From: Candidatus Methanoperedens nitratireducens
GTDB taxonomy: Archaea > Halobacteriota > Methanosarcinia > Methanosarcinales > Methanoperedenaceae
DNA length: 45,593 bases
Direction of reading: 5' to 3'
Assembly: GCF_900196725.1 (NCBI RefSeq)
Contig: NZ_FZMP01000001.1
Span: 1-45,593 of the forward strand
Below, one piece after another: positions 1 through 45,593 of this stretch (positions are counted from its first letter, which is position 1; every line of letters starts with the position of its first letter). Made by a program: the position numbers and the translations under genes. The notes below the pieces were generated by a model that was given only the letters and a program-made list of their open reading frames with translations, was not told the origin of the DNA and searched no databases.

Positions 1-307
1 GAATATGCGTTTATAGTTTCCTATACGTCGAGTAGAACAAGAAGGAAGAATTGTTACCGATAAATTTTACATGGCGAAATAAAAAAGTAGCCAGTGTGGC
101 TAACCGTTTGTGAAGGGAATGCGGGAATACCTTGATATCCCAGACCGGAGTGGTCCCGCCTTCAATCTATCGTTTCTTGGATGCTTCTTTTCGCAATCTT
201 TTCAAATAATTAATCTATAGAAAAATCGATATGCTTCGACTTAGCTATATATAGCTCATCTGCCTCAGTACTCATAGGGCTCATCACATCTCAGTGACTT
301 TTTATCA
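1..307. other. Left-edge region without a confident gene
   Basis: Frame 1 of the plus strand is open from the window edge to a TAA at 61-63. It may be the tail of a gene cut by the window, but 20 residues are too few to identify it. Further in there is a small hairpin (AGCCA at 89-93, TGGCT at 97-101). A larger possible stem pairs GCGGGA at 121-126 with TCCCGC at 154-159. No tRNA or coding region was recognised here. Confidence 0.3.
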
Positions 308-958
308 TCATCGGCACTTCTCTATCTCTTTTGCTATTTTTTCAGCCTCTATAGCGGGGTTATTTGAATTATAGATGCTTCGCCCCACTATAACATAATC
401 CGCGCCCGCCCTGACCGCCTCTGCCGCGCTTCCGCCCTGCACGCCCACGCCTGGCGAAATAATTGTCATCTCTCCAACGACTCTGCGTATTTCTTTCACC
501 CTCTCCGGGCGCGTCGCAGGCGCAACGACGCCCGAAGCGCCGGACTCAACCGCAAGGCGGGCAAGTTCTAATGCCTTTGCCTGCATAAAATCTACGGCTC
601 CGGGATGGCTCATCTCTGTCACTACATATATATCCCCGTTATATTCCCTTCCGGTCTTTACGCATTCTGAAAGGCTGTCGCGCCCTGTAAAAGCGTGAAC
701 GATGATCGCGCCTGCGCCTGCCTCGAACGCCCGGGCGCATATCAACCTGTTGGTATTCGGGATATCCGCGACTTTAAAATCCGCGATTACGGGCGCGAAT
801 TCCGATAGGGTATTAATTATCCCGATACCTGCGCCGAGCACGAGCGGATAGCCTATTTTGATTGCGTCCGCATATTCTGCCACGTCCTTTGATATCGAGA
901 TCGCCTTAGTTCTATCCGTAACATCAAGAGCCAGGATAAGCCGGGTTTTTTTAAGCAT
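308..958 (-). CDS. pyrF: Orotidine 5'-phosphate decarboxylase
   Basis: Catalyses decarboxylation of OMP to UMP, the last step of de novo pyrimidine synthesis, in the cytoplasm. The 216-residue protein has the normal length of the short archaeal family and one TIM-barrel domain. The family signature is clear: Asp12 in LALDV, Lys34, and the catalytic array Asp60-Lys62-Asp65 in [11 protein letters not shown]. The C-terminal phosphate-binding segment ([12 protein letters not shown]) is also present. It is the last gene of the cfbA-cfbE-dys-pyrF run, starting 2 bases after the dys stop, so it is probably co-transcribed. A 3-hexulose-6-phosphate synthase is the main alternative in this superfamily, but the DxKxxD spacing and short length favour PyrF. 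Confidence 0.93.
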
Positions 959-960
959 AA

Positions 961-1887
961 CTACTTCCTCTTTCCGCTTTTAGACGCAGCCACGATTATC
1001 GGCAATGTGATGGTAGCATCGGAATATACGGTTACCGCGCGCGCACTTTCCCCTACTTTTCCCCATGAACGCGCCTCATCCAGCGTGGCGCCTGAAAGAC
1101 CCCCGGGCTCCGGTCTGTCCATCGTGAGCTGGATGGCATAATCAAAGGATTTCGGCGTAACGAGCATGGACTGGAGGATGAAGTTCTTGGGCACGCCGCC
1201 ACCGATTATTAGCACGCCTGTGCGCTTTGCCTCGTAGCACCGGTCTATTAAGCCTTTCATATCTGCAAAGACATCCACATTGAGCGGCTTTGTCTGCCTG
1301 TACAGCCATGCCTGTAAGCCGATTATCGAATCCTGTATCGCAGGGCAGTACACAGGGACGCCCGTGTCGTATGCGCTCTTTAAAATAGAATTATCGTCAT
1401 CAAGCTTCGAACCGATATGGGACAGAAGTTCGGTTATAGAGAGCTTATCGGGAAGCTCCCTGAACAGGGGCTGGAGCCTCTCCTCAAGCTTCGCGAAATG
1501 TTCCTCCGGCAGGAACACGTCATAGATGCGGTTGATGGCATGATGCTTTAGCTCGACATCATCGGTCGCATCTGTTCCCTTGTAGTGATGAAGCCCGAGA
1601 GACTCAATGATATCATGAACTAGATTGGCTCCTGTGGTGACCAGAATATCAATATCCCTATCCCTTATAAGGTCGCTCACTACCCGCCTCATCCCTGCCG
1701 GCACCATAGCGCCCGCCAGACCGAAGAATTTCGTACATTCCCCGTCGCTGACCATTTCCCTGTATATATCCGCAGCCTCGCTCAGGCGCCCTGCCCCGAA
1801 CGCGCAGCCCGAGAACGAATCCACAAGCTGGCCTACGGTCATATCATTTGTTATTTTTGCATGTTTGATGGGCTGCTGGAGTTCCAT
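961..1887 (-). CDS. dys: Deoxyhypusine synthase
   Basis: Transfers the aminobutyl group of spermidine to a lysine of initiation factor aIF5A, the first step of hypusine formation. The 308-residue length matches archaeal enzymes. The NAD-binding Rossmann-like core has TTGANLVHD near the N-terminal third and [10 protein letters not shown] near residue 228. The active-site lysine is retained as Lys277 in the ARSWGKV motif, which separates true deoxyhypusine synthases from lysine-lacking paralogues. It starts 3 bases after the cfbE stop and ends 2 bases before pyrF. The pairing with F430 genes looks like convenience of translation-linked housekeeping rather than one pathway. Confidence 0.93.
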
Positions 1888-1890
1888 ATT

Positions 1891-3270
1891 TTATCTAAAG
1901 CACTTCACACAGGATAGAACGATATCCTTTTCGTGCGTCTGTTGTTTTGCAAGTTCAATCCCCTTAGATAGACTATCGGCATAATAAATATTTTTATTAA
2001 TATTATTGTTTGTAAAGGACTTCATCCTTTCCCCGACAAGGATTAAAATCTCAAGTTCATCCATATGTTTATCCATAAACCTTTTAACACCCGCCGGGTC
2101 AAGCCCTTCACACACCTCTTTTGCTTCCTCTCCCAGCACCATGACAATCCTGCCGCCTTCCGCCTTTGCGTACAACAGCGCTTTTTCGGCGCTCCGGATA
2201 TCCATCCCTGAATTGGAGTTGTCTATGAGTATCCTCCCCTCAAGGGATATCTTTCTCATGCGCCCCTCCGCGCCTTTAAATTCCCTGAAGGCGCGCTCGA
2301 TTATACCTGCATCAACACCCGTTACCAGCGCGACAGCCGCTGCGCCTGCGAACGCCGTTTTATACGAGCTTATGTCGTAGTCCGGGGCTTCACGGATATG
2401 TATCCTTCCCTGCTTCTTTCCGAGGTAATAGGCGATCACGCCCCCTTTACTGCTTATGTTCTCATAATAGACATTGCAAGAGGCATTTACAGAATCCGAG
2501 AAAGAAACTATGTTGATATCCCTCCTGCAAGCCCCGAAAAACCTTAAAGCATCATTGTTTATCACAAGTGTACTGCCGGGCTTTGAGTTGAGTATCATCT
2601 GGCGCTTTGCCTCACTCGCCAGCCGTGTGTTATTTGCGATGGGATAGTCATTGGCTACCGTAGTTATAACCCCTATATCTGCGCAGCCCGTACCGCCGAG
2701 GGATATTTCGAATATAAACACCTCAGGCACAATCCCGGCTTCCCTGACCGCATCCAGCGCCGTAAGTACACTGGCAGGCGTTATACTCAGCCCTTTCTTG
2801 ATTATCGTCCCCGTGCCCCAGTCCTCCACGCCCCTGCTCGTATGAGAAACGACCTTTTTTCCCCTGGAAAGTATCTCTGCTAAAAGGGTAGAAGTACTTG
2901 TTTTCGCTTTAGTGCCTGTGACCTCGATAATGGTTTTATCATCCAGGTCGTAATCTTCCAGAAGCTGCCCGACCGCCTCATGGTGCGACAGGACGGGTAT
3001 GTTATTATCAGCCGCCTCAACCAGCATGGGATAATTTAAATCAAGATGCATCGGGGCGACAAGCAGGTCAAAATCAGTTGCTTTCAGCGCGTCCCGGGAA
3101 GTATTGATGCCTTCATTTTCAAGGGCGCTCAACTCCGCGATACCCAGGGTCTTATACACATCTACAGCAGACACCGGGCCGACTATTTTCTTTAGTTTCC
3201 GGGCTATTACAATGCCGCCGTGGGTCAGGTCAAGTACACATACCTTTGATGAACTCTTTAAATGAATCAA
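1891..3270 (-). CDS. cfbE: Coenzyme F430 synthetase (Mur ligase family)
   Basis: The CfbE family performs the last step of coenzyme F430 synthesis: ATP-dependent thioether/carbocyclic ring closure of 15,17(3)-seco-F430-17(3)-acid, giving the nickel cofactor of methyl-coenzyme M reductase. The 459-residue protein has a Mur-ligase layout: an N-terminal Rossmann-like domain, a central ATPase domain with the P-loop TGTKAKTST at about residues 118-126, and a C-terminal ligase domain with the ILIDNSNSGMD segment. Its start overlaps the cfbA stop by 4 bases (ATGA), so the two are translationally coupled. That neighbour, the first F430-pathway enzyme, strongly supports this assignment over a murein-type ligase. 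Confidence 0.92.
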   Translation of the reverse strand: MIHLKSSSKVCVLDLTHGGIVIARKLKKIVGPVSAVDVYKTLGIAELSALENEGINTSRDALKATDFDLLVAPMHLDLNYPMLVEAADNNIPVLSHHEAVGQLLEDYDLDDKTIIEVTGTKAKTSTSTLLAEILSRGKKVVSHTSRGVEDWGTGTIIKKGLSITPASVLTALDAVREAGIVPEVFIFEISLGGTGCADIGVITTVANDYPIANNTRLASEAKRQMILNSKPGSTLVINNDALRFFGACRRDINIVSFSDSVNASCNVYYENISSKGGVIAYYLGKKQGRIHIREAPDYDISSYKTAFAGAAAVALVTGVDAGIIERAFREFKGAEGRMRKISLEGRILIDNSNSGMDIRSAEKALLYAKAEGGRIVMVLGEEAKEVCEGLDPAGVKRFMDKHMDELEILILVGERMKSFTNNNINKNIYYADSLSKGIELAKQQTHEKDIVLSCVKCFR

Positions 3271-3671
3271 TTTGATGACAGTGCCTCTTTAGCCCTCTTA
3301 TAAGCCAGTTCAGCCACCAGCTCATCCACGCCAAGTGGCTCAGAATAGATCAGTTTTACATCCCTGCCGTCAAGCTTTATGATCGTTTCCCTAGAATCCC
3401 TGCTAATTCCAAGTATCTGGGGTATATCCTCCATCGTATGAACGCCGTGTGCCAGGAAAATAGGGACTGCCACGATCGTAGAGACTCCTGTGCCTTTAAA
3501 AGACTCAAGGCCTTCTTTCATCGTTGGGGAGTTCATGTTCATGAAGCCTGTCCTGACCACAATATTCTTGTACTTTCTTGATATTAGCTCCGCAACCCCG
3601 GTGACCACATCTTTATTATGCGGATGCTTGCTTCCGTGCCCGAGTGCCAGTATTCCGATCTTTTCGTTCAT
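3267..3671 (-). CDS. cfbA: Sirohydrochlorin nickel/cobalt chelatase
   Basis: Small CbiX-type class II chelatase that inserts Ni2+ (F430 route) or Co2+ (cobamide route) into sirohydrochlorin. At 134 residues it is the short archaeal form that acts as a homodimer. The metal-binding histidines are visible: His12 in LALGHGSK and His75/His78 in FLAHGVHT. A GAGGA ribosome-binding site lies just upstream of the ATG. It opens the four-gene run cfbA-cfbE-dys-pyrF. The upstream 98 bases carry a TTATAAG-like box about 55 bases before the start. Confidence 0.93.
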   Translation of the reverse strand: MNEKIGILALGHGSKHPHNKDVVTGVAELISRKYKNIVVRTGFMNMNSPTMKEGLESFKGTGVSTIVAVPIFLAHGVHTMEDIPQILGISRDSRETIIKLDGRDVKLIYSEPLGVDELVAELAYKRAKEALSSN

Positions 3672-3769
3672 AAAAATCCTCGTTTAATTGTGATGATTGG
3701 TGGACTTTTTATGGCTGATGCGTCTTATAATCTTTTGGATACCGCGTAGAAAAAATAGTATAAGCCTTA

Positions 3770-4243
3770 TTATATCTCCTTAACTCCCCTGAACGCGCTC
3801 TTCACGACCAGTAAGCCCGTCCCGACGTCGTATTCGATCGTCCTGCCGTAATTCCCCCCCGTATCGCTGGCTAAGATCGGGATTTTCATCTCCCCGAGCT
3901 TGCGGACCACGGCCTGCACGTTCTTCTCCCCTATGTTCAGATTATCCGCGAAGCTGAACATGCTTGCCCCGCCTGCTATTTTAGACTCGATCCTGCCCCT
4001 CAGGCACCCTTTCTCAAGCATTTTGCGGATCGCCATCTCTATGCCGGAATCTGCGAATTTTAACGGGTTACTCTTATTTTTTGCCTCCTCTATACTGGGA
4101 AGGACTATATGAGCCAGGGCGCCGACCCGCGCTACCGGGTCGCGGAGTGAAATACCCACGCAGGAACCCAGTCCTATGGTTACAAGCACAGCCGGGTTGT
4201 GGACGATGACAAGGTCTGCGATCCCTACGATCAACTTTTCCAT
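3770..4243 (-). CDS. cheD: CheD chemoreceptor deamidase
   Basis: CheD deamidates glutamines of chemoreceptors and, in Bacillus-like systems, forms a feedback complex with CheC. The 157-residue protein shows the conserved GLGSCVGI segment with the catalytic cysteine, the histidine in ALAHIVLP, and GGASMF plus SDTGGNYGRTI in the second half. It is the last gene of the cheY-B-A-R-C-D operon, 9 bases after cheC. Pairing with cheC implies a CheC-CheD adaptation loop rather than CheZ. Confidence 0.94.
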   Translation of the reverse strand: MEKLIVGIADLVIVHNPAVLVTIGLGSCVGISLRDPVARVGALAHIVLPSIEEAKNKSNPLKFADSGIEMAIRKMLEKGCLRGRIESKIAGGASMFSFADNLNIGEKNVQAVVRKLGEMKIPILASDTGGNYGRTIEYDVGTGLLVVKSAFRGVKEI

Positions 4244-4252
4244 TTCTAAGAC

Positions 4253-4870
4253 CTACTTGCCCAACAGCTTGTTTATCGCACCGAGTATCCTGGTAAGTGA
4301 GTCAGAATCCGTGAATATCAGTATCCTTCCATCTATTTTCTCTGAATTCACAGTAAATTCCGTCCTCATGAACAGCACATCCTCAACATCCATGCTCATC
4401 ATACCGACTATCTGGTTGATTATCGCATCAGACATATCATATACCTGGTTCGGAGGCAAAAGCCCAAGGGCTATCCCCAGGAAGTTTGAAAGTGATGAGA
4501 TGTAAGTTCCGTTCATAATATTACCGAGTTCCTTCAATACCGATTGCTCCATTTCATTGAACGTGGTATTGTTCTCTGTCTGACCCAGCACAAGTTTTAT
4601 CAGTAATTTCGCGCTGTCCTTTGATAGCAAAAGTACAAGGAAACCACTTGAGTCCCCTTTCAGCTGCTGTATGATACCCACAACAGGAGCTGCATTCTTC
4701 ACAATTATAGGTACTTTGATTATCGGGACTAATTTAAGGTCGGGAAGCGATATATCCACTTTTTTATTCACCATCTGGGATAAGGAAGTAGTAGCGTTCC
4801 CGATTCCGATATTGCCAACCTCTTTCAAAGCATCGTACTGGAAATCGGTCAGCACTTTTATGTCTTCCAT
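4253..4870 (-). CDS. cheC: CheC, CheY-P phosphatase
   Basis: CheC dephosphorylates CheY-P and is stimulated by CheD. The 205-residue protein has the two pseudosymmetric phosphatase helices of the family. The first is LKEVGNIGIGNA near residue 14 and the second is VLKELGNIMNGTY near residue 108. Each has the E-x-x-N pair that positions the attacking water, and each is followed by the conserved proline region. It lies between cheR (4-base gap) and cheD in one operon. Confidence 0.94.
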   Translation of the reverse strand: MEDIKVLTDFQYDALKEVGNIGIGNATTSLSQMVNKKVDISLPDLKLVPIIKVPIIVKNAAPVVGIIQQLKGDSSGFLVLLLSKDSAKLLIKLVLGQTENNTTFNEMEQSVLKELGNIMNGTYISSLSNFLGIALGLLPPNQVYDMSDAIINQIVGMMSMDVEDVLFMRTEFTVNSEKIDGRILIFTDSDSLTRILGAINKLLGK

Positions 4871-4874
4871 AGTA

Positions 4875-5717
4875 TCACCTCTTCTTTTGATAGATTCGTT
4901 CTTTCACATCAACAGCATGGAACAGCTCTTCTGCCGGACCGACGAGCGTTTCTGTTTTTCCCATCACGAAGTATCCTCCGTCGTTCAGGGCATTGTAGAA
5001 ATTCAGGTAAAGCTTTTCCTGCAGCGCCTGCTCGAAATATATCGTAACGTTCCTGCAGAAGATGACATCGAAACCGAACAACTTCGGGCCGGAGATCATG
5101 TCGTGATACCTGAACTTTACCAGGTTCCGGATCTCATCAATAACACCGTACGTGTAATCCTCATTCCGGACAAAAAACCGCTCGATCCGCTCCCTGCCTA
5201 TTTTTTCAAGCTGCTTTAAATGATATGTTCCTTTTTCCGCTTTTTTAAGGGAGTCCTCGTCTATATCCGTGCCAAGGATTGAAATATCGTATCTTTTGAT
5301 CGAAATCCCCAGAAATTCACGGAGCATTATCGCTAGGGAATACGGCTCCTCACCGTTAGAGCAGCCCGCGCTCCATACCCTTATCGTTTTATTATTCTCT
5401 TTTGATTTGAATAGTTCGGGAAGAACATTTTTACTGAACGATTTGTATGTTTCCGGGTTCCTGAACAGTTCCGTGACATTAACAGTCAGCGTCTCTTTCA
5501 ACCTCTGTGATTCCGTTTCATTCGTTAAAAGAACCCCTGCATACTCCTTATAAGACCTTGAATGATTTGCCCGCAGCCTTACAGCAAGCCTTCGCTTAAG
5601 GTGTGCCTGCTTATAGTCCTCACAGTTAAAACCGATTTTTCTCTTTATAAGGGTTTTTAATTCTGCGAACTCTTTATCGTTTTCATGCACCGGGAAGTTA
5701 TCGGAGATTGTTATCAT
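4875..5717 (-). CDS. cheR: CheR chemoreceptor methyltransferase
   Basis: Uses S-adenosylmethionine to methylate glutamates of the chemoreceptor signalling domain. The 280-residue protein has an N-terminal all-helical CheR domain (about 15-75) and a SAM-binding Rossmann domain. Visible signatures are TVNVTELFRNP, the SAM-binding loop VWSAGCSNGEEPYS, and DVIFCRNVTIYF. Its ATG overlaps the cheA stop (ATGA), so the genes are translationally coupled. CheR with CheB gives a full methylation/demethylation adaptation cycle for the two receptors encoded at 23-28 kb. Confidence 0.95.
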   Translation of the reverse strand: MITISDNFPVHENDKEFAELKTLIKRKIGFNCEDYKQAHLKRRLAVRLRANHSRSYKEYAGVLLTNETESQRLKETLTVNVTELFRNPETYKSFSKNVLPELFKSKENNKTIRVWSAGCSNGEEPYSLAIMLREFLGISIKRYDISILGTDIDEDSLKKAEKGTYHLKQLEKIGRERIERFFVRNEDYTYGVIDEIRNLVKFRYHDMISGPKLFGFDVIFCRNVTIYFEQALQEKLYLNFYNALNDGGYFVMGKTETLVGPAEELFHAVDVKERIYQKKR

Positions 5718-7636
5718 ATCAATGTCCCTACATCCAGTATCAGTGCAACGTTCCCGTCGCCCAGTATGGTCGCGCCTGCAAATCCCTTAACGCCCTTAAG
5801 AAGGCGGTTATCAAGTTTCTTGATTATGACTTCCTGCTGTCCCAGGACATGGTCTACCACTATCCCGACATTGCTGCCCCCGCGCTCAACCACCACAACG
5901 ATCATATCATCAAAACCATTGCTCTTGACGTTGAAGAGATCATGGAGCCTGATTAGCGGGAGAACATCACCCATCATCATTATTACCTCTTCGCCCTTGA
6001 TCGTCTTTATCATGTCTTTCTTTATAGCAAGGTCCCTTACCACGTTAGTTATAGGAACAGCATAGATATCTTTTCCGACTTTCACCATCAGGGAATGGAT
6101 GATCGCTACGGTCAGGGGTAATTTGAGGGTAATATTCGTCCCTTCTCCTACCCTGGACTCAAGTCTTACGGAACCGCCAAGTGCCTCTATCTTCGTTTTT
6201 ACAACATCCATACCTACCCCGCGTCCCGATACATCCGTTATTTTTTCAGCCGTGCTGAACCCGGGCAGGAATGAGAGATTGAGCACCTCGGTATCTGTAA
6301 GCTTGGCTACGTCTTCTGCGGACATTACACCTTTTGCCACTGCCGAATCCCTGAATTTTTCAGGATCCATCCCCTTGCCATCATCCTGTGCCTCTATAAC
6401 CACATAATTTTTCTCACGCCTTGCAGCCAGCCTGACCTTGCCTTTCCTTTTCTTACCTGCTTTCTCCCTTGCATCCTGGGATTCTATGCCGTGGTCAACG
6501 CAATTCCTTAGAATATGGACAAGGGGGTCTCCTACCTCATCCAGCACAGTACGGTCAAGCTCTATGTCCCCGCCTTCCAGTATAAGTTCGATATCCTTGC
6601 CCTCCTTTTTAGCCAGGTCCCTTACCATCCTGGGGAACCGGTTAAATATCTGGTCAATAGGCACCATCCTTGTTGCCATTATCTCTTCCTGGAGGTCATT
6701 TGTCAGGCGGTTAAGGCTTGCGAGGGTCTCTTCAAGATAGTCCAGTTTATGGTCGCTTGCTATCTGCATTAAACGTATTTTGTTTATGACCAGTTCCCCG
6801 ACAAGGTTCATCAATGAATCAAGGCGCTCAATGCCGACACGCACGCTCTGGACATTCTTTACCGCTGCCCTGCCGGCATCGCTGCTGCACGCTTTGTCCT
6901 CTGTTTTCTTTTTAGTGAGCGGCTCGCTGCCTGTATTATCCAGGGGTTTCACATCTACATTTGCGACTTCAGATGTGGTTTTTACAGAATCCCCTACCTT
7001 TTTTGCATCTTCTTTAGTTGATAACGTGACCGTGAATACCCTGTCGAATTTTTCATCTTCAATATCCTTAAGAGATGGTTTTGTCTCAACGACGTCCCCG
7101 AGCTCAGAGAGGTTCCTGAGGGCTACGGCGGCGCGTGCTGACTTAAGCACACAGGATTCATGGAGGGTGACTGTCACGTTAAAAAGAGCGCATTCTTTTT
7201 CCGGCTCTTCATGTTTCTCCCCGGCTGGCGTCTGTTCCTTAGCCGGAGACCCTGCCGCCGCTCCTTTAGATAACTGTGCCATTTTATCAACAAGGGCGGA
7301 TATATCAAATTGCGAAGAGTTTTCCGGGACCTCTACCATTTTTTCAAGAGCGTCCAGGACCTCAAAAAGCATATCGATAGCGGCAGTGTCAAGAACCATT
7401 TCGTTCTTGCGCACCCTGTCCATCAGGTTCTCCATATCATGGGTAAGCTCCGCGATATTGGAGTAACCCATAGTGGCTGACATGCCTTTCAGAGTGTGGG
7501 CTGCCCTGAACATTACATTGATTGTCTCACTGTTTTTCGGATCCTTTTCAAGGCTCAGAAGCGCGTCGTTCATCGACTGCAGATGCTCTTCCGCTTCAAC
7601 CGCATACATTTCTTTGTATTCAGACATGTCGTTCAT
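5714..7636 (-). CDS. cheA: CheA chemotaxis histidine kinase
   Basis: Autophosphorylating kinase that passes phosphate to CheY and CheB under receptor-CheW control. Domains in order: an HPt domain with the phosphorylated histidine in AAHTLKGMSATMG (about residues 44-57); a P2-like CheY-binding domain (about 145-230); the dimerisation helices (about 260-330); a HATPase with N box DPLVHILRNCVDHGIE, G1 box DDGKGMD and G2 box GRGVGMD; and a C-terminal CheW-like domain. The 640-residue length is usual for archaeal CheA. The ATG follows an AGGGGA ribosome-binding site. It appears intact. Confidence 0.96.
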   Translation of the reverse strand: MNDMSEYKEMYAVEAEEHLQSMNDALLSLEKDPKNSETINVMFRAAHTLKGMSATMGYSNIAELTHDMENLMDRVRKNEMVLDTAAIDMLFEVLDALEKMVEVPENSSQFDISALVDKMAQLSKGAAAGSPAKEQTPAGEKHEEPEKECALFNVTVTLHESCVLKSARAAVALRNLSELGDVVETKPSLKDIEDEKFDRVFTVTLSTKEDAKKVGDSVKTTSEVANVDVKPLDNTGSEPLTKKKTEDKACSSDAGRAAVKNVQSVRVGIERLDSLMNLVGELVINKIRLMQIASDHKLDYLEETLASLNRLTNDLQEEIMATRMVPIDQIFNRFPRMVRDLAKKEGKDIELILEGGDIELDRTVLDEVGDPLVHILRNCVDHGIESQDAREKAGKKRKGKVRLAARREKNYVVIEAQDDGKGMDPEKFRDSAVAKGVMSAEDVAKLTDTEVLNLSFLPGFSTAEKITDVSGRGVGMDVVKTKIEALGGSVRLESRVGEGTNITLKLPLTVAIIHSLMVKVGKDIYAVPITNVVRDLAIKKDMIKTIKGEEVIMMMGDVLPLIRLHDLFNVKSNGFDDMIVVVVERGGSNVGIVVDHVLGQQEVIIKKLDNRLLKGVKGFAGATILGDGNVALILDVGTLI

Positions 7637-7646
7637 AAATTTTCCC

Positions 7647-8753
7647 CTATGATATCTGCATAATACTTTCTGCTATTTTGTTTATAGGTAAAATGAAATC
7701 AGCCAGTTTTTTTTCTATTACCGACTTGGGCATGCCGTAGATCACACAGGTGGACTCATCCTCAGCTATTACCCTGCCGCCCACGGATTTGAGATTCCTG
7801 ACACCATCGGAGCCATCGGAACCCATACCTGTAAGTATCACGCCAACCGCCTTCTGCCCGTAAATAGGCGCAACTGAATTAAGAAGAACATCAATCGAAG
7901 GACGTACACCCTGTACCTTTTCACCCTTTGTCAACGCTATAACTTCCTTCACCTCGCCGTTCTTTTTCTGCTGTTTTACTATCATATGGAAATCCCCCGG
8001 CGCGATAAGGACTTTTCCGGGTTCTATTATATCCCCGTCCACTGCCTCCCTTACTTCGACCCTTGACTGGGCATTCAGGCGCTCAGCCAGGGATTTCGTA
8101 AATCCCGGCGGCATGTGCTGTACCACAAGGACTGCCGCATCAAGTGTTGGCGAAAGTAAAGGTATGACCTGCTGCAATGCCCTCGGTCCCCCTGTTGAAG
8201 AGCCAATCACAATAACTTTCTGGGGTTTTGTCTTTTTACCGGGCTCTACTTTTTGCTTTTTATCATCTTCAATTGAACGGCGGAAGAAATCAAACAGCAT
8301 CTCCTTGCCTACTTCTTCTTTTTTCTTCTGTTCTTCGATAAAACCAAGTTTTTGGACACCGACAGTGGCAGCAGTCTTTACTTTCCTGATAAGTTCATCT
8401 TTTATATTGACCATATCCCGGCTTATATCCCCTGAGGGTTTAAGCATGAAATCCACTGCTCCATACTGAAAGGCTGTGATAGTGATATCAGTCGAATTTG
8501 CGGCTGTAAGCATGATGACCGGCGTCGGACACTCGCTCATGATATGACTGAGCGCCTGGATCCCGTCAAGGACAGGCATTTCTAAGTCCATTGTCACAAC
8601 ATCAGGCTTTAACAGGGCTGTCTTTTCTATCGCATCCAGCCCGTTTTTCGCCCTGCCTACCACTTCTATATCAGGACTTGACGCCAGAATGTCGCTGATG
8701 ATTTTTCGCATAAAAGCGGAGTCATCAGCTACAAGTACTTTTATCCGGGACAT
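7647..8753 (-). CDS. cheB: CheB protein-glutamate methylesterase
   Basis: Removes methyl esters from chemoreceptors and can deamidate receptor glutamines. It is activated by CheA phosphorylation. There is an N-terminal receiver domain with the acidic pair in VADDSAF and the phosphoacceptor in TMDLEMPVLDG. A linker leads to the esterase domain with the catalytic triad segments GSSTGGPRAL (Ser), QHMPPGFT (His) and GMGSDGSDG (Asp). I prefer the ATG at 8753 (MSRIKVLVADD), giving 368 residues. The frame is open 4 codons further to a TTG, but those residues lie outside the receiver fold. It follows cheY closely. Confidence 0.95.
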   Translation of the reverse strand: MSRIKVLVADDSAFMRKIISDILASSPDIEVVGRAKNGLDAIEKTALLKPDVVTMDLEMPVLDGIQALSHIMSECPTPVIMLTAANSTDITITAFQYGAVDFMLKPSGDISRDMVNIKDELIRKVKTAATVGVQKLGFIEEQKKKEEVGKEMLFDFFRRSIEDDKKQKVEPGKKTKPQKVIVIGSSTGGPRALQQVIPLLSPTLDAAVLVVQHMPPGFTKSLAERLNAQSRVEVREAVDGDIIEPGKVLIAPGDFHMIVKQQKKNGEVKEVIALTKGEKVQGVRPSIDVLLNSVAPIYGQKAVGVILTGMGSDGSDGVRNLKSVGGRVIAEDESTCVIYGMPKSVIEKKLADFILPINKIAESIMQIS

Positions 8754-8765
8754 CTGAAGAACCAA

Positions 8766-9122
8766 TTACATATTCTTTGAGACTACTTCCATTACTTTTG
8801 TAGCGTCAAACGGCTTGACAATAAAATCCCTGGCACCGATCTTAATGGCATCATTCACTACGGTCTGCTGACCTATCGAGCTGCACATCACAACTTTCGC
8901 ATCTTTATCGAACGAAATGATCTGTTTCAGGCACTCGATCCCGTCAATATTGGGCATTACTATGTCCAGCAACACAAGGTTCGGTTTATGCTCCTTGTAC
9001 TTGGATACCCCGTCTGACCCGTCAACTGCTTCTATCAAATCGTTTCCTGTCGGCGCAAGGATTTTTTTGAGCATCATTCGCATGAACGCCGCATCATCGA
9101 TTATTAATATTTTACCTGGCAT
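8766..9122 (-). CDS. cheY: CheY response regulator
   Basis: Single-domain receiver that carries the phosphoryl signal from CheA to the archaellum motor. At 118 residues it is a standalone REC domain with a complete active site: Asp9-Asp10 (IIDDAAF), phosphoacceptor Asp53 in LLDIVMPNIDG, the Ser in CSSIG, and the Lys in VKPFDATK. In known archaea CheY reaches the archaellum through CheF and ArlCDE. No CheF is encoded in this operon. It is the first gene of cheY-B-A-R-C-D and has the shared motility promoter box 77 bases upstream. Confidence 0.95.
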   Translation of the reverse strand: MPGKILIIDDAAFMRMMLKKILAPTGNDLIEAVDGSDGVSKYKEHKPNLVLLDIVMPNIDGIECLKQIISFDKDAKVVMCSSIGQQTVVNDAIKIGARDFIVKPFDATKVMEVVSKNM

Positions 9123-9198
9123 TTCTCCTCCCTTTTTTTATTTATACATTGTTATAATAAACATTGCGTTTCATATACTTTTATTTTTACTACATATG

Positions 9199-9226
9199 TA
9201 TAAACAGGTGTGTGATACTCGTGTGA
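9199..9226 (-). promoter_or_regulatory. Motility-regulon promoter of the che operon
   Basis: Read in gene direction this is TCACA-N6-TCACA-N4-TGTTTATA. The two TCACA copies (9222-9226, 9211-9215 complement) are exactly 11 bp apart. The TATA box is at 9199-9206, 77 bases before the cheY ATG. The spacer between the repeats differs from the other copies (no poly-T), but the spacing is identical. Confidence 0.8.
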
Positions 9227-9235
9227 TTCAAGCCT

Positions 9236-10891
9236 TCAGACCATCCCTAACAGCGGACCCATGGCTTTCAGGGTGAGTTCGGCTGTTATAGCAGAAACCC
9301 ATACAAGTCCCACAAAATGGGTATAAGTGTTAAAATGATGACCGCCATCGACTATCCTGATAAGCATCGCCGAAAGCAGGGAATGGCCGACCATCATAGA
9401 CATCACCATGGTGGACATCATGCTGACATCCATGTGGGCGACGCTGCTTATCGATATGCCGATATCAACATCAGGAACCGTAACATCTGAAAAAAGCCTA
9501 CCAAGCATTGAAATTATGGAAATTGAAAGGAACATGGTGGCACCTATACCGGCGGTTAACCCGTAAAGGACACCGGTCAGGCTTGTGGCACTGCTGTATC
9601 TTAATTTGCGCATTGAAAGTATATACATAAAATTATGGTTGATGATCTCGCCAATGACCCCCGGCTTTCCGCCCACATCAGTTCCTTCCACGAACATTGT
9701 TGCAAACCGCTCAATCAGGTTGCTTCCCGCGCCGGCTGCAAAATGTTCCCACGCTCCCCTTTTATTGACACGGGATTTCAGTCGTTTGTACAGGTTTGAT
9801 ATATTGATAGAGAGGGGACCGAAATCGTGTGCGCGCAGTTCTTTTAAGGATTCCATGATAAGACCGCTCCTTGAGCCTGCCGCCCCGCCCAGTGAGCGTA
9901 TAAAAGCACCGAAGTTGTCGTCATACCGTTTGATTTTATTCTCTTCCTGCCTTGCGATCAGTCCTGTTATTAACAGCGGTGTTAAAGAAACTGCAAACAT
10001 GATGGTTATGGGTAAATCGGTAAATGTGATCAGCATGCCTGTGAGGAAGAGACATAGTGCCAGGGATATGGGCATTGACCATTTAATCCGCCGGTCGGCT
10101 ATGGTCTCGATCTCAAGCGTATGCCATATCCGGTCGGTAGGAACCCTTGATTGCGCATAAACCAGCAGGCAAACTTCAGAGCCAAGGAAGATAGCAATGG
10201 CGCCTGCAAGCAGCATATTGGCATCCGTACCTGTGATTATAGGCATTATAACGGCAAATGAGACTAGCATGATAAGGGACATGCCCATAGAAAGGAATAT
10301 TTCTTTTATCATCTCAATGCCGTTCAGAGCATCTTTATACATTGTCATGAAATCGTTCATCACGACCGTTTGCTCGGATATAATGAATTTTTCAAAATCC
10401 TCGCCTGACTGCACTGCGTGGGCCATCCTGTCAAGAAAATCCGAGAACAATACCGAAGGCGTGCGCTTTCCTATGAAGCGGCAGGCTGCAGGGAAATTCA
10501 AATGCCAGTAGCGGATAAGCGCGTATATCCTCCCGGTCTCCCTGGCTAAATATCCGTATGCTTCGTTCTTTGATAGCAGAAGAAGGACATCTATTCTTGT
10601 CATCTGTGAAGTGGTAAGGACACCCATGTGGGTGATATAATAGTGGATACTGTTGTCTATCTCTTTTTTTTTCGTCTCCATGCTCATGACCGGAAATACG
10701 AAAACCGCTGCCACCAAGACAAATGGAACCAGCATGACTGCGAGCAATGTGTTTCCCTGCACGACGGACGGAGCCAGCAGTATCATGATAAAAGGGAAAA
10801 CGATTGCAAGAGCAAATACCGGAAGTACGAACTTCTTAAAATAAACCATTTTTTGCATACCGAGGCAGTGGAATACGACCTTTGAATCCAT
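9236..10891 (-). CDS. arlJ: Archaellum membrane platform protein ArlJ (FlaJ)
   Basis: Polytopic membrane platform (TadC/GspF superfamily) on which the ArlI ATPase acts to assemble and rotate the archaellum. The 551-residue protein has an N-terminal hydrophobic pair (about 15-70), a cytoplasmic helical domain, a central membrane block (about 200-310), a second cytoplasmic domain rich in charge (about 310-420), and C-terminal membrane helices. Length and topology match FlaJ/ArlJ. Its ATG overlaps the arlI stop (TAATG). It is the last archaellum gene before the separately promoted che operon. Confidence 0.93.
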   Translation of the reverse strand: MDSKVVFHCLGMQKMVYFKKFVLPVFALAIVFPFIMILLAPSVVQGNTLLAVMLVPFVLVAAVFVFPVMSMETKKKEIDNSIHYYITHMGVLTTSQMTRIDVLLLLSKNEAYGYLARETGRIYALIRYWHLNFPAACRFIGKRTPSVLFSDFLDRMAHAVQSGEDFEKFIISEQTVVMNDFMTMYKDALNGIEMIKEIFLSMGMSLIMLVSFAVIMPIITGTDANMLLAGAIAIFLGSEVCLLVYAQSRVPTDRIWHTLEIETIADRRIKWSMPISLALCLFLTGMLITFTDLPITIMFAVSLTPLLITGLIARQEENKIKRYDDNFGAFIRSLGGAAGSRSGLIMESLKELRAHDFGPLSINISNLYKRLKSRVNKRGAWEHFAAGAGSNLIERFATMFVEGTDVGGKPGVIGEIINHNFMYILSMRKLRYSSATSLTGVLYGLTAGIGATMFLSISIISMLGRLFSDVTVPDVDIGISISSVAHMDVSMMSTMVMSMMVGHSLLSAMLIRIVDGGHHFNTYTHFVGLVWVSAITAELTLKAMGPLLGMV

Positions 10892-12540
10892 TATACCTCA
10901 AACGGTATACCATCAAGACCTTTGGCCTGGTAATTCCAGATGATATCCCGTACCTTATAATAATCAAGGATGTTCTCTTCCACCAGCCTGTTAAGGATTT
11001 TTGCGCGAAGCGACAGTTCATCATATACCATGCGCTTATCATCGTATCCAAGTCTGACCGCCACTTTGTCAAGAATAAAGCTGTTATTCATGCCCCTGAA
11101 GCGATGTTTATCAAGGGTAAAATCCCATTCAAAGACGGCACGCGTTATTACGCCTCCCGCCTCCTCAAGGTACCCTTCTATCTCTTCAACCGAGGTGCAC
11201 CGTCTCAGGAACTTCCCTTTCCTGTATATTGCCTGGAGAATCAGGGCAGCGTTCAGGTTATCGGCGAACGTGGGAGGGATGTTGATAGGCTCACCCGTCA
11301 GGCGCTGGATTAGTTTTTGACAGAAGATGCATGGAAAGTGGCAAGCACTGCATGTCCTGTCTGCATTGCCTGGAATGCGACCGCACCTTCTTCACCCCTG
11401 ATCTCACCTACTATGATGTAGTTTGGTCTTGACCGCAGCGCGACCTTAAGCAGGGTAAATGTATCCACCTGGGACTCTTTTGGACCCTCTTCACGCGTGA
11501 TCAACTGCTGCCATGCTGCCTGCGGAGGGGACACTTCCGCAGTATTCTCTACTGAGTACATCTTGGCTTTGCGGCTTATGAATGGCAGCGCAGCGTTAAG
11601 CATAGTCGTCTTACCGCTTGCAGTTTCGCCGCTAAAGAAGATGCTCATCTGGTTCTCAAGCAGAAGCCACAGGTATGAAGCCAGATTCGCGTCGATACTG
11701 CCCCACTTGATGAGCTGGGAAATGCTGGCAGGGATTTCCATGAACTTTCTCAACGTGAAACTTGAACCTTTCCTGCTTATGTCGGTACTGTAAATGGCAT
11801 TGATTCGAGTACCGTCAGGCAATGTACCGTCGATAATAGGACGCGCATCGCTGACAGGTCTTCCTATCCTCTCACCGATCGTGTGTATCCAGTGGCTCAG
11901 GTTATCCTGGGTCCCGAATGTTATATTGGTATGGAGCATCCCCAGGATTTTGTGCACGACATATACGCCGCTCACGCCGATGCTGTGGATATCTTCAAGG
12001 TACGGGTCCCTTATAACCGGTTCGATAGCCCCCTGTCCGCTGATGTTCCTTTCAATATAATAAGAAATCTTATCGTATTCATCGGATGATATATCAATAA
12101 GCTTTTCACCGAGCAGTTTATCCAGGAAGTTAGTTGATAGTATCTTTCCTTCGATATGCACTGACTCATTTAAAAGTTTCATCATGAGCTTTTTAAGCTG
12201 TTCTTCATTCTCAGGTACTATTTCATCCGCTGCTTTCTCCAATAAAGAGTCCATTATCTGGCTATACTTTTTCTGCTCCCCCTCAGTCATCATCGGCTCA
12301 ATTGCAATATACTGGATTTCCCTGGTTGCTTTATCACCTTTAAGATGGATGAATATCGGGTCGCCTACCGGGTATATGATAGACGGTACGGGGATATCTA
12401 CGATATCCTTGGATAGTTTCGGGAAAAAGTCCGGCAATGCCCCGGTATCTTTTTTGCAGTTCTCAACATATTCTTTCAGATGCGGGTTTCTCGCGATCGC
12501 TTCTTCGAACTTGTCATCCAGAACTCGTCACTCTCCTCAT
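10891..12540 (-). CDS. arlI: Archaellum motor ATPase ArlI (FlaI), interrupted by frameshift(s)
   Basis: Hexameric secretion-superfamily ATPase that powers assembly and rotation of the archaellum. Walker A (GETASGKT) is encoded near 11607-11633. The Asp-box/Walker B region (IIVGEIRGEEG) and HAVLATFHA follow. The main frame stops at 11310 right after HASSVKN. The homologous continuation (LIQRLTGEPINI onward, to 10891) is in the next frame, so one base is missing in an A5 run (plus-strand T5, 11314-11318). At the other end the frame is open to about 12528, yet the only ATG/GTG/TTG in it is TTG 12437, which would remove a conserved N-terminal stretch. An ATG at 12540 overlapping the arlH stop reaches the frame if one base near 12519-12523 is extra. 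Repaired length is about 549 residues, normal for ArlI. Confidence 0.88.
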
Positions 12541-13229
12541 GAAACTCCGGATATGTCTATCATTACTCCAGCTTTAGCCTCGACCTTGAAACCGAACATG
12601 CTCCCAACCTGGAACTCGGGACGGGCGTATTTGTTTATTACAACCGTCCTTCGGATTTCCGTACCGATCTGGCGGATTTTCAGGGTGAGGAACACCTCGG
12701 CTGCGTCCTTGAACTCGGTGCTTATGCCCGGGGGCAGCTCAGTGCTGTCCATAGTAAGGATAATCGTTTTCTGCACTCCGGTTAATTTCTTGAAAAACGA
12801 GATCAATTGCAGGCTCTTTTCCGCTTCGGTACTATAGCGTATGAGCGCGGAGAGCGTGTCAATTATGATCAAATCTTTTTCAAAAAGACCTGCTGCTCCC
12901 ATAAGCCTCTGGATGAAGTCTATCCGTGGCTTGGATTCCTTAAGCAGGGGATAAGCGGGGATATAAAGAAGTTCTCCTTTTAACAGTTTGATACCAATGG
13001 GATAATCCAGGGAATTCATCTGGCGGATGAAATTTTTAGTGGTCAACTGTGTTGAGATATAAGTGACCGTGTTCTTATTATCCAGAAGACCGAAAGCGAA
13101 CCTCTGGCAAAGGGCGCTCTTCCCGCTGCCGTTCGGACCATCGATCACGACAAGCGCGCCTTTGGGGAAGCCTCCTCCCAGCATCTGGTTCATCTCATCC
13201 CTGTCAAGTGCAAATGAATATACTACCAT
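12537..13229 (-). CDS. arlH: Archaellum ATPase-like regulator ArlH (FlaH)
   Basis: RecA/KaiC-superfamily ATP-binding protein that forms a ring on ArlI and ArlJ and is required for archaellum assembly. The 230-residue protein has Walker A GPNGSGKS at residues 31-38 and a Walker B-like LIIIDTLSALI near residue 121. It starts 3 bases after the arlG stop. Its stop TGA is embedded in an ATGA that could be the original arlI start. The KaiC-like gene at 28.97-29.72 kb is a distinct relative, not a copy. Confidence 0.93.
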   Translation of the reverse strand: MVVYSFALDRDEMNQMLGGGFPKGALVVIDGPNGSGKSALCQRFAFGLLDNKNTVTYISTQLTTKNFIRQMNSLDYPIGIKLLKGELLYIPAYPLLKESKPRIDFIQRLMGAAGLFEKDLIIIDTLSALIRYSTEAEKSLQLISFFKKLTGVQKTIILTMDSTELPPGISTEFKDAAEVFLTLKIRQIGTEIRRTVVINKYARPEFQVGSMFGFKVEAKAGVMIDISGVS

Positions 13230-13232
13230 AGT

Positions 13233-13679
13233 TTATTTCCTGAATTCGAATTCATCCTCAACACCGTTATCGGTCATCACTATTATTTTATGGCTGCCAG
13301 ATGCAATTGTCACAGTGGCACCTATCTGCAGGACATCGCCCGTTTGCCATACAGTACCCCCTCCGAGTATGGTTTTGCTGATACTATTATCGGGTACGGC
13401 AGACCCGTCAATAAGGACCGTTATATAAGCTGTAGAGAGGGCTGCTTTCCCTGTATTTTTAACATAGAATGTATAAACCCCGCCGGAATACGGGATTGTA
13501 TCCGGGTCATTTATCACGGTGATATCTGTTTTCAACTGTTCGGATAGTGTCTTGCTGCCCATAGTTGCTGCATTTGAGATCGACTGGATGTTCATGAACA
13601 ATGCCCCGGCCACCCCAAGAGAAATAACTACGGACACGATAAAGAAAATCATATGAGTTGCAGATGTATCCGCTCCCAT
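13233..13679 (-). CDS. arlG: Archaellum stator protein ArlG (FlaG)
   Basis: ArlG forms a filament with ArlF that anchors the motor to the S-layer. There is one N-terminal membrane helix (about residues 8-30, FFIVSVVISLGVAGALFM) followed by a beta-sandwich domain outside the membrane, the ArlG layout. I chose the ATG at 13679 (MGADTSATH), 148 residues, because GGTGAT lies just upstream. An in-frame ATG three codons earlier is possible but lies inside that site. It sits between arlF and arlH. Confidence 0.9.
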   Translation of the reverse strand: MGADTSATHMIFFIVSVVISLGVAGALFMNIQSISNAATMGSKTLSEQLKTDITVINDPDTIPYSGGVYTFYVKNTGKAALSTAYITVLIDGSAVPDNSISKTILGGGTVWQTGDVLQIGATVTIASGSHKIIVMTDNGVEDEFEFRK

Positions 13680-13688
13680 GCAGATCAC

Positions 13689-14099
13689 CTACGTAACGGC
13701 GTAATCCGAGATACCGTTGGACGTTATTATTTTCGTCCTGCCGCTGGTTATCCCGTTAAGGGTCACGTTGATGAAGTTCCTGGGCGTCCAGACACCATCC
13801 TGCGATACGCTAAAAGATGATGCTGATAATAGCGCCCCGTCATGAATAACATTCAGCTTGCTTGCATTGAGCGTGACTGAGCCGTTATTATATACTGTGA
13901 TTTTCAAATTGCCTCCGTCGTTCTGGGTATTCGTGATCACGATTTTCGTGTTCAGTTTATCAAACTGCATGTCATCAAGATTTTTTTTGGCATCCAGCAC
14001 CCTCTGGTATGACAGGTTTGCAAAGGGGTAAAATATCGTTGCCATGTACATTAAAGAAGCGGCAAGAATAACAACGGAAGCAGAGGTTGAGAATCCCAT
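13689..14099 (-). CDS. arlF: Archaellum S-layer-binding stator ArlF (FlaF)
   Basis: ArlF binds S-layer protein and acts with ArlG as the stator. The 136-residue protein has a single N-terminal hydrophobic helix (about 7-28) and a beta-rich remainder (TKIVITNTQNDGGNLKITVYNNG and similar), typical of ArlF. The order arlB3-arlF-arlG-arlH supports the call. It ends only a few bases before the chosen arlG start. Confidence 0.9.
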   Translation of the reverse strand: MGFSTSASVVILAASLMYMATIFYPFANLSYQRVLDAKKNLDDMQFDKLNTKIVITNTQNDGGNLKITVYNNGSVTLNASKLNVIHDGALLSASSFSVSQDGVWTPRNFINVTLNGITSGRTKIITSNGISDYAVT

Positions 14100-14113
14100 G
14101 CATACCTCCGCTG

Positions 14114-14716
14114 TTACGGATATAACTGAATGTACCTGTAAACACCGTAAGAGTTGGGTGTGGTTATCTCAAGGTTTACAGCCTGCCCGGTCTCCTGGTT
14201 CAGGGACAGCCAGAAAGTTTTCCTGGGCTGCAGGCTTATTGAACCCATACCTGAAACACTATTATTTATCTGGAGTTCCACCAGGTCCCCGCTGTTGAGC
14301 ACAGGTGTGCTTGCATTGAATGACAGGTCCTCATCCCGCACTGCTACGGCTGAATAGTTGGTGGCATAATTAAGATCATAACGATAATCTTTATCCATCA
14401 CGGTTACGATAACCTGCCTCAGGTCTATCGAGGTGGTGCCTACATCAGGTTTGATCCGGATTAATAAAGTATCTAAAGTAGCATTGAGTCCTAATCCTCT
14501 GTCTCCCATTACCTTTTCAACGATCATGTTGGATGATATCTGCTGGGTTGCCTCCTTGCTGGTCTTCGTGGCTTTCTGCTGGAGCGCTCCTGTTGTGTAT
14601 ATCAAAACTGCCGCAGCAACTGCCGCTACCAGTACCATTGATATGAATATTATAAGTGTACCTACACCTACATCACCACTATCATTGTGATTGAGGCATT
14701 TCCTGTTTGCTTTCAT
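14114..14716 (-). CDS. arlB: Archaellin (divergent third copy)
   Basis: Structural filament protein of the archaellum, exported with a class III signal peptide. The signal region has the canonical glycine before the cleavage site (NDSG then DVGVGTL), followed by the hydrophobic assembly helix [19 protein letters not shown]. The remaining 160 residues are beta-rich and diverge strongly from the two upstream archaellins, so this may be a minor or cap-proximal subunit. The gene starts 28 bases after the terminator hairpin of arlB2 and has no motility box of its own. Its expression, with that of arlF-J, probably depends on readthrough. Confidence 0.9.
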   Translation of the reverse strand: MKANRKCLNHNDSGDVGVGTLIIFISMVLVAAVAAAVLIYTTGALQQKATKTSKEATQQISSNMIVEKVMGDRGLGLNATLDTLLIRIKPDVGTTSIDLRQVIVTVMDKDYRYDLNYATNYSAVAVRDEDLSFNASTPVLNSGDLVELQINNSVSGMGSISLQPRKTFWLSLNQETGQAVNLEITTPNSYGVYRYIQLYP

Positions 14717-14743
14717 ATTGTATCATCCTTCTTAAAAAGAAAG

Positions 14744-14770
14744 AAAAAATTCCCCTTTTTTCAGGGGAAT
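14744..14770 (-). terminator. Terminator hairpin overlapping the arlB2 stop codon
   Basis: In gene direction a 7-bp stem ATTCCCC/GGGGAAT encloses an 8-base loop that contains the TGA stop codon. It is followed by a run of six T. The same structure ends arlB1. Sitting inside the arlB2-arlB3 junction, it should attenuate rather than end the operon, giving more archaellin than motor mRNA. Confidence 0.72.
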
Positions 14771-15366
14771 AGCTGTACCTGGGTATTGTCACCATAGGTT
14801 GAAGGAGCTACTAAATCCTTGATTACCATTGTTCCTGATTCGGGGATGATCTGAATAGTGCCCTTCTTCCTTGGGTACAATTCTTGGGTCATTGCATTTA
14901 AGTTCAGGGTAACGACCGCAAGGTCTCCAGATTGCAGGACATTATTAGCACTGCCTGAACCGACTCTCACTTCTGTATAGTTAAACAGCGTCGCAGTTGC
15001 TCCAGCAGATGCATCGGTCTGCCGGCTCAATATTGTTGTGCTGCTTTCATTTAAGTATTTTATAACTACTTTGCTGAAGTCAATGGATGAACCTCCGGCA
15101 GCAAGCTCCAATGTAACATTCAAATTTTGAACTCTTATACTGCTACCATCTGTTGTACCTACAACTGAAGATATTTTCAAATTAGAAGCCACTTCGCTCG
15201 TTGCCTCTTTACCAGTCTGCTGTGCTTTCTGCTGCAGTACACCCGACGTCTGAATCAACACTGCTGCCGCCACCGCTGCGACAAGAATCATCGCAATGAA
15301 GACGATCAGCGTGCCGATACCGACATCAGCTTGGTTATCTTTCAATATACTGATTTTGGTTTTCAT
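14761..15366 (-). CDS. arlB: Major archaellin
   Basis: Filament subunit of the archaellum, intact at 201 residues. The N-terminus has a short charged leader, a likely cleavage just before DVGIGTL with alanine rather than glycine at -1 (NQA), and then the assembly helix [20 protein letters not shown]. The rest is a beta-sandwich ending in VQLFP. It is very close to the frameshifted copy upstream in its first 60 residues, and both end in the same stop-codon hairpin. It has its own motility box 91 bases upstream and leads the arlB2-B3-F-G-H-I-J run. Confidence 0.95.
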
Positions 15367-15404
15367 AACGCCTCCATTAAATTTTTTGTCTTCGAAACTC
15401 AGGT

Positions 15405-15418
15405 GGCGGTATTACGCC
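15405..15418 (-). other. Leader hairpin of arlB2
   Basis: The 5' leader contains GGCGtaataCCGCC-type inverted sequence (GGCGGTATTACGCC on the plus strand). A similar stem is present in the arlB1 leader at 16226-16241, although the surrounding leader has diverged. It may affect mRNA stability or translation of archaellin. That role is inferred. Confidence 0.4.
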
Positions 15419-15456
15419 ATACCCTGCTTCTAATCATTATGAGCATAATACCTGGA

Positions 15457-15484
15457 TATAAATGGAGTTGTGAAAAAAGTGTGA
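15457..15484 (-). promoter_or_regulatory. Motility-regulon promoter of arlB2
   Basis: TCACA copies at 15480-15484 and 15469-15473 (complement) lie 11 bp apart, then N4, then the TATA element CATTTATA at 15457-15464. The arlB2 start is 91 bases downstream. The spacer is the common poly-T form, so the whole box reads TTCACACTTTTTTCACAA. Confidence 0.85.
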
Positions 15485-15574
15485 AAAAATTTGATATATA
15501 AATAAACATGTAAAAAGGAACTTCTTGCTACCTAACCTGTAACAATAAAAACCTGTGCATCAGGAGTCTTTTAT

Positions 15575-15600
15575 AAAAAATTCCCCTTTTTTAGGGGAAT
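15575..15600 (-). terminator. Terminator hairpin overlapping the arlB1 stop codon
   Basis: In gene direction a 7-bp stem ATTCCCC/GGGGAAT has a 7-base loop that includes the restored-frame TAA stop. Six T follow. It separates arlB1 from the independently promoted arlB2 and is near-identical to the arlB2 hairpin. Confidence 0.75.
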
Positions 15601-16192
15601 AACTGTATCATATCACTGTCACCAAAGGTCGCCGGAGCTGCTACATCTTTGAGTACCATTGTTCCTGTTTCAGGTATTAAATAATGGTGCCTTTTTTCCG
15701 GGGATACAACTGCTGGTTCATCAGACTCAGGTCCATTGTAACAACCGCAAGGTCTGCAGCCTGCAGCACATGATTGGGCGTTCCACTGCCTACTCTTTCT
15801 TCCGAGTAGTTAAATAATGTAGCAGTAGCTCCGCTATCTGCAGTATTCAGGTTCAACGTAGTTGAAGTCGTTTCATTTATATACTTGATAACTACCTTCG
15901 AAAAGTCTATGGATGTACCCCCTGCTGCCAGTTCCACTGTTATGTTCAGCTTCTGGACATAACTGTGAGTGGCATCCGTTTGTCCTATTAATGATGTGAC
16001 CTTAAGGTTGGATGCAACTTCAGCGGTTGCTTCCTTACCCGTCTGCTGTGCTTTCTGCTGCAGTACACCCGATGTCTGGATCAACACCGCAGCCGCCACT
16101 GCTGCGACAAGAATCATCGCAATGAAGACTATCAATGTGCCGATACCGACATCAGCCTGGTTATCTTTTATCATATTGATTCTGGTTTTCAT
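15591..16192 (-). CDS. arlB: Major archaellin, interrupted by a one-base deletion
   Basis: Archaellin paralogue of the downstream 201-residue copy. The uninterrupted frame runs 16192-15677 and ends after RKKGTII. The missing C-terminus ([15 protein letters not shown] ... IQLFP) continues in the next frame down to a TAA at 15591-15593. Restoring one T in the T3 run (plus A3, 15679-15681) gives 200 residues, almost exactly the length of the intact copy. The signal peptide and assembly helix are complete. It has its own motility box and terminator, so it is a monocistronic unit. Confidence 0.88.
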
Positions 16193-16225
16193 AATGCCTT
16201 CACCGGTTTTTTTAATTTCGGACCC

Positions 16226-16241
16226 GGCGGCAGTAAACGCC
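16226..16241 (-). other. Leader hairpin of arlB1
   Basis: GGCGGCAGTAAACGCC (plus strand) can pair GGCG with CGCC in the 5' leader. It matches the position and ends of the arlB2 leader stem. The function is not known. Confidence 0.35.
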
Positions 16242-16268
16242 TTCTCTTAATCTATCAGAATACCTGGA

Positions 16269-16296
16269 TATAAATGAGGTTGTGAAAAAAGTGTGA
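16269..16296 (-). promoter_or_regulatory. Motility-regulon promoter of arlB1
   Basis: TCACA copies at 16292-16296 and 16281-16285 (complement) are 11 bp apart with a poly-T spacer. They are followed by N4 and CATTTATA at 16269-16276. The arlB1 ATG is 77 bases downstream. Confidence 0.85.
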
Positions 16297-16309
16297 AATT
16301 TCAAGGAGC

Positions 16310-16948
16310 TTACGCGAATAAATATCCTTTCTTGAACTCCTCTATTTCACTATGCTCCCTATCGATCTTTATTCTCAGACCTTCAAGTAAAAGCCCGGTA
16401 TTTGAGCCATCTTCGAGTCTTTTATCCGGGTAGAGCTGGCGCATCATAATGAAGAATTTCCTGTCACTTATGCTCTGTTTAAGTAGCAGGATCTTTTTCT
16501 CTAAAATGTACAGGCTCTCCTCTTTATCTTCCAGGGTCTTCACGGTCTGAATGCATGTCTCAAGAAGAGATGGAACTTCAAGCGCATCCCTGACAGCTAT
16601 ATGGAGGCTGTCTAAAGTAACAGGTCTCATCAGATAATCCGATACCATATGGAACCGGGAATAATCATTCATGGTCGGGGGTTTTGCGGTTATTATAACA
16701 ACAGGCATATCGGGCTCCTGTTCTTTTACTCTCTTGATCAACTCCCATCCGTCAATGTCAGGAAGCTCGATATCCATTAATATTATATCCGGCATATCGC
16801 GCTTAAAGGACAACAGGCAATCTTTTCCTGTATACGCTATGTTGAACCTGTACTTTTCTACGTCCATTAACAGCATTTCCGCGTAAAGATCTGCCATCTC
16901 AGGTTCGCCATTGACTATCAACACATAATTTGGCTTTTTGCGTATCAT
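16310..16948 (-). CDS. Degenerate response regulator with C-terminal coiled coil
   Basis: Residues 1-125 form a receiver domain that keeps the phosphoacceptor Asp59 (LMDIELPDIDG) and the Thr in ITAK. The Mg2+-binding acidic pair is replaced by Asn13-Gly14 (IVNGEPE), and the conserved lysine is Arg108 (YLMRPV). It may not be phosphorylated normally. Residues 125-212 are charged and helical, probably coiled coil, with no known output domain. The gene lies just upstream of the archaellin genes on the same strand. Its own upstream region has a TTATATT box near 16975 and a variant TCACA pair with 10-bp spacing at 17009-17023, much further from the TATA than in the regulon promoters. Confidence 0.75.
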   Translation of the reverse strand: MIRKKPNYVLIVNGEPEMADLYAEMLLMDVEKYRFNIAYTGKDCLLSFKRDMPDIILMDIELPDIDGWELIKRVKEQEPDMPVVIITAKPPTMNDYSRFHMVSDYLMRPVTLDSLHIAVRDALEVPSLLETCIQTVKTLEDKEESLYILEKKILLLKQSISDRKFFIMMRQLYPDKRLEDGSNTGLLLEGLRIKIDREHSEIEEFKKGYLFA

Positions 16949-17105
16949 ACGGTTTATACAAGAAAATCACACAAATATAAGGTTAAGTGGGATTAACTTT
17001 CACATAATTGTGATATTCTGTGAGATGATTGTTTAAAAACCGGAAAAACCGTAAGATTCAAAAAATTGTGGCACCCTGTGCACCATGATCCATTTTTTAT
17101 CTCAC

Positions 17106-17801
17106 TTATTGCGCTTTTATAAATATCATATCATTTTGCATGGGTAATTTATTTTCCGGTCCTTCAGGTATCTTATCTTCCGCGTTCTCGCAGAAGTGCG
17201 AATATATTGACTGCATAGCCTCTTCATGGCTTGCTGCTGCCGATAGCTGTATATATATCGATGAAGGATAGATGGTCATCCTGTTTATTTTCTGGGGGAT
17301 TTTATTATTTGCCAGGAACATCACTATCAGGGCTGCATTGAAGCTGTTGATCTCAGAATCCATACCTGTTATCTGGAGTGAGAGCTGGCTCTCAATGCTG
17401 TTGATCGATACCGTGACAGGCCAGTTGAGGATCGATAGCTCCTCGTTGATGATCTTATTCAGGCTGTTGATATCGTATATGTTAATATCACTGTGCGTTG
17501 AGAAAAGCTGGTTCGCTTCGCTCAACGGGGGAAGGGGGCTTTTTCTCTTACTCAGCATCCATTTGAACATCGTCAGCGGGATAGTCACGCCGAATATGCG
17601 GTTCCGTATCTGTTCACTGAAGTGGTTTTTTTCCTTCAAAAGATCTTTTGCCGTTTCCAGGCTTCCCATGTTCTCAGTTACGAAGCCTGTGAAATCTATG
17701 ATGTCTCTCATCGCCGCTGACAGGTTCCCCTGATGTTTTTTCAGCAACGGTTCAAGCAGCTTCAAATGCGCATCGCTTATTGATACATTTTTTCTCAGCA
17801 T
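17106..17801 (-). CDS. Ribbon-helix-helix-like protein, short paralogue
   Basis: Residues 1-40 (KNVSISDAHLKLLEPLL...GNLSAAMRDIIDF) have the strand-helix-helix pattern of ribbon-helix-helix DNA-binding proteins. The rest (to 231) is an uncharacterised alpha/beta region that aligns with the middle of the 348-residue paralogue upstream (W-x5-I, SFLV-like and QSIYSHF/QSLVEHF segments). I do not recognise a named family. SD-like AGGTG precedes the ATG. The upstream 120 bases hold a 9-bp inverted repeat and a TTTATATA box but only one TCACA half-site. It is a candidate regulator of the motility genes. Confidence 0.65.
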   Translation of the reverse strand: MLRKNVSISDAHLKLLEPLLKKHQGNLSAAMRDIIDFTGFVTENMGSLETAKDLLKEKNHFSEQIRNRIFGVTIPLTMFKWMLSKRKSPLPPLSEANQLFSTHSDINIYDINSLNKIINEELSILNWPVTVSINSIESQLSLQITGMDSEINSFNAALIVMFLANNKIPQKINRMTIYPSSIYIQLSAAASHEEAMQSIYSHFCENAEDKIPEGPENKLPMQNDMIFIKAQ

Positions 17802-17856
17802 TTATTCACACCTTTTGACAATGTCTTATGGGGCATTACCACTGTCGGTTATTATC

Positions 17857-17880
17857 TCATCATTAACCTAATAATGATGA
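17857..17880. promoter_or_regulatory. Inverted repeat upstream of the short RHH-like gene
   Basis: TCATCATTA (17857-17865) and TAATGATGA (17872-17880) form a perfect 9-bp inverted repeat with a 6-base spacer. The following bases repeat ATGAT. It lies between the promoter and the start of the 17106-17801 gene, so it could be an operator or an mRNA hairpin. Confidence 0.45.
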
Positions 17881-18003
17881 TAACAATGATAATGATTAAA
17901 AGTATTTAATACTTTCTCGTTAAATTTATATAGGTGTGATAAATTTCCTACGAAATTTCAGAAATTTAGCGATTTATAAAATTAAAAACTCATAATTTTA
18001 CTA

Positions 18004-19050
18004 TTAAATATTTTTTGTAAGCTGTAAAACCAGCATATCTTCATCAGGTTGCACAACAGGACTCATTACTATCAGGTTCTCCGAGCAGGCGGACCTGTAT
18101 TTTGCTCCATTGGCATTGAGCACATTCAACAGTATTTTTTCAATCGCGTTTATTGCGCGCGCATCAGTGTAACCATGGTATATCTTCAGCGTAGTCTCAT
18201 CCACATCTATCCTCTCCACTATGCCCATATATTCATACACTGATTTCATGGTTGAAATGAGAATCCCAAGAGGGATGTCCCTGATAGGGACTTTATGTAT
18301 CGCCTCTATCGGCGCTGTAAGATAACTTGGCGCCTCTTTCCCCATAATTAATTCGTTATAGTAATTTTTCGGTATTGTGACCATATTGTAATTGGTCTGC
18401 TTGTACAGGTTGACAATGCAGTTCCAGAATTCCTCTTTTTTTGATATCTCAGAGGTAATATCTTCTATTTGCCCGAAATGCTCAACAAGGGATTGCCTTG
18501 CAAGATTTGCATTTACCTGCTTTCTGAAATTGATAGTAATCGCGCTGGACATCCTTTTTAATGACGCTATCTCTTGCTTTTTCTGCGTTACAAGGAATGA
18601 TGAGACCATCCCGCCGAGAAATTCCATTTTAGATATGCTGTTCCCCACAAGGGTTATTTTTATATATGACGGGCTAATGGCATCGTCATAATCATATATT
18701 CTTATCTTTGTCTGCCACCCCGTACCGGCTGTCAGCTCATCCAGGTATTTTTCAAGTTCCGGAAGCTGTGCCGTCTTTACAGGATCAAGAATGCTGTTCA
18801 GGATATCCTGCTCAATAAGCCTGCCGCGCGCCTGTTTGATAAGCCAGTCAAGGACAGTTTCAGTAAGATTGCTTTCTGTTTTTAACCCGCTTATAAGCCT
18901 GGTTGCTGCATCAGGGTCCTTTGTTATCGTATCTACAAGGTCTATTATCTCGCGCATAGCCGCGCTGAAGTTCCCCTTATGCTTTAATACAAGCGGCTCC
19001 AGCTTCTTGATATGCCCTGTTTCCAATGATATATTTTTCCTGATAGACAT
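18004..19050 (-). CDS. Ribbon-helix-helix-like protein, long paralogue
   Basis: The N-terminus (KNISLETGHIKKLEPLV...GNFSAAMREIIDLVD, residues 5-40) matches a ribbon-helix-helix DNA-binding fold: one strand, then two helices with the GNxSAAxRE segment at the second helix. Residues about 95-205 correspond to the alpha/beta region of the 231-residue paralogue. Residues 205-348 are an extra domain unique to this copy. Its promoter carries the full motility box, so it is a member of that regulon. As a DNA-binding protein it could also be its regulator. That role is inference; no homologue of known function is recognised. Confidence 0.68.
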   Translation of the reverse strand: MSIRKNISLETGHIKKLEPLVLKHKGNFSAAMREIIDLVDTITKDPDAATRLISGLKTESNLTETVLDWLIKQARGRLIEQDILNSILDPVKTAQLPELEKYLDELTAGTGWQTKIRIYDYDDAISPSYIKITLVGNSISKMEFLGGMVSSFLVTQKKQEIASLKRMSSAITINFRKQVNANLARQSLVEHFGQIEDITSEISKKEEFWNCIVNLYKQTNYNMVTIPKNYYNELIMGKEAPSYLTAPIEAIHKVPIRDIPLGILISTMKSVYEYMGIVERIDVDETTLKIYHGYTDARAINAIEKILLNVLNANGAKYRSACSENLIVMSPVVQPDEDMLVLQLTKNI

Positions 19051-19107
19051 ACAGTCATCCTGTTTTATAGACCTCTTAGCGCTAAAGCATCGTATGGTTT
19101 ACCAGAA

Positions 19108-19135
19108 TATAAACAAAATTGTGAGAAATGTGTGA
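19108..19135 (-). promoter_or_regulatory. Motility-regulon promoter of the long RHH-like gene
   Basis: TCACA copies at 19131-19135 and 19120-19124 (complement) are 11 bp apart. N4 and TGTTTATA at 19108-19115 follow. The start codon is 58 bases downstream. The spacer (CATTTC in gene direction) departs from the poly-T version. Confidence 0.82.
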
Positions 19136-19199
19136 AGTATCATCTTTTTTCTCAAAAAAGGTTTTATCAGTGAGAAACATATTATATGTGTGAATATAA

Positions 19200-19388
19200 A
19201 TGGTTTCAAAAAGTGTAACTATTTTGAGTCTATTGCTGCCAATCGCTGTGGTTTTCGGTACAAGCATTGCTATATTTTCCTATAAATATTTTTCATTGAC
19301 CCTGTTATTCCTGTATTCAGGCGGTGGGTTATTGATCTGTTTGTATGTACTGATAATAAGGTCTGAGCATCACAAATCCGTGAGATAA
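19200..19388 (+). CDS. Possible small membrane protein
   Basis: A 62-residue frame with two hydrophobic segments (about 7-27 and 31-54) and a basic, His-rich tail. No ribosome-binding site is visible, and the ATG falls within a sequence resembling a decayed motility box (AATATAAATGG...AAAAAGTGTAA). This could be a leaderless gene or chance. No family is recognised. Confidence 0.35.
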   Translation: MVSKSVTILSLLLPIAVVFGTSIAIFSYKYFSLTLLFLYSGGGLLICLYVLIIRSEHHKSVR

Positions 19389-19407
19389 GCCATTTTTATT
19401 TGCTTCC

Positions 19408-19989
19408 CTATGTGCCCTGGCCTGGAACTGAAAGCTTAAGCTTGGAGCCGCAGAAAGGACACATCATCCAGTTCGGGTCTATGTTCTTCTTGCAGAACGG
19501 GCAGACCTTGGGACCTTCTATTTTCTTTATGAGCAAATTACCGCAGTTGGAGCAACTGTTCCACTTCGGATCAATCAGGCTCTGGCATTTTTCGCATGGC
19601 TTATAAGTTGTAACCCATTTTTGCCCATTCAAATCGACCCCGCACTTAGTACAGAACTTGTACGAGACCACAAGCCGCTCGCCGCATGAAGTACATACCG
19701 GTACATCCTGCCTGAGAGTCGGGTTAAGTTTCTTTTTAAGGTTCTCGATGCAAACGCCTGCTTCGCGTTTGACCATCTCTTCCGGATCTTTCTCAGCAAG
19801 GAATTCGATTATTCTTACAAGGCTCTTGCTGAATTCCGGTATCTCTATATCCATCTTTGCAAAATCAACTTTATCCGTATTTATTGAAGAGGTTATATAT
19901 TTCAGGGTCATGAAGCGCGTTGCAACTATCTTGCTTTCCAGCTTCTCAAGCATATGCCGCCGTTCTTCATCTGATAATATCTTGCTCAT
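19408..19989 (-). CDS. Triple zinc-ribbon protein of unknown function
   Basis: Residues 1-95 are helical and charged with no recognised family. Residues 96-183 carry three successive CxxC...CxxC zinc ribbons: Cys99/102/113/116, Cys132/135/146/149 and Cys163/166/177/180. The second and third repeats share IDPxW between the cysteine pairs, so they arose by duplication. No membrane segment is present, so it is probably a cytoplasmic protein-binding module. It begins 1 base after the stop of the upstream membrane gene and is the third gene of an operon driven by a motility box. This suggests a part in motility or signalling, but the function is unknown. Confidence 0.8.
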   Translation of the reverse strand: MSKILSDEERRHMLEKLESKIVATRFMTLKYITSSINTDKVDFAKMDIEIPEFSKSLVRIIEFLAEKDPEEMVKREAGVCIENLKKKLNPTLRQDVPVCTSCGERLVVSYKFCTKCGVDLNGQKWVTTYKPCEKCQSLIDPKWNSCSNCGNLLIKKIEGPKVCPFCKKNIDPNWMMCPFCGSKLKLSVPGQGT

Positions 19990-19990
19990 G

Positions 19991-20311
19991 CTATTCCGTT
20001 ATCTCCTCTATCGATATGGATAAAAGTATAGAGAATACGAAATATAATATCAGGATTACGGATAACAACGCCTCGAAAACAGGCGAGAAACTTTCAAAAA
20101 TAACCGCCCCCATAGTACCTACGGCCCTTACGATACCCAGCAGGATGAACAGGCTTATCATGCTGATGAAATATTCCCACATCAGGTCCATCGTCTTTAA
20201 GCCTTTTAATTCCCTGGATATGCCCGCGAGCAGGTTAAATGACAGAACACTGCATATGATGACAATAATAGAGGCTACAGTGTTCAATATTACAAAGAAT
20301 GCGTCATTCAT
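19991..20311 (-). CDS. Small three-helix membrane protein
   Basis: A 106-residue protein with three strongly hydrophobic segments: about 5-28, 48-66 and 76-100. A charged cytoplasmic loop (SRELKGLKTMD) lies between the first two. It overlaps the upstream membrane gene by 8 bases and abuts the zinc-ribbon gene, so the three are likely made together. No family is recognised. Its layout resembles the second half of the preceding protein, so the two may be partners. Confidence 0.75.
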   Translation of the reverse strand: MNDAFFVILNTVASIIVIICSVLSFNLLAGISRELKGLKTMDLMWEYFISMISLFILLGIVRAVGTMGAVIFESFSPVFEALLSVILILYFVFSILLSISIEEITE

Positions 20312-20768
20312 CTGGTTCCTCCCTGCTGAACACGGTCCACGGCTCTTCTCGCATTGCTTTTATGATTTTCTTCAAGCCGAAGAACAGTATCAGGAATACA
20401 ATGACCTCTATCACGGGGTCAAGAACATTCAGGATAATGAGAGCAGTATCTATAACCTCCGGCGATTTTAAGGTGTTCTCGAACTTGAGTGCGTTCAATA
20501 AAACCCCGAAAGTCATAATAATATTCCAGAATATCATCATCATCATGGAAATGGAAAGGTATTTCCACGTCTCCGTACCTTTTTCTGCTCTCTGCCAGAG
20601 ACCGGCTGCCAGATATGTAGAGCCGCACATGCCGAGCAGGAAAGCTATCAACCGTACTATCGTACCGCTTGTATCGACCCGGTCTTCAATTACGGCTTGC
20701 GCTGCACCTGCCATCGGCAGGATTAGCAGAAAGAAGAATACAGATATCATTTTGGTTTTTGTGCGCAT
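20304..20768 (-). CDS. Membrane protein with signal-like N-terminus
   Basis: Start taken at ATG 20768 (MRTKTKMISVFF), 154 residues. A frame extending to 20858 would run through the promoter box and is rejected. The first 22 residues look like a signal peptide (basic, hydrophobic, AGAAQA). A short external region (VIEDRVDTSG) follows, then three membrane helices (about 35-55, 73-93 and 112-132) and a charged C-terminal tail. It is the first gene of the three-gene unit regulated by the motility box. No known family is recognised. Confidence 0.72.
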   Translation of the reverse strand: MRTKTKMISVFFFLLILPMAGAAQAVIEDRVDTSGTIVRLIAFLLGMCGSTYLAAGLWQRAEKGTETWKYLSISMMMMIFWNIIMTFGVLLNALKFENTLKSPEVIDTALIILNVLDPVIEVIVFLILFFGLKKIIKAMREEPWTVFSREEPDE

Positions 20769-20812
20769 AATGTCCCCGTATTTTTTTTTAAAATGGAATT
20801 GTTCCATAAGAA

Positions 20813-20840
20813 TATAAATGGAATTGTGAAAAAAGTGTGA
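20813..20840 (-). promoter_or_regulatory. Motility-regulon promoter of the unknown membrane/zinc-ribbon operon
   Basis: TCACA copies at 20836-20840 and 20825-20829 (complement) are 11 bp apart with a poly-T spacer. They are followed by N4 and CATTTATA at 20813-20820. The chosen ATG at 20768 is 45 bases downstream, and the expected transcription start would fall about 18 bases before it. Confidence 0.85.
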
Positions 20841-20890
20841 AAATCCTGGTGATTTCAAAGCTATTAAAATATTACAACGGCGTTTGAATG

Positions 20891-20907
20891 TTTCAAACCG
20901 TTTGAAA
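20891..20907. promoter_or_regulatory. Palindromic operator upstream of the UbiA-type gene
   Basis: TTTCAAACCGTTTGAAA is a perfect inverted repeat (8-bp arms around one base), with a further GTTTGAA just upstream at 20882-20888. It touches the probable TATA box (ATATTTAAG, about 20908-20916). That box lies about 26 bases before ATG 20938, so a bound protein would overlap the TFB/BRE site of a leaderless promoter. The bound factor is unknown. Confidence 0.65.
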
Positions 20908-20937
20908 TATTTAAGAGTTATAAATTCTTATTTATGT

Positions 20938-21812
20938 ATGGCTATCCATACACCAACTGTAAGGCTTTTAAAAGCCTCTGTTCTCGTAGCGTTGTCAGGT
21001 ATCTTCAGGTTATATATCGCTTTTCTTTTCATAAGAGCTAAACCTAACTTACTGGCTTACATAGCCGGAGGTCTCGTGATATACACGGTTTATACCCTTG
21101 ACAGGGCACTTGAATGCAAGGAAGACGCAGTAAACAGATGCGAATTAACAGGTTCAAAGAAAGAGGTCGGCATTCTTGTATCCGTCTCTACCTTCTGTAT
21201 CGGGGCTTCCATTCTATTCATTGAGAATTTATTTGTCGTACCTTTCCTGCCTCTGATAATCGGGTGTCTATACAGCAAAGGAGTGAAAATCATGGGCTTC
21301 AACATGAAGCTTAAAGGCGGGTTTGGAGTTAAAAATCTGGTTGTCGCCCTGACCTGGGGAGTTTTCATTGCCGGGATTACCACGAGTACGGATGCCGGCA
21401 TAGCTTCCCTTTTTTTGTTTTTCTTTTCTTTAGCATAAAGGTTTTCATAAACTCGGTTATATACGATTTCAAGGATGTGAAAGGCGATTCGCTGGCTGGC
21501 ATCAGGACCCTGCCTGTACAGATAGGTGAAAAAAACACCATCGGCTTCCTATCTGTGCTGCATTTGATTTTACATACAGGCATGTTCCTGGCGGTTTTAA
21601 TAGGAATCATAGCTTTTGAGCCTCTAATACTGCTGTACAGCTTTATTTCAGGGATAACATGTATCTTTCACTTTACTTTAGAGAAAGATACGAAACAAAA
21701 AGAAAGAAAACTTATAAGGGAGTTCCTGATCGATGGGGAGTCCGCTACAGTAATTTTATTGAGAGCCTTTACAGGCTCGTTATTTCCTCTGAGCGCTCTT
21801 TATAATAATTAA
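20938..21812 (+). CDS. UbiA-family prenyltransferase, interrupted by a one-base deletion
   Basis: Membrane prenyltransferase that attaches an isoprenoid chain to an aromatic or polar acceptor. The first aspartate motif is YTLDRALECKED and the second is YDFKDVKGDSLAG, both typical of UbiA. The first frame ends at 21438. The second half, including the second motif, is read in the neighbouring frame from the T-rich stretch onward (T7 at 21410-21416 or T5 at 21418-21422). Repair gives about 291 residues with eight to nine hydrophobic helices, the family norm. Start ATG 20938 is favoured by the TATA distance. The substrate cannot be deduced. The 3' end overlaps the convergent regulator gene by 44 bases. 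Confidence 0.82.
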
Positions 21813-22551
21813 AAAGTTCTTCTCCCCATGAAATAGCGGATATGTCAAAACTCACCATATCCTTTTTAGTATCAAATGCTCCGTCCTTAAAGAAAAGTGA
21901 CATAGAAAAGAAAACATCGGTTGTAACGAATGCAAGTTTGATATCTTCATCACAAACGTAAAGCCTGCCGTTCTTAAGATTCAATATTCGCGCAAGTTCC
22001 GGACCGTATTCTTTTTCTACTTTCCTGAATACGTCCCTTGTCAATACAAGAGAGACGTCTTTTCCTTTTTCAGAGAGTTGTGTGAAAAAACTGGGATAAA
22101 TCGGGTGAAATATAGGAGATACGCCCCTGAGTTTATTCGAGCTCAGAATATTTTCCAGGAATTCCCTGTGCGGTTCGTATATGTTCTCCGGCCTGCTTTC
22201 GACCAGATTGCAATTCCCTAACTCATAGAGCCTTTTTAACAGGTGATGAGGGATCGCGTTGATATCATGGGACTCCCAGAAATCCGTATATTTTTCAATT
22301 ATGTCTATAGTTTTAACGAATGAGTTGAACATTTCTGCTATTACCGTTCCCGTATCCGTGAGAGAATACATTTTACCCTCCCGCCACACCAGGTTCTGCT
22401 CTTCCAGCTTTCTTATCTGGGGTATCATACCCGAAGAGGTCACATTAAGGGAGATCCTGATATCTTCTAGTGTTTTCGGACCATCTATCAGGAATAACAA
22501 TAGATTTTCTCTCTTTTTAGAGAATGTGATGGTGCTTACCAGTTTATTCAT
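21769..22551 (-). CDS. Winged-helix regulator with FilR1-type domain
   Basis: Residues 8-75 form a winged-helix DNA-binding domain (LLLFLIDGPKTLEDIRISLNVTSSGMIPQIRKLEEQNLV). Residues about 100-255 match the FilR1/DUF1724 domain found in methanogen regulators, including REFLENILSSNKLRGVSPIFHP and the sensor-like VCDEDIKLAFVTTD segment. Such proteins are common in Methanosarcinales and usually act as single-component regulators. It is convergent with the UbiA-type gene and sits between the two halves of the motility cluster. No clear motility box precedes it. Confidence 0.85.
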   Translation of the reverse strand: MNKLVSTITFSKKRENLLLFLIDGPKTLEDIRISLNVTSSGMIPQIRKLEEQNLVWREGKMYSLTDTGTVIAEMFNSFVKTIDIIEKYTDFWESHDINAIPHHLLKRLYELGNCNLVESRPENIYEPHREFLENILSSNKLRGVSPIFHPIYPSFFTQLSEKGKDVSLVLTRDVFRKVEKEYGPELARILNLKNGRLYVCDEDIKLAFVTTDVFFSMSLFFKDGAFDTKKDMVSFDISAISWGEELFNYYKERSEEITSL

Positions 22552-22621
22552 CGTTTTAATACCTCAACGAAAATTTTTTATGTGTGAAATGAAAAAAGGA
22601 AAAGTAAAAAAGCAGTGACAT

Positions 22622-23143
22622 TCAGGTAGTAGCCGCCTCCTCAGCCGCATCTGTCGATATGCTCCGGACGCTGTGCAGCTCTTTAGCACCAAGTATTTTA
22701 TTCAGGTTAAGAAGTATCAACAGCCTGTTATCAAGATTGCCCACGCCCATGACATATTCAGTGCCTATCTTATCGGCAATTACTGCCGGTGCAGGCTCAA
22801 CGCTCTTTTGAGGGAGACGGATAACCTCACTGACAGAATCGACCACGAACCCCATTACAGTATCGTCTATGTTTGCAACTATGATGCGTGTATTCTCATC
22901 CTGTTCTTTGGTCTCCATTCCCAGTACGACATTCAGGTTGATCACCACTATGATTTTGCCGCGCAGGTTGATTATTCCCCTTATATAATCGGGCGCCTGC
23001 GGAATCCTGGTGATATTTGTCATGCGGATGATCTCCTGCACCTTCATTATCTCAACGCCGAACTCCTCGACGCCTATTTTGAAGACGACAAGCTGGAGTT
23101 CGCCGTCTGATATTGCTTTTACACCCGGGGTTATTTCTGCCAT
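22622..23143 (-). CDS. cheW: CheW coupling protein 1
   Basis: Scaffold that couples chemoreceptors to CheA. One CheW domain covers residues 12-160, with VFKIGVEEFGVEIMKVQEIIR at the N-terminal half and NLRGKIIVVINLN in the core. It follows mcp1 by 9 bases with a GGAGGATGAC ribosome-binding site. The central 130 residues are practically identical to CheW2, while the ends differ, so the two copies are recent duplicates or are kept alike by gene conversion. Confidence 0.95.
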   Translation of the reverse strand: MAEITPGVKAISDGELQLVVFKIGVEEFGVEIMKVQEIIRMTNITRIPQAPDYIRGIINLRGKIIVVINLNVVLGMETKEQDENTRIIVANIDDTVMGFVVDSVSEVIRLPQKSVEPAPAVIADKIGTEYVMGVGNLDNRLLILLNLNKILGAKELHSVRSISTDAAEEAATT

Positions 23144-23152
23144 GTCATCCTC

Positions 23153-25462
23153 CTACTTAGGCTGCATGTCATCAAACAGGGATGGTTCTGCTTTCCCTGT
23201 TCCCTCGTCAGTACCCGGTTTATCCTCTTGTATCTCTTCTTGCTTGCCGGGCATATCACTCTTAACTTCCTGTTTCTTGTTATGCATCTTCGGTGCCTTA
23301 TGCTCAACAACAGGTTTCTTCTCGTGCTTTTCGACGGATTTATGCTCGATGTGAGGTTTCTGTTCATGTTTCATTCGTTCTTCCATATGTTTTACGGTTG
23401 ATGCCGCTCCCAGATTGAATTTCGCAACTTCAGCCTGCAATTCCTCTGCCAGTTGTGCCAGTTCCTGGGCGGCTCTCACGAGCTGCTCCATTGAAGCCGA
23501 TTGCTCCTGCGCAGCAGCAGAAGCTTCCTGGGTGCCTGCTGCGGATTCTTCACTTATCGCGGAAACGTCCTCTACAGAGGCTGTGACCTCTTCAACCGAT
23601 GCTGACTGCTCCTCAGATGCAGCAGCTATCTCCTGCACCATAGTGGCTACACTACCGGCTGACTGAACTATCATGTTGATTGATGATGCAGTCGCTTCGA
23701 TTGTCTTTGCACCTTCTCCGACGGTTTTAGTGCCCTTATCCATGCTCTCAACAGCTCTCTTAGTTCCATTCTGGACTTCTTTTATGAGTTCGGTAATCTG
23801 GTTCGCCGCACCCCTTGATTCCTCGGCAAGTTTTCTTACCTCGTCGGCTACTACGGCAAAGCCCCTGCCGTGTTCACCGGCGCGCGCGGCTTCAATCGCT
23901 GCGTTCAGAGCAAGGAGGTTCGTCTGGTCTGCGATATTGGTTATCACGCCGATAATCTCACCTATCTTCTGGGATTTGCTGTCAAGTTCTTTTATCACCA
24001 GGGCTGAGTTATCAACAGTTGATTGTATCTCTGTCATCTTTACTGCAACCTCGCTTGACATCTTCCCGACTTCCTGGGCTGTCTTATTGGCATCATCTGC
24101 ACCCTCAGCAGCCTTCTGTGAATTGGCTGCGACCTGCTGTACGCTCTCTGCCATCTCCTTCATGGCGCGGCTGATCTCAGCCATCTTCGATGCCTGCTGG
24201 CTTACGCCATTGGCGATATCCTGTGTCGTGTTGGATATCTGCTCGGTGGAAGCTTTCATCTCTTCGCTTGATGCTGATAATTCCTGCGCAGTTGAAGAGA
24301 CCATCATTGCAGAGTTCTGCACCTTGCCGAGAACGCCTTTTAAGCTCTCTACCATGCCCTGGATTGCCTGGGAAAGCTGCCCCATCTCATCTTTAGATTC
24401 GCTCTTCACCTCGACCGTCAGATCGCCGCCAGCCAACTTGGTAGTTGCATTTACAATATTACCCAGCGGCTTAAGAATAATTTTATTTACCAGCATAACC
24501 ACGGCAGAACTGATAATTATTGCAGAAACTAATGCTATGATAAGGACAATTATGCTATTCTCTTTTGCTGTTGTCTCCGAAGCTGTCACGTCCATGACCG
24601 CAACAACCACACCGACCTTATTATTACCTGCATCATATAACGGGAATCCTCCCGTAATAAACGTGGAGCCATCTTTCTGGAACTTGTTAAATACCTCTCC
24701 GTCATCTTTTATGCCTGATAAATGCTCCTCGCTGCTGGCTACGAAGGAGCTTATATCCTCCGATGTAGTTTCGATCATTACGTAATTTTTAAGATCATTA
24801 TAGTTATCCCTGAGCCCTTTTCCATCCCTTGCTGATTTCCAGGTTTCAGGGCTAATATATTCTTTTTTCACCACAATGCCGATCTCACTTCCCGTCTGCT
24901 TCTTCATGACATTCAGGAAATGATCGATCTCTTCACCCAGTTCAATATAGCCGATAAGGTTCGTGCCGTTGTAATAAGGATGCACAACCCTTAATGCAAA
25001 AGCGGTCTTGCCAAGTTCCAGCCCTGTTCCGAATCCATTGGTCTGCATTGATTTTTCAAGTGTTTTCCTTGTGATCTTGTCGCCAAAATCGGATTTTTTA
25101 TGCAGCCTGACAAAATTAGTACCATTGGGCAGATGAATATAAAAATGAGTTATTCCGAATTGATCTTTTAACTGGTTGAACAGGGGCAGCCCGTAACCAT
25201 AGAATTCATCATGGTTATTTTTAAGATATTCCTCTTTAAGCTGTTCATTGACAAGTACTGCTGTCAGTGTGCTGGACAACATCTTTATGTCATTATTCTC
25301 AAGAGTATAGAACATCTCTTTAGCTGTTTTGACCTTATCCTGACCCTCTGTCCTCAGGTTGTTATCCTGGGCGCTCACGAAGGAATAATAGAATACACCC
25401 GTAAGCAGTGCCATGCCAATAAGTATTATGGGCAATAACTTGAAAACAATACTGTTTTTCAT
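23153..25462 (-). CDS. Methyl-accepting chemotaxis protein with Cache-type sensor
   Basis: Chemoreceptor of 769 residues. TM1 is about 8-28. The extracytoplasmic sensor (about 35-295) has a double-Cache-like core ([20 protein letters not shown], and [22 protein letters not shown]). TM2 is about 302-325, followed by a HAMP domain (about 326-380) and the signalling coiled coil. The CheA/CheW contact tip reads [20 protein letters not shown]. The C-terminal 100 residues are a Lys/Glu/His-rich tail. The ligand is not predictable, though the sensor fold usually binds small organic molecules. It is co-transcribed with cheW1 from a motility promoter. Confidence 0.94.
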
Positions 25463-25578
25463 AATTTAGCTCCTATATATCTATCTTGGTCTGCTCTGAT
25501 AGCTTCTTGCTCTTGCGTAAGGAATGTTTAATTCCTTGTGAAAGAATTTTATCTATTAAATAAAAAGGTGTACCTGCA

Positions 25579-25606
25579 TAAATACAAATTTGTGAAAAAA
25601 GTGTGA
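25579..25606 (-). promoter_or_regulatory. Motility-regulon promoter of mcp1-cheW1
   Basis: TCACA copies at 25602-25606 and 25591-25595 (complement) are 11 bp apart with a poly-T spacer. N4 and TGTATTTA at 25579-25586 follow. The mcp1 start is 117 bases downstream, the longest leader in the set. Confidence 0.8.
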
Positions 25607-25630
25607 AAACAGGGTGATAAAAAGTGACCT

Positions 25631-26152
25631 TTACACATCTGTCTCAGCCTCTGCCGTATCCGCCGATATGCTCTGGATGCTGTGCAGTTCTTTTGCGCCA
25701 AGTATCTTATCCAGGTTGAGAAGTATAAGCAGCCTGTTATCGAGCTTGCCCACGCCCATGACATATTCAGTGCCTATCTTATCGGCGATAACAGCAGGCG
25801 CAGGTTCAACACTCTTCTGTGAGAGACGGATTACCTCACTAACAGAATCCACCACGAATCCCATCACAGTATCGTCTATATTTGCAACTATGATGCGTGT
25901 GTTCTCATCCTGTTCCTTGGTTTCCATTCCCAGTACGACATTCAGGTTGATCACCACTATAATCCTGCCGCGCAGGTTGATTATCCCCCTTATATAATCG
26001 GGCGCCTGCGGAATCCTGGTGATATTTGTCATGCGGATGATTTCTTGCACCTTCATTATCTCAACACCGAACTCCTCGACACCTATTTTGAAGGCGACGA
26101 GCTGGAGCTCGCCGTCTGATGCTGTTTTTGTATCCTGGGGTAGTTCTGTCAT
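25631..26152 (-). CDS. cheW: CheW coupling protein 2
   Basis: Second CheW, 173 residues. It has the same domain and nearly the same central sequence as CheW1 (for example MKVQEIIRMTNITRIPQAPDY in both). Differences are confined mostly to the first 12 and last 20 residues. It lies 9 bases after the mcp2 stop and has the same ribosome-binding arrangement, so each receptor has its own CheW within a duplicated unit. Confidence 0.95.
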   Translation of the reverse strand: MTELPQDTKTASDGELQLVAFKIGVEEFGVEIMKVQEIIRMTNITRIPQAPDYIRGIINLRGRIIVVINLNVVLGMETKEQDENTRIIVANIDDTVMGFVVDSVSEVIRLSQKSVEPAPAVIADKIGTEYVMGVGKLDNRLLILLNLDKILGAKELHSIQSISADTAEAETDV

Positions 26153-26161
26153 GGCATCCTC

Positions 26162-28419
26162 CTACTTAGGCTGCATATCATCAAAAAGGGATGGTTCTAC
26201 GTTCCCTGTTCCCTCGGCAGAACCCGGTTTAAACTCCGGTTTCTCTTCACTCTTGCCGGGCATATCATCCCTTGCTTCATGTTTCTGATGATGCATCGTT
26301 GACGTCTTATTTTCAATAACAGGTTGCTTCTCGTGCTTTAACATCTCATCCACATGTTTTACTGTTGATGCCGCTCCGATGTTGAATTTTGCGACCTCCA
26401 TCTGCAATTCCTCTGCAAGTTGCGCCAGTTCCTGCGCCACCCTCACGAGCTGCTCCATCGATGCCGCCTGTTCTTGTGCTGCGGCTGAGGCTTCCTGCGT
26501 ACCTGCGCTGATTCTTCACTGGTCGCTGATATATCCTCGACAGAAGCTGTGACCTCTTCAACGGATGCAGACTGCTCCTGCGCGGCAGCAGCGATCTCCT
26601 GGACCATCGTAGCCACGCTTCCGGCTGACTGGACTATCATGTTAATGGATGATACGGTTTCCCCGATAGTTTTTGCTCCCTCGCCAACCGTTTTAGTGCC
26701 TTTCTCCATGCTATCGACAGCTTTCCTGGTTCCCTGCTGTACTTCTTTTATGAGCTCGGTTATCTGGTTCGCCGCACCCCTTGATTCCTCAGCAAGCTTC
26801 CTGACCTCATCGGCTACAACTGCAAAGCCCCTGCCGTGTTCGCCTGCTCTGGCAGCCTCAATGGCAGCATTCAGTGCAAGGAGGTTCGTCTGGTCTGCGA
26901 TATTTGTGATTACACCTATAATTTCACCTATCTTCTGGGACTTGCCATCAAGCTCTTTTATCACTAAGGACGAGTTATCCACGGTTGACTGGATTTCGGT
27001 CATCTTGCTTGCGACTTCATTGGACTTCTTCCCTACTTCCTGGGCAGTCTTATTGGCATCATCAGCGCTTTCGGCAGCTTTCTGGGAATTTATCGCGACC
27101 TGCTGTATGCTCTCTGCCATCTCTCTCATAGCCCTGTTCACTTCTGTCAATTTCGACGCCTGCTGGCTTACGCCACTGGCAATATCCTGTGTCGTGTTGG
27201 ATATCTGCTCGGTGGAAGCTTTCATCTCTTCGCTTGATGCTGATAATTCCTGCGCAGTTGAAGAGACCATCATTGCAGAGTTCTGCACCTTGCCGAGGAC
27301 GCCTTTTAAGCTCTCTACCATGCCCTGGATTGCCTGGGAAAGCTGTCCCACTTCATCCCTGGAATCGCTCTTAACCTCTACTGTAAGGTCGCCTGCTGCG
27401 ACCTTATTGGACGCATGGAGCATGCTATCAACCGGTTTGGTGATGGAGCGAGAGATATACAATCCAGAACCTAGCCCTATTATAGCCGCGATAACTCCAG
27501 AGACAACCATAAGCAGAGTAGAGTTTGTCTTTGCCTTTACTGCTTCTTCCCCGGCAGATACCATTGCTGCGTTCTGTTCCTCTTCAAATTTTGCAAGTAA
27601 GCTATTGAGTTCTTCCCCGCTAGCTTCCAGTTCCTGCATTCTTGTATATATGCCAGTCTGCAGCTCCATTATTTTTTCAAATTTTGCTTTATACGCCACA
27701 AGACCTGACTTTATCTCAGCTTTCTCGGCAGAGGTGAAGTCATTTGACTGCTCTACGGCATTACCAAAATCAGTTATATCCGTCTGCCATGACTTCCAGT
27801 AACTTGCACTAGCTCTGTTATACCTTGGTTCTGTATAAATTACAATATCCTTCTCATGTCGTCTCAACTTCTGCTCTTCGTATTTCACGCCCATATCTAT
27901 TTTCTTCTGCCCTGTCACATAAGTCCCATATCCAAGGCTATCCTCGAATTTATGAACCACTGCCTGGAAATCTTTATATTCGCCTGAATAATAATCTCCA
28001 TGTGCATCAACGAGGGCAAACAATCCTGGTTTCCTGGCATTTATGGGCGCATGCGCAAGTTCGTCGTATTCTCCAAGTTTCGCACTTATCTGGTCTATGG
28101 CTGTTTGATCTTCCCCATGTTCTTTTAATGTCCCTATTACTTCTTCAATTTTCTTTTTATTTTCATCATATATTTTGGAAGCATTTTTGTCACCATTTAC
28201 GTAAGTGCGTAATGCATTCTGCTGGTCAAGCACAAGCAGTTCCAATTCTATTGAATTATCTGCAAGTACTGTGCGCTGGTTCAATATCTCGTCCAGATGC
28301 TCACCAACAGTGTTTATGCCAGAGTATCCTACGAGTCCTACCACAGCCAGCAAAATGATTATTAAACCGAATCCGCCTATCAGCTTTTTACTTAATGACA
28401 TGTCCTTTATACTGACCAT
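26162..28419 (-). CDS. Methyl-accepting chemotaxis protein with helical-bundle sensor, interrupted
   Basis: Start taken at ATG 28419 ([12 protein letters not shown]) because the in-frame ATG at 28431 lies inside the GGAGG ribosome-binding site. TM1 is about 14-34, the all-helical sensor (four-helix-bundle or HBM-like) runs to about 298, and TM2 is about 300-322. HAMP and signalling domains follow that are nearly identical to MCP1. The frame breaks after ATSEESA; compared with MCP1 one G of a GG pair is missing near 26505-26506. The end ([18 protein letters not shown] to the stop at 26162) continues in the next frame. Repaired length is about 752 residues. The CheA-binding tip precedes the lesion, so a shortened protein might still signal. 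Confidence 0.9.
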
Positions 28420-28492
28420 ATAATCCTCCATTTTTTATTTTTGGAATCCTCAAGAGGGTACAATTATGTGAACAAAAAGAACTCCACCCGTT

Positions 28493-28520
28493 TATATACA
28501 AAATTGTGAAAAAAGTGTGA
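28493..28520 (-). promoter_or_regulatory. Motility-regulon promoter of mcp2-cheW2
   Basis: TCACA copies at 28516-28520 and 28505-28509 (complement) are 11 bp apart with a poly-T spacer. N4 and TGTATATA at 28493-28500 follow. The mcp2 start is 74 bases downstream. Confidence 0.85.
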
Positions 28521-28525
28521 ACTAT

Positions 28526-28967
28526 TTATTTCTGGAAAAGCTTGAACCCTTGTAAAAACCTGGGAAGCTCTACCATATTCATTTTTTTGACCAGGCGCGG
28601 AAGGTCGCTAAAAGATGGTTTTTTCAGAATATTTTCCTCTTCACCCTCATCAACCGGGGTATCTGTATTGGCTGCTGCACCGGGCGTACGGCTGGCGCTT
28701 ATTTCTTTTTGCGCTATCTTCCCTGAAGATTCAGTTATACCTTTATCCCGGCTTGCCTTGCCTTTTACCTTACCATTGTTGTAGTAATTCTCAGGCGTCT
28801 GTATCCCCAGTTTCTGCGCCTCGCTAATAAGCCGGTTATATTCTCTCAGCACCCAGCCTATCTCAGAGTGGTTCTTATAACCTACTTCGAACCCCAGTTC
28901 ATATATTTTGTTTATAATCAGTTCCTTATCCGTTGTTTTGCCGCTAATAACCTCAAACCCCTTTCAT
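28526..28967 (-). CDS. Unknown protein paired with the KaiC-like ATPase, apparently frameshifted
   Basis: The uninterrupted part starts at a GTG (28852) and gives 108 residues. The same frame stays open upstream to a TGA at about 28968. An ATG at 28967-28965, just after the KaiC-like stop, joins it if one base of the C4 run 28958-28961 is extra. The joined product would be 146 residues beginning MKGFEVISGKTTDKEL. The N-terminal half is helical (INKIYELGFEVGYKNHSEIGWVLREYNRLI), the middle is a low-complexity Pro/Ala/Thr/Glu linker, and the end is a short basic, hydrophobic segment (LPRLVKKMNMVELPRFLQGF). No family is recognised. It is second in the motility-box unit led by the KaiC-like gene. 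Confidence 0.6.
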
Positions 28968-28968
28968 C

Positions 28969-29724
28969 CTATTTCTTCAGCGACTTCATCGCTTTTAGTC
29001 CTTTGTCCGTGAACTCAACAGCGTGCATATCGCAACTGTGCTTCGTTCCTCGCATTTTAATTATCTGCAGCGCTCTTGCCATATTGCCATGCTTGTCCAT
29101 GTAATTATGCAGAAAGATGACGCCATGGGAAGCGAACTGTTCTATCGTGTACGCATCGGGTTTCAGGAGTTCGGATAACAGCAGTGTGGTACATCCGAGA
29201 TTTTTCAGGTTACGGATGAACCTTCCTATGGATCTTTCCTCCAGCGCAGGATGCTGTGACGTGAACCTTATTGCAGACAGCGAGTCAATTACCAGTCTCT
29301 TGATACTATACTGCTTGACCAGGGTTTCTACGTTCTTGAACACCGTGTATGGCGAGGGAGGCGTGTTCTCGGGGGATTCGGTCGATACGGTCTGCTCATA
29401 GCTGGCTGTGATAAGTGTTGAAACTTCATCGTACTGGCCATAATCCTTGGTAGGACCGATATCCAGGAAAAATAATTTATTCTTCTTGATAAGCTCTTCG
29501 ACATGCAGATTATACCGCGACATATCCTCGATGATCGTACCGATACTCTCGGAGATCGCTATATATGCACCTGCTTCCCCTTCCATTGCCCCCGTAACAA
29601 GAAATTGCACCCCGAACGTGGTTTTCCCGCTGCCCGGAGACCCGCTGAGCAGATACTGCCTTCCCTGGAGCAGACCTCCTTCAACGAGTTCATCAAATCC
29701 TTCAATTCCAGTTCTTATTCTCAT
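28969..29724 (-). CDS. KaiC-like RecA-superfamily ATPase
   Basis: Single KaiC/RadA-type ATPase domain of 251 residues. Walker A GSPGSGKT is at 28-35, and a Walker B RLVIDSLSAI lies near residue 145. The KaiC-like opening RIRTGIEGFDELVEGGLLQGR is intact. The C-terminal part ends with a GTKHSCDMHAVEFTDKG segment seen in archaeal KaiC-domain proteins. It is not ArlH, which is present at 12.5 kb. A motility box 45 bases upstream places it in the motility regulon, so a signalling or switch role near the archaellum is reasonable but unproven. Confidence 0.85.
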   Translation of the reverse strand: MRIRTGIEGFDELVEGGLLQGRQYLLSGSPGSGKTTFGVQFLVTGAMEGEAGAYIAISESIGTIIEDMSRYNLHVEELIKKNKLFFLDIGPTKDYGQYDEVSTLITASYEQTVSTESPENTPPSPYTVFKNVETLVKQYSIKRLVIDSLSAIRFTSQHPALEERSIGRFIRNLKNLGCTTLLLSELLKPDAYTIEQFASHGVIFLHNYMDKHGNMARALQIIKMRGTKHSCDMHAVEFTDKGLKAMKSLKK

Positions 29725-29768
29725 ATCTAAGCCTCACATTATTTGAATATGGGATTTAATGTACTCTA

Positions 29769-29796
29769 TATAAACAAAGTTGTGAAATGCGTGTGA
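29769..29796 (-). promoter_or_regulatory. Motility-regulon promoter of the KaiC-like gene
   Basis: TCACA copies at 29792-29796 and 29781-29785 (complement) are 11 bp apart. N4 and TGTTTATA at 29769-29776 follow. The start codon is 45 bases downstream. It lies in the divergent region shared with arlCDE, but faces only the KaiC-like gene. Confidence 0.85.
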
Positions 29797-29907
29797 AATA
29801 ATTGCCATGCGTGTTCCAGGAGGATAAAACAGTACAAAAATATAAATAACTTGAAATGACATTAACGTTATACATATTGATGATAATGATGATTCGAAGG
29901 AGAACAT

Positions 29908-30988
29908 ATGTTTGAGGGATTATCGGAGAAATTCAAGAAATTAAAGATGCCTGAAGAGTCCCTTATAAAAAAAATCGAAAAAATAAAAAAAGACATCCGA
30001 AACCAAAGCCCAGCAGGCTAATGCGCCGTCTTCCCCGGATATCACCGAGCAGCTTAAGAAGAGCCAGGAAGAGACTGCCAAAAAGATCGAAGAGATGATC
30101 AATGCAAAATCCGAGCAGATAACCGCTAATACTGACACGATAAAAGAGTTCGATGTCAAATTAAATAAAATGGAAGGCACGGTCTCAGGCTCAAAGCAGC
30201 GCCTTGATGAATTTAAGGACAGGCTGGATAAGATCGATGAAAGTCTCCTCGAATTATTATCGTTGTATGAAGTCGTTTCAAGCACCGTGAACCCTTTCGT
30301 GGGTGAAAAGGATACAGCACCGCTGGAAAAAATCGAGCAGATAGAGAAAAAGATCGAAACTCTAAGCCGGAAAGTCCCTGAGATCCCGCCTGATCTGAGG
30401 CAGGAGTTCGATGGTAAGTTCAAAGTTATAGAAGAAAGACTTGAGGAACTATCGCAGGTAGTGGAGGCGAACGTGACCCATCCAGACGTCATGGTGGAAC
30501 AGGTCATGCAACACCTCAAACCTTTACTGGAGCAGCAGCAAAAACAAAATGAAACGCCTGATGGGGAGGAACAACCTGAGCAGACTGCAGAAGCCGGGCC
30601 TGCCAATACACAGAAGCAATACAAGCCAGGTATTAATGATGTAAAGCTGCCTTACCTGGATGGCAGGGCAGAAACCTCTATTATTGTCCTGAACTGGATA
30701 GAATTCTTACTGGAAAAGGTAGGAAGGAATAACCTGGCTGAGATCCTTGAGTATTACATCGATGTAGGGTGGATAAGCGAGGAAGTTTACTCAAAAATGA
30801 TGACCTATGCCAACGGGATAGACTACTATGTGGAAAGACCTACATGGAAACTGCTCCCGGAAGATCATGCCAAATCCCTGATGTTCATAAATCAACTGAC
30901 AGGGAAGAAGTTAGATAAAAACATAGTCTCAAGGCTTGAGAGGGATGCTGAAAGGGTGGTCAGGGGCAATGAAGTGTATACCACCTGA
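29908..30988 (+). CDS. Archaellum switch-complex protein of the ArlC/D/E type, frameshifted
   Basis: The ArlCDE proteins form the cytoplasmic ring linking the motor to chemotaxis signals. ATG 29908 has an AAGGAG site. The first frame ends at about 30021. Removing one A from the A7 run 29985-29991 joins it to the long frame, giving about 359 residues. The N-terminal half is charged coiled coil. An ArlC-like segment (ELLSLYEVVSSTVNPFVG, about 30253-30305) follows, then a Gln/Glu-rich linker, then the ArlD/E domain (YLDGRAETSIIVLNWIEFL onward, about 30650-30990). It is apart from the main arl operon and on the other strand, with its own TATA-like box near 29838-29847 and no TCACA box. Confidence 0.85.
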
Positions 30989-31257
30989 ACTGATCGTCCG
31001 GTCTGTATTAATATTAATTCAATAGCATCATTATTCCGATCCAGTAGTTAATTGACTGGCTATACTATACGACATTCATCTTATAATGAACTCAAATTAA
31101 GCTTGGTGGGCAGGTGGGGAATGGGGGTTAGTGTATTAAAATAGTTTTTACCGCCACAATATATCTCAACTATTTTGTTACACTTAAATACCTATGGTAG
31201 TCAAACATATGTTAAATGCATATGTCGAAAAATATAAGTATGAATAAGTACATGTCT

Positions 31258-31345
31258 AAAAATAGCCCGGATTTACTAATTTTAAACATGCGGGCATAAG
31301 GGGAGTGGGACCTTATCGGGGAGAAACAACAGTTTCTCCCCCTAC
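31258..31345 (+). ncRNA. Candidate structured RNA with three consecutive hairpins
   Basis: Three stems follow one another: GCCCG...CGGGC (about 31265-31295), ATAAGG...CCTTAT (about 31296-31316), and a perfect 10-bp stem GGGGAGAAAC/GTTTCTCCCC with an AACA tetraloop (31318-31341). A TATA-like box lies about 25-30 bases before the first stem, so transcription could begin right at the structure. No Rfam-like family is recognised from memory, and no poly-T follows. It could be a leader or a free RNA. Confidence 0.4.
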
Positions 31346-31425
31346 CTATCCAGGTCTCCTGAGGAAAATAAAGTTATACCCTTGCCGGGTTAGATAAACC
31401 GAAAGCAGATAAGAAGAGAATTCGC

Positions 31426-31545
31426 GTGCTGGAACTGGAGAACTGTGCAATCCTGATGTGTGAGGTGTGCGGAGAAACATGGAGTCTGAAAGGGTCAAAT
31501 TCGTGGGTTTACCCTGGCGGATGTAACAAGGTTTTGAAAACGTGA
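31426..31545 (+). CDS. Possible tiny zinc-finger protein
   Basis: A GTG-started frame of 39 residues with CEVCG near residue 16 and a later GGCN. It resembles small archaeal CxxC...CN proteins, but it has only three cysteines in the motif region and no clear ribosome-binding site. It may be a remnant or chance. Confidence 0.3.
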   Translation: MLELENCAILMCEVCGETWSLKGSNSWVYPGGCNKVLKT

Positions 31546-31575
31546 GGACTTATCTAAAAAGAAATAAAGATTAAG

Positions 31576-31824
31576 TCACGAATATCTGTATCTCTCGCCT
31601 TTTTTAACAATATCATGTTCCATCATAAATGATATCACGTTTCCAATCCACCGCTTCATAGCTATAGCGGTGTCAGCATGTTCCAGAAGGTCTTTCTCTA
31701 TAGTTTTTTGCCAGTTTACACCGCTATACTTTTTCTTAAATTTCATTATCTGTTCGGATGTCGCAAGATTTTCAAAATCCTGTACCACCATTTTTAAAAC
31801 ATAGTGTAAAATCTCCTTTTTCAT
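31576..31824 (-). CDS. Small hypothetical protein
   Basis: 82 residues, mostly helical and charged, with a basic C-terminus (KKGERYRYS). A GGAGAG ribosome-binding site lies 6 bases before the ATG, and AT-rich TATA-like sequence lies further upstream, so translation is plausible. No family, metal motif or membrane segment is visible. It stands alone between the hairpin region and the amidohydrolase gene. Confidence 0.5.
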   Translation of the reverse strand: MKKEILHYVLKMVVQDFENLATSEQIMKFKKKYSGVNWQKTIEKDLLEHADTAIAMKRWIGNVISFMMEHDIVKKGERYRYS

Positions 31825-32102
31825 ATCAACTCTCCGCGAAGCTGGTGAAGAGGAAGATATATGTAAATATATATATGTTTTACGATTTGTGTAGGACCGG
31901 GTTTTTTAAACAGTGCTGTCCGAAAGCTGATAAGGGCGGAGTAAATATACCACCAATTGATTTAACAAGCAGTTATTTTAAGCAAACCACACAGGCTCCA
32001 GTTATGATACCTGTACTGCCGGGGTTGCATCTCCATAAAATTATTAAATATTGAAGTATTGTTACCATTATCAAGCGCCCATCCAGATAAAAGGTGTATG
32101 AG

Positions 32103-32981
32103 ATGCAAAAAAGTCATGCAGCTACTTTACTGTCAATTCTGTTCGCAAGTTTAATCGCCGGCTGCGTAAGTCCGGCAATGGACTCCCGGCAGCCGGCAGC
32201 ATCCTCTACGACACCTGTGGCTGAATCCGAAGACAGGTATATTGACGTTCATACACATATCACGCCGGCTGGAATGCCGCTTGAACAGATAATCCGGAGC
32301 ATGGATAAAGAGGGCATAGACAGAATGATTATAATGGAGTCGCCAACCGATATTTACAACAGAGTTCCGCAGGCTCAGTACGGAATCCCGGAGGCGGCGG
32401 AAAAATATCCTGACAGGTTCACTGCGTTATACGGCGGCTTCGGGGAGATCGCGCTCAGGCATTTTCCTTCCGAAGACGGGACAGAAATAACAATCCCGGG
32501 AGACCACCCGTGGATATTCGTAATGAGTGATATCGCGGCAAAATACGATGTACCAATCGATATCCATATGGAGGCGACCGATGAGACGGTTGCAGATCTT
32601 GAAAAGCTTCTTGACCACAATAAGAGCGCAAATCTCATCTGGGAACATGCAGGCAGGTCGAACACAGGTAAAACCACTCCTCTGCTGATGAGGCGGTTGA
32701 TGGAGGAACACCCGAACATGTATTCTGCCGTTAAGATCAGGAAAGCTAAAACTGCCGAGAGGATCGTGGTCCGGATTCTGGATGATGAGGATAAGATAAC
32801 GCCGGAATGGATGGCACTGTTCAGGGATTTCCCTGACCGCTTCATGATAGGAAGCGATATCAAACCCGGAGAAAAGGATGATGATTTCTCGCATATAAAA
32901 AACCAGAGAAAGTTTTTAAGCCGGTTGCCTCCTGAAATTGCTAAGAAAATTAAAAGAGAGAATGCTAAAAAAAATTTATAA
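32103..32981 (+). CDS. Lipoprotein amidohydrolase (metal-dependent hydrolase, amidohydrolase-2 type)
   Basis: Start taken at ATG 32103, 8 bases after AGGTG; a GTG nine bases earlier is within that site. Residues 1-25 form a lipoprotein signal with the lipobox LIAGC. A Ser/Thr/Pro/Ala linker follows, then a TIM-barrel hydrolase domain. Metal-site segments visible are DVHTHI (HxH), DIHMEA, EHAGRS and GSDI. The normal C-terminal NAxRLL-like motif is ENAKKNL. It should act outside the membrane. The substrate is unknown. It sits 12 bases before the DUF123 gene in the arg-gene operon. Confidence 0.85.
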   Translation: MQKSHAATLLSILFASLIAGCVSPAMDSRQPAASSTTPVAESEDRYIDVHTHITPAGMPLEQIIRSMDKEGIDRMIIMESPTDIYNRVPQAQYGIPEAAEKYPDRFTALYGGFGEIALRHFPSEDGTEITIPGDHPWIFVMSDIAAKYDVPIDIHMEATDETVADLEKLLDHNKSANLIWEHAGRSNTGKTTPLLMRRLMEEHPNMYSAVKIRKAKTAERIVVRILDDEDKITPEWMALFRDFPDRFMIGSDIKPGEKDDDFSHIKNQRKFLSRLPPEIAKKIKRENAKKNL

Positions 32982-32993
32982 GGTCAACTGAAT

Positions 32994-33431
32994 ATGAGGG
33001 GAGTTTACGTTTTAATCCTCAGGCTGGATAACGATACCGACATCCACACAGGCGGATTGGGGGAACTTCATTTCAAGAAAGGCTATTATGCCTACGCCGG
33101 CTCAGCCCTCGGAACAGGAGGATTCAAGCGCGTAACAAGGCATTTCGATGTAGCTTCTGGCAAGAACCGCACAAGAAAATGGCATATCGACTACCTGCTG
33201 CCTAATTCCAGAGTCATTTGCGCCGTACTTTTGCCAACAGATGAAGCGATTGAATGCACAGTTGCAAGAACACTGGGGCAGTTCTGCGAAGAAATACCGG
33301 GATTCGGATGCACCGACTGTGCCTGCCGGGCACATCTTTTCTTTTCCGGGACAGATTTGAAAGACAATATTGTCAGGACGTGCAGCAAACTCATAGAGAA
33401 CGAAAGTATCATAATAAGTCCGAACATGTAG
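32994..33431 (+). CDS. DUF123 / GIY-YIG-related protein
   Basis: 145 residues matching the archaeal DUF123 family, related to GIY-YIG nucleases. Diagnostic segments are GVYVLIL at the start, YYAYAGSALGTGGFKRVTRHF, KWHIDYLL, and C-terminal FGCTDCACRAHLF, which may bind zinc. In this family it is often fused to or near endonuclease III. Here it stands alone, 7 bases before argC. The molecular role is not established. Confidence 0.85.
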   Translation: MRGVYVLILRLDNDTDIHTGGLGELHFKKGYYAYAGSALGTGGFKRVTRHFDVASGKNRTRKWHIDYLLPNSRVICAVLLPTDEAIECTVARTLGQFCEEIPGFGCTDCACRAHLFFSGTDLKDNIVRTCSKLIENESIIISPNM

Positions 33432-33438
33432 GGAGAAT

Positions 33439-34449
33439 ATGGACATCGGAATTATCGGAGGGTCAGGATACACAGGCGGAGAGCTTCTGCGCCTGCTTTC
33501 AGGGCATCCGGAGGCAAACGTCACCGCCGTAACTTCGCGAAGCAGGAAAGGGCAGAAGGTCAGCGATACCCATACCCATCTTCGGAAAATATACGACCTG
33601 GATTTTGAAGACCTGGGCGCGGAAGATGTGGCAGCACGCGCTGATATAGTGTTCACTGCCGTACCCCACGGTACCGCCATGCAGGTCGTGCCCGCTCTTC
33701 TTGATGCTGGCGTGAAGGTCATTGATCTGAGCGCGGATTATCGCCTGAAGGCAGAGATTTTTGAGAAAGTTTATAAGATTAAGCATACAGACCCAAGAGA
33801 TGCAGTGTACGGGATTCCCGAACTTCATCCAGAAGTTGCAGAGCAATCGTTCATCGCGAACCCGGGATGCTACCCCACAGGCGCGTCCCTTGCTGCTGCG
33901 CCGTTAGCGGCGGCAGGACTTATCGAACTTGCGATTTTTGATTCAAAAAGCGGGATTTCGGGCGCGGGCGCTGAGCCTACGGAAGTGTCCCATTATCCCA
34001 ACATGGCTGAGAATATACAGGCTTACAAACTCACCTCGCACCGCCACCGCGCCGAGATAGTACAGGAACTTACGCGGCTTGAACCGGGGCTGAAAAAGAT
34101 TAGCTTCACCCCGCATGTCATTCCAAGCGTGCGCGGAATCCTGACCACAGCGCATATTTTTGTAAAGCGGGAATTGAGCGCGGAAGAAGTGAACGGGATA
34201 TACGGGGATTTTTACCAGGACAAGCCTTTTATCAGGCTCATCAAAGGCATCCCGATGCTCGGCAGCGTACGCGGATCTAATTTCTGCGATATCGGTTTTG
34301 AGGTCGATAAAGGAAGCAACAGGATAGTTATAATATCAGCGATAGACAATCTTGTAAAAGGCGCATCAGGTCAGGCTATACAGAACATGAACCTGATATT
34401 CGGGATTCCCGAGACTACGGGTCTCTGGACGCCCGGCATTGCCCCATGA
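33439..34449 (+). CDS. argC: N-acetyl-gamma-glutamyl-phosphate reductase
   Basis: NADPH-dependent reduction of N-acetylglutamyl phosphate to the semialdehyde in arginine synthesis. The 336-residue protein has the N-terminal Rossmann fold IIGGSGYTGGELLRLL, the catalytic cysteine Cys144 in NPGCYPTG, and the conserved HRHRAEI and GSVRGSNFCDIGF segments. Its length is normal for the family, and a GGGAGAA ribosome-binding site precedes the ATG. It is in one operon with argJ, which shares the pathway. Confidence 0.96.
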   Translation: MDIGIIGGSGYTGGELLRLLSGHPEANVTAVTSRSRKGQKVSDTHTHLRKIYDLDFEDLGAEDVAARADIVFTAVPHGTAMQVVPALLDAGVKVIDLSADYRLKAEIFEKVYKIKHTDPRDAVYGIPELHPEVAEQSFIANPGCYPTGASLAAAPLAAAGLIELAIFDSKSGISGAGAEPTEVSHYPNMAENIQAYKLTSHRHRAEIVQELTRLEPGLKKISFTPHVIPSVRGILTTAHIFVKRELSAEEVNGIYGDFYQDKPFIRLIKGIPMLGSVRGSNFCDIGFEVDKGSNRIVIISAIDNLVKGASGQAIQNMNLIFGIPETTGLWTPGIAP

Positions 34450-34456
34450 GGTAGAT

Positions 34457-34927
34457 ATGAAAGTAAAGGACGTGATGAATAAGGATGTAATTACCTGCAA
34501 GCCGGATGATACTGTGGGTTATCTTTCGATGCTGTTCAAAGAGAACCACATAAGCGGCATGCCCGTAGTTGAGAGTGGGAAAGTCGTGGGGGTAGTTTCC
34601 GAAACCGACCTGCTCAAGCTGTTAAAAACTCCTGAGTTCTCTGGAGAGCTATGGCTCCCAAGCCCGCTTGAGGTAGTAGAGGTCCCTTTAAGAAGCCTTG
34701 TGAGATTTGAGGAGTTTAAAAGGACAATTGAGGAAGCGAAGCTGAAACCTGTGAGGGGCATCATGAAAAAGACCGTCCACTCGGTATCTCCTGATGACAG
34801 CCTTGAGGAAGCATCCGCCAGGATGGTCAGGTATAAAATCAACCGGCTGCCTGTCATAGAGAACGGGAAGCTTGTGGGAATAATTGCACGAAGCGATATT
34901 ATCAGAGGTCTCTCGTCAGCGGAATGA
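34457..34927 (+). CDS. Tandem CBS-domain protein
   Basis: 156 residues from ATG 34457 (GAGGT site upstream; an earlier in-frame start lies inside argC). There are two CBS domains, about 1-60 (VKDVMNKDVITCKPDDTV...GVVSETDLL) and 95-155 (VRGIMKKTVHSVSPDDSL...GIIARSDII), with no other domain. Such pairs bind adenosine ligands and often regulate a partner. Here the neighbours are argC and argJ. It is probably cytoplasmic. Confidence 0.93.
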   Translation: MKVKDVMNKDVITCKPDDTVGYLSMLFKENHISGMPVVESGKVVGVVSETDLLKLLKTPEFSGELWLPSPLEVVEVPLRSLVRFEEFKRTIEEAKLKPVRGIMKKTVHSVSPDDSLEEASARMVRYKINRLPVIENGKLVGIIARSDIIRGLSSAE

Positions 34928-34931
34928 ATTT

Positions 34932-36107
34932 ATGAAGCTCATAGATGGCGGAATCTGCGCAGTTAAGGGAGTAATGGCGAACGGGATTAAGCAGGGAAAG
35001 AACGGTCTTGCAATTATCGCTGTAGATGCACCCGGTCTGGCTACGGCAGGCGTTTTCACACGAAATAAGGTGATCGCAGCGCCGCTTATCGTTACCCGGC
35101 AGGCGCTTAAGGAATATGAGTTAAATGGGATCATCGCGAACAGCGGGTGCGCCAATGCTTTTACGGGCGAAAGAGGCATCCAGGATGCGCAGTGGATGGC
35201 GGGGATACTTGCTAAAAATCTCAGGTGCAAACCCGAAGAGATCGGCGTAGCTTCCACAGGCGTAATCGGCAGGTATCTTGACAAAAAAGTAATAGCAGCT
35301 CAGCTTGAAGATGTGTTTGGCGGGCTATCGAACACGAAAGAAGCCAGCAAAGCAAGCGCCCGCGCGATCATGACCACGGACACAACGATGAAAGAAGTTG
35401 CAGTGGAGCTTGATAATGGCGCCCACATCGGCGGAATCGCTAAAGGCTCCGGTATGATAGAGCCGAACATGGGGACAATGCTCGTGTTTTTATATACGGA
35501 TGCAGCGCTCTCAAAGAAAACTCTTGACAGTTGTTTGAGAAAAGCGGTTGACAGAAGTTTCAACATGGTCGTGGTGGACGGGGATACGAGCACTAACGAC
35601 ATGGCGCTGGTCACGGCAACCGGATACCATGAATGCGAGGAAGAGGCGTTCCAGGAAGGGCTTGACCATGTGTGTATCGCGCTTGCAAAGATGATCGCAA
35701 GGGACGGCGAGGGCGCAACAAGGTTAATAGAGGCGCGGGTAACAGGCGCATGTACACATGAGGATGCAAGGCTCGCAGCAAAGGCGATCGTTCGCTCACC
35801 GCTTGTGAAGACCGCGATATTCGGGAAAGACCCGAACTGGGGAAGGGTAGTGGCTGCGGCGGGGTATTCAGGTGCTGAGGTGGAGCAAGATAAGATTTCC
35901 CTGAAGTTCTCCAATAATGAAGAGGAGGTGGCGCTTGTCAGCCGGGGAAAGATAGTCGAGGGGAAGCTTGAGGCGTTAAAGAGCATCATGGCAGGCGAGG
36001 AGATCATTATTGAGGTGGCGCTTGGTCTTGGAGATAATGGAGCTGTTGCATGGGGATGCGACCTGACGTATGATTACGTGAAGATAAATGCGATGTATAC
36101 AACTTGA
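34932..36107 (+). CDS. argJ: Glutamate N-acetyltransferase / ornithine acetyltransferase
   Basis: Transfers acetyl from N-acetylornithine to glutamate, recycling the acetyl group in arginine synthesis; some members also use acetyl-CoA. ATG 34932 gives 391 residues. The frame extends further upstream into the CBS gene but without family sequence. The self-cleaving nucleophile is Thr182 in EPNMGTMLVFL, where the precursor splits into alpha and beta chains. Conserved NSGCANAFTGE and GKDPNWGR are present. It is the last of the five-gene run. Confidence 0.95.
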   Translation: MKLIDGGICAVKGVMANGIKQGKNGLAIIAVDAPGLATAGVFTRNKVIAAPLIVTRQALKEYELNGIIANSGCANAFTGERGIQDAQWMAGILAKNLRCKPEEIGVASTGVIGRYLDKKVIAAQLEDVFGGLSNTKEASKASARAIMTTDTTMKEVAVELDNGAHIGGIAKGSGMIEPNMGTMLVFLYTDAALSKKTLDSCLRKAVDRSFNMVVVDGDTSTNDMALVTATGYHECEEEAFQEGLDHVCIALAKMIARDGEGATRLIEARVTGACTHEDARLAAKAIVRSPLVKTAIFGKDPNWGRVVAAAGYSGAEVEQDKISLKFSNNEEEVALVSRGKIVEGKLEALKSIMAGEEIIIEVALGLGDNGAVAWGCDLTYDYVKINAMYTT

Positions 36108-36111
36108 AAAC

Positions 36112-36176
36112 GTCCGTAACTGTTCTAATCCATTCTAAACTGTTCGAAACTATCCTAAACCATCGCTAAGTTTAAT
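36112..36176. repeat. Ten-base imperfect tandem repeats downstream of argJ
   Basis: Units of ten bases such as TAATCCATTC, TAAACTGTTC, GAAACTATCC and TAAACCATCG follow one another for about five copies. They end just before the small membrane-protein gene. They could be protein-binding repeats on one DNA face or a slipped sequence. Confidence 0.5.
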
Positions 36177-36188
36177 AGGTATCAGATT

Positions 36189-36383
36189 ATGAGTATGATT
36201 ATTATGAAAATAAGCGAGATAATAGTAATGTTCCTGCTCCTGCTCATCGTACTGGGCGGGCTATCTGTCCCGCTCTGGTGGGACCGCGCCCAGCCGTTCG
36301 TGTTCAGCCTTCCAGGCTATATAGCAGGCATTATAAGTGAATTAAAGAACTCACTTGATTATATACTGAAAAATATAAAATAA
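36189..36383 (+). CDS. Small hypothetical membrane protein
   Basis: 64 residues: one strong N-terminal membrane helix (about 9-28), a WWDRAQPF stretch, and a second weakly hydrophobic amphipathic helix. No ribosome-binding site is obvious. AGTTTAATAG about 20 bases upstream could serve a leaderless start. No family recognised; it follows the ten-base repeats. Confidence 0.42.
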   Translation: MSMIIMKISEIIVMFLLLLIVLGGLSVPLWWDRAQPFVFSLPGYIAGIISELKNSLDYILKNIK

Positions 36384-36422
36384 GCCTGTCAGCTACCTGC
36401 ATCTATTAATGGTGATTTGCGG

Positions 36423-37181
36423 TCACTTTTTCGGCTTTTCAGGCTGCGCTTCAACCACGAATTTGCAGTGGTTATGCCCGGTCCCGTAGCACTCGGTTTC
36501 CTTCACAACATAGTGGAGGTTCAGCCTGCTTGAAAAAACCCCTTCAATGATCCCTTCATCCATAGAACATAATGTTTTTCCGACGTTTGGCATCTTACCG
36601 CAGTGATAGCAGTTATTGACAATGACCGAAGGACTGGCGACCTGGAGGATTTTCATGTCCCCAAGCCTGTGCTCTCTCCAGAAAACAGATAGTTCGTTCA
36701 AAACCCCTTCACTATCATTCGCCCTGAATTTCTGACCGATCTTCGCCCCAACGTCGTTCCCGAGCCTTTTCATGATAGGTTTCGGGTCAAAGCCGTATGC
36801 CTCCATTCCGAACCGCACCGTATGGAAAAGATGCGTCACAAAGGAATCGGAGTTCAACCCCGCAACAGCAATATTATCCAGGTGTTCATTATATTGCCTG
36901 CGCAGCGGCAGCTCTGAACAAGCCAGGCAAATGGAGTTCAGCACATAATATTTTTTTCGTTTATCATTTGAATATGTTTTTTCCTGTATCAGGTTCAGCT
37001 CCTGAAGGTCATCCAGATGTACTGAGATAGTGGATTTCGCTTTCTTCGATTGCTCTACGAGTTCGTCAAAAGACGTCGTGCCCTTCCTCAGGAGTTCAAG
37101 TATTTTCAACTTGACCGGGCTATCCAGAGCCACTATACCGTTGTCAGTAGAGAAAATCATAGTGTTCCGTACGTGACCCAT
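36423..37181 (-). CDS. msvR: MsvR-type redox-sensing regulator (winged helix + V4R)
   Basis: Archaeal regulator family that senses oxidation through cysteines. Residues 15-80 are an ArsR-like winged helix (LDSPVKLKILELLRKGTTSFDELVEQ...STISVHLDDL). Residues about 110-245 are a V4R domain with CYHC at 191-194, Cys205, Cys231 and Cys239; an additional CLAC is at 85-88. This domain order and cysteine set match MsvR, known only from methanogen lineages. The promoter carries a TTCG-N8-CGAA site, the published MsvR box form, so autoregulation is likely. The TATA box ends about 20 bases before the ATG, indicating a leaderless or nearly leaderless mRNA. Confidence 0.85.
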   Translation of the reverse strand: MGHVRNTMIFSTDNGIVALDSPVKLKILELLRKGTTSFDELVEQSKKAKSTISVHLDDLQELNLIQEKTYSNDKRKKYYVLNSICLACSELPLRRQYNEHLDNIAVAGLNSDSFVTHLFHTVRFGMEAYGFDPKPIMKRLGNDVGAKIGQKFRANDSEGVLNELSVFWREHRLGDMKILQVASPSVIVNNCYHCGKMPNVGKTLCSMDEGIIEGVFSSRLNLHYVVKETECYGTGHNHCKFVVEAQPEKPKK

Positions 37182-37200
37182 GATTTCTAAATAGCCCTAG

Positions 37201-37230
37201 TAATATAAATAATGTTCGTTTTTGTACGAA
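37201..37230 (-). promoter_or_regulatory. msvR promoter with MsvR-type box
   Basis: TTCG (37215-37218) and CGAA (37227-37230) form an inverted repeat with an 8-base spacer. In gene direction it is directly upstream of the TATA box ATTTATATTA (37201-37210). This arrangement fits binding of the encoded MsvR next to TBP/TFB. Confidence 0.72.
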
Positions 37231-37261
37231 ATTTATGTATGTCCTTAAAAAGTAACCAGGG

Positions 37262-38329
37262 TCATTCAAATAACCTGTCAAGCAGCCAGTTCGGGTCAAA
37301 CTTTATGAGATCCTTATAGCTCTGACCGACTCCGAGGAACAGTACCGGCTTGCCGGTTGTGTATGCTATAGATATGGCTGCGCCGCCTTTTGCATCAGCG
37401 TCCTGCTTTGTCAGTATGCTCCCGTTAAAAGCCACAGCGCTGTTAAAGAGCTTCGCACGCTCCACCGCATCATTGCCGGCTACAGCCTCATCCACGAAGA
37501 TGATGAGGTCAGGGTCGTTCACCCTGCATACCTTCTTCAACTGGTCCATCAGGTTGATATTTGTGTGCATCCTGCCCGCGGTGTCAGCAAGCACTATATC
37601 TTTATGTTTTGCCTTTGCGAACTGGATAGCATCGTAAACCACAGCAGCAGGGTCAGCCCCTTCCTGGTGTTTTATGAGCTTTATGCCCAGCGCATCGGCG
37701 TGTCTTTCGATCTGCTCGATGGCGCCCGCGCGGAAAGTATCGCCTGCTGCTATTACCACGGAATAGCCCTGCTCTTTGAACCGCTCGGCCATTTTTGCTA
37801 TCGTCGTGGTCTTGCCTGTGCCGTTCACGCCCACAAAAACAATGCTCACTGGCTTATTGGACTTTTTAACGAACCCGTCAAAATCAAAAGAATCAACAGA
37901 AATTACTTTTAATATAGCCTGCCGCAGGGCAGTCTCGACTATATTGCCCGTGTCTGAACCGATTTTCCGGCGGGTTCCTACAAGTTCAGCCTTCACAGCC
38001 TCTACTATTTTCTCAGCTACAGGCAGCGCAACATCACTCTCCAGGAGCGCCATCTCAAGCTCCCACAGGTGGTCTTTCACGCTTTTCTCTTCTATGATGA
38101 ATTCCTGTTCAAGGACTGCTGCCTTTAGTTTATCAAATATGCCGGCTTTTTCAGGGGCTTTAACAGTCTCAGAAGGTTTTGCGGACTCAGGCGCTTCCTT
38201 TTTTATAGAAACCTCTGGTTTTACATGCCCGGCTTTGATGGCTTCCTGTTCCTTCTCTTCGATCGCACCGCCGAGGACTTTCTTAAAGCCGCCAAGCTTT
38301 TCTTTGAGTTTATCGAACATATTTACCAA
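37262..38329 (-). CDS. ftsY: Signal recognition particle receptor FtsY
   Basis: GTPase that docks SRP-ribosome complexes to the membrane translocon. The N-terminal charged A region (about 1-70) is followed by the N domain and the G domain. The P-loop is GVNGTGKTT, with DTAGRMHTN, LTKQDADAKGG and a C-terminal GVGQSYKDLIKFDP. The 355-residue length is usual for archaeal FtsY. The frame is open slightly upstream but ATG MFDKLKEK (three codons in, at 38320) could equally be the start. It belongs to the conserved rpl18a-pfdA-ftsY cluster. Confidence 0.95.
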   Translation of the reverse strand: MVNMFDKLKEKLGGFKKVLGGAIEEKEQEAIKAGHVKPEVSIKKEAPESAKPSETVKAPEKAGIFDKLKAAVLEQEFIIEEKSVKDHLWELEMALLESDVALPVAEKIVEAVKAELVGTRRKIGSDTGNIVETALRQAILKVISVDSFDFDGFVKKSNKPVSIVFVGVNGTGKTTTIAKMAERFKEQGYSVVIAAGDTFRAGAIEQIERHADALGIKLIKHQEGADPAAVVYDAIQFAKAKHKDIVLADTAGRMHTNINLMDQLKKVCRVNDPDLIIFVDEAVAGNDAVERAKLFNSAVAFNGSILTKQDADAKGGAAISIAYTTGKPVLFLGVGQSYKDLIKFDPNWLLDRLFE

Positions 38330-38380
38330 TAATCCCCATCTGGGGTTTTATTATCAGTGAACAGACCCCCGACCCGGATT

Positions 38381-38824
38381 TCACTCTGCGCGCATGGGCT
38401 GCTGGGGCTGCGTATGGCTCTGCAGGACTTTCTCGATGTTCTGCATCTCCCCGGCAAGCTTCCCGAGTGCATTGTTCAATTGTTCGTAATACTTATTTAG
38501 TTCATCCTTCCTCTTCTCAAGGAAGGCTTTGGCATCATCCGTTCTCTTTTCAACGCTTACACCCGCTCCGATCCCGATCACCACTTTATCGGGGCTGGTA
38601 AGGGTCGCATTGACAAATGAACTGAATCCGATGGGGACAAGTATCTCTTTCCCTGCAGTCTCGTCTTTTAAGGATGTAATGGTCGTTAATGCCGTCTCAA
38701 CGTCTTTGATCGTTAATTTTACCATGTTAAGCTGCTGTGCTATAGCTTCTCCCTGATACTGGTACTGCTGGTGCCTTGAGGCCATTTCCTGGAGCTGCTG
38801 CTGGGTTATTTTTCCGTCGCTCAT
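38381..38824 (-). CDS. pfdA: Prefoldin alpha subunit
   Basis: Subunit of the hexameric chaperone that passes unfolded proteins to the group II chaperonin. The 147-residue protein has the two long coiled-coil helices (about 1-50 and 95-140) around a beta hairpin region with VPIGFSSFVNATLTSPDKVVIGIGAGVSVEK, which is diagnostic. Its ATG overlaps the stop of the upstream ribosomal gene by 4 bases. Confidence 0.94.
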   Translation of the reverse strand: MSDGKITQQQLQEMASRHQQYQYQGEAIAQQLNMVKLTIKDVETALTTITSLKDETAGKEILVPIGFSSFVNATLTSPDKVVIGIGAGVSVEKRTDDAKAFLEKRKDELNKYYEQLNNALGKLAGEMQNIEKVLQSHTQPQQPMRAE

Positions 38825-39000
38825 GCCTTTTCCTCTTCCGCAGATTCAATCTTTATCAGAGTGCGCCTCAATCCGTGCTCACTGCCTATTAATGAATATG
38901 CCTTCTCAAATGCGCTGTTTTTGTTCTGGGAAGCTACAGTTTTTGTAAAGTGTTCCCATTTTTCTCCGGCTTTGAAAGTTCCTTTCACTATAAAATTCAT
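38821..39000 (-). CDS. rpl18a: Large-subunit ribosomal protein eL20 (L18a / LX)
   Basis: Short archaeal version of eukaryotic L18a. ATG 39000 (MNFIVKGTFKAGEKWEHFTK) is favoured by the GGTGAT site 4 bases upstream and gives 59 residues, the family size; a longer frame adds 12 unrelated residues. It leads the cluster with pfdA and ftsY, as in many Euryarchaeota. A TATATA box about 40 bases upstream fits a short leader. Confidence 0.9.
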   Translation of the reverse strand: MNFIVKGTFKAGEKWEHFTKTVASQNKNSAFEKAYSLIGSEHGLRRTLIKIESAEEEKA

Positions 39001-39121
39001 TGTATCACCTGAACAGGGGGTTTGAGTTATACTCAATCAGATATATACCTACTGGAACTTATACGGAGCGATTGATACCGCCCATATAAAAACCGGAAGC
39101 ATATCGTTCAGGAGAAAACGT

Positions 39122-39952
39122 TTGAAAAGAGAAACACTCGACCTCTCGCGCCGGGTCTTTGGCATAGATTTTAGCGGCGCATCGGACGCTGGCAGGAAAA
39201 TCTGGATCGCTGGAGGCATAATTAAGGAAGGGCTCCTGCAAATCCAGGTTTGCAATCAAGCCTCGGAATTTCCAGGTGCAAATATTAAGCTTGATGCATG
39301 CCTTGAGGCGCTTCGGGATTTTATCACCAGGGGGAAGGACGGCGTCTTCGGGTTTGATTTCCCTTTCGGACTGCCGCGAGAACTTATCGAAGAAAGGAAC
39401 TGGAAAGATTTTGTTCTACATTTTCCGGAAAATTATCCTGGTCCTGGCAAGTTCAGGTCAAAATGCCGGAAACCTGCAACGGGACGAGAACTTAAACGGA
39501 TCACTGACGTAGAAAGTAAAGCCCCGTTCTCACCTTATAATCTGCGTGTCTATCGCCAGACCTACCATGGAATCAGTAATGTGCTGCATCCTCTGGTGAA
39601 AAAGCATCAGGCATGCGTTCTCCCAATGCAGAACGCCCTGCCTGATAAACCCTGGATTCTGGAAATCTGCCCTGCATCAACATTGAAGAAATTGTTACAG
39701 GTAAAGAAACTGCCTTCGTATAAGGGAACCAGTGATCAGCATTATAAGGCACGCGGGCTGATTCTTGATGAGCTTATGGAAACAAACCAACTTTTGATTC
39801 CACGACTGATTCGTTCAACGGCAAAAGATGACAGCGGCGGCGATGCACTTGACAGCATTATAGCTGCATATTCTACATTCCATGCATACCTGAATCATTT
39901 TAAAGTTGAGCCTAACGAAAATTACAACCTGGAAGGATACGTATTTGTGTAG
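39122..39952 (+). CDS. DUF429 protein, predicted RNase H-like fold
   Basis: 276 residues from a TTG start with an AGGAG site 8 bases upstream. The family pattern is visible: GIDFSGA near 14, GFDFPFGLP near 79, EICPAST near 180, and GGDALDSIIAAYS near 240. These supply the acidic residues of an RNase H-like active site. The function in any organism is uncertain, but a nuclease is predicted. It is divergent from rpl18a and upstream of trpC. Confidence 0.82.
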   Translation: MKRETLDLSRRVFGIDFSGASDAGRKIWIAGGIIKEGLLQIQVCNQASEFPGANIKLDACLEALRDFITRGKDGVFGFDFPFGLPRELIEERNWKDFVLHFPENYPGPGKFRSKCRKPATGRELKRITDVESKAPFSPYNLRVYRQTYHGISNVLHPLVKKHQACVLPMQNALPDKPWILEICPASTLKKLLQVKKLPSYKGTSDQHYKARGLILDELMETNQLLIPRLIRSTAKDDSGGDALDSIIAAYSTFHAYLNHFKVEPNENYNLEGYVFV

Positions 39953-39985
39953 ACTACGATCGGCACGGAAAGATAACCCGCAATC

Positions 39986-40022
39986 CTTATATACAATGAA
40001 CATAATTGTACATCAATGTACT
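39986..40022 (+). promoter_or_regulatory. trp operon promoter with TGTAC operator repeats
   Basis: The TATA box CTTATATAC (39986-39994) is followed by TGTACA at 40007-40012 and TGTAC at 40017-40021, exactly 10 bp apart. Further ATACAAT copies lie on both sides. TGTACA is the TRP-box core bound by the TrpY repressor of methanogens. Sites over the start point fit repression. A TrpY gene is not in this window. Confidence 0.68.
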
Positions 40023-40055
40023 AAAACATACAATACAATATGACCAAGGATATCT

Positions 40056-40811
40056 ATGCATCAGATAATCGATGAAATACTTGAATCCACCAGAAAAAGG
40101 CTCCCTCCTGCCGGGAAAAAGGGAAAAGTTATTTCAAGAAATTTCAGGGATAGCATAAGCTCAAGAAAAGAGCGAAACCTTGTTCCCGTGATAGCAGAGG
40201 TCAAGCCCTCCTCTCCGACCAGGTTTATCATGAAAGTAAACCCGCAGGATGCGGCTGAAATCGCGGAATTAATGGAAGCAGGGGGCGCAGCAGCCATATC
40301 CGTGCTTACAGAACCGCAATTTTTCAAAGGCAGTATTGACAATCTGAATTCTGTCAGGCATGTGGTAAAAATCCCCGTGCTGAGAAAAGATTTCATCATC
40401 GATAGATCACAGATCTATGAAGCTGAGAGCGACCTCGTCCTGCTTATAGCAGGGGTTCTCGGAGATGAATTAAATTATTTTGTTGATGAAGCTCTATCCT
40501 CAGGTCGTGAACCGCTCGTTGAAGTACATAACAAAAACGAACTTGAAGCCGCACTTTCTACGAATACGAATATCATTGGGATTAATAACAGGGATCTCAC
40601 AACAATGAAGGTGGATATATCAACGACAGAGAGGCTGGCTCCGCTTGTCAGCGGTAAAATAATCATTAGCGAAAGCGGGATATCCACGCCTGAGGACGCG
40701 GTCCGTATGATTGACGCCGGGGCAGATGCGATCCTTGTCGGAACATCTATAATGCAGGGAGATGTTTACAAAAAGACTTACGAATTAGTACACGCATTGA
40801 ACGGAAGATAG
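40056..40811 (+). CDS. trpC: Indole-3-glycerol-phosphate synthase
   Basis: Closes the indole ring from CdRP in tryptophan synthesis. The 251-residue TIM barrel carries Glu48 and Lys50 in [26 protein letters not shown], and the C-terminal phosphate site [12 protein letters not shown]. The ATG at 40056 follows AAGGA; an out-of-frame ATG lies at 40040. It leads trpC-B-A behind the TRP-box promoter. Confidence 0.96.
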
Positions 40812-40818
40812 GATACAT

Positions 40819-42006
40819 ATGAAGCAGGAACTTAAATCGACCAAATTCGGCAAATACGGCGGGCAGTTCGTACCCGAAGTACTGATGCCGGCACTTGAAG
40901 AGCTAACGGAGCAGTATGAAAAATACAAAGACGATCCTGTTTTTAACGAAGAATTGAATTATTATCTCAGGGATTTCGCAGGACGCCCGTCCCCTCTATA
41001 CCATGCAAAGCGGCTGAGCAAGGAATACGGTGTCAAGATTTACCTGAAGCGCGAAGACCTCGTCCACGGCGGCGCGCATAAGTTAAATAACACGCTCGGA
41101 CAGGCGCTATTGACCAGATACATGGGGAAAAAAAGGATTATTGCGGAGACCGGTGCCGGTCAGCACGGTACTGCATGCGCAATGGCAGGGGCAGCTTTTG
41201 GCATCAAAACTGAAGTTTACATGGGCGCAAAAGATACTGTACGCCAGCGAATGAACGTTTACAGGATGGAACTGATGGGCACCAGGGTAATACCTGTCAA
41301 AAGCGGCTCGCAGACCCTGAAAGATGCCATTAACGAAGCCATGCGCGACTGGGTCGCCAACGTGGAGACAACAAATTACATGATCGGCTCCGTAGTCGGA
41401 CCGCATCCCTACCCCACGATGGTTCGCGACTTCCAGAGCGTCATAGGTAAAGAGGTACGCACGCAGATGATGGAAAAGGAAGGAAGATTCCCGGATTCCA
41501 TAGTAGCGTGCACGGGCGGAGGCAGCAACGCGATGGGTATTTTCCATCCGTTCGTAGATGATGACTTACAGCTTTTCGCGGTCGAGGCTGGCGGAGGCGG
41601 CTTGAAAACTACGGATAAAGAGGCGCTGCATTCGGCAACCCTGTGCGCAGGCGAGGAGGGTGTGCTTCACGGCGCGCGCACCAAGGTCCTCCAGAATAAA
41701 TACGGGCAGATACTGGAATCAAGCTCGATAGCTGCAGGGCTGGATTATGCAGGCGTTGGTCCCGAGCTTGCGTATCTTGCTGATATAGGAAGGATAAAAC
41801 CCTGCTATTCGCTGGACAGCGAAGCGCTTGAGGCATTCCATGACCTGTGCAGGCTTGAGGGCATAATCCCTGCGCTTGAGTCCTCGCATGCAGTTGCGTA
41901 TGTCAAGAAAGCAGCAGCATCCGGGGAGCTGGGCGATGTTGTGGTGATAAACATATCCGGAAGAGGCGATAAAGACCTTGAGACCGTGCTGGGGATGAAC
42001 AAATGA
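40819..42006 (+). CDS. trpB: Tryptophan synthase beta chain
   Basis: Condenses indole and serine to tryptophan using PLP. The 395-residue protein matches the TrpB1 type that pairs with TrpA. The PLP lysine is Lys88 in HGGAHKLNN, with GAGQHG and the phosphate-binding [10 protein letters not shown] also present. It starts 7 bases after trpC, with trpA overlapping its end by 4 bases. Confidence 0.97.
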
Positions 42007-42788
42007 AGATAAGTGATAAATTCAACGAGCTGAAGAAGAAGAACGAAGGTGCCCTGGTCGCTTATATCTGCGCGGGAGACCCTACGCCGGAGGAGACAAA
42101 AAGGTATGTGACATCGCTCATCAGGGGCGGCGCAGATATTATCGAACTTGGCATGCCTTTCTCAGACCCTGTGGCTGATGGTCCTACCATCCAGGCCGGG
42201 ATCGAGAGGGCGCTGAACGGGGGAATGACGCCTGATATTTATTTCAAGACCACCAGCGCTCTTAAGGTTAGCACCCCTCTTGTGGTAATGACATATTATA
42301 ATCTTCTTTTCAAAAGAGGGCTTCCGAGATTCGTCCAGGACTGCAAAGCATCAGGCATATCGGGCATCATAGTTCCCGACCTGCCTGCTGAAGAGTCGGA
42401 AGAGCTTGGAGCTTTATGTAAGAAATACGATGTCGATCTTATATTCCTTGTGGCTCCTACAACAACTGAAACCAGGATGGAACATATACTGGCGCAGGGG
42501 ACAGGTTTCATCTATCTTGTAGCGCGCCTTGGTGTCACAGGAGCGAGGGCAGATGTTGCAGGCTCAACACGGGAGCTGATAGAAAGGGTGAAGACTACTA
42601 CGCCTAAGGCTGTCGGATTCGGTATCTCGAACGGGAAGCAGGCTGCTGAGATAATCCGCGCAGGAGCGGATGGCGTTATCGTGGGTTCAGCATTCGTGGA
42701 TATTATCGCGAGCAGGAAGGATGTGGAGCAGAGGCTTGAGGCGCTGGCGAGGGAATTGAAGGAAGGGATAAGGGCGGCGCGAGGGTAA
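42003..42788 (+). CDS. trpA: Tryptophan synthase alpha chain
   Basis: Cleaves indole-3-glycerol phosphate to indole, which is channelled to TrpB. The 261-residue TIM barrel has the catalytic pair Glu48 ([11 protein letters not shown]) and Asp59 (VADGPTIQ) at the standard positions. Its ATG overlaps the trpB stop (ATGA). It ends the trp run; trpE, G, D and F are not in this window. Confidence 0.96.
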
Positions 42789-42826
42789 AAATACTTTGAC
42801 CCTGCTTCTTATTCAAAAAAAGAGGC

Positions 42827-43747
42827 TTATTTATTCTCTTTAGCGTATGCCACTAAAGCCTCTTTAATTCCCCATTTAAATGCTACGACCACAGCAAATC
42901 CCCATGCTAACGGCCCAAGGAAAGTATAGAAAACAGCAGTTTTGATAAGCATGGAATCCAATGCCAGCAGGAGCACTACAAGGAACATGAATCCTCGCAA
43001 TATTGGGATAATTACATCGGAACCTTCTACCTTCATTCCTACCATCATTTTTTGCAGATAATCTGCAATAAAATCTATGGATAAGAAACCGATTATTAAT
43101 ATCAAGATTCCAACGAAAAGATTTGGTAGATAATTCAATATATTATTCAGAAATCCGGCAAGCCGGGCCAATTGGAGGATTTCAGTAGCAGCGAGGATAA
43201 ATATTAGATAGCCGAATAATTTTATTACTCCGGAAAGAATGCCAGAAACAGATGTATTCGTTACCTTCAGAGTCTCTCCGACGGTGGTTTTCATGAATCT
43301 CTCATCCACACCTGTAGCTATCAGTACTTTGCGGATGAGATCGGTCAGGAAATCAACTATTAGCAAGCCTATGATTAAAACAACTAGGGCGGAAATTATC
43401 AGTGGGATATAGAGAATTATCCTGGTTATAAATTCTGTCAAAATGCTTATATTCAAAACATCTATAATTATCACTGCAAAGATAATATAAACAAACCATT
43501 TTATTATGGATTCAAATAATCCTACGGTGCTCATTCCAGCCTTTTTTATCATTCCACCAATGGAGGTCTTTTCGATCAGATCATCAAGACCAATCTTATC
43601 CAGCACCTTTGACCCCACTTTTCCAAGAAATCTGCCCGCTATCCATCCTACTATTATTAAAACTATGACTGCTACAAGCGTAGGAATAAATGCAACGAAC
43701 TGTTGTCCCAAGTTATATAAACTATCTAATATCTGCGAATCTGCCAT
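42827..43747 (-). CDS. TM-helix-repeat membrane protein, MscS-related type
   Basis: 306 residues with repeated membrane helices. The conserved TM-helix unit (for example IPTLVAVIVLIIVGWIAGRFLG, then LPNLFVGILILIIGFLSIDFI) occurs about three times, each followed by an amphipathic segment. Such proteins are annotated as small-conductance mechanosensitive channel-like, but the MscS beta domain is absent, so channel function is uncertain. A GGAG site lies upstream of the ATG. It is convergent with trpA. Confidence 0.8.
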   Translation of the reverse strand: MADSQILDSLYNLGQQFVAFIPTLVAVIVLIIVGWIAGRFLGKVGSKVLDKIGLDDLIEKTSIGGMIKKAGMSTVGLFESIIKWFVYIIFAVIIIDVLNISILTEFITRIILYIPLIISALVVLIIGLLIVDFLTDLIRKVLIATGVDERFMKTTVGETLKVTNTSVSGILSGVIKLFGYLIFILAATEILQLARLAGFLNNILNYLPNLFVGILILIIGFLSIDFIADYLQKMMVGMKVEGSDVIIPILRGFMFLVVLLLALDSMLIKTAVFYTFLGPLAWGFAVVVAFKWGIKEALVAYAKENK

Positions 43748-44039
43748 TCAAAACCACTCCATATTATGGATTGTCCCGCTTGGTATTTAAAATTTTCTTG
43801 TCCAGGACTAAAAAAATCTCATTTTATAGCTCAATGTAAGTTCAATATGAGTAAAGCTCCTCCTTTCACGGTTCAAGCATTACAAAAAAGGAGATATGTT
43901 CCCCAAGCAGCCATTTCTCATTAGAAAATAGTGCAGCATAAACAACGAACTCAATACAAACTCGTACGAACTCTTGCTGCAGGGAATCCATGTTACCCTC
44001 AAAAGCGTTAAGATCAAATAATTTTATTTAAGTTAGCAA
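43748..44039. other. Intergenic region holding one copy of a dispersed repeat
   Basis: It contains a promoter-like stretch for the membrane gene and, at 43893-43950, a sequence repeated 1,500 bases downstream (listed separately). No intact gene was seen. Confidence 0.5.
43893..43950. repeat. Direct repeat, copy 1
   Basis: About 57 bases beginning GATATGTTCCCCAAGCAGCC match the copy at 45393-45449, with TTCCCCAAGCAGCCA identical. On the minus strand both read KWLLGE followed by a divergent tail, so they may be ends of related lost genes. They flank the decayed nuclease and the VapBC pair. Confidence 0.7.
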
Positions 44040-44643
44040 ATGAAGAACGAGAGTAAACTGACCTGGAAAGATGTTGTAAAAGAAGCCCTTTTAGAAATCG
44101 GCAGCTCAGGTCACCTTGATGATATTTACTCAAAAATAAAGGGACATACGAAAACCGAAACAAATCCAACATGGAGAGATACAGTAAGACGTACTTTACA
44201 GCAATACAGCATTTTCTATCAGGAAGAGAAGGGGAGCGGGATATGGTATCTCAGGGAAGAAAAGCCTCTTGAGGAGTTTGACCCGAAGAAGAATTCGAAT
44301 CCGGGGCATGAGGATGTACAGGGGATGCTGCTTGAACTCGGAAAAATATACGTTATGAAACATGGAGAGGGGTTAATGATACCAAGAAAAAGTTTATGGG
44401 CAGACCGCTGGAAGAAATCGCTTACTGTAGCGATTTCCCAGGCTTATTTCCTACCCGAAGGTTGTAAAAGTAGAGAGTTATATTGATGTAATATGGTTTA
44501 CAGGTGACACAGATGCTCTTGTGCCCGAATTTGCTTTTGAGGTGGGGTACTGAAGTAACTAAAGAGCCTGGCAGGCTGTTTGACCTTTATAAAGCCGGGT
44601 TAAGGACCAAGCTTTTTATAGTGTTGCCTGATAAAACTGGATA
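44040..44643 (+). pseudogene. Decayed winged-helix / nuclease-like gene
   Basis: The first 148 codons start with a winged-helix, HARE-HTH-like domain (LTWKDVVKEALLEIGSSGHLDDIYSKI...NPTWRDTVRRTLQ...GIWYL). They continue into a second domain whose frame breaks near 44440. The adjacent frame reads YPKVVKVESYIDVIWF...VPEFAFEVG to about 44550, and another shift gives TEVTKEPGRLFDLYKAGLRTKLFIVLPDKTG. The pattern (D in IDVIW, then E in FEV) resembles restriction-endonuclease-like domains. With at least two frameshifts it is probably inactive, beside the VapBC module. Confidence 0.68.
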
Positions 44644-44691
44644 AGTTCCATACAGAAAATATTAAGACAATCGTAACCATATGTCCAGTAT

Positions 44692-44925
44692 ATGACAGAA
44701 GTTTCGACAATTAAGCAGGATGTCATAAGACAGCTTGATCAACTACCACTTGAACTCCAGCGTCGGGTACTTGATTTTGCTCATGCATTGGCCATGTCTT
44801 TTCCAAAAGGTGTTCAAGGTAAGCGGCTCCTCAACTTTTCAGGTATCATGGAAACTGAGGACACCCGTGCTATGAGTGAAGCCATTGAGACAGGCTGTGA
44901 GCGAGTGGATATGAATGAGTGGTAG
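44692..44925 (+). CDS. Antitoxin of a VapBC-type pair (DUF2281-like)
   Basis: 77 residues. The N-terminal helical region (IRQLDQLPLELQRRVLDFAHAL) matches DUF2281-type antitoxins, and the tail would wrap the toxin. It overlaps the toxin gene by 11 bases, the usual coupled arrangement. No DNA-binding AbrB motif is obvious. It is one of the accessory genes at the right end. Confidence 0.82.
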   Translation: MTEVSTIKQDVIRQLDQLPLELQRRVLDFAHALAMSFPKGVQGKRLLNFSGIMETEDTRAMSEAIETGCERVDMNEW

Positions 44926-45304
44926 ATTTCTGCTGGATACGAATATAATAATCGCTCTCTTTGGAAATGATGCTTCTGTCAAAAACCGACTGGCTGATGC
45001 TGAGGAAGTTTTTATATCAAGCACAGTTCTGGGAGAATTATACTTTGGTGCTCATAAGTCCAAACATATTAAGAAGAATCTTTCAAGAATAGAGGATTTT
45101 GCGTCAAGCAGTGCTGTCTTGCCATGCGATACTGATACGGCACGCTACTATGGCTTGATTAAAAAGCGACTACTTGAAAAAGGACAACCTATTCCAGAAA
45201 ATGATATATGGGTTGCGGCTGTCGCATGTCAGCATGGTCTTATTGTAGTATCGCGCGACGGTCATTTTAATGAAGTCGAGAACCTGAAATTCGAAATGTG
45301 GTGA
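44915..45304 (+). CDS. vapC: PIN-domain toxin VapC
   Basis: Ribonuclease of the PIN fold, inhibited by its antitoxin. The 129-residue protein has all four acidic active-site residues: Asp8 (LLDTNI), Glu41 (LGELYFGA), Asp97 (ENDIWVAA) and Asp115 (SRDGHF). It appears intact and functional and follows the antitoxin with an 11-base overlap. Typical targets are tRNAs or rRNA, though the specific target is unknown. Confidence 0.93.
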   Translation: MSGRFLLDTNIIIALFGNDASVKNRLADAEEVFISSTVLGELYFGAHKSKHIKKNLSRIEDFASSSAVLPCDTDTARYYGLIKKRLLEKGQPIPENDIWVAAVACQHGLIVVSRDGHFNEVENLKFEMW

Positions 45305-45593
45305 TGGATATCCTTATGATTTTACTGACCCTGAAATCATATAACTATTTGGCACAATATTTATCTCAATACAAATATTAAACCCCGGCGCCGATATATT
45401 CCCCAAGCAGCCACTTCACATTAAAAACCATGCAGTATAAACATCAAATTCATACGAATCATTTTATCCTGAGATGATTTTCAATATGGAATCTTTGACA
45501 TCCCATGACATTATTAAACTTGCCACTGATGCTCATTGAGACGGTCTCTGTGCCTCTGCGTCTCGGTGGATAAATTGTTGAATGCAAACGAAA
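45305..45593. other. Right-edge intergenic region
   Basis: No gene is seen. It holds repeat copy 2 (45393-45449) and, at 45544-45569, a CTCTGTGCCTCTGCGTCTC stretch of the kind found as a dispersed sequence in many environmental genomes. Confidence 0.5.
45393..45449. repeat. Direct repeat, copy 2
   Basis: Begins GATATATTCCCCAAGCAGCC and matches copy 1 at 43893-43950 with about three quarters or more of positions identical, offset by exactly 1,500 bases. See copy 1. Confidence 0.7.

Follow-up and report, generated by a model that had tools for sequence, protein, structure and literature searches.

The bacterial flagellar regulon is governed by a dedicated sigma factor, and one rigid promoter class serves its filament, chemotaxis, and receptor genes. 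Methane-oxidising archaea are hard to manipulate genetically. According to excerpts of PMC5512572, the number of archaeal activators studied so far is rather small. EarA and CsmR are the only regulators of the euryarchaeal archaellum named in the literature covered. In excerpts on Methanococcus maripaludis and Pyrococcus furiosus, EarA sites in archaellum promoters are short, often multiple, and located immediately upstream of a weak BRE, and TFB recruitment has been proposed (PMC5512572, PMC10665913). In Haloferax volcanii, where there is no EarA, archaellum genes are reported to be under a lineage-specific regulator, CsmR, a 13 kDa protein with a predicted winged helix (excerpt of PMC13286277). 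Outside the archaea, the RHH protein Omega (ParB) of plasmid pSM19035 recognizes the non-palindromic sequence WATCACW with one dimer per repeat, and two neighbouring repeats are bound tightly (excerpt of PMC9499535). None of the literature covered names the RHH-family fold among archaellum activators.

Here, we analysed a 45,593-nt stretch of DNA (the window) from Candidatus Methanoperedens nitratireducens, in which promoters carry two TCACA direct repeats at a fixed distance from the TATA box (hereafter the element). Searches of the open literature (PMC) returned no paper joining Methanoperedens with archaella, promoter, and chemotaxis together, and the element is absent from the titles and abstracts listed in related searches. 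As far as the excerpts describe EarA promoters, the element resembles them in consisting of short repeated sites just upstream of the BRE, which is presumably weak here too, and in a proposed recruitment of TFB. Unlike EarA sites (TACATA or A(C/G)(C/G)TACA(T/C)), it is built from TCACA as a rigid pair with an 11-bp pitch and a fixed TATA distance, its many unlinked targets include che and MCP genes, and its candidate protein, RHH1, belongs to a different class. RHH1 is, like CsmR, a lineage-specific candidate regulator of the archaellum, whereas its 348-aa length and RHH-like N-terminus distinguish it from CsmR in a comparison of protein descriptions. Omega, with its adjacent non-palindromic repeats of the ATCAC type, is the closest precedent among the sources covered for the proposed RHH1 binding mode. 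However, the Omega repeats are 7 bp long, gapless, and devoted to partition of a bacterial plasmid, and the likeness is one of binding sites. The element also resembles the bacterial flagellar regulon as one rigid promoter class uniting filament, chemotaxis, and receptor genes, but no extra TFB was found in the 21 Methanoperedens genomes with a TFB match, and it is upstream of the core promoter that the signature is placed.

Eight copies of one promoter architecture

The eight-copy promoter architecture of the window is confirmed. TCACA-N6-TCACA occurs eight times, always on the minus strand and at the positions originally predicted, with no further match on either strand (Table 1). The TATA box begins exactly 6 bp past the inner TCACA at every site and reads TTTATA at six sites, TATTTA at one, and TATATA at one. 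The consensus unit is W-TCACA-C/A, repeated directly at 11 bp (one helical turn) and followed after 6 bp by TTTATATA. The leaders, from the TATA end to the start codon, span 44‒116 nt in seven genes, leaving out the 20813 site; the predicted range of 45‒117 is one base off. A weight matrix trained on 178 elements, all from genomes other than the own one, assigned 33.1‒43.5 bits to the eight sites and nothing above −8 to the rest of the window, recovering the predicted sites and nothing else; the top score in 60 Markov shuffles was 10.9 bits. The own genome (3.52 Mb) contains 13 exact 28-mers, eight of them within this 20-kb stretch, and 29 matches with up to two mismatches, against 10 for the reversed control.

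Table 1 Features of the window. Scores are those of the weight matrix.
Feature	Position	Strand	Details
Element	9199..9226	-	before cheY-cheB-cheA-cheR-cheC-cheD (genes 9122 down to 3770); 33.1 bits
Element	15457..15484	-	before archaellin gene 14761-15366; 43.5 bits
Element	16269..16296	-	before archaellin gene 15677-16192; 39.8 bits
Element	19108..19135	-	before RHH-like gene 18004-19050 (proposed autoregulation); 40.9 bits
Element	20813..20840	-	before operon 20858 down to 19408; 41.4 bits
Element	25579..25606	-	before MCP 23153-25462 and CheW 22622-23143; 36.2 bits
Element	28493..28520	-	before MCP 26443-28431 and CheW 25631-26152; 40.7 bits
Element	29769..29796	-	before KaiC-like ATPase gene 28969-29724; 41.1 bits
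CheY, first gene of che operon	8766..9122	-	translation
Archaellin	14761..15366	-	translation; relatives behind elements
Archaellin, 171 aa	15677..16192	-	translation; C-terminus shorter than neighbour's
RHH2, 231 aa	17106..17801	-	paralogue of RHH1 N-terminal half; in some genomes among the matches listed
RHH1, 348 aa	18004..19050	-	candidate element-binding regulator; RHH-like N-terminus at about residues 4-45 (sequence pattern)
Operon: two small proteins (membrane-bound by eye) and zinc-ribbon protein	20858 down to 19408	-	
FilR1-type winged-helix protein	21769..22551	-	PF08350, E 1.2e-40; HVO_A0261_N, E 2.2e-9
Methyl-accepting chemotaxis protein	23153..25462	-	named from sequence
KaiC-family ATPase	28969..29724	-	PF06745, E 4.1e-50

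The element adjoins the BRE slot

Relative to the TATA box, the inner TCACA spans −11 to −7 and abuts the BRE slot (−6 to −1) without occupying it. The slot has a conserved pyrimidine-rich sequence of its own, roughly A-H-T-Y-Y-G, with a purine content of at most 12% at −4 to −2 (178 distinct sequences, with only 21 non-element promoters for comparison). The original prediction had the inner repeat serve as the BRE/TFB site, which these positions do not support; its proposal that a site spanning one helical turn sits immediately before the core promoter stands. It had also offered a dedicated TFB. Such a factor would treat either the TCACA repeats or the TYYG box as its own kind of BRE and would account for the conserved sequence between the inner repeat and the TATA box. 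However, a single TFB gene was found in each of 21 of the 24 Methanoperedens genomes searched, whether they bear the element or not (no match in G009, G011, and G023), and this explanation is highly improbable.

The predicted difference from the EarA hexamer is upheld by motif counts. TACATA is present in 6 of the 191 element regions, and shuffled sequences give 6.0; for the longer motif A(C/G)(C/G)TACA(T/C), the figures are 0 of 191 and 0.9; neither is present at any of the eight window sites.

Distribution in Methanoperedens

Exact copies of the 28-bp element number 192 in 24 Methanoperedens genomes, and the reversed pattern has none in the 23 genomes with a reported exact-match count for it. 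Seventeen genomes carry 5‒18 elements each, and the other seven carry 0‒1. The elements of the genus score a median of 40.1 bits (minimum 20.6). Both gaps were also left free at 3‒9 in a set of six genomes. Of the 89 distinct sites obtained, 84 had 6 bp between the repeats and 79 had 6 bp in both gaps, against 5 for the reversed control, so the constant geometry claimed for the window is near-invariant across these genomes. Sites normally carry a pair, and triple repeats are rare: of 191 sites, only 4 have an exact TCACA one pitch further upstream. Counts of the 16-bp core in 16 genomes from other families stay near the control (68 versus 52). Spread by viral or extrachromosomal DNA was considered and set aside, as the 20 pattern matches on viral contigs were, at −3.5 to 31.8 bits against the genus scores given above, treated as chance.

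Target genes and a small-RNA family

On many contigs, elements stand before archaellin, MCP, che, and related genes. Among the first genes behind 191 elements, 91 encode relatives of archaellin, MCP, CheY-like, CheB, or CheA proteins, a raw count without a genome-wide base rate, and 51 were unclassified against the window proteins. This count gives no sign that the element is equally common before unrelated genes, in keeping with the predicted single promoter class for motility and chemotaxis. Archaellin relatives stand behind elements in 17 genomes, CheY-like relatives in 16, relatives of the first protein of the operon at the 20813 element in 15, and KaiC-like ATPase relatives in 14. The only classified target families found behind an element in all 17 element-rich genomes are archaellin and RHH1. 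A regulon of motility genes was predicted but drawn too narrowly, as it also extends to unlinked loci, membrane proteins, kinases, and small RNAs.

These small RNAs, an unexpected target of the element, form a new structured family with 16 copies in six genomes. In all 16, the stem begins 28‒31 nt after the first T of the TATA box, as expected of a transcription start, which is an indirect check on the start sites. No match at the gathering score on the RNA was obtained in Rfam 15 for nine copies in eight loci; a single copy is overlapped by a miRNA model, whose 24.8 bits fall short of its gathering score of 63. A search of the open literature (PMC) for archaeal sRNA was empty.

Seven of the small-RNA copies lie in a single genome (G014), and several element copies share a CTTTTT spacer, as might be expected if the elements were remnants of a promoter cassette, duplicated or mobile, and carried no regulatory signal. 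However, conservation ends one base before the outer repeat, with at most 0.2 bits per position further upstream, the spacers are variable, and the sites precede many different gene families. We therefore give the cassette explanation hardly any weight.

RHH1 as the candidate regulator

An RHH1 orthologue occurs in exactly the 17 genomes with 5‒18 elements among the 24 searched, at 71‒100% identity (67 and 71% for the split copy in G002), and an element lies just upstream of it in all 17. G010 and G023 (87% and 74% complete) have one element each and no RHH1 orthologue. The N-terminal pattern is RKNISL...GNFSAAMREIID, and residues 4‒10 are invariant in 17 sequences from 16 genomes. Pfam RHH_1 gave a weak match in 3 of 20 family members (best E 0.0062), RHH1 itself not being among them; the sole match in a PDB sequence search with RHH1 was insignificant (E 0.45), and an AlphaFold model from three sequences was useless (pLDDT 37). 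RHH1 relatives occur in all 24 genomes, including the element-free ones, and 10 of the 12 relatives read have the N-terminal strand RKN/SISL in common with RHH1. Contrary to the expectation of a common element, none of these 12 has a TCACA pair within 300 bp upstream. No RHH relative was confirmed in viral contigs.

The RHH-like gene had been predicted as a target, which it is; its listing as a target alone falls short. Judged from sequence and co-occurrence, RHH1 is the best candidate for the regulator of the element. RHH1 comes and goes together with the complete type-A archaellum system, which means that the match of RHH1 to the element may be a passive one. The element may accordingly be a real activator site read by another DNA-binding protein, with RHH1 merely among its most constant targets. 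Archaellin and the same-type arlH co-occur with the element just as strictly, and the genome-by-genome co-occurrence search covered only four proteins and one family. Against this, RHH1 is the sole constant target that looks DNA-binding, and it still lies behind an element in the 11 of 17 genomes where it and arlH are on separate contigs. The one winged-helix regulator of the window that was checked also fails co-occurrence: the protein has a FilR1_middle domain with an N-terminal winged helix, as in FilR1-type proteins, but it has no match in G002 and G004 (6 and 10 elements), and relatives at 46‒53% occur in the element-free G001 and G016. We regard another reader as less likely than RHH1 but as a serious alternative. 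The reader is probably a DNA-binding protein under the same control, and not an archaellum regulator known from other archaea.

Six of the seven element-poor genomes have a divergent archaellum and another small protein that is absent from the 17 element-rich (type-A) genomes. This protein, of 120 aa, is encoded near the type-B archaellins, and going by its location and appearance, EarA would be no more than a guess. A TFB-gene tree of 20 genomes requires at least four changes between the two states, and therefore the match between RHH1 and the element is not one inherited split. This points to joint change of the motility system and its regulator from lineage to lineage within a single genus.

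Discussion

We consider, with a probability of roughly 0.6, that the element is of the activator type, is read by RHH1 dimers, and marks out a motility and chemotaxis regulon spanning the genus Methanoperedens. If the centre of the TATA box is placed 26/27 bp ahead of the start, the repeats would lie at about −52 to −37, directly upstream of a pyrimidine-rich, presumably weak BRE. RHH1 dimers may sit side by side on the two repeats, on one face of the DNA, and the bound protein may aid TFB/TBP loading at this BRE. RHH1 would regulate its own gene through the same element, and the regulon would comprise archaellins, the che operon, MCP-CheW units, the KaiC-like ATPase, small membrane proteins, and the hairpin small RNAs, which may tune the translation of target mRNAs.

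Many RHH proteins are repressors, often autorepressors. RHH1 could accordingly block TFB at the BRE, whose slot the inner repeat adjoins, and so repress itself and the motility genes. However, the whole site is upstream of the BRE, a position typical of archaeal activators, and repressors are described as covering the promoter or sitting downstream (excerpt of PMC5512572). The pyrimidine-rich slot is as expected of promoters needing help, and the near-invariant phasing to the TATA box suits contact with TFB/TBP. Repression thus seems unlikely, and we infer activation by bound RHH1.

A broader scenario can be offered only tentatively. Methanoperedens lineages may repeatedly have swapped, as a unit, between a flagellar-style regulon and an archaellum system that has a different small regulator-like protein. 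In the former, an autoregulated RHH-family activator would act on the helically phased TCACA pair, which is locked in place relative to the TATA box, and would also fire the hairpin RNAs. Pairing of their C-rich loops with Shine-Dalgarno sequences would make a translational switch that comes on together with the swimming genes.

The same rigid signature marks swimming and sensing genes and small RNAs across Methanoperedens. In methane-oxidising archaea, one signature predicts a whole regulon together with its start sites, a candidate regulator, and a family of small RNAs, and its 192 sites are open to testing by a single binding assay.

Definition and geometry of the element

The original prediction of eight copies of TCACA-N6-TCACA in the window is not only real but stronger than stated. 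Exactly eight repeat pairs are present, all on the minus strand, and each is followed after 6 bp by a TATA box (TTTATA, TATTTA or TATATA). A weight matrix built from 178 elements of other genomes recovers the same eight sites at 33‒43.5 bits; every other window position scores −8 or lower, and the best score among 60 Markov shuffles is 10.9. Across the whole genome, 3.52 Mb in 250 contigs, the repeat pair alone (the 16-bp core) occurs 18 times versus 3 for the reversed control, and the complete 28-bp element has 13 exact copies. One mismatch adds a single site and two add 15, against 10 in total for the reversed control at up to two mismatches, so the element set is sharply bounded.

When both gaps were left free from 3 to 9 bp in six genomes, the repeats were 6 bp apart in 84 of the 89 distinct sites counted from the listing, and 79 also had 6 bp to the box (reversed control, 5). 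The profile of 191 of the 192 genus elements (all except G011:C53:65824, which fell beyond the DNA retrieved) is T/A-TCACAC-N-TTTT-TCACA-A/C-H-T-Y-Y-G-TTTATA-T. The repeat and box columns were required by the search and are thus fixed by construction; the others are the informative ones. Conservation ends upstream at one base before the outer repeat. The inner TCACA had been proposed as the BRE, but the BRE slot (−6 to −1) adjoins this repeat and is itself pyrimidine-rich at −4 to −2, so the inner repeat is not the BRE. A weakly conserved stretch of the CAGGTA or CATGA type was also seen 2‒9 bp after TTTATA in the window elements (profile positions 30‒36).

Table. Coordinates of features. Contig positions without a genome prefix belong to the window's own genome.
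Feature	Location	Remark
RHH-like protein RHH1	window 18004-19050 (-)	348 aa
FilR1-like protein	window 21769-22551	
Archaellum gene	window 30095-30988 (+)	FlaC and Arch_fla_DE domains
Archaellin frame	window 15677-16192 (-)	171 aa
Second MCP frame	window 26162-28431 (-)	
ArlI frame	window 10836-12437 (-)	
Elements outside window	C10:11327, C51:6627, C77:14289, C85:15722, C147:50853	
Hairpin RNA, own genome	G000:C51:6535-6610 (L042, L190)	contig C51, outside window
Hairpin RNA, further copies	L144, L147, L148, L149, L123, L125, L129, L189, L215, L193, L195, L219, L220, L221	
Conserved frame, MDCIDLQQQIEEKKYKID...	L041 (G000:C10:11327), L122, L131	~41 aa; behind element, three genomes
R-A-(K/R)-(A/V)-F-L-(N/D/S) family	L044, L005, L135, L139, L140, L142 and others	
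120-aa protein	L174:5339-5701, L175:4061-4423, L178:9653-10015	near divergent archaellins

Co-occurrence of the element with RHH1

The core matches 389 times in 24 genomes of the genus, and its reversed control 49 times; the corresponding figures for 16 genomes from other families of the order are 68 and 52. Exact 28-mers total 192 in the genus (13 + 102 + 77), and the reversed 28-mer has no match in any of the 23 genus genomes other than the window's own. Five genomes have no element (G001, G012, G013, G016, G022), two have a single one (G010, G023) and the remaining 17 have 5 to 18.

Exactly the 17 genomes with at least five elements encode an RHH1 orthologue (71‒100% identity; G000, G002‒G009, G011, G014, G015, G017‒G021). 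In G002, two contigs each carry part of the gene (at 67 and 71% identity). For the remaining seven genomes, the best RHH1 relatives among the matches listed reach at most 36% identity. An element lies directly upstream of all 18 orthologous RHH1 copies, with leaders of 41‒61 nt, and only archaellin and RHH1, among the classified families, stand behind an element in all 17 genomes. RHH1 and arlH are on different contigs in 11 of the 17, some of which may reflect contig breaks, but in G021 even the closer end of the 198-kb contig is 36 kb away from RHH1. An alignment of 17 RHH1 sequences from 16 genomes (the split G002 copy was left out) shows no variation at residues 4‒10. The FilR1-like protein was ruled out as a reader by genome-by-genome co-occurrence, and the dedicated TFB suggested earlier found no support, as a second TFB was sought across the genomes and none was found.

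RHH1 paralogues (~350 aa; L183‒L188) have, by eye, a different common promoter-proximal sequence (TTTATTAGATACTAA, with AGTG-TACT and GTAGTA-type pieces), which suggests separate autoregulatory sites.

Two archaellum types

The split of ArlH parallels that of RHH1, with 77‒100% identity in the 17 genomes (type A) and 52‒54% in six others (type B); G023 gave no convincing ArlH match. Exactly these six genomes, and none of the 17, encode a 120-aa protein. In G012, G016 and G022 its gene immediately precedes the archaellin gene. The G013 copy is close to archaellin, although it runs on the other strand and a further frame separates the two, and the G001 and G010 copies share no contig with arlH. 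By eye, the protein looks like a small winged-helix protein, but it matched no family above the cut-off; a kinship with EarA is a guess. TTT-N-CAACCA precedes the TATA box in the four type-B archaellin promoters examined, and the TCACA pair is absent from the five type-B stretches examined. A tree of TFB genes from 20 genomes requires no fewer than four switches between the types, compared with a mean of 5.4 and a minimum of 3 when the labels were shuffled. Since the types are interleaved on this tree, the match between RHH1 and the element is not one inherited event, as far as a single-gene tree, a limited guide, can tell.

Target genes

Each target was taken to be the best open frame whose start lies no more than 330 bp after the element, a rule that can err, and was classed by its best BLAST match to window proteins; the CheY and CheB classes take in longer receiver-domain proteins. 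The targets fit the predicted motility and chemotaxis regulon: 91 of 191 first genes encode MCP (43), archaellin (25), CheY-like (19), CheB (3) or CheA (1) proteins. The others are RHH1 (18), a small membrane operon (16), KaiC-like (15) and 51 unclassified genes. By eye, the latter include small membrane proteins, HAMP-type kinases, a conserved 41-aa frame, nine small-RNA genes and at least one apparent chance site within a gene (G020:C11:23898). Small proteins with an R-A-(K/R)-(A/V)-F-L-(N/D/S) motif, membrane-bound by eye, recur behind elements at unlinked loci. The weight-matrix scan found no element for the plus-strand archaellum gene of the window.

The 171-aa archaellin frame lacks the C-terminal part of its neighbouring paralogue. 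The second MCP frame and the ArlI frame end early and, judged by eye, seem to go on in another frame, which would point to assembly indels or decayed genes.

An element-driven small-RNA family

Nine stretches driven by elements, none with a convincing reading frame, have a 10-pair stem in common, with compensatory changes at six pairs and one broken cell; Rfam gave no family at gathering score for the nine copies scanned. In all, 16 element-driven hairpin copies in six genomes form a new family. An RNA-only model, whose first position is 44 nt past the beginning of the element, was run over the 24 genomes. Among 26 further matches with scored upstream DNA, seven have an element (10‒30 bits) exactly 43‒45 nt upstream, and the upstream score of the other 19 never exceeds −18; listed matches outside these 26 were mostly weak or opposite-strand shadows. 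Two observations count against this reading: two G004 matches among the 19 (E 1.3e-5 and 2.1e-5) outrank the least significant copy that was accepted (3.1e-5, in G011), and G005:C14:42774 is family-like without an element.

In all 16 copies, the stem starts 28‒31 nt past the first T of TATA (the script allowed 24‒39). This agrees with PMC5512572, which places the centre of the TATA box 26/27 bp before the transcription start. Most loops are C-rich (CCACYCC, CCUCC and similar) and could pair with Shine-Dalgarno sequences.

Proposed mechanism

Archaeal activators typically bind upstream of the BRE, according to PMC5512572. For the RHH protein Omega, PMC9499535 describes one dimer per non-palindromic WATCACW repeat and tight binding of two neighbours. 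The 11-bp pitch would set two dimers on one face of the DNA, and we infer that RHH1 dimers on both repeats would bind there and activate by recruiting TFB to a poor BRE. The regulon is new and of a known general kind, that of archaeal promoters that depend on an activator; its candidate reader is unusual, and its RNA arm was unexpected.
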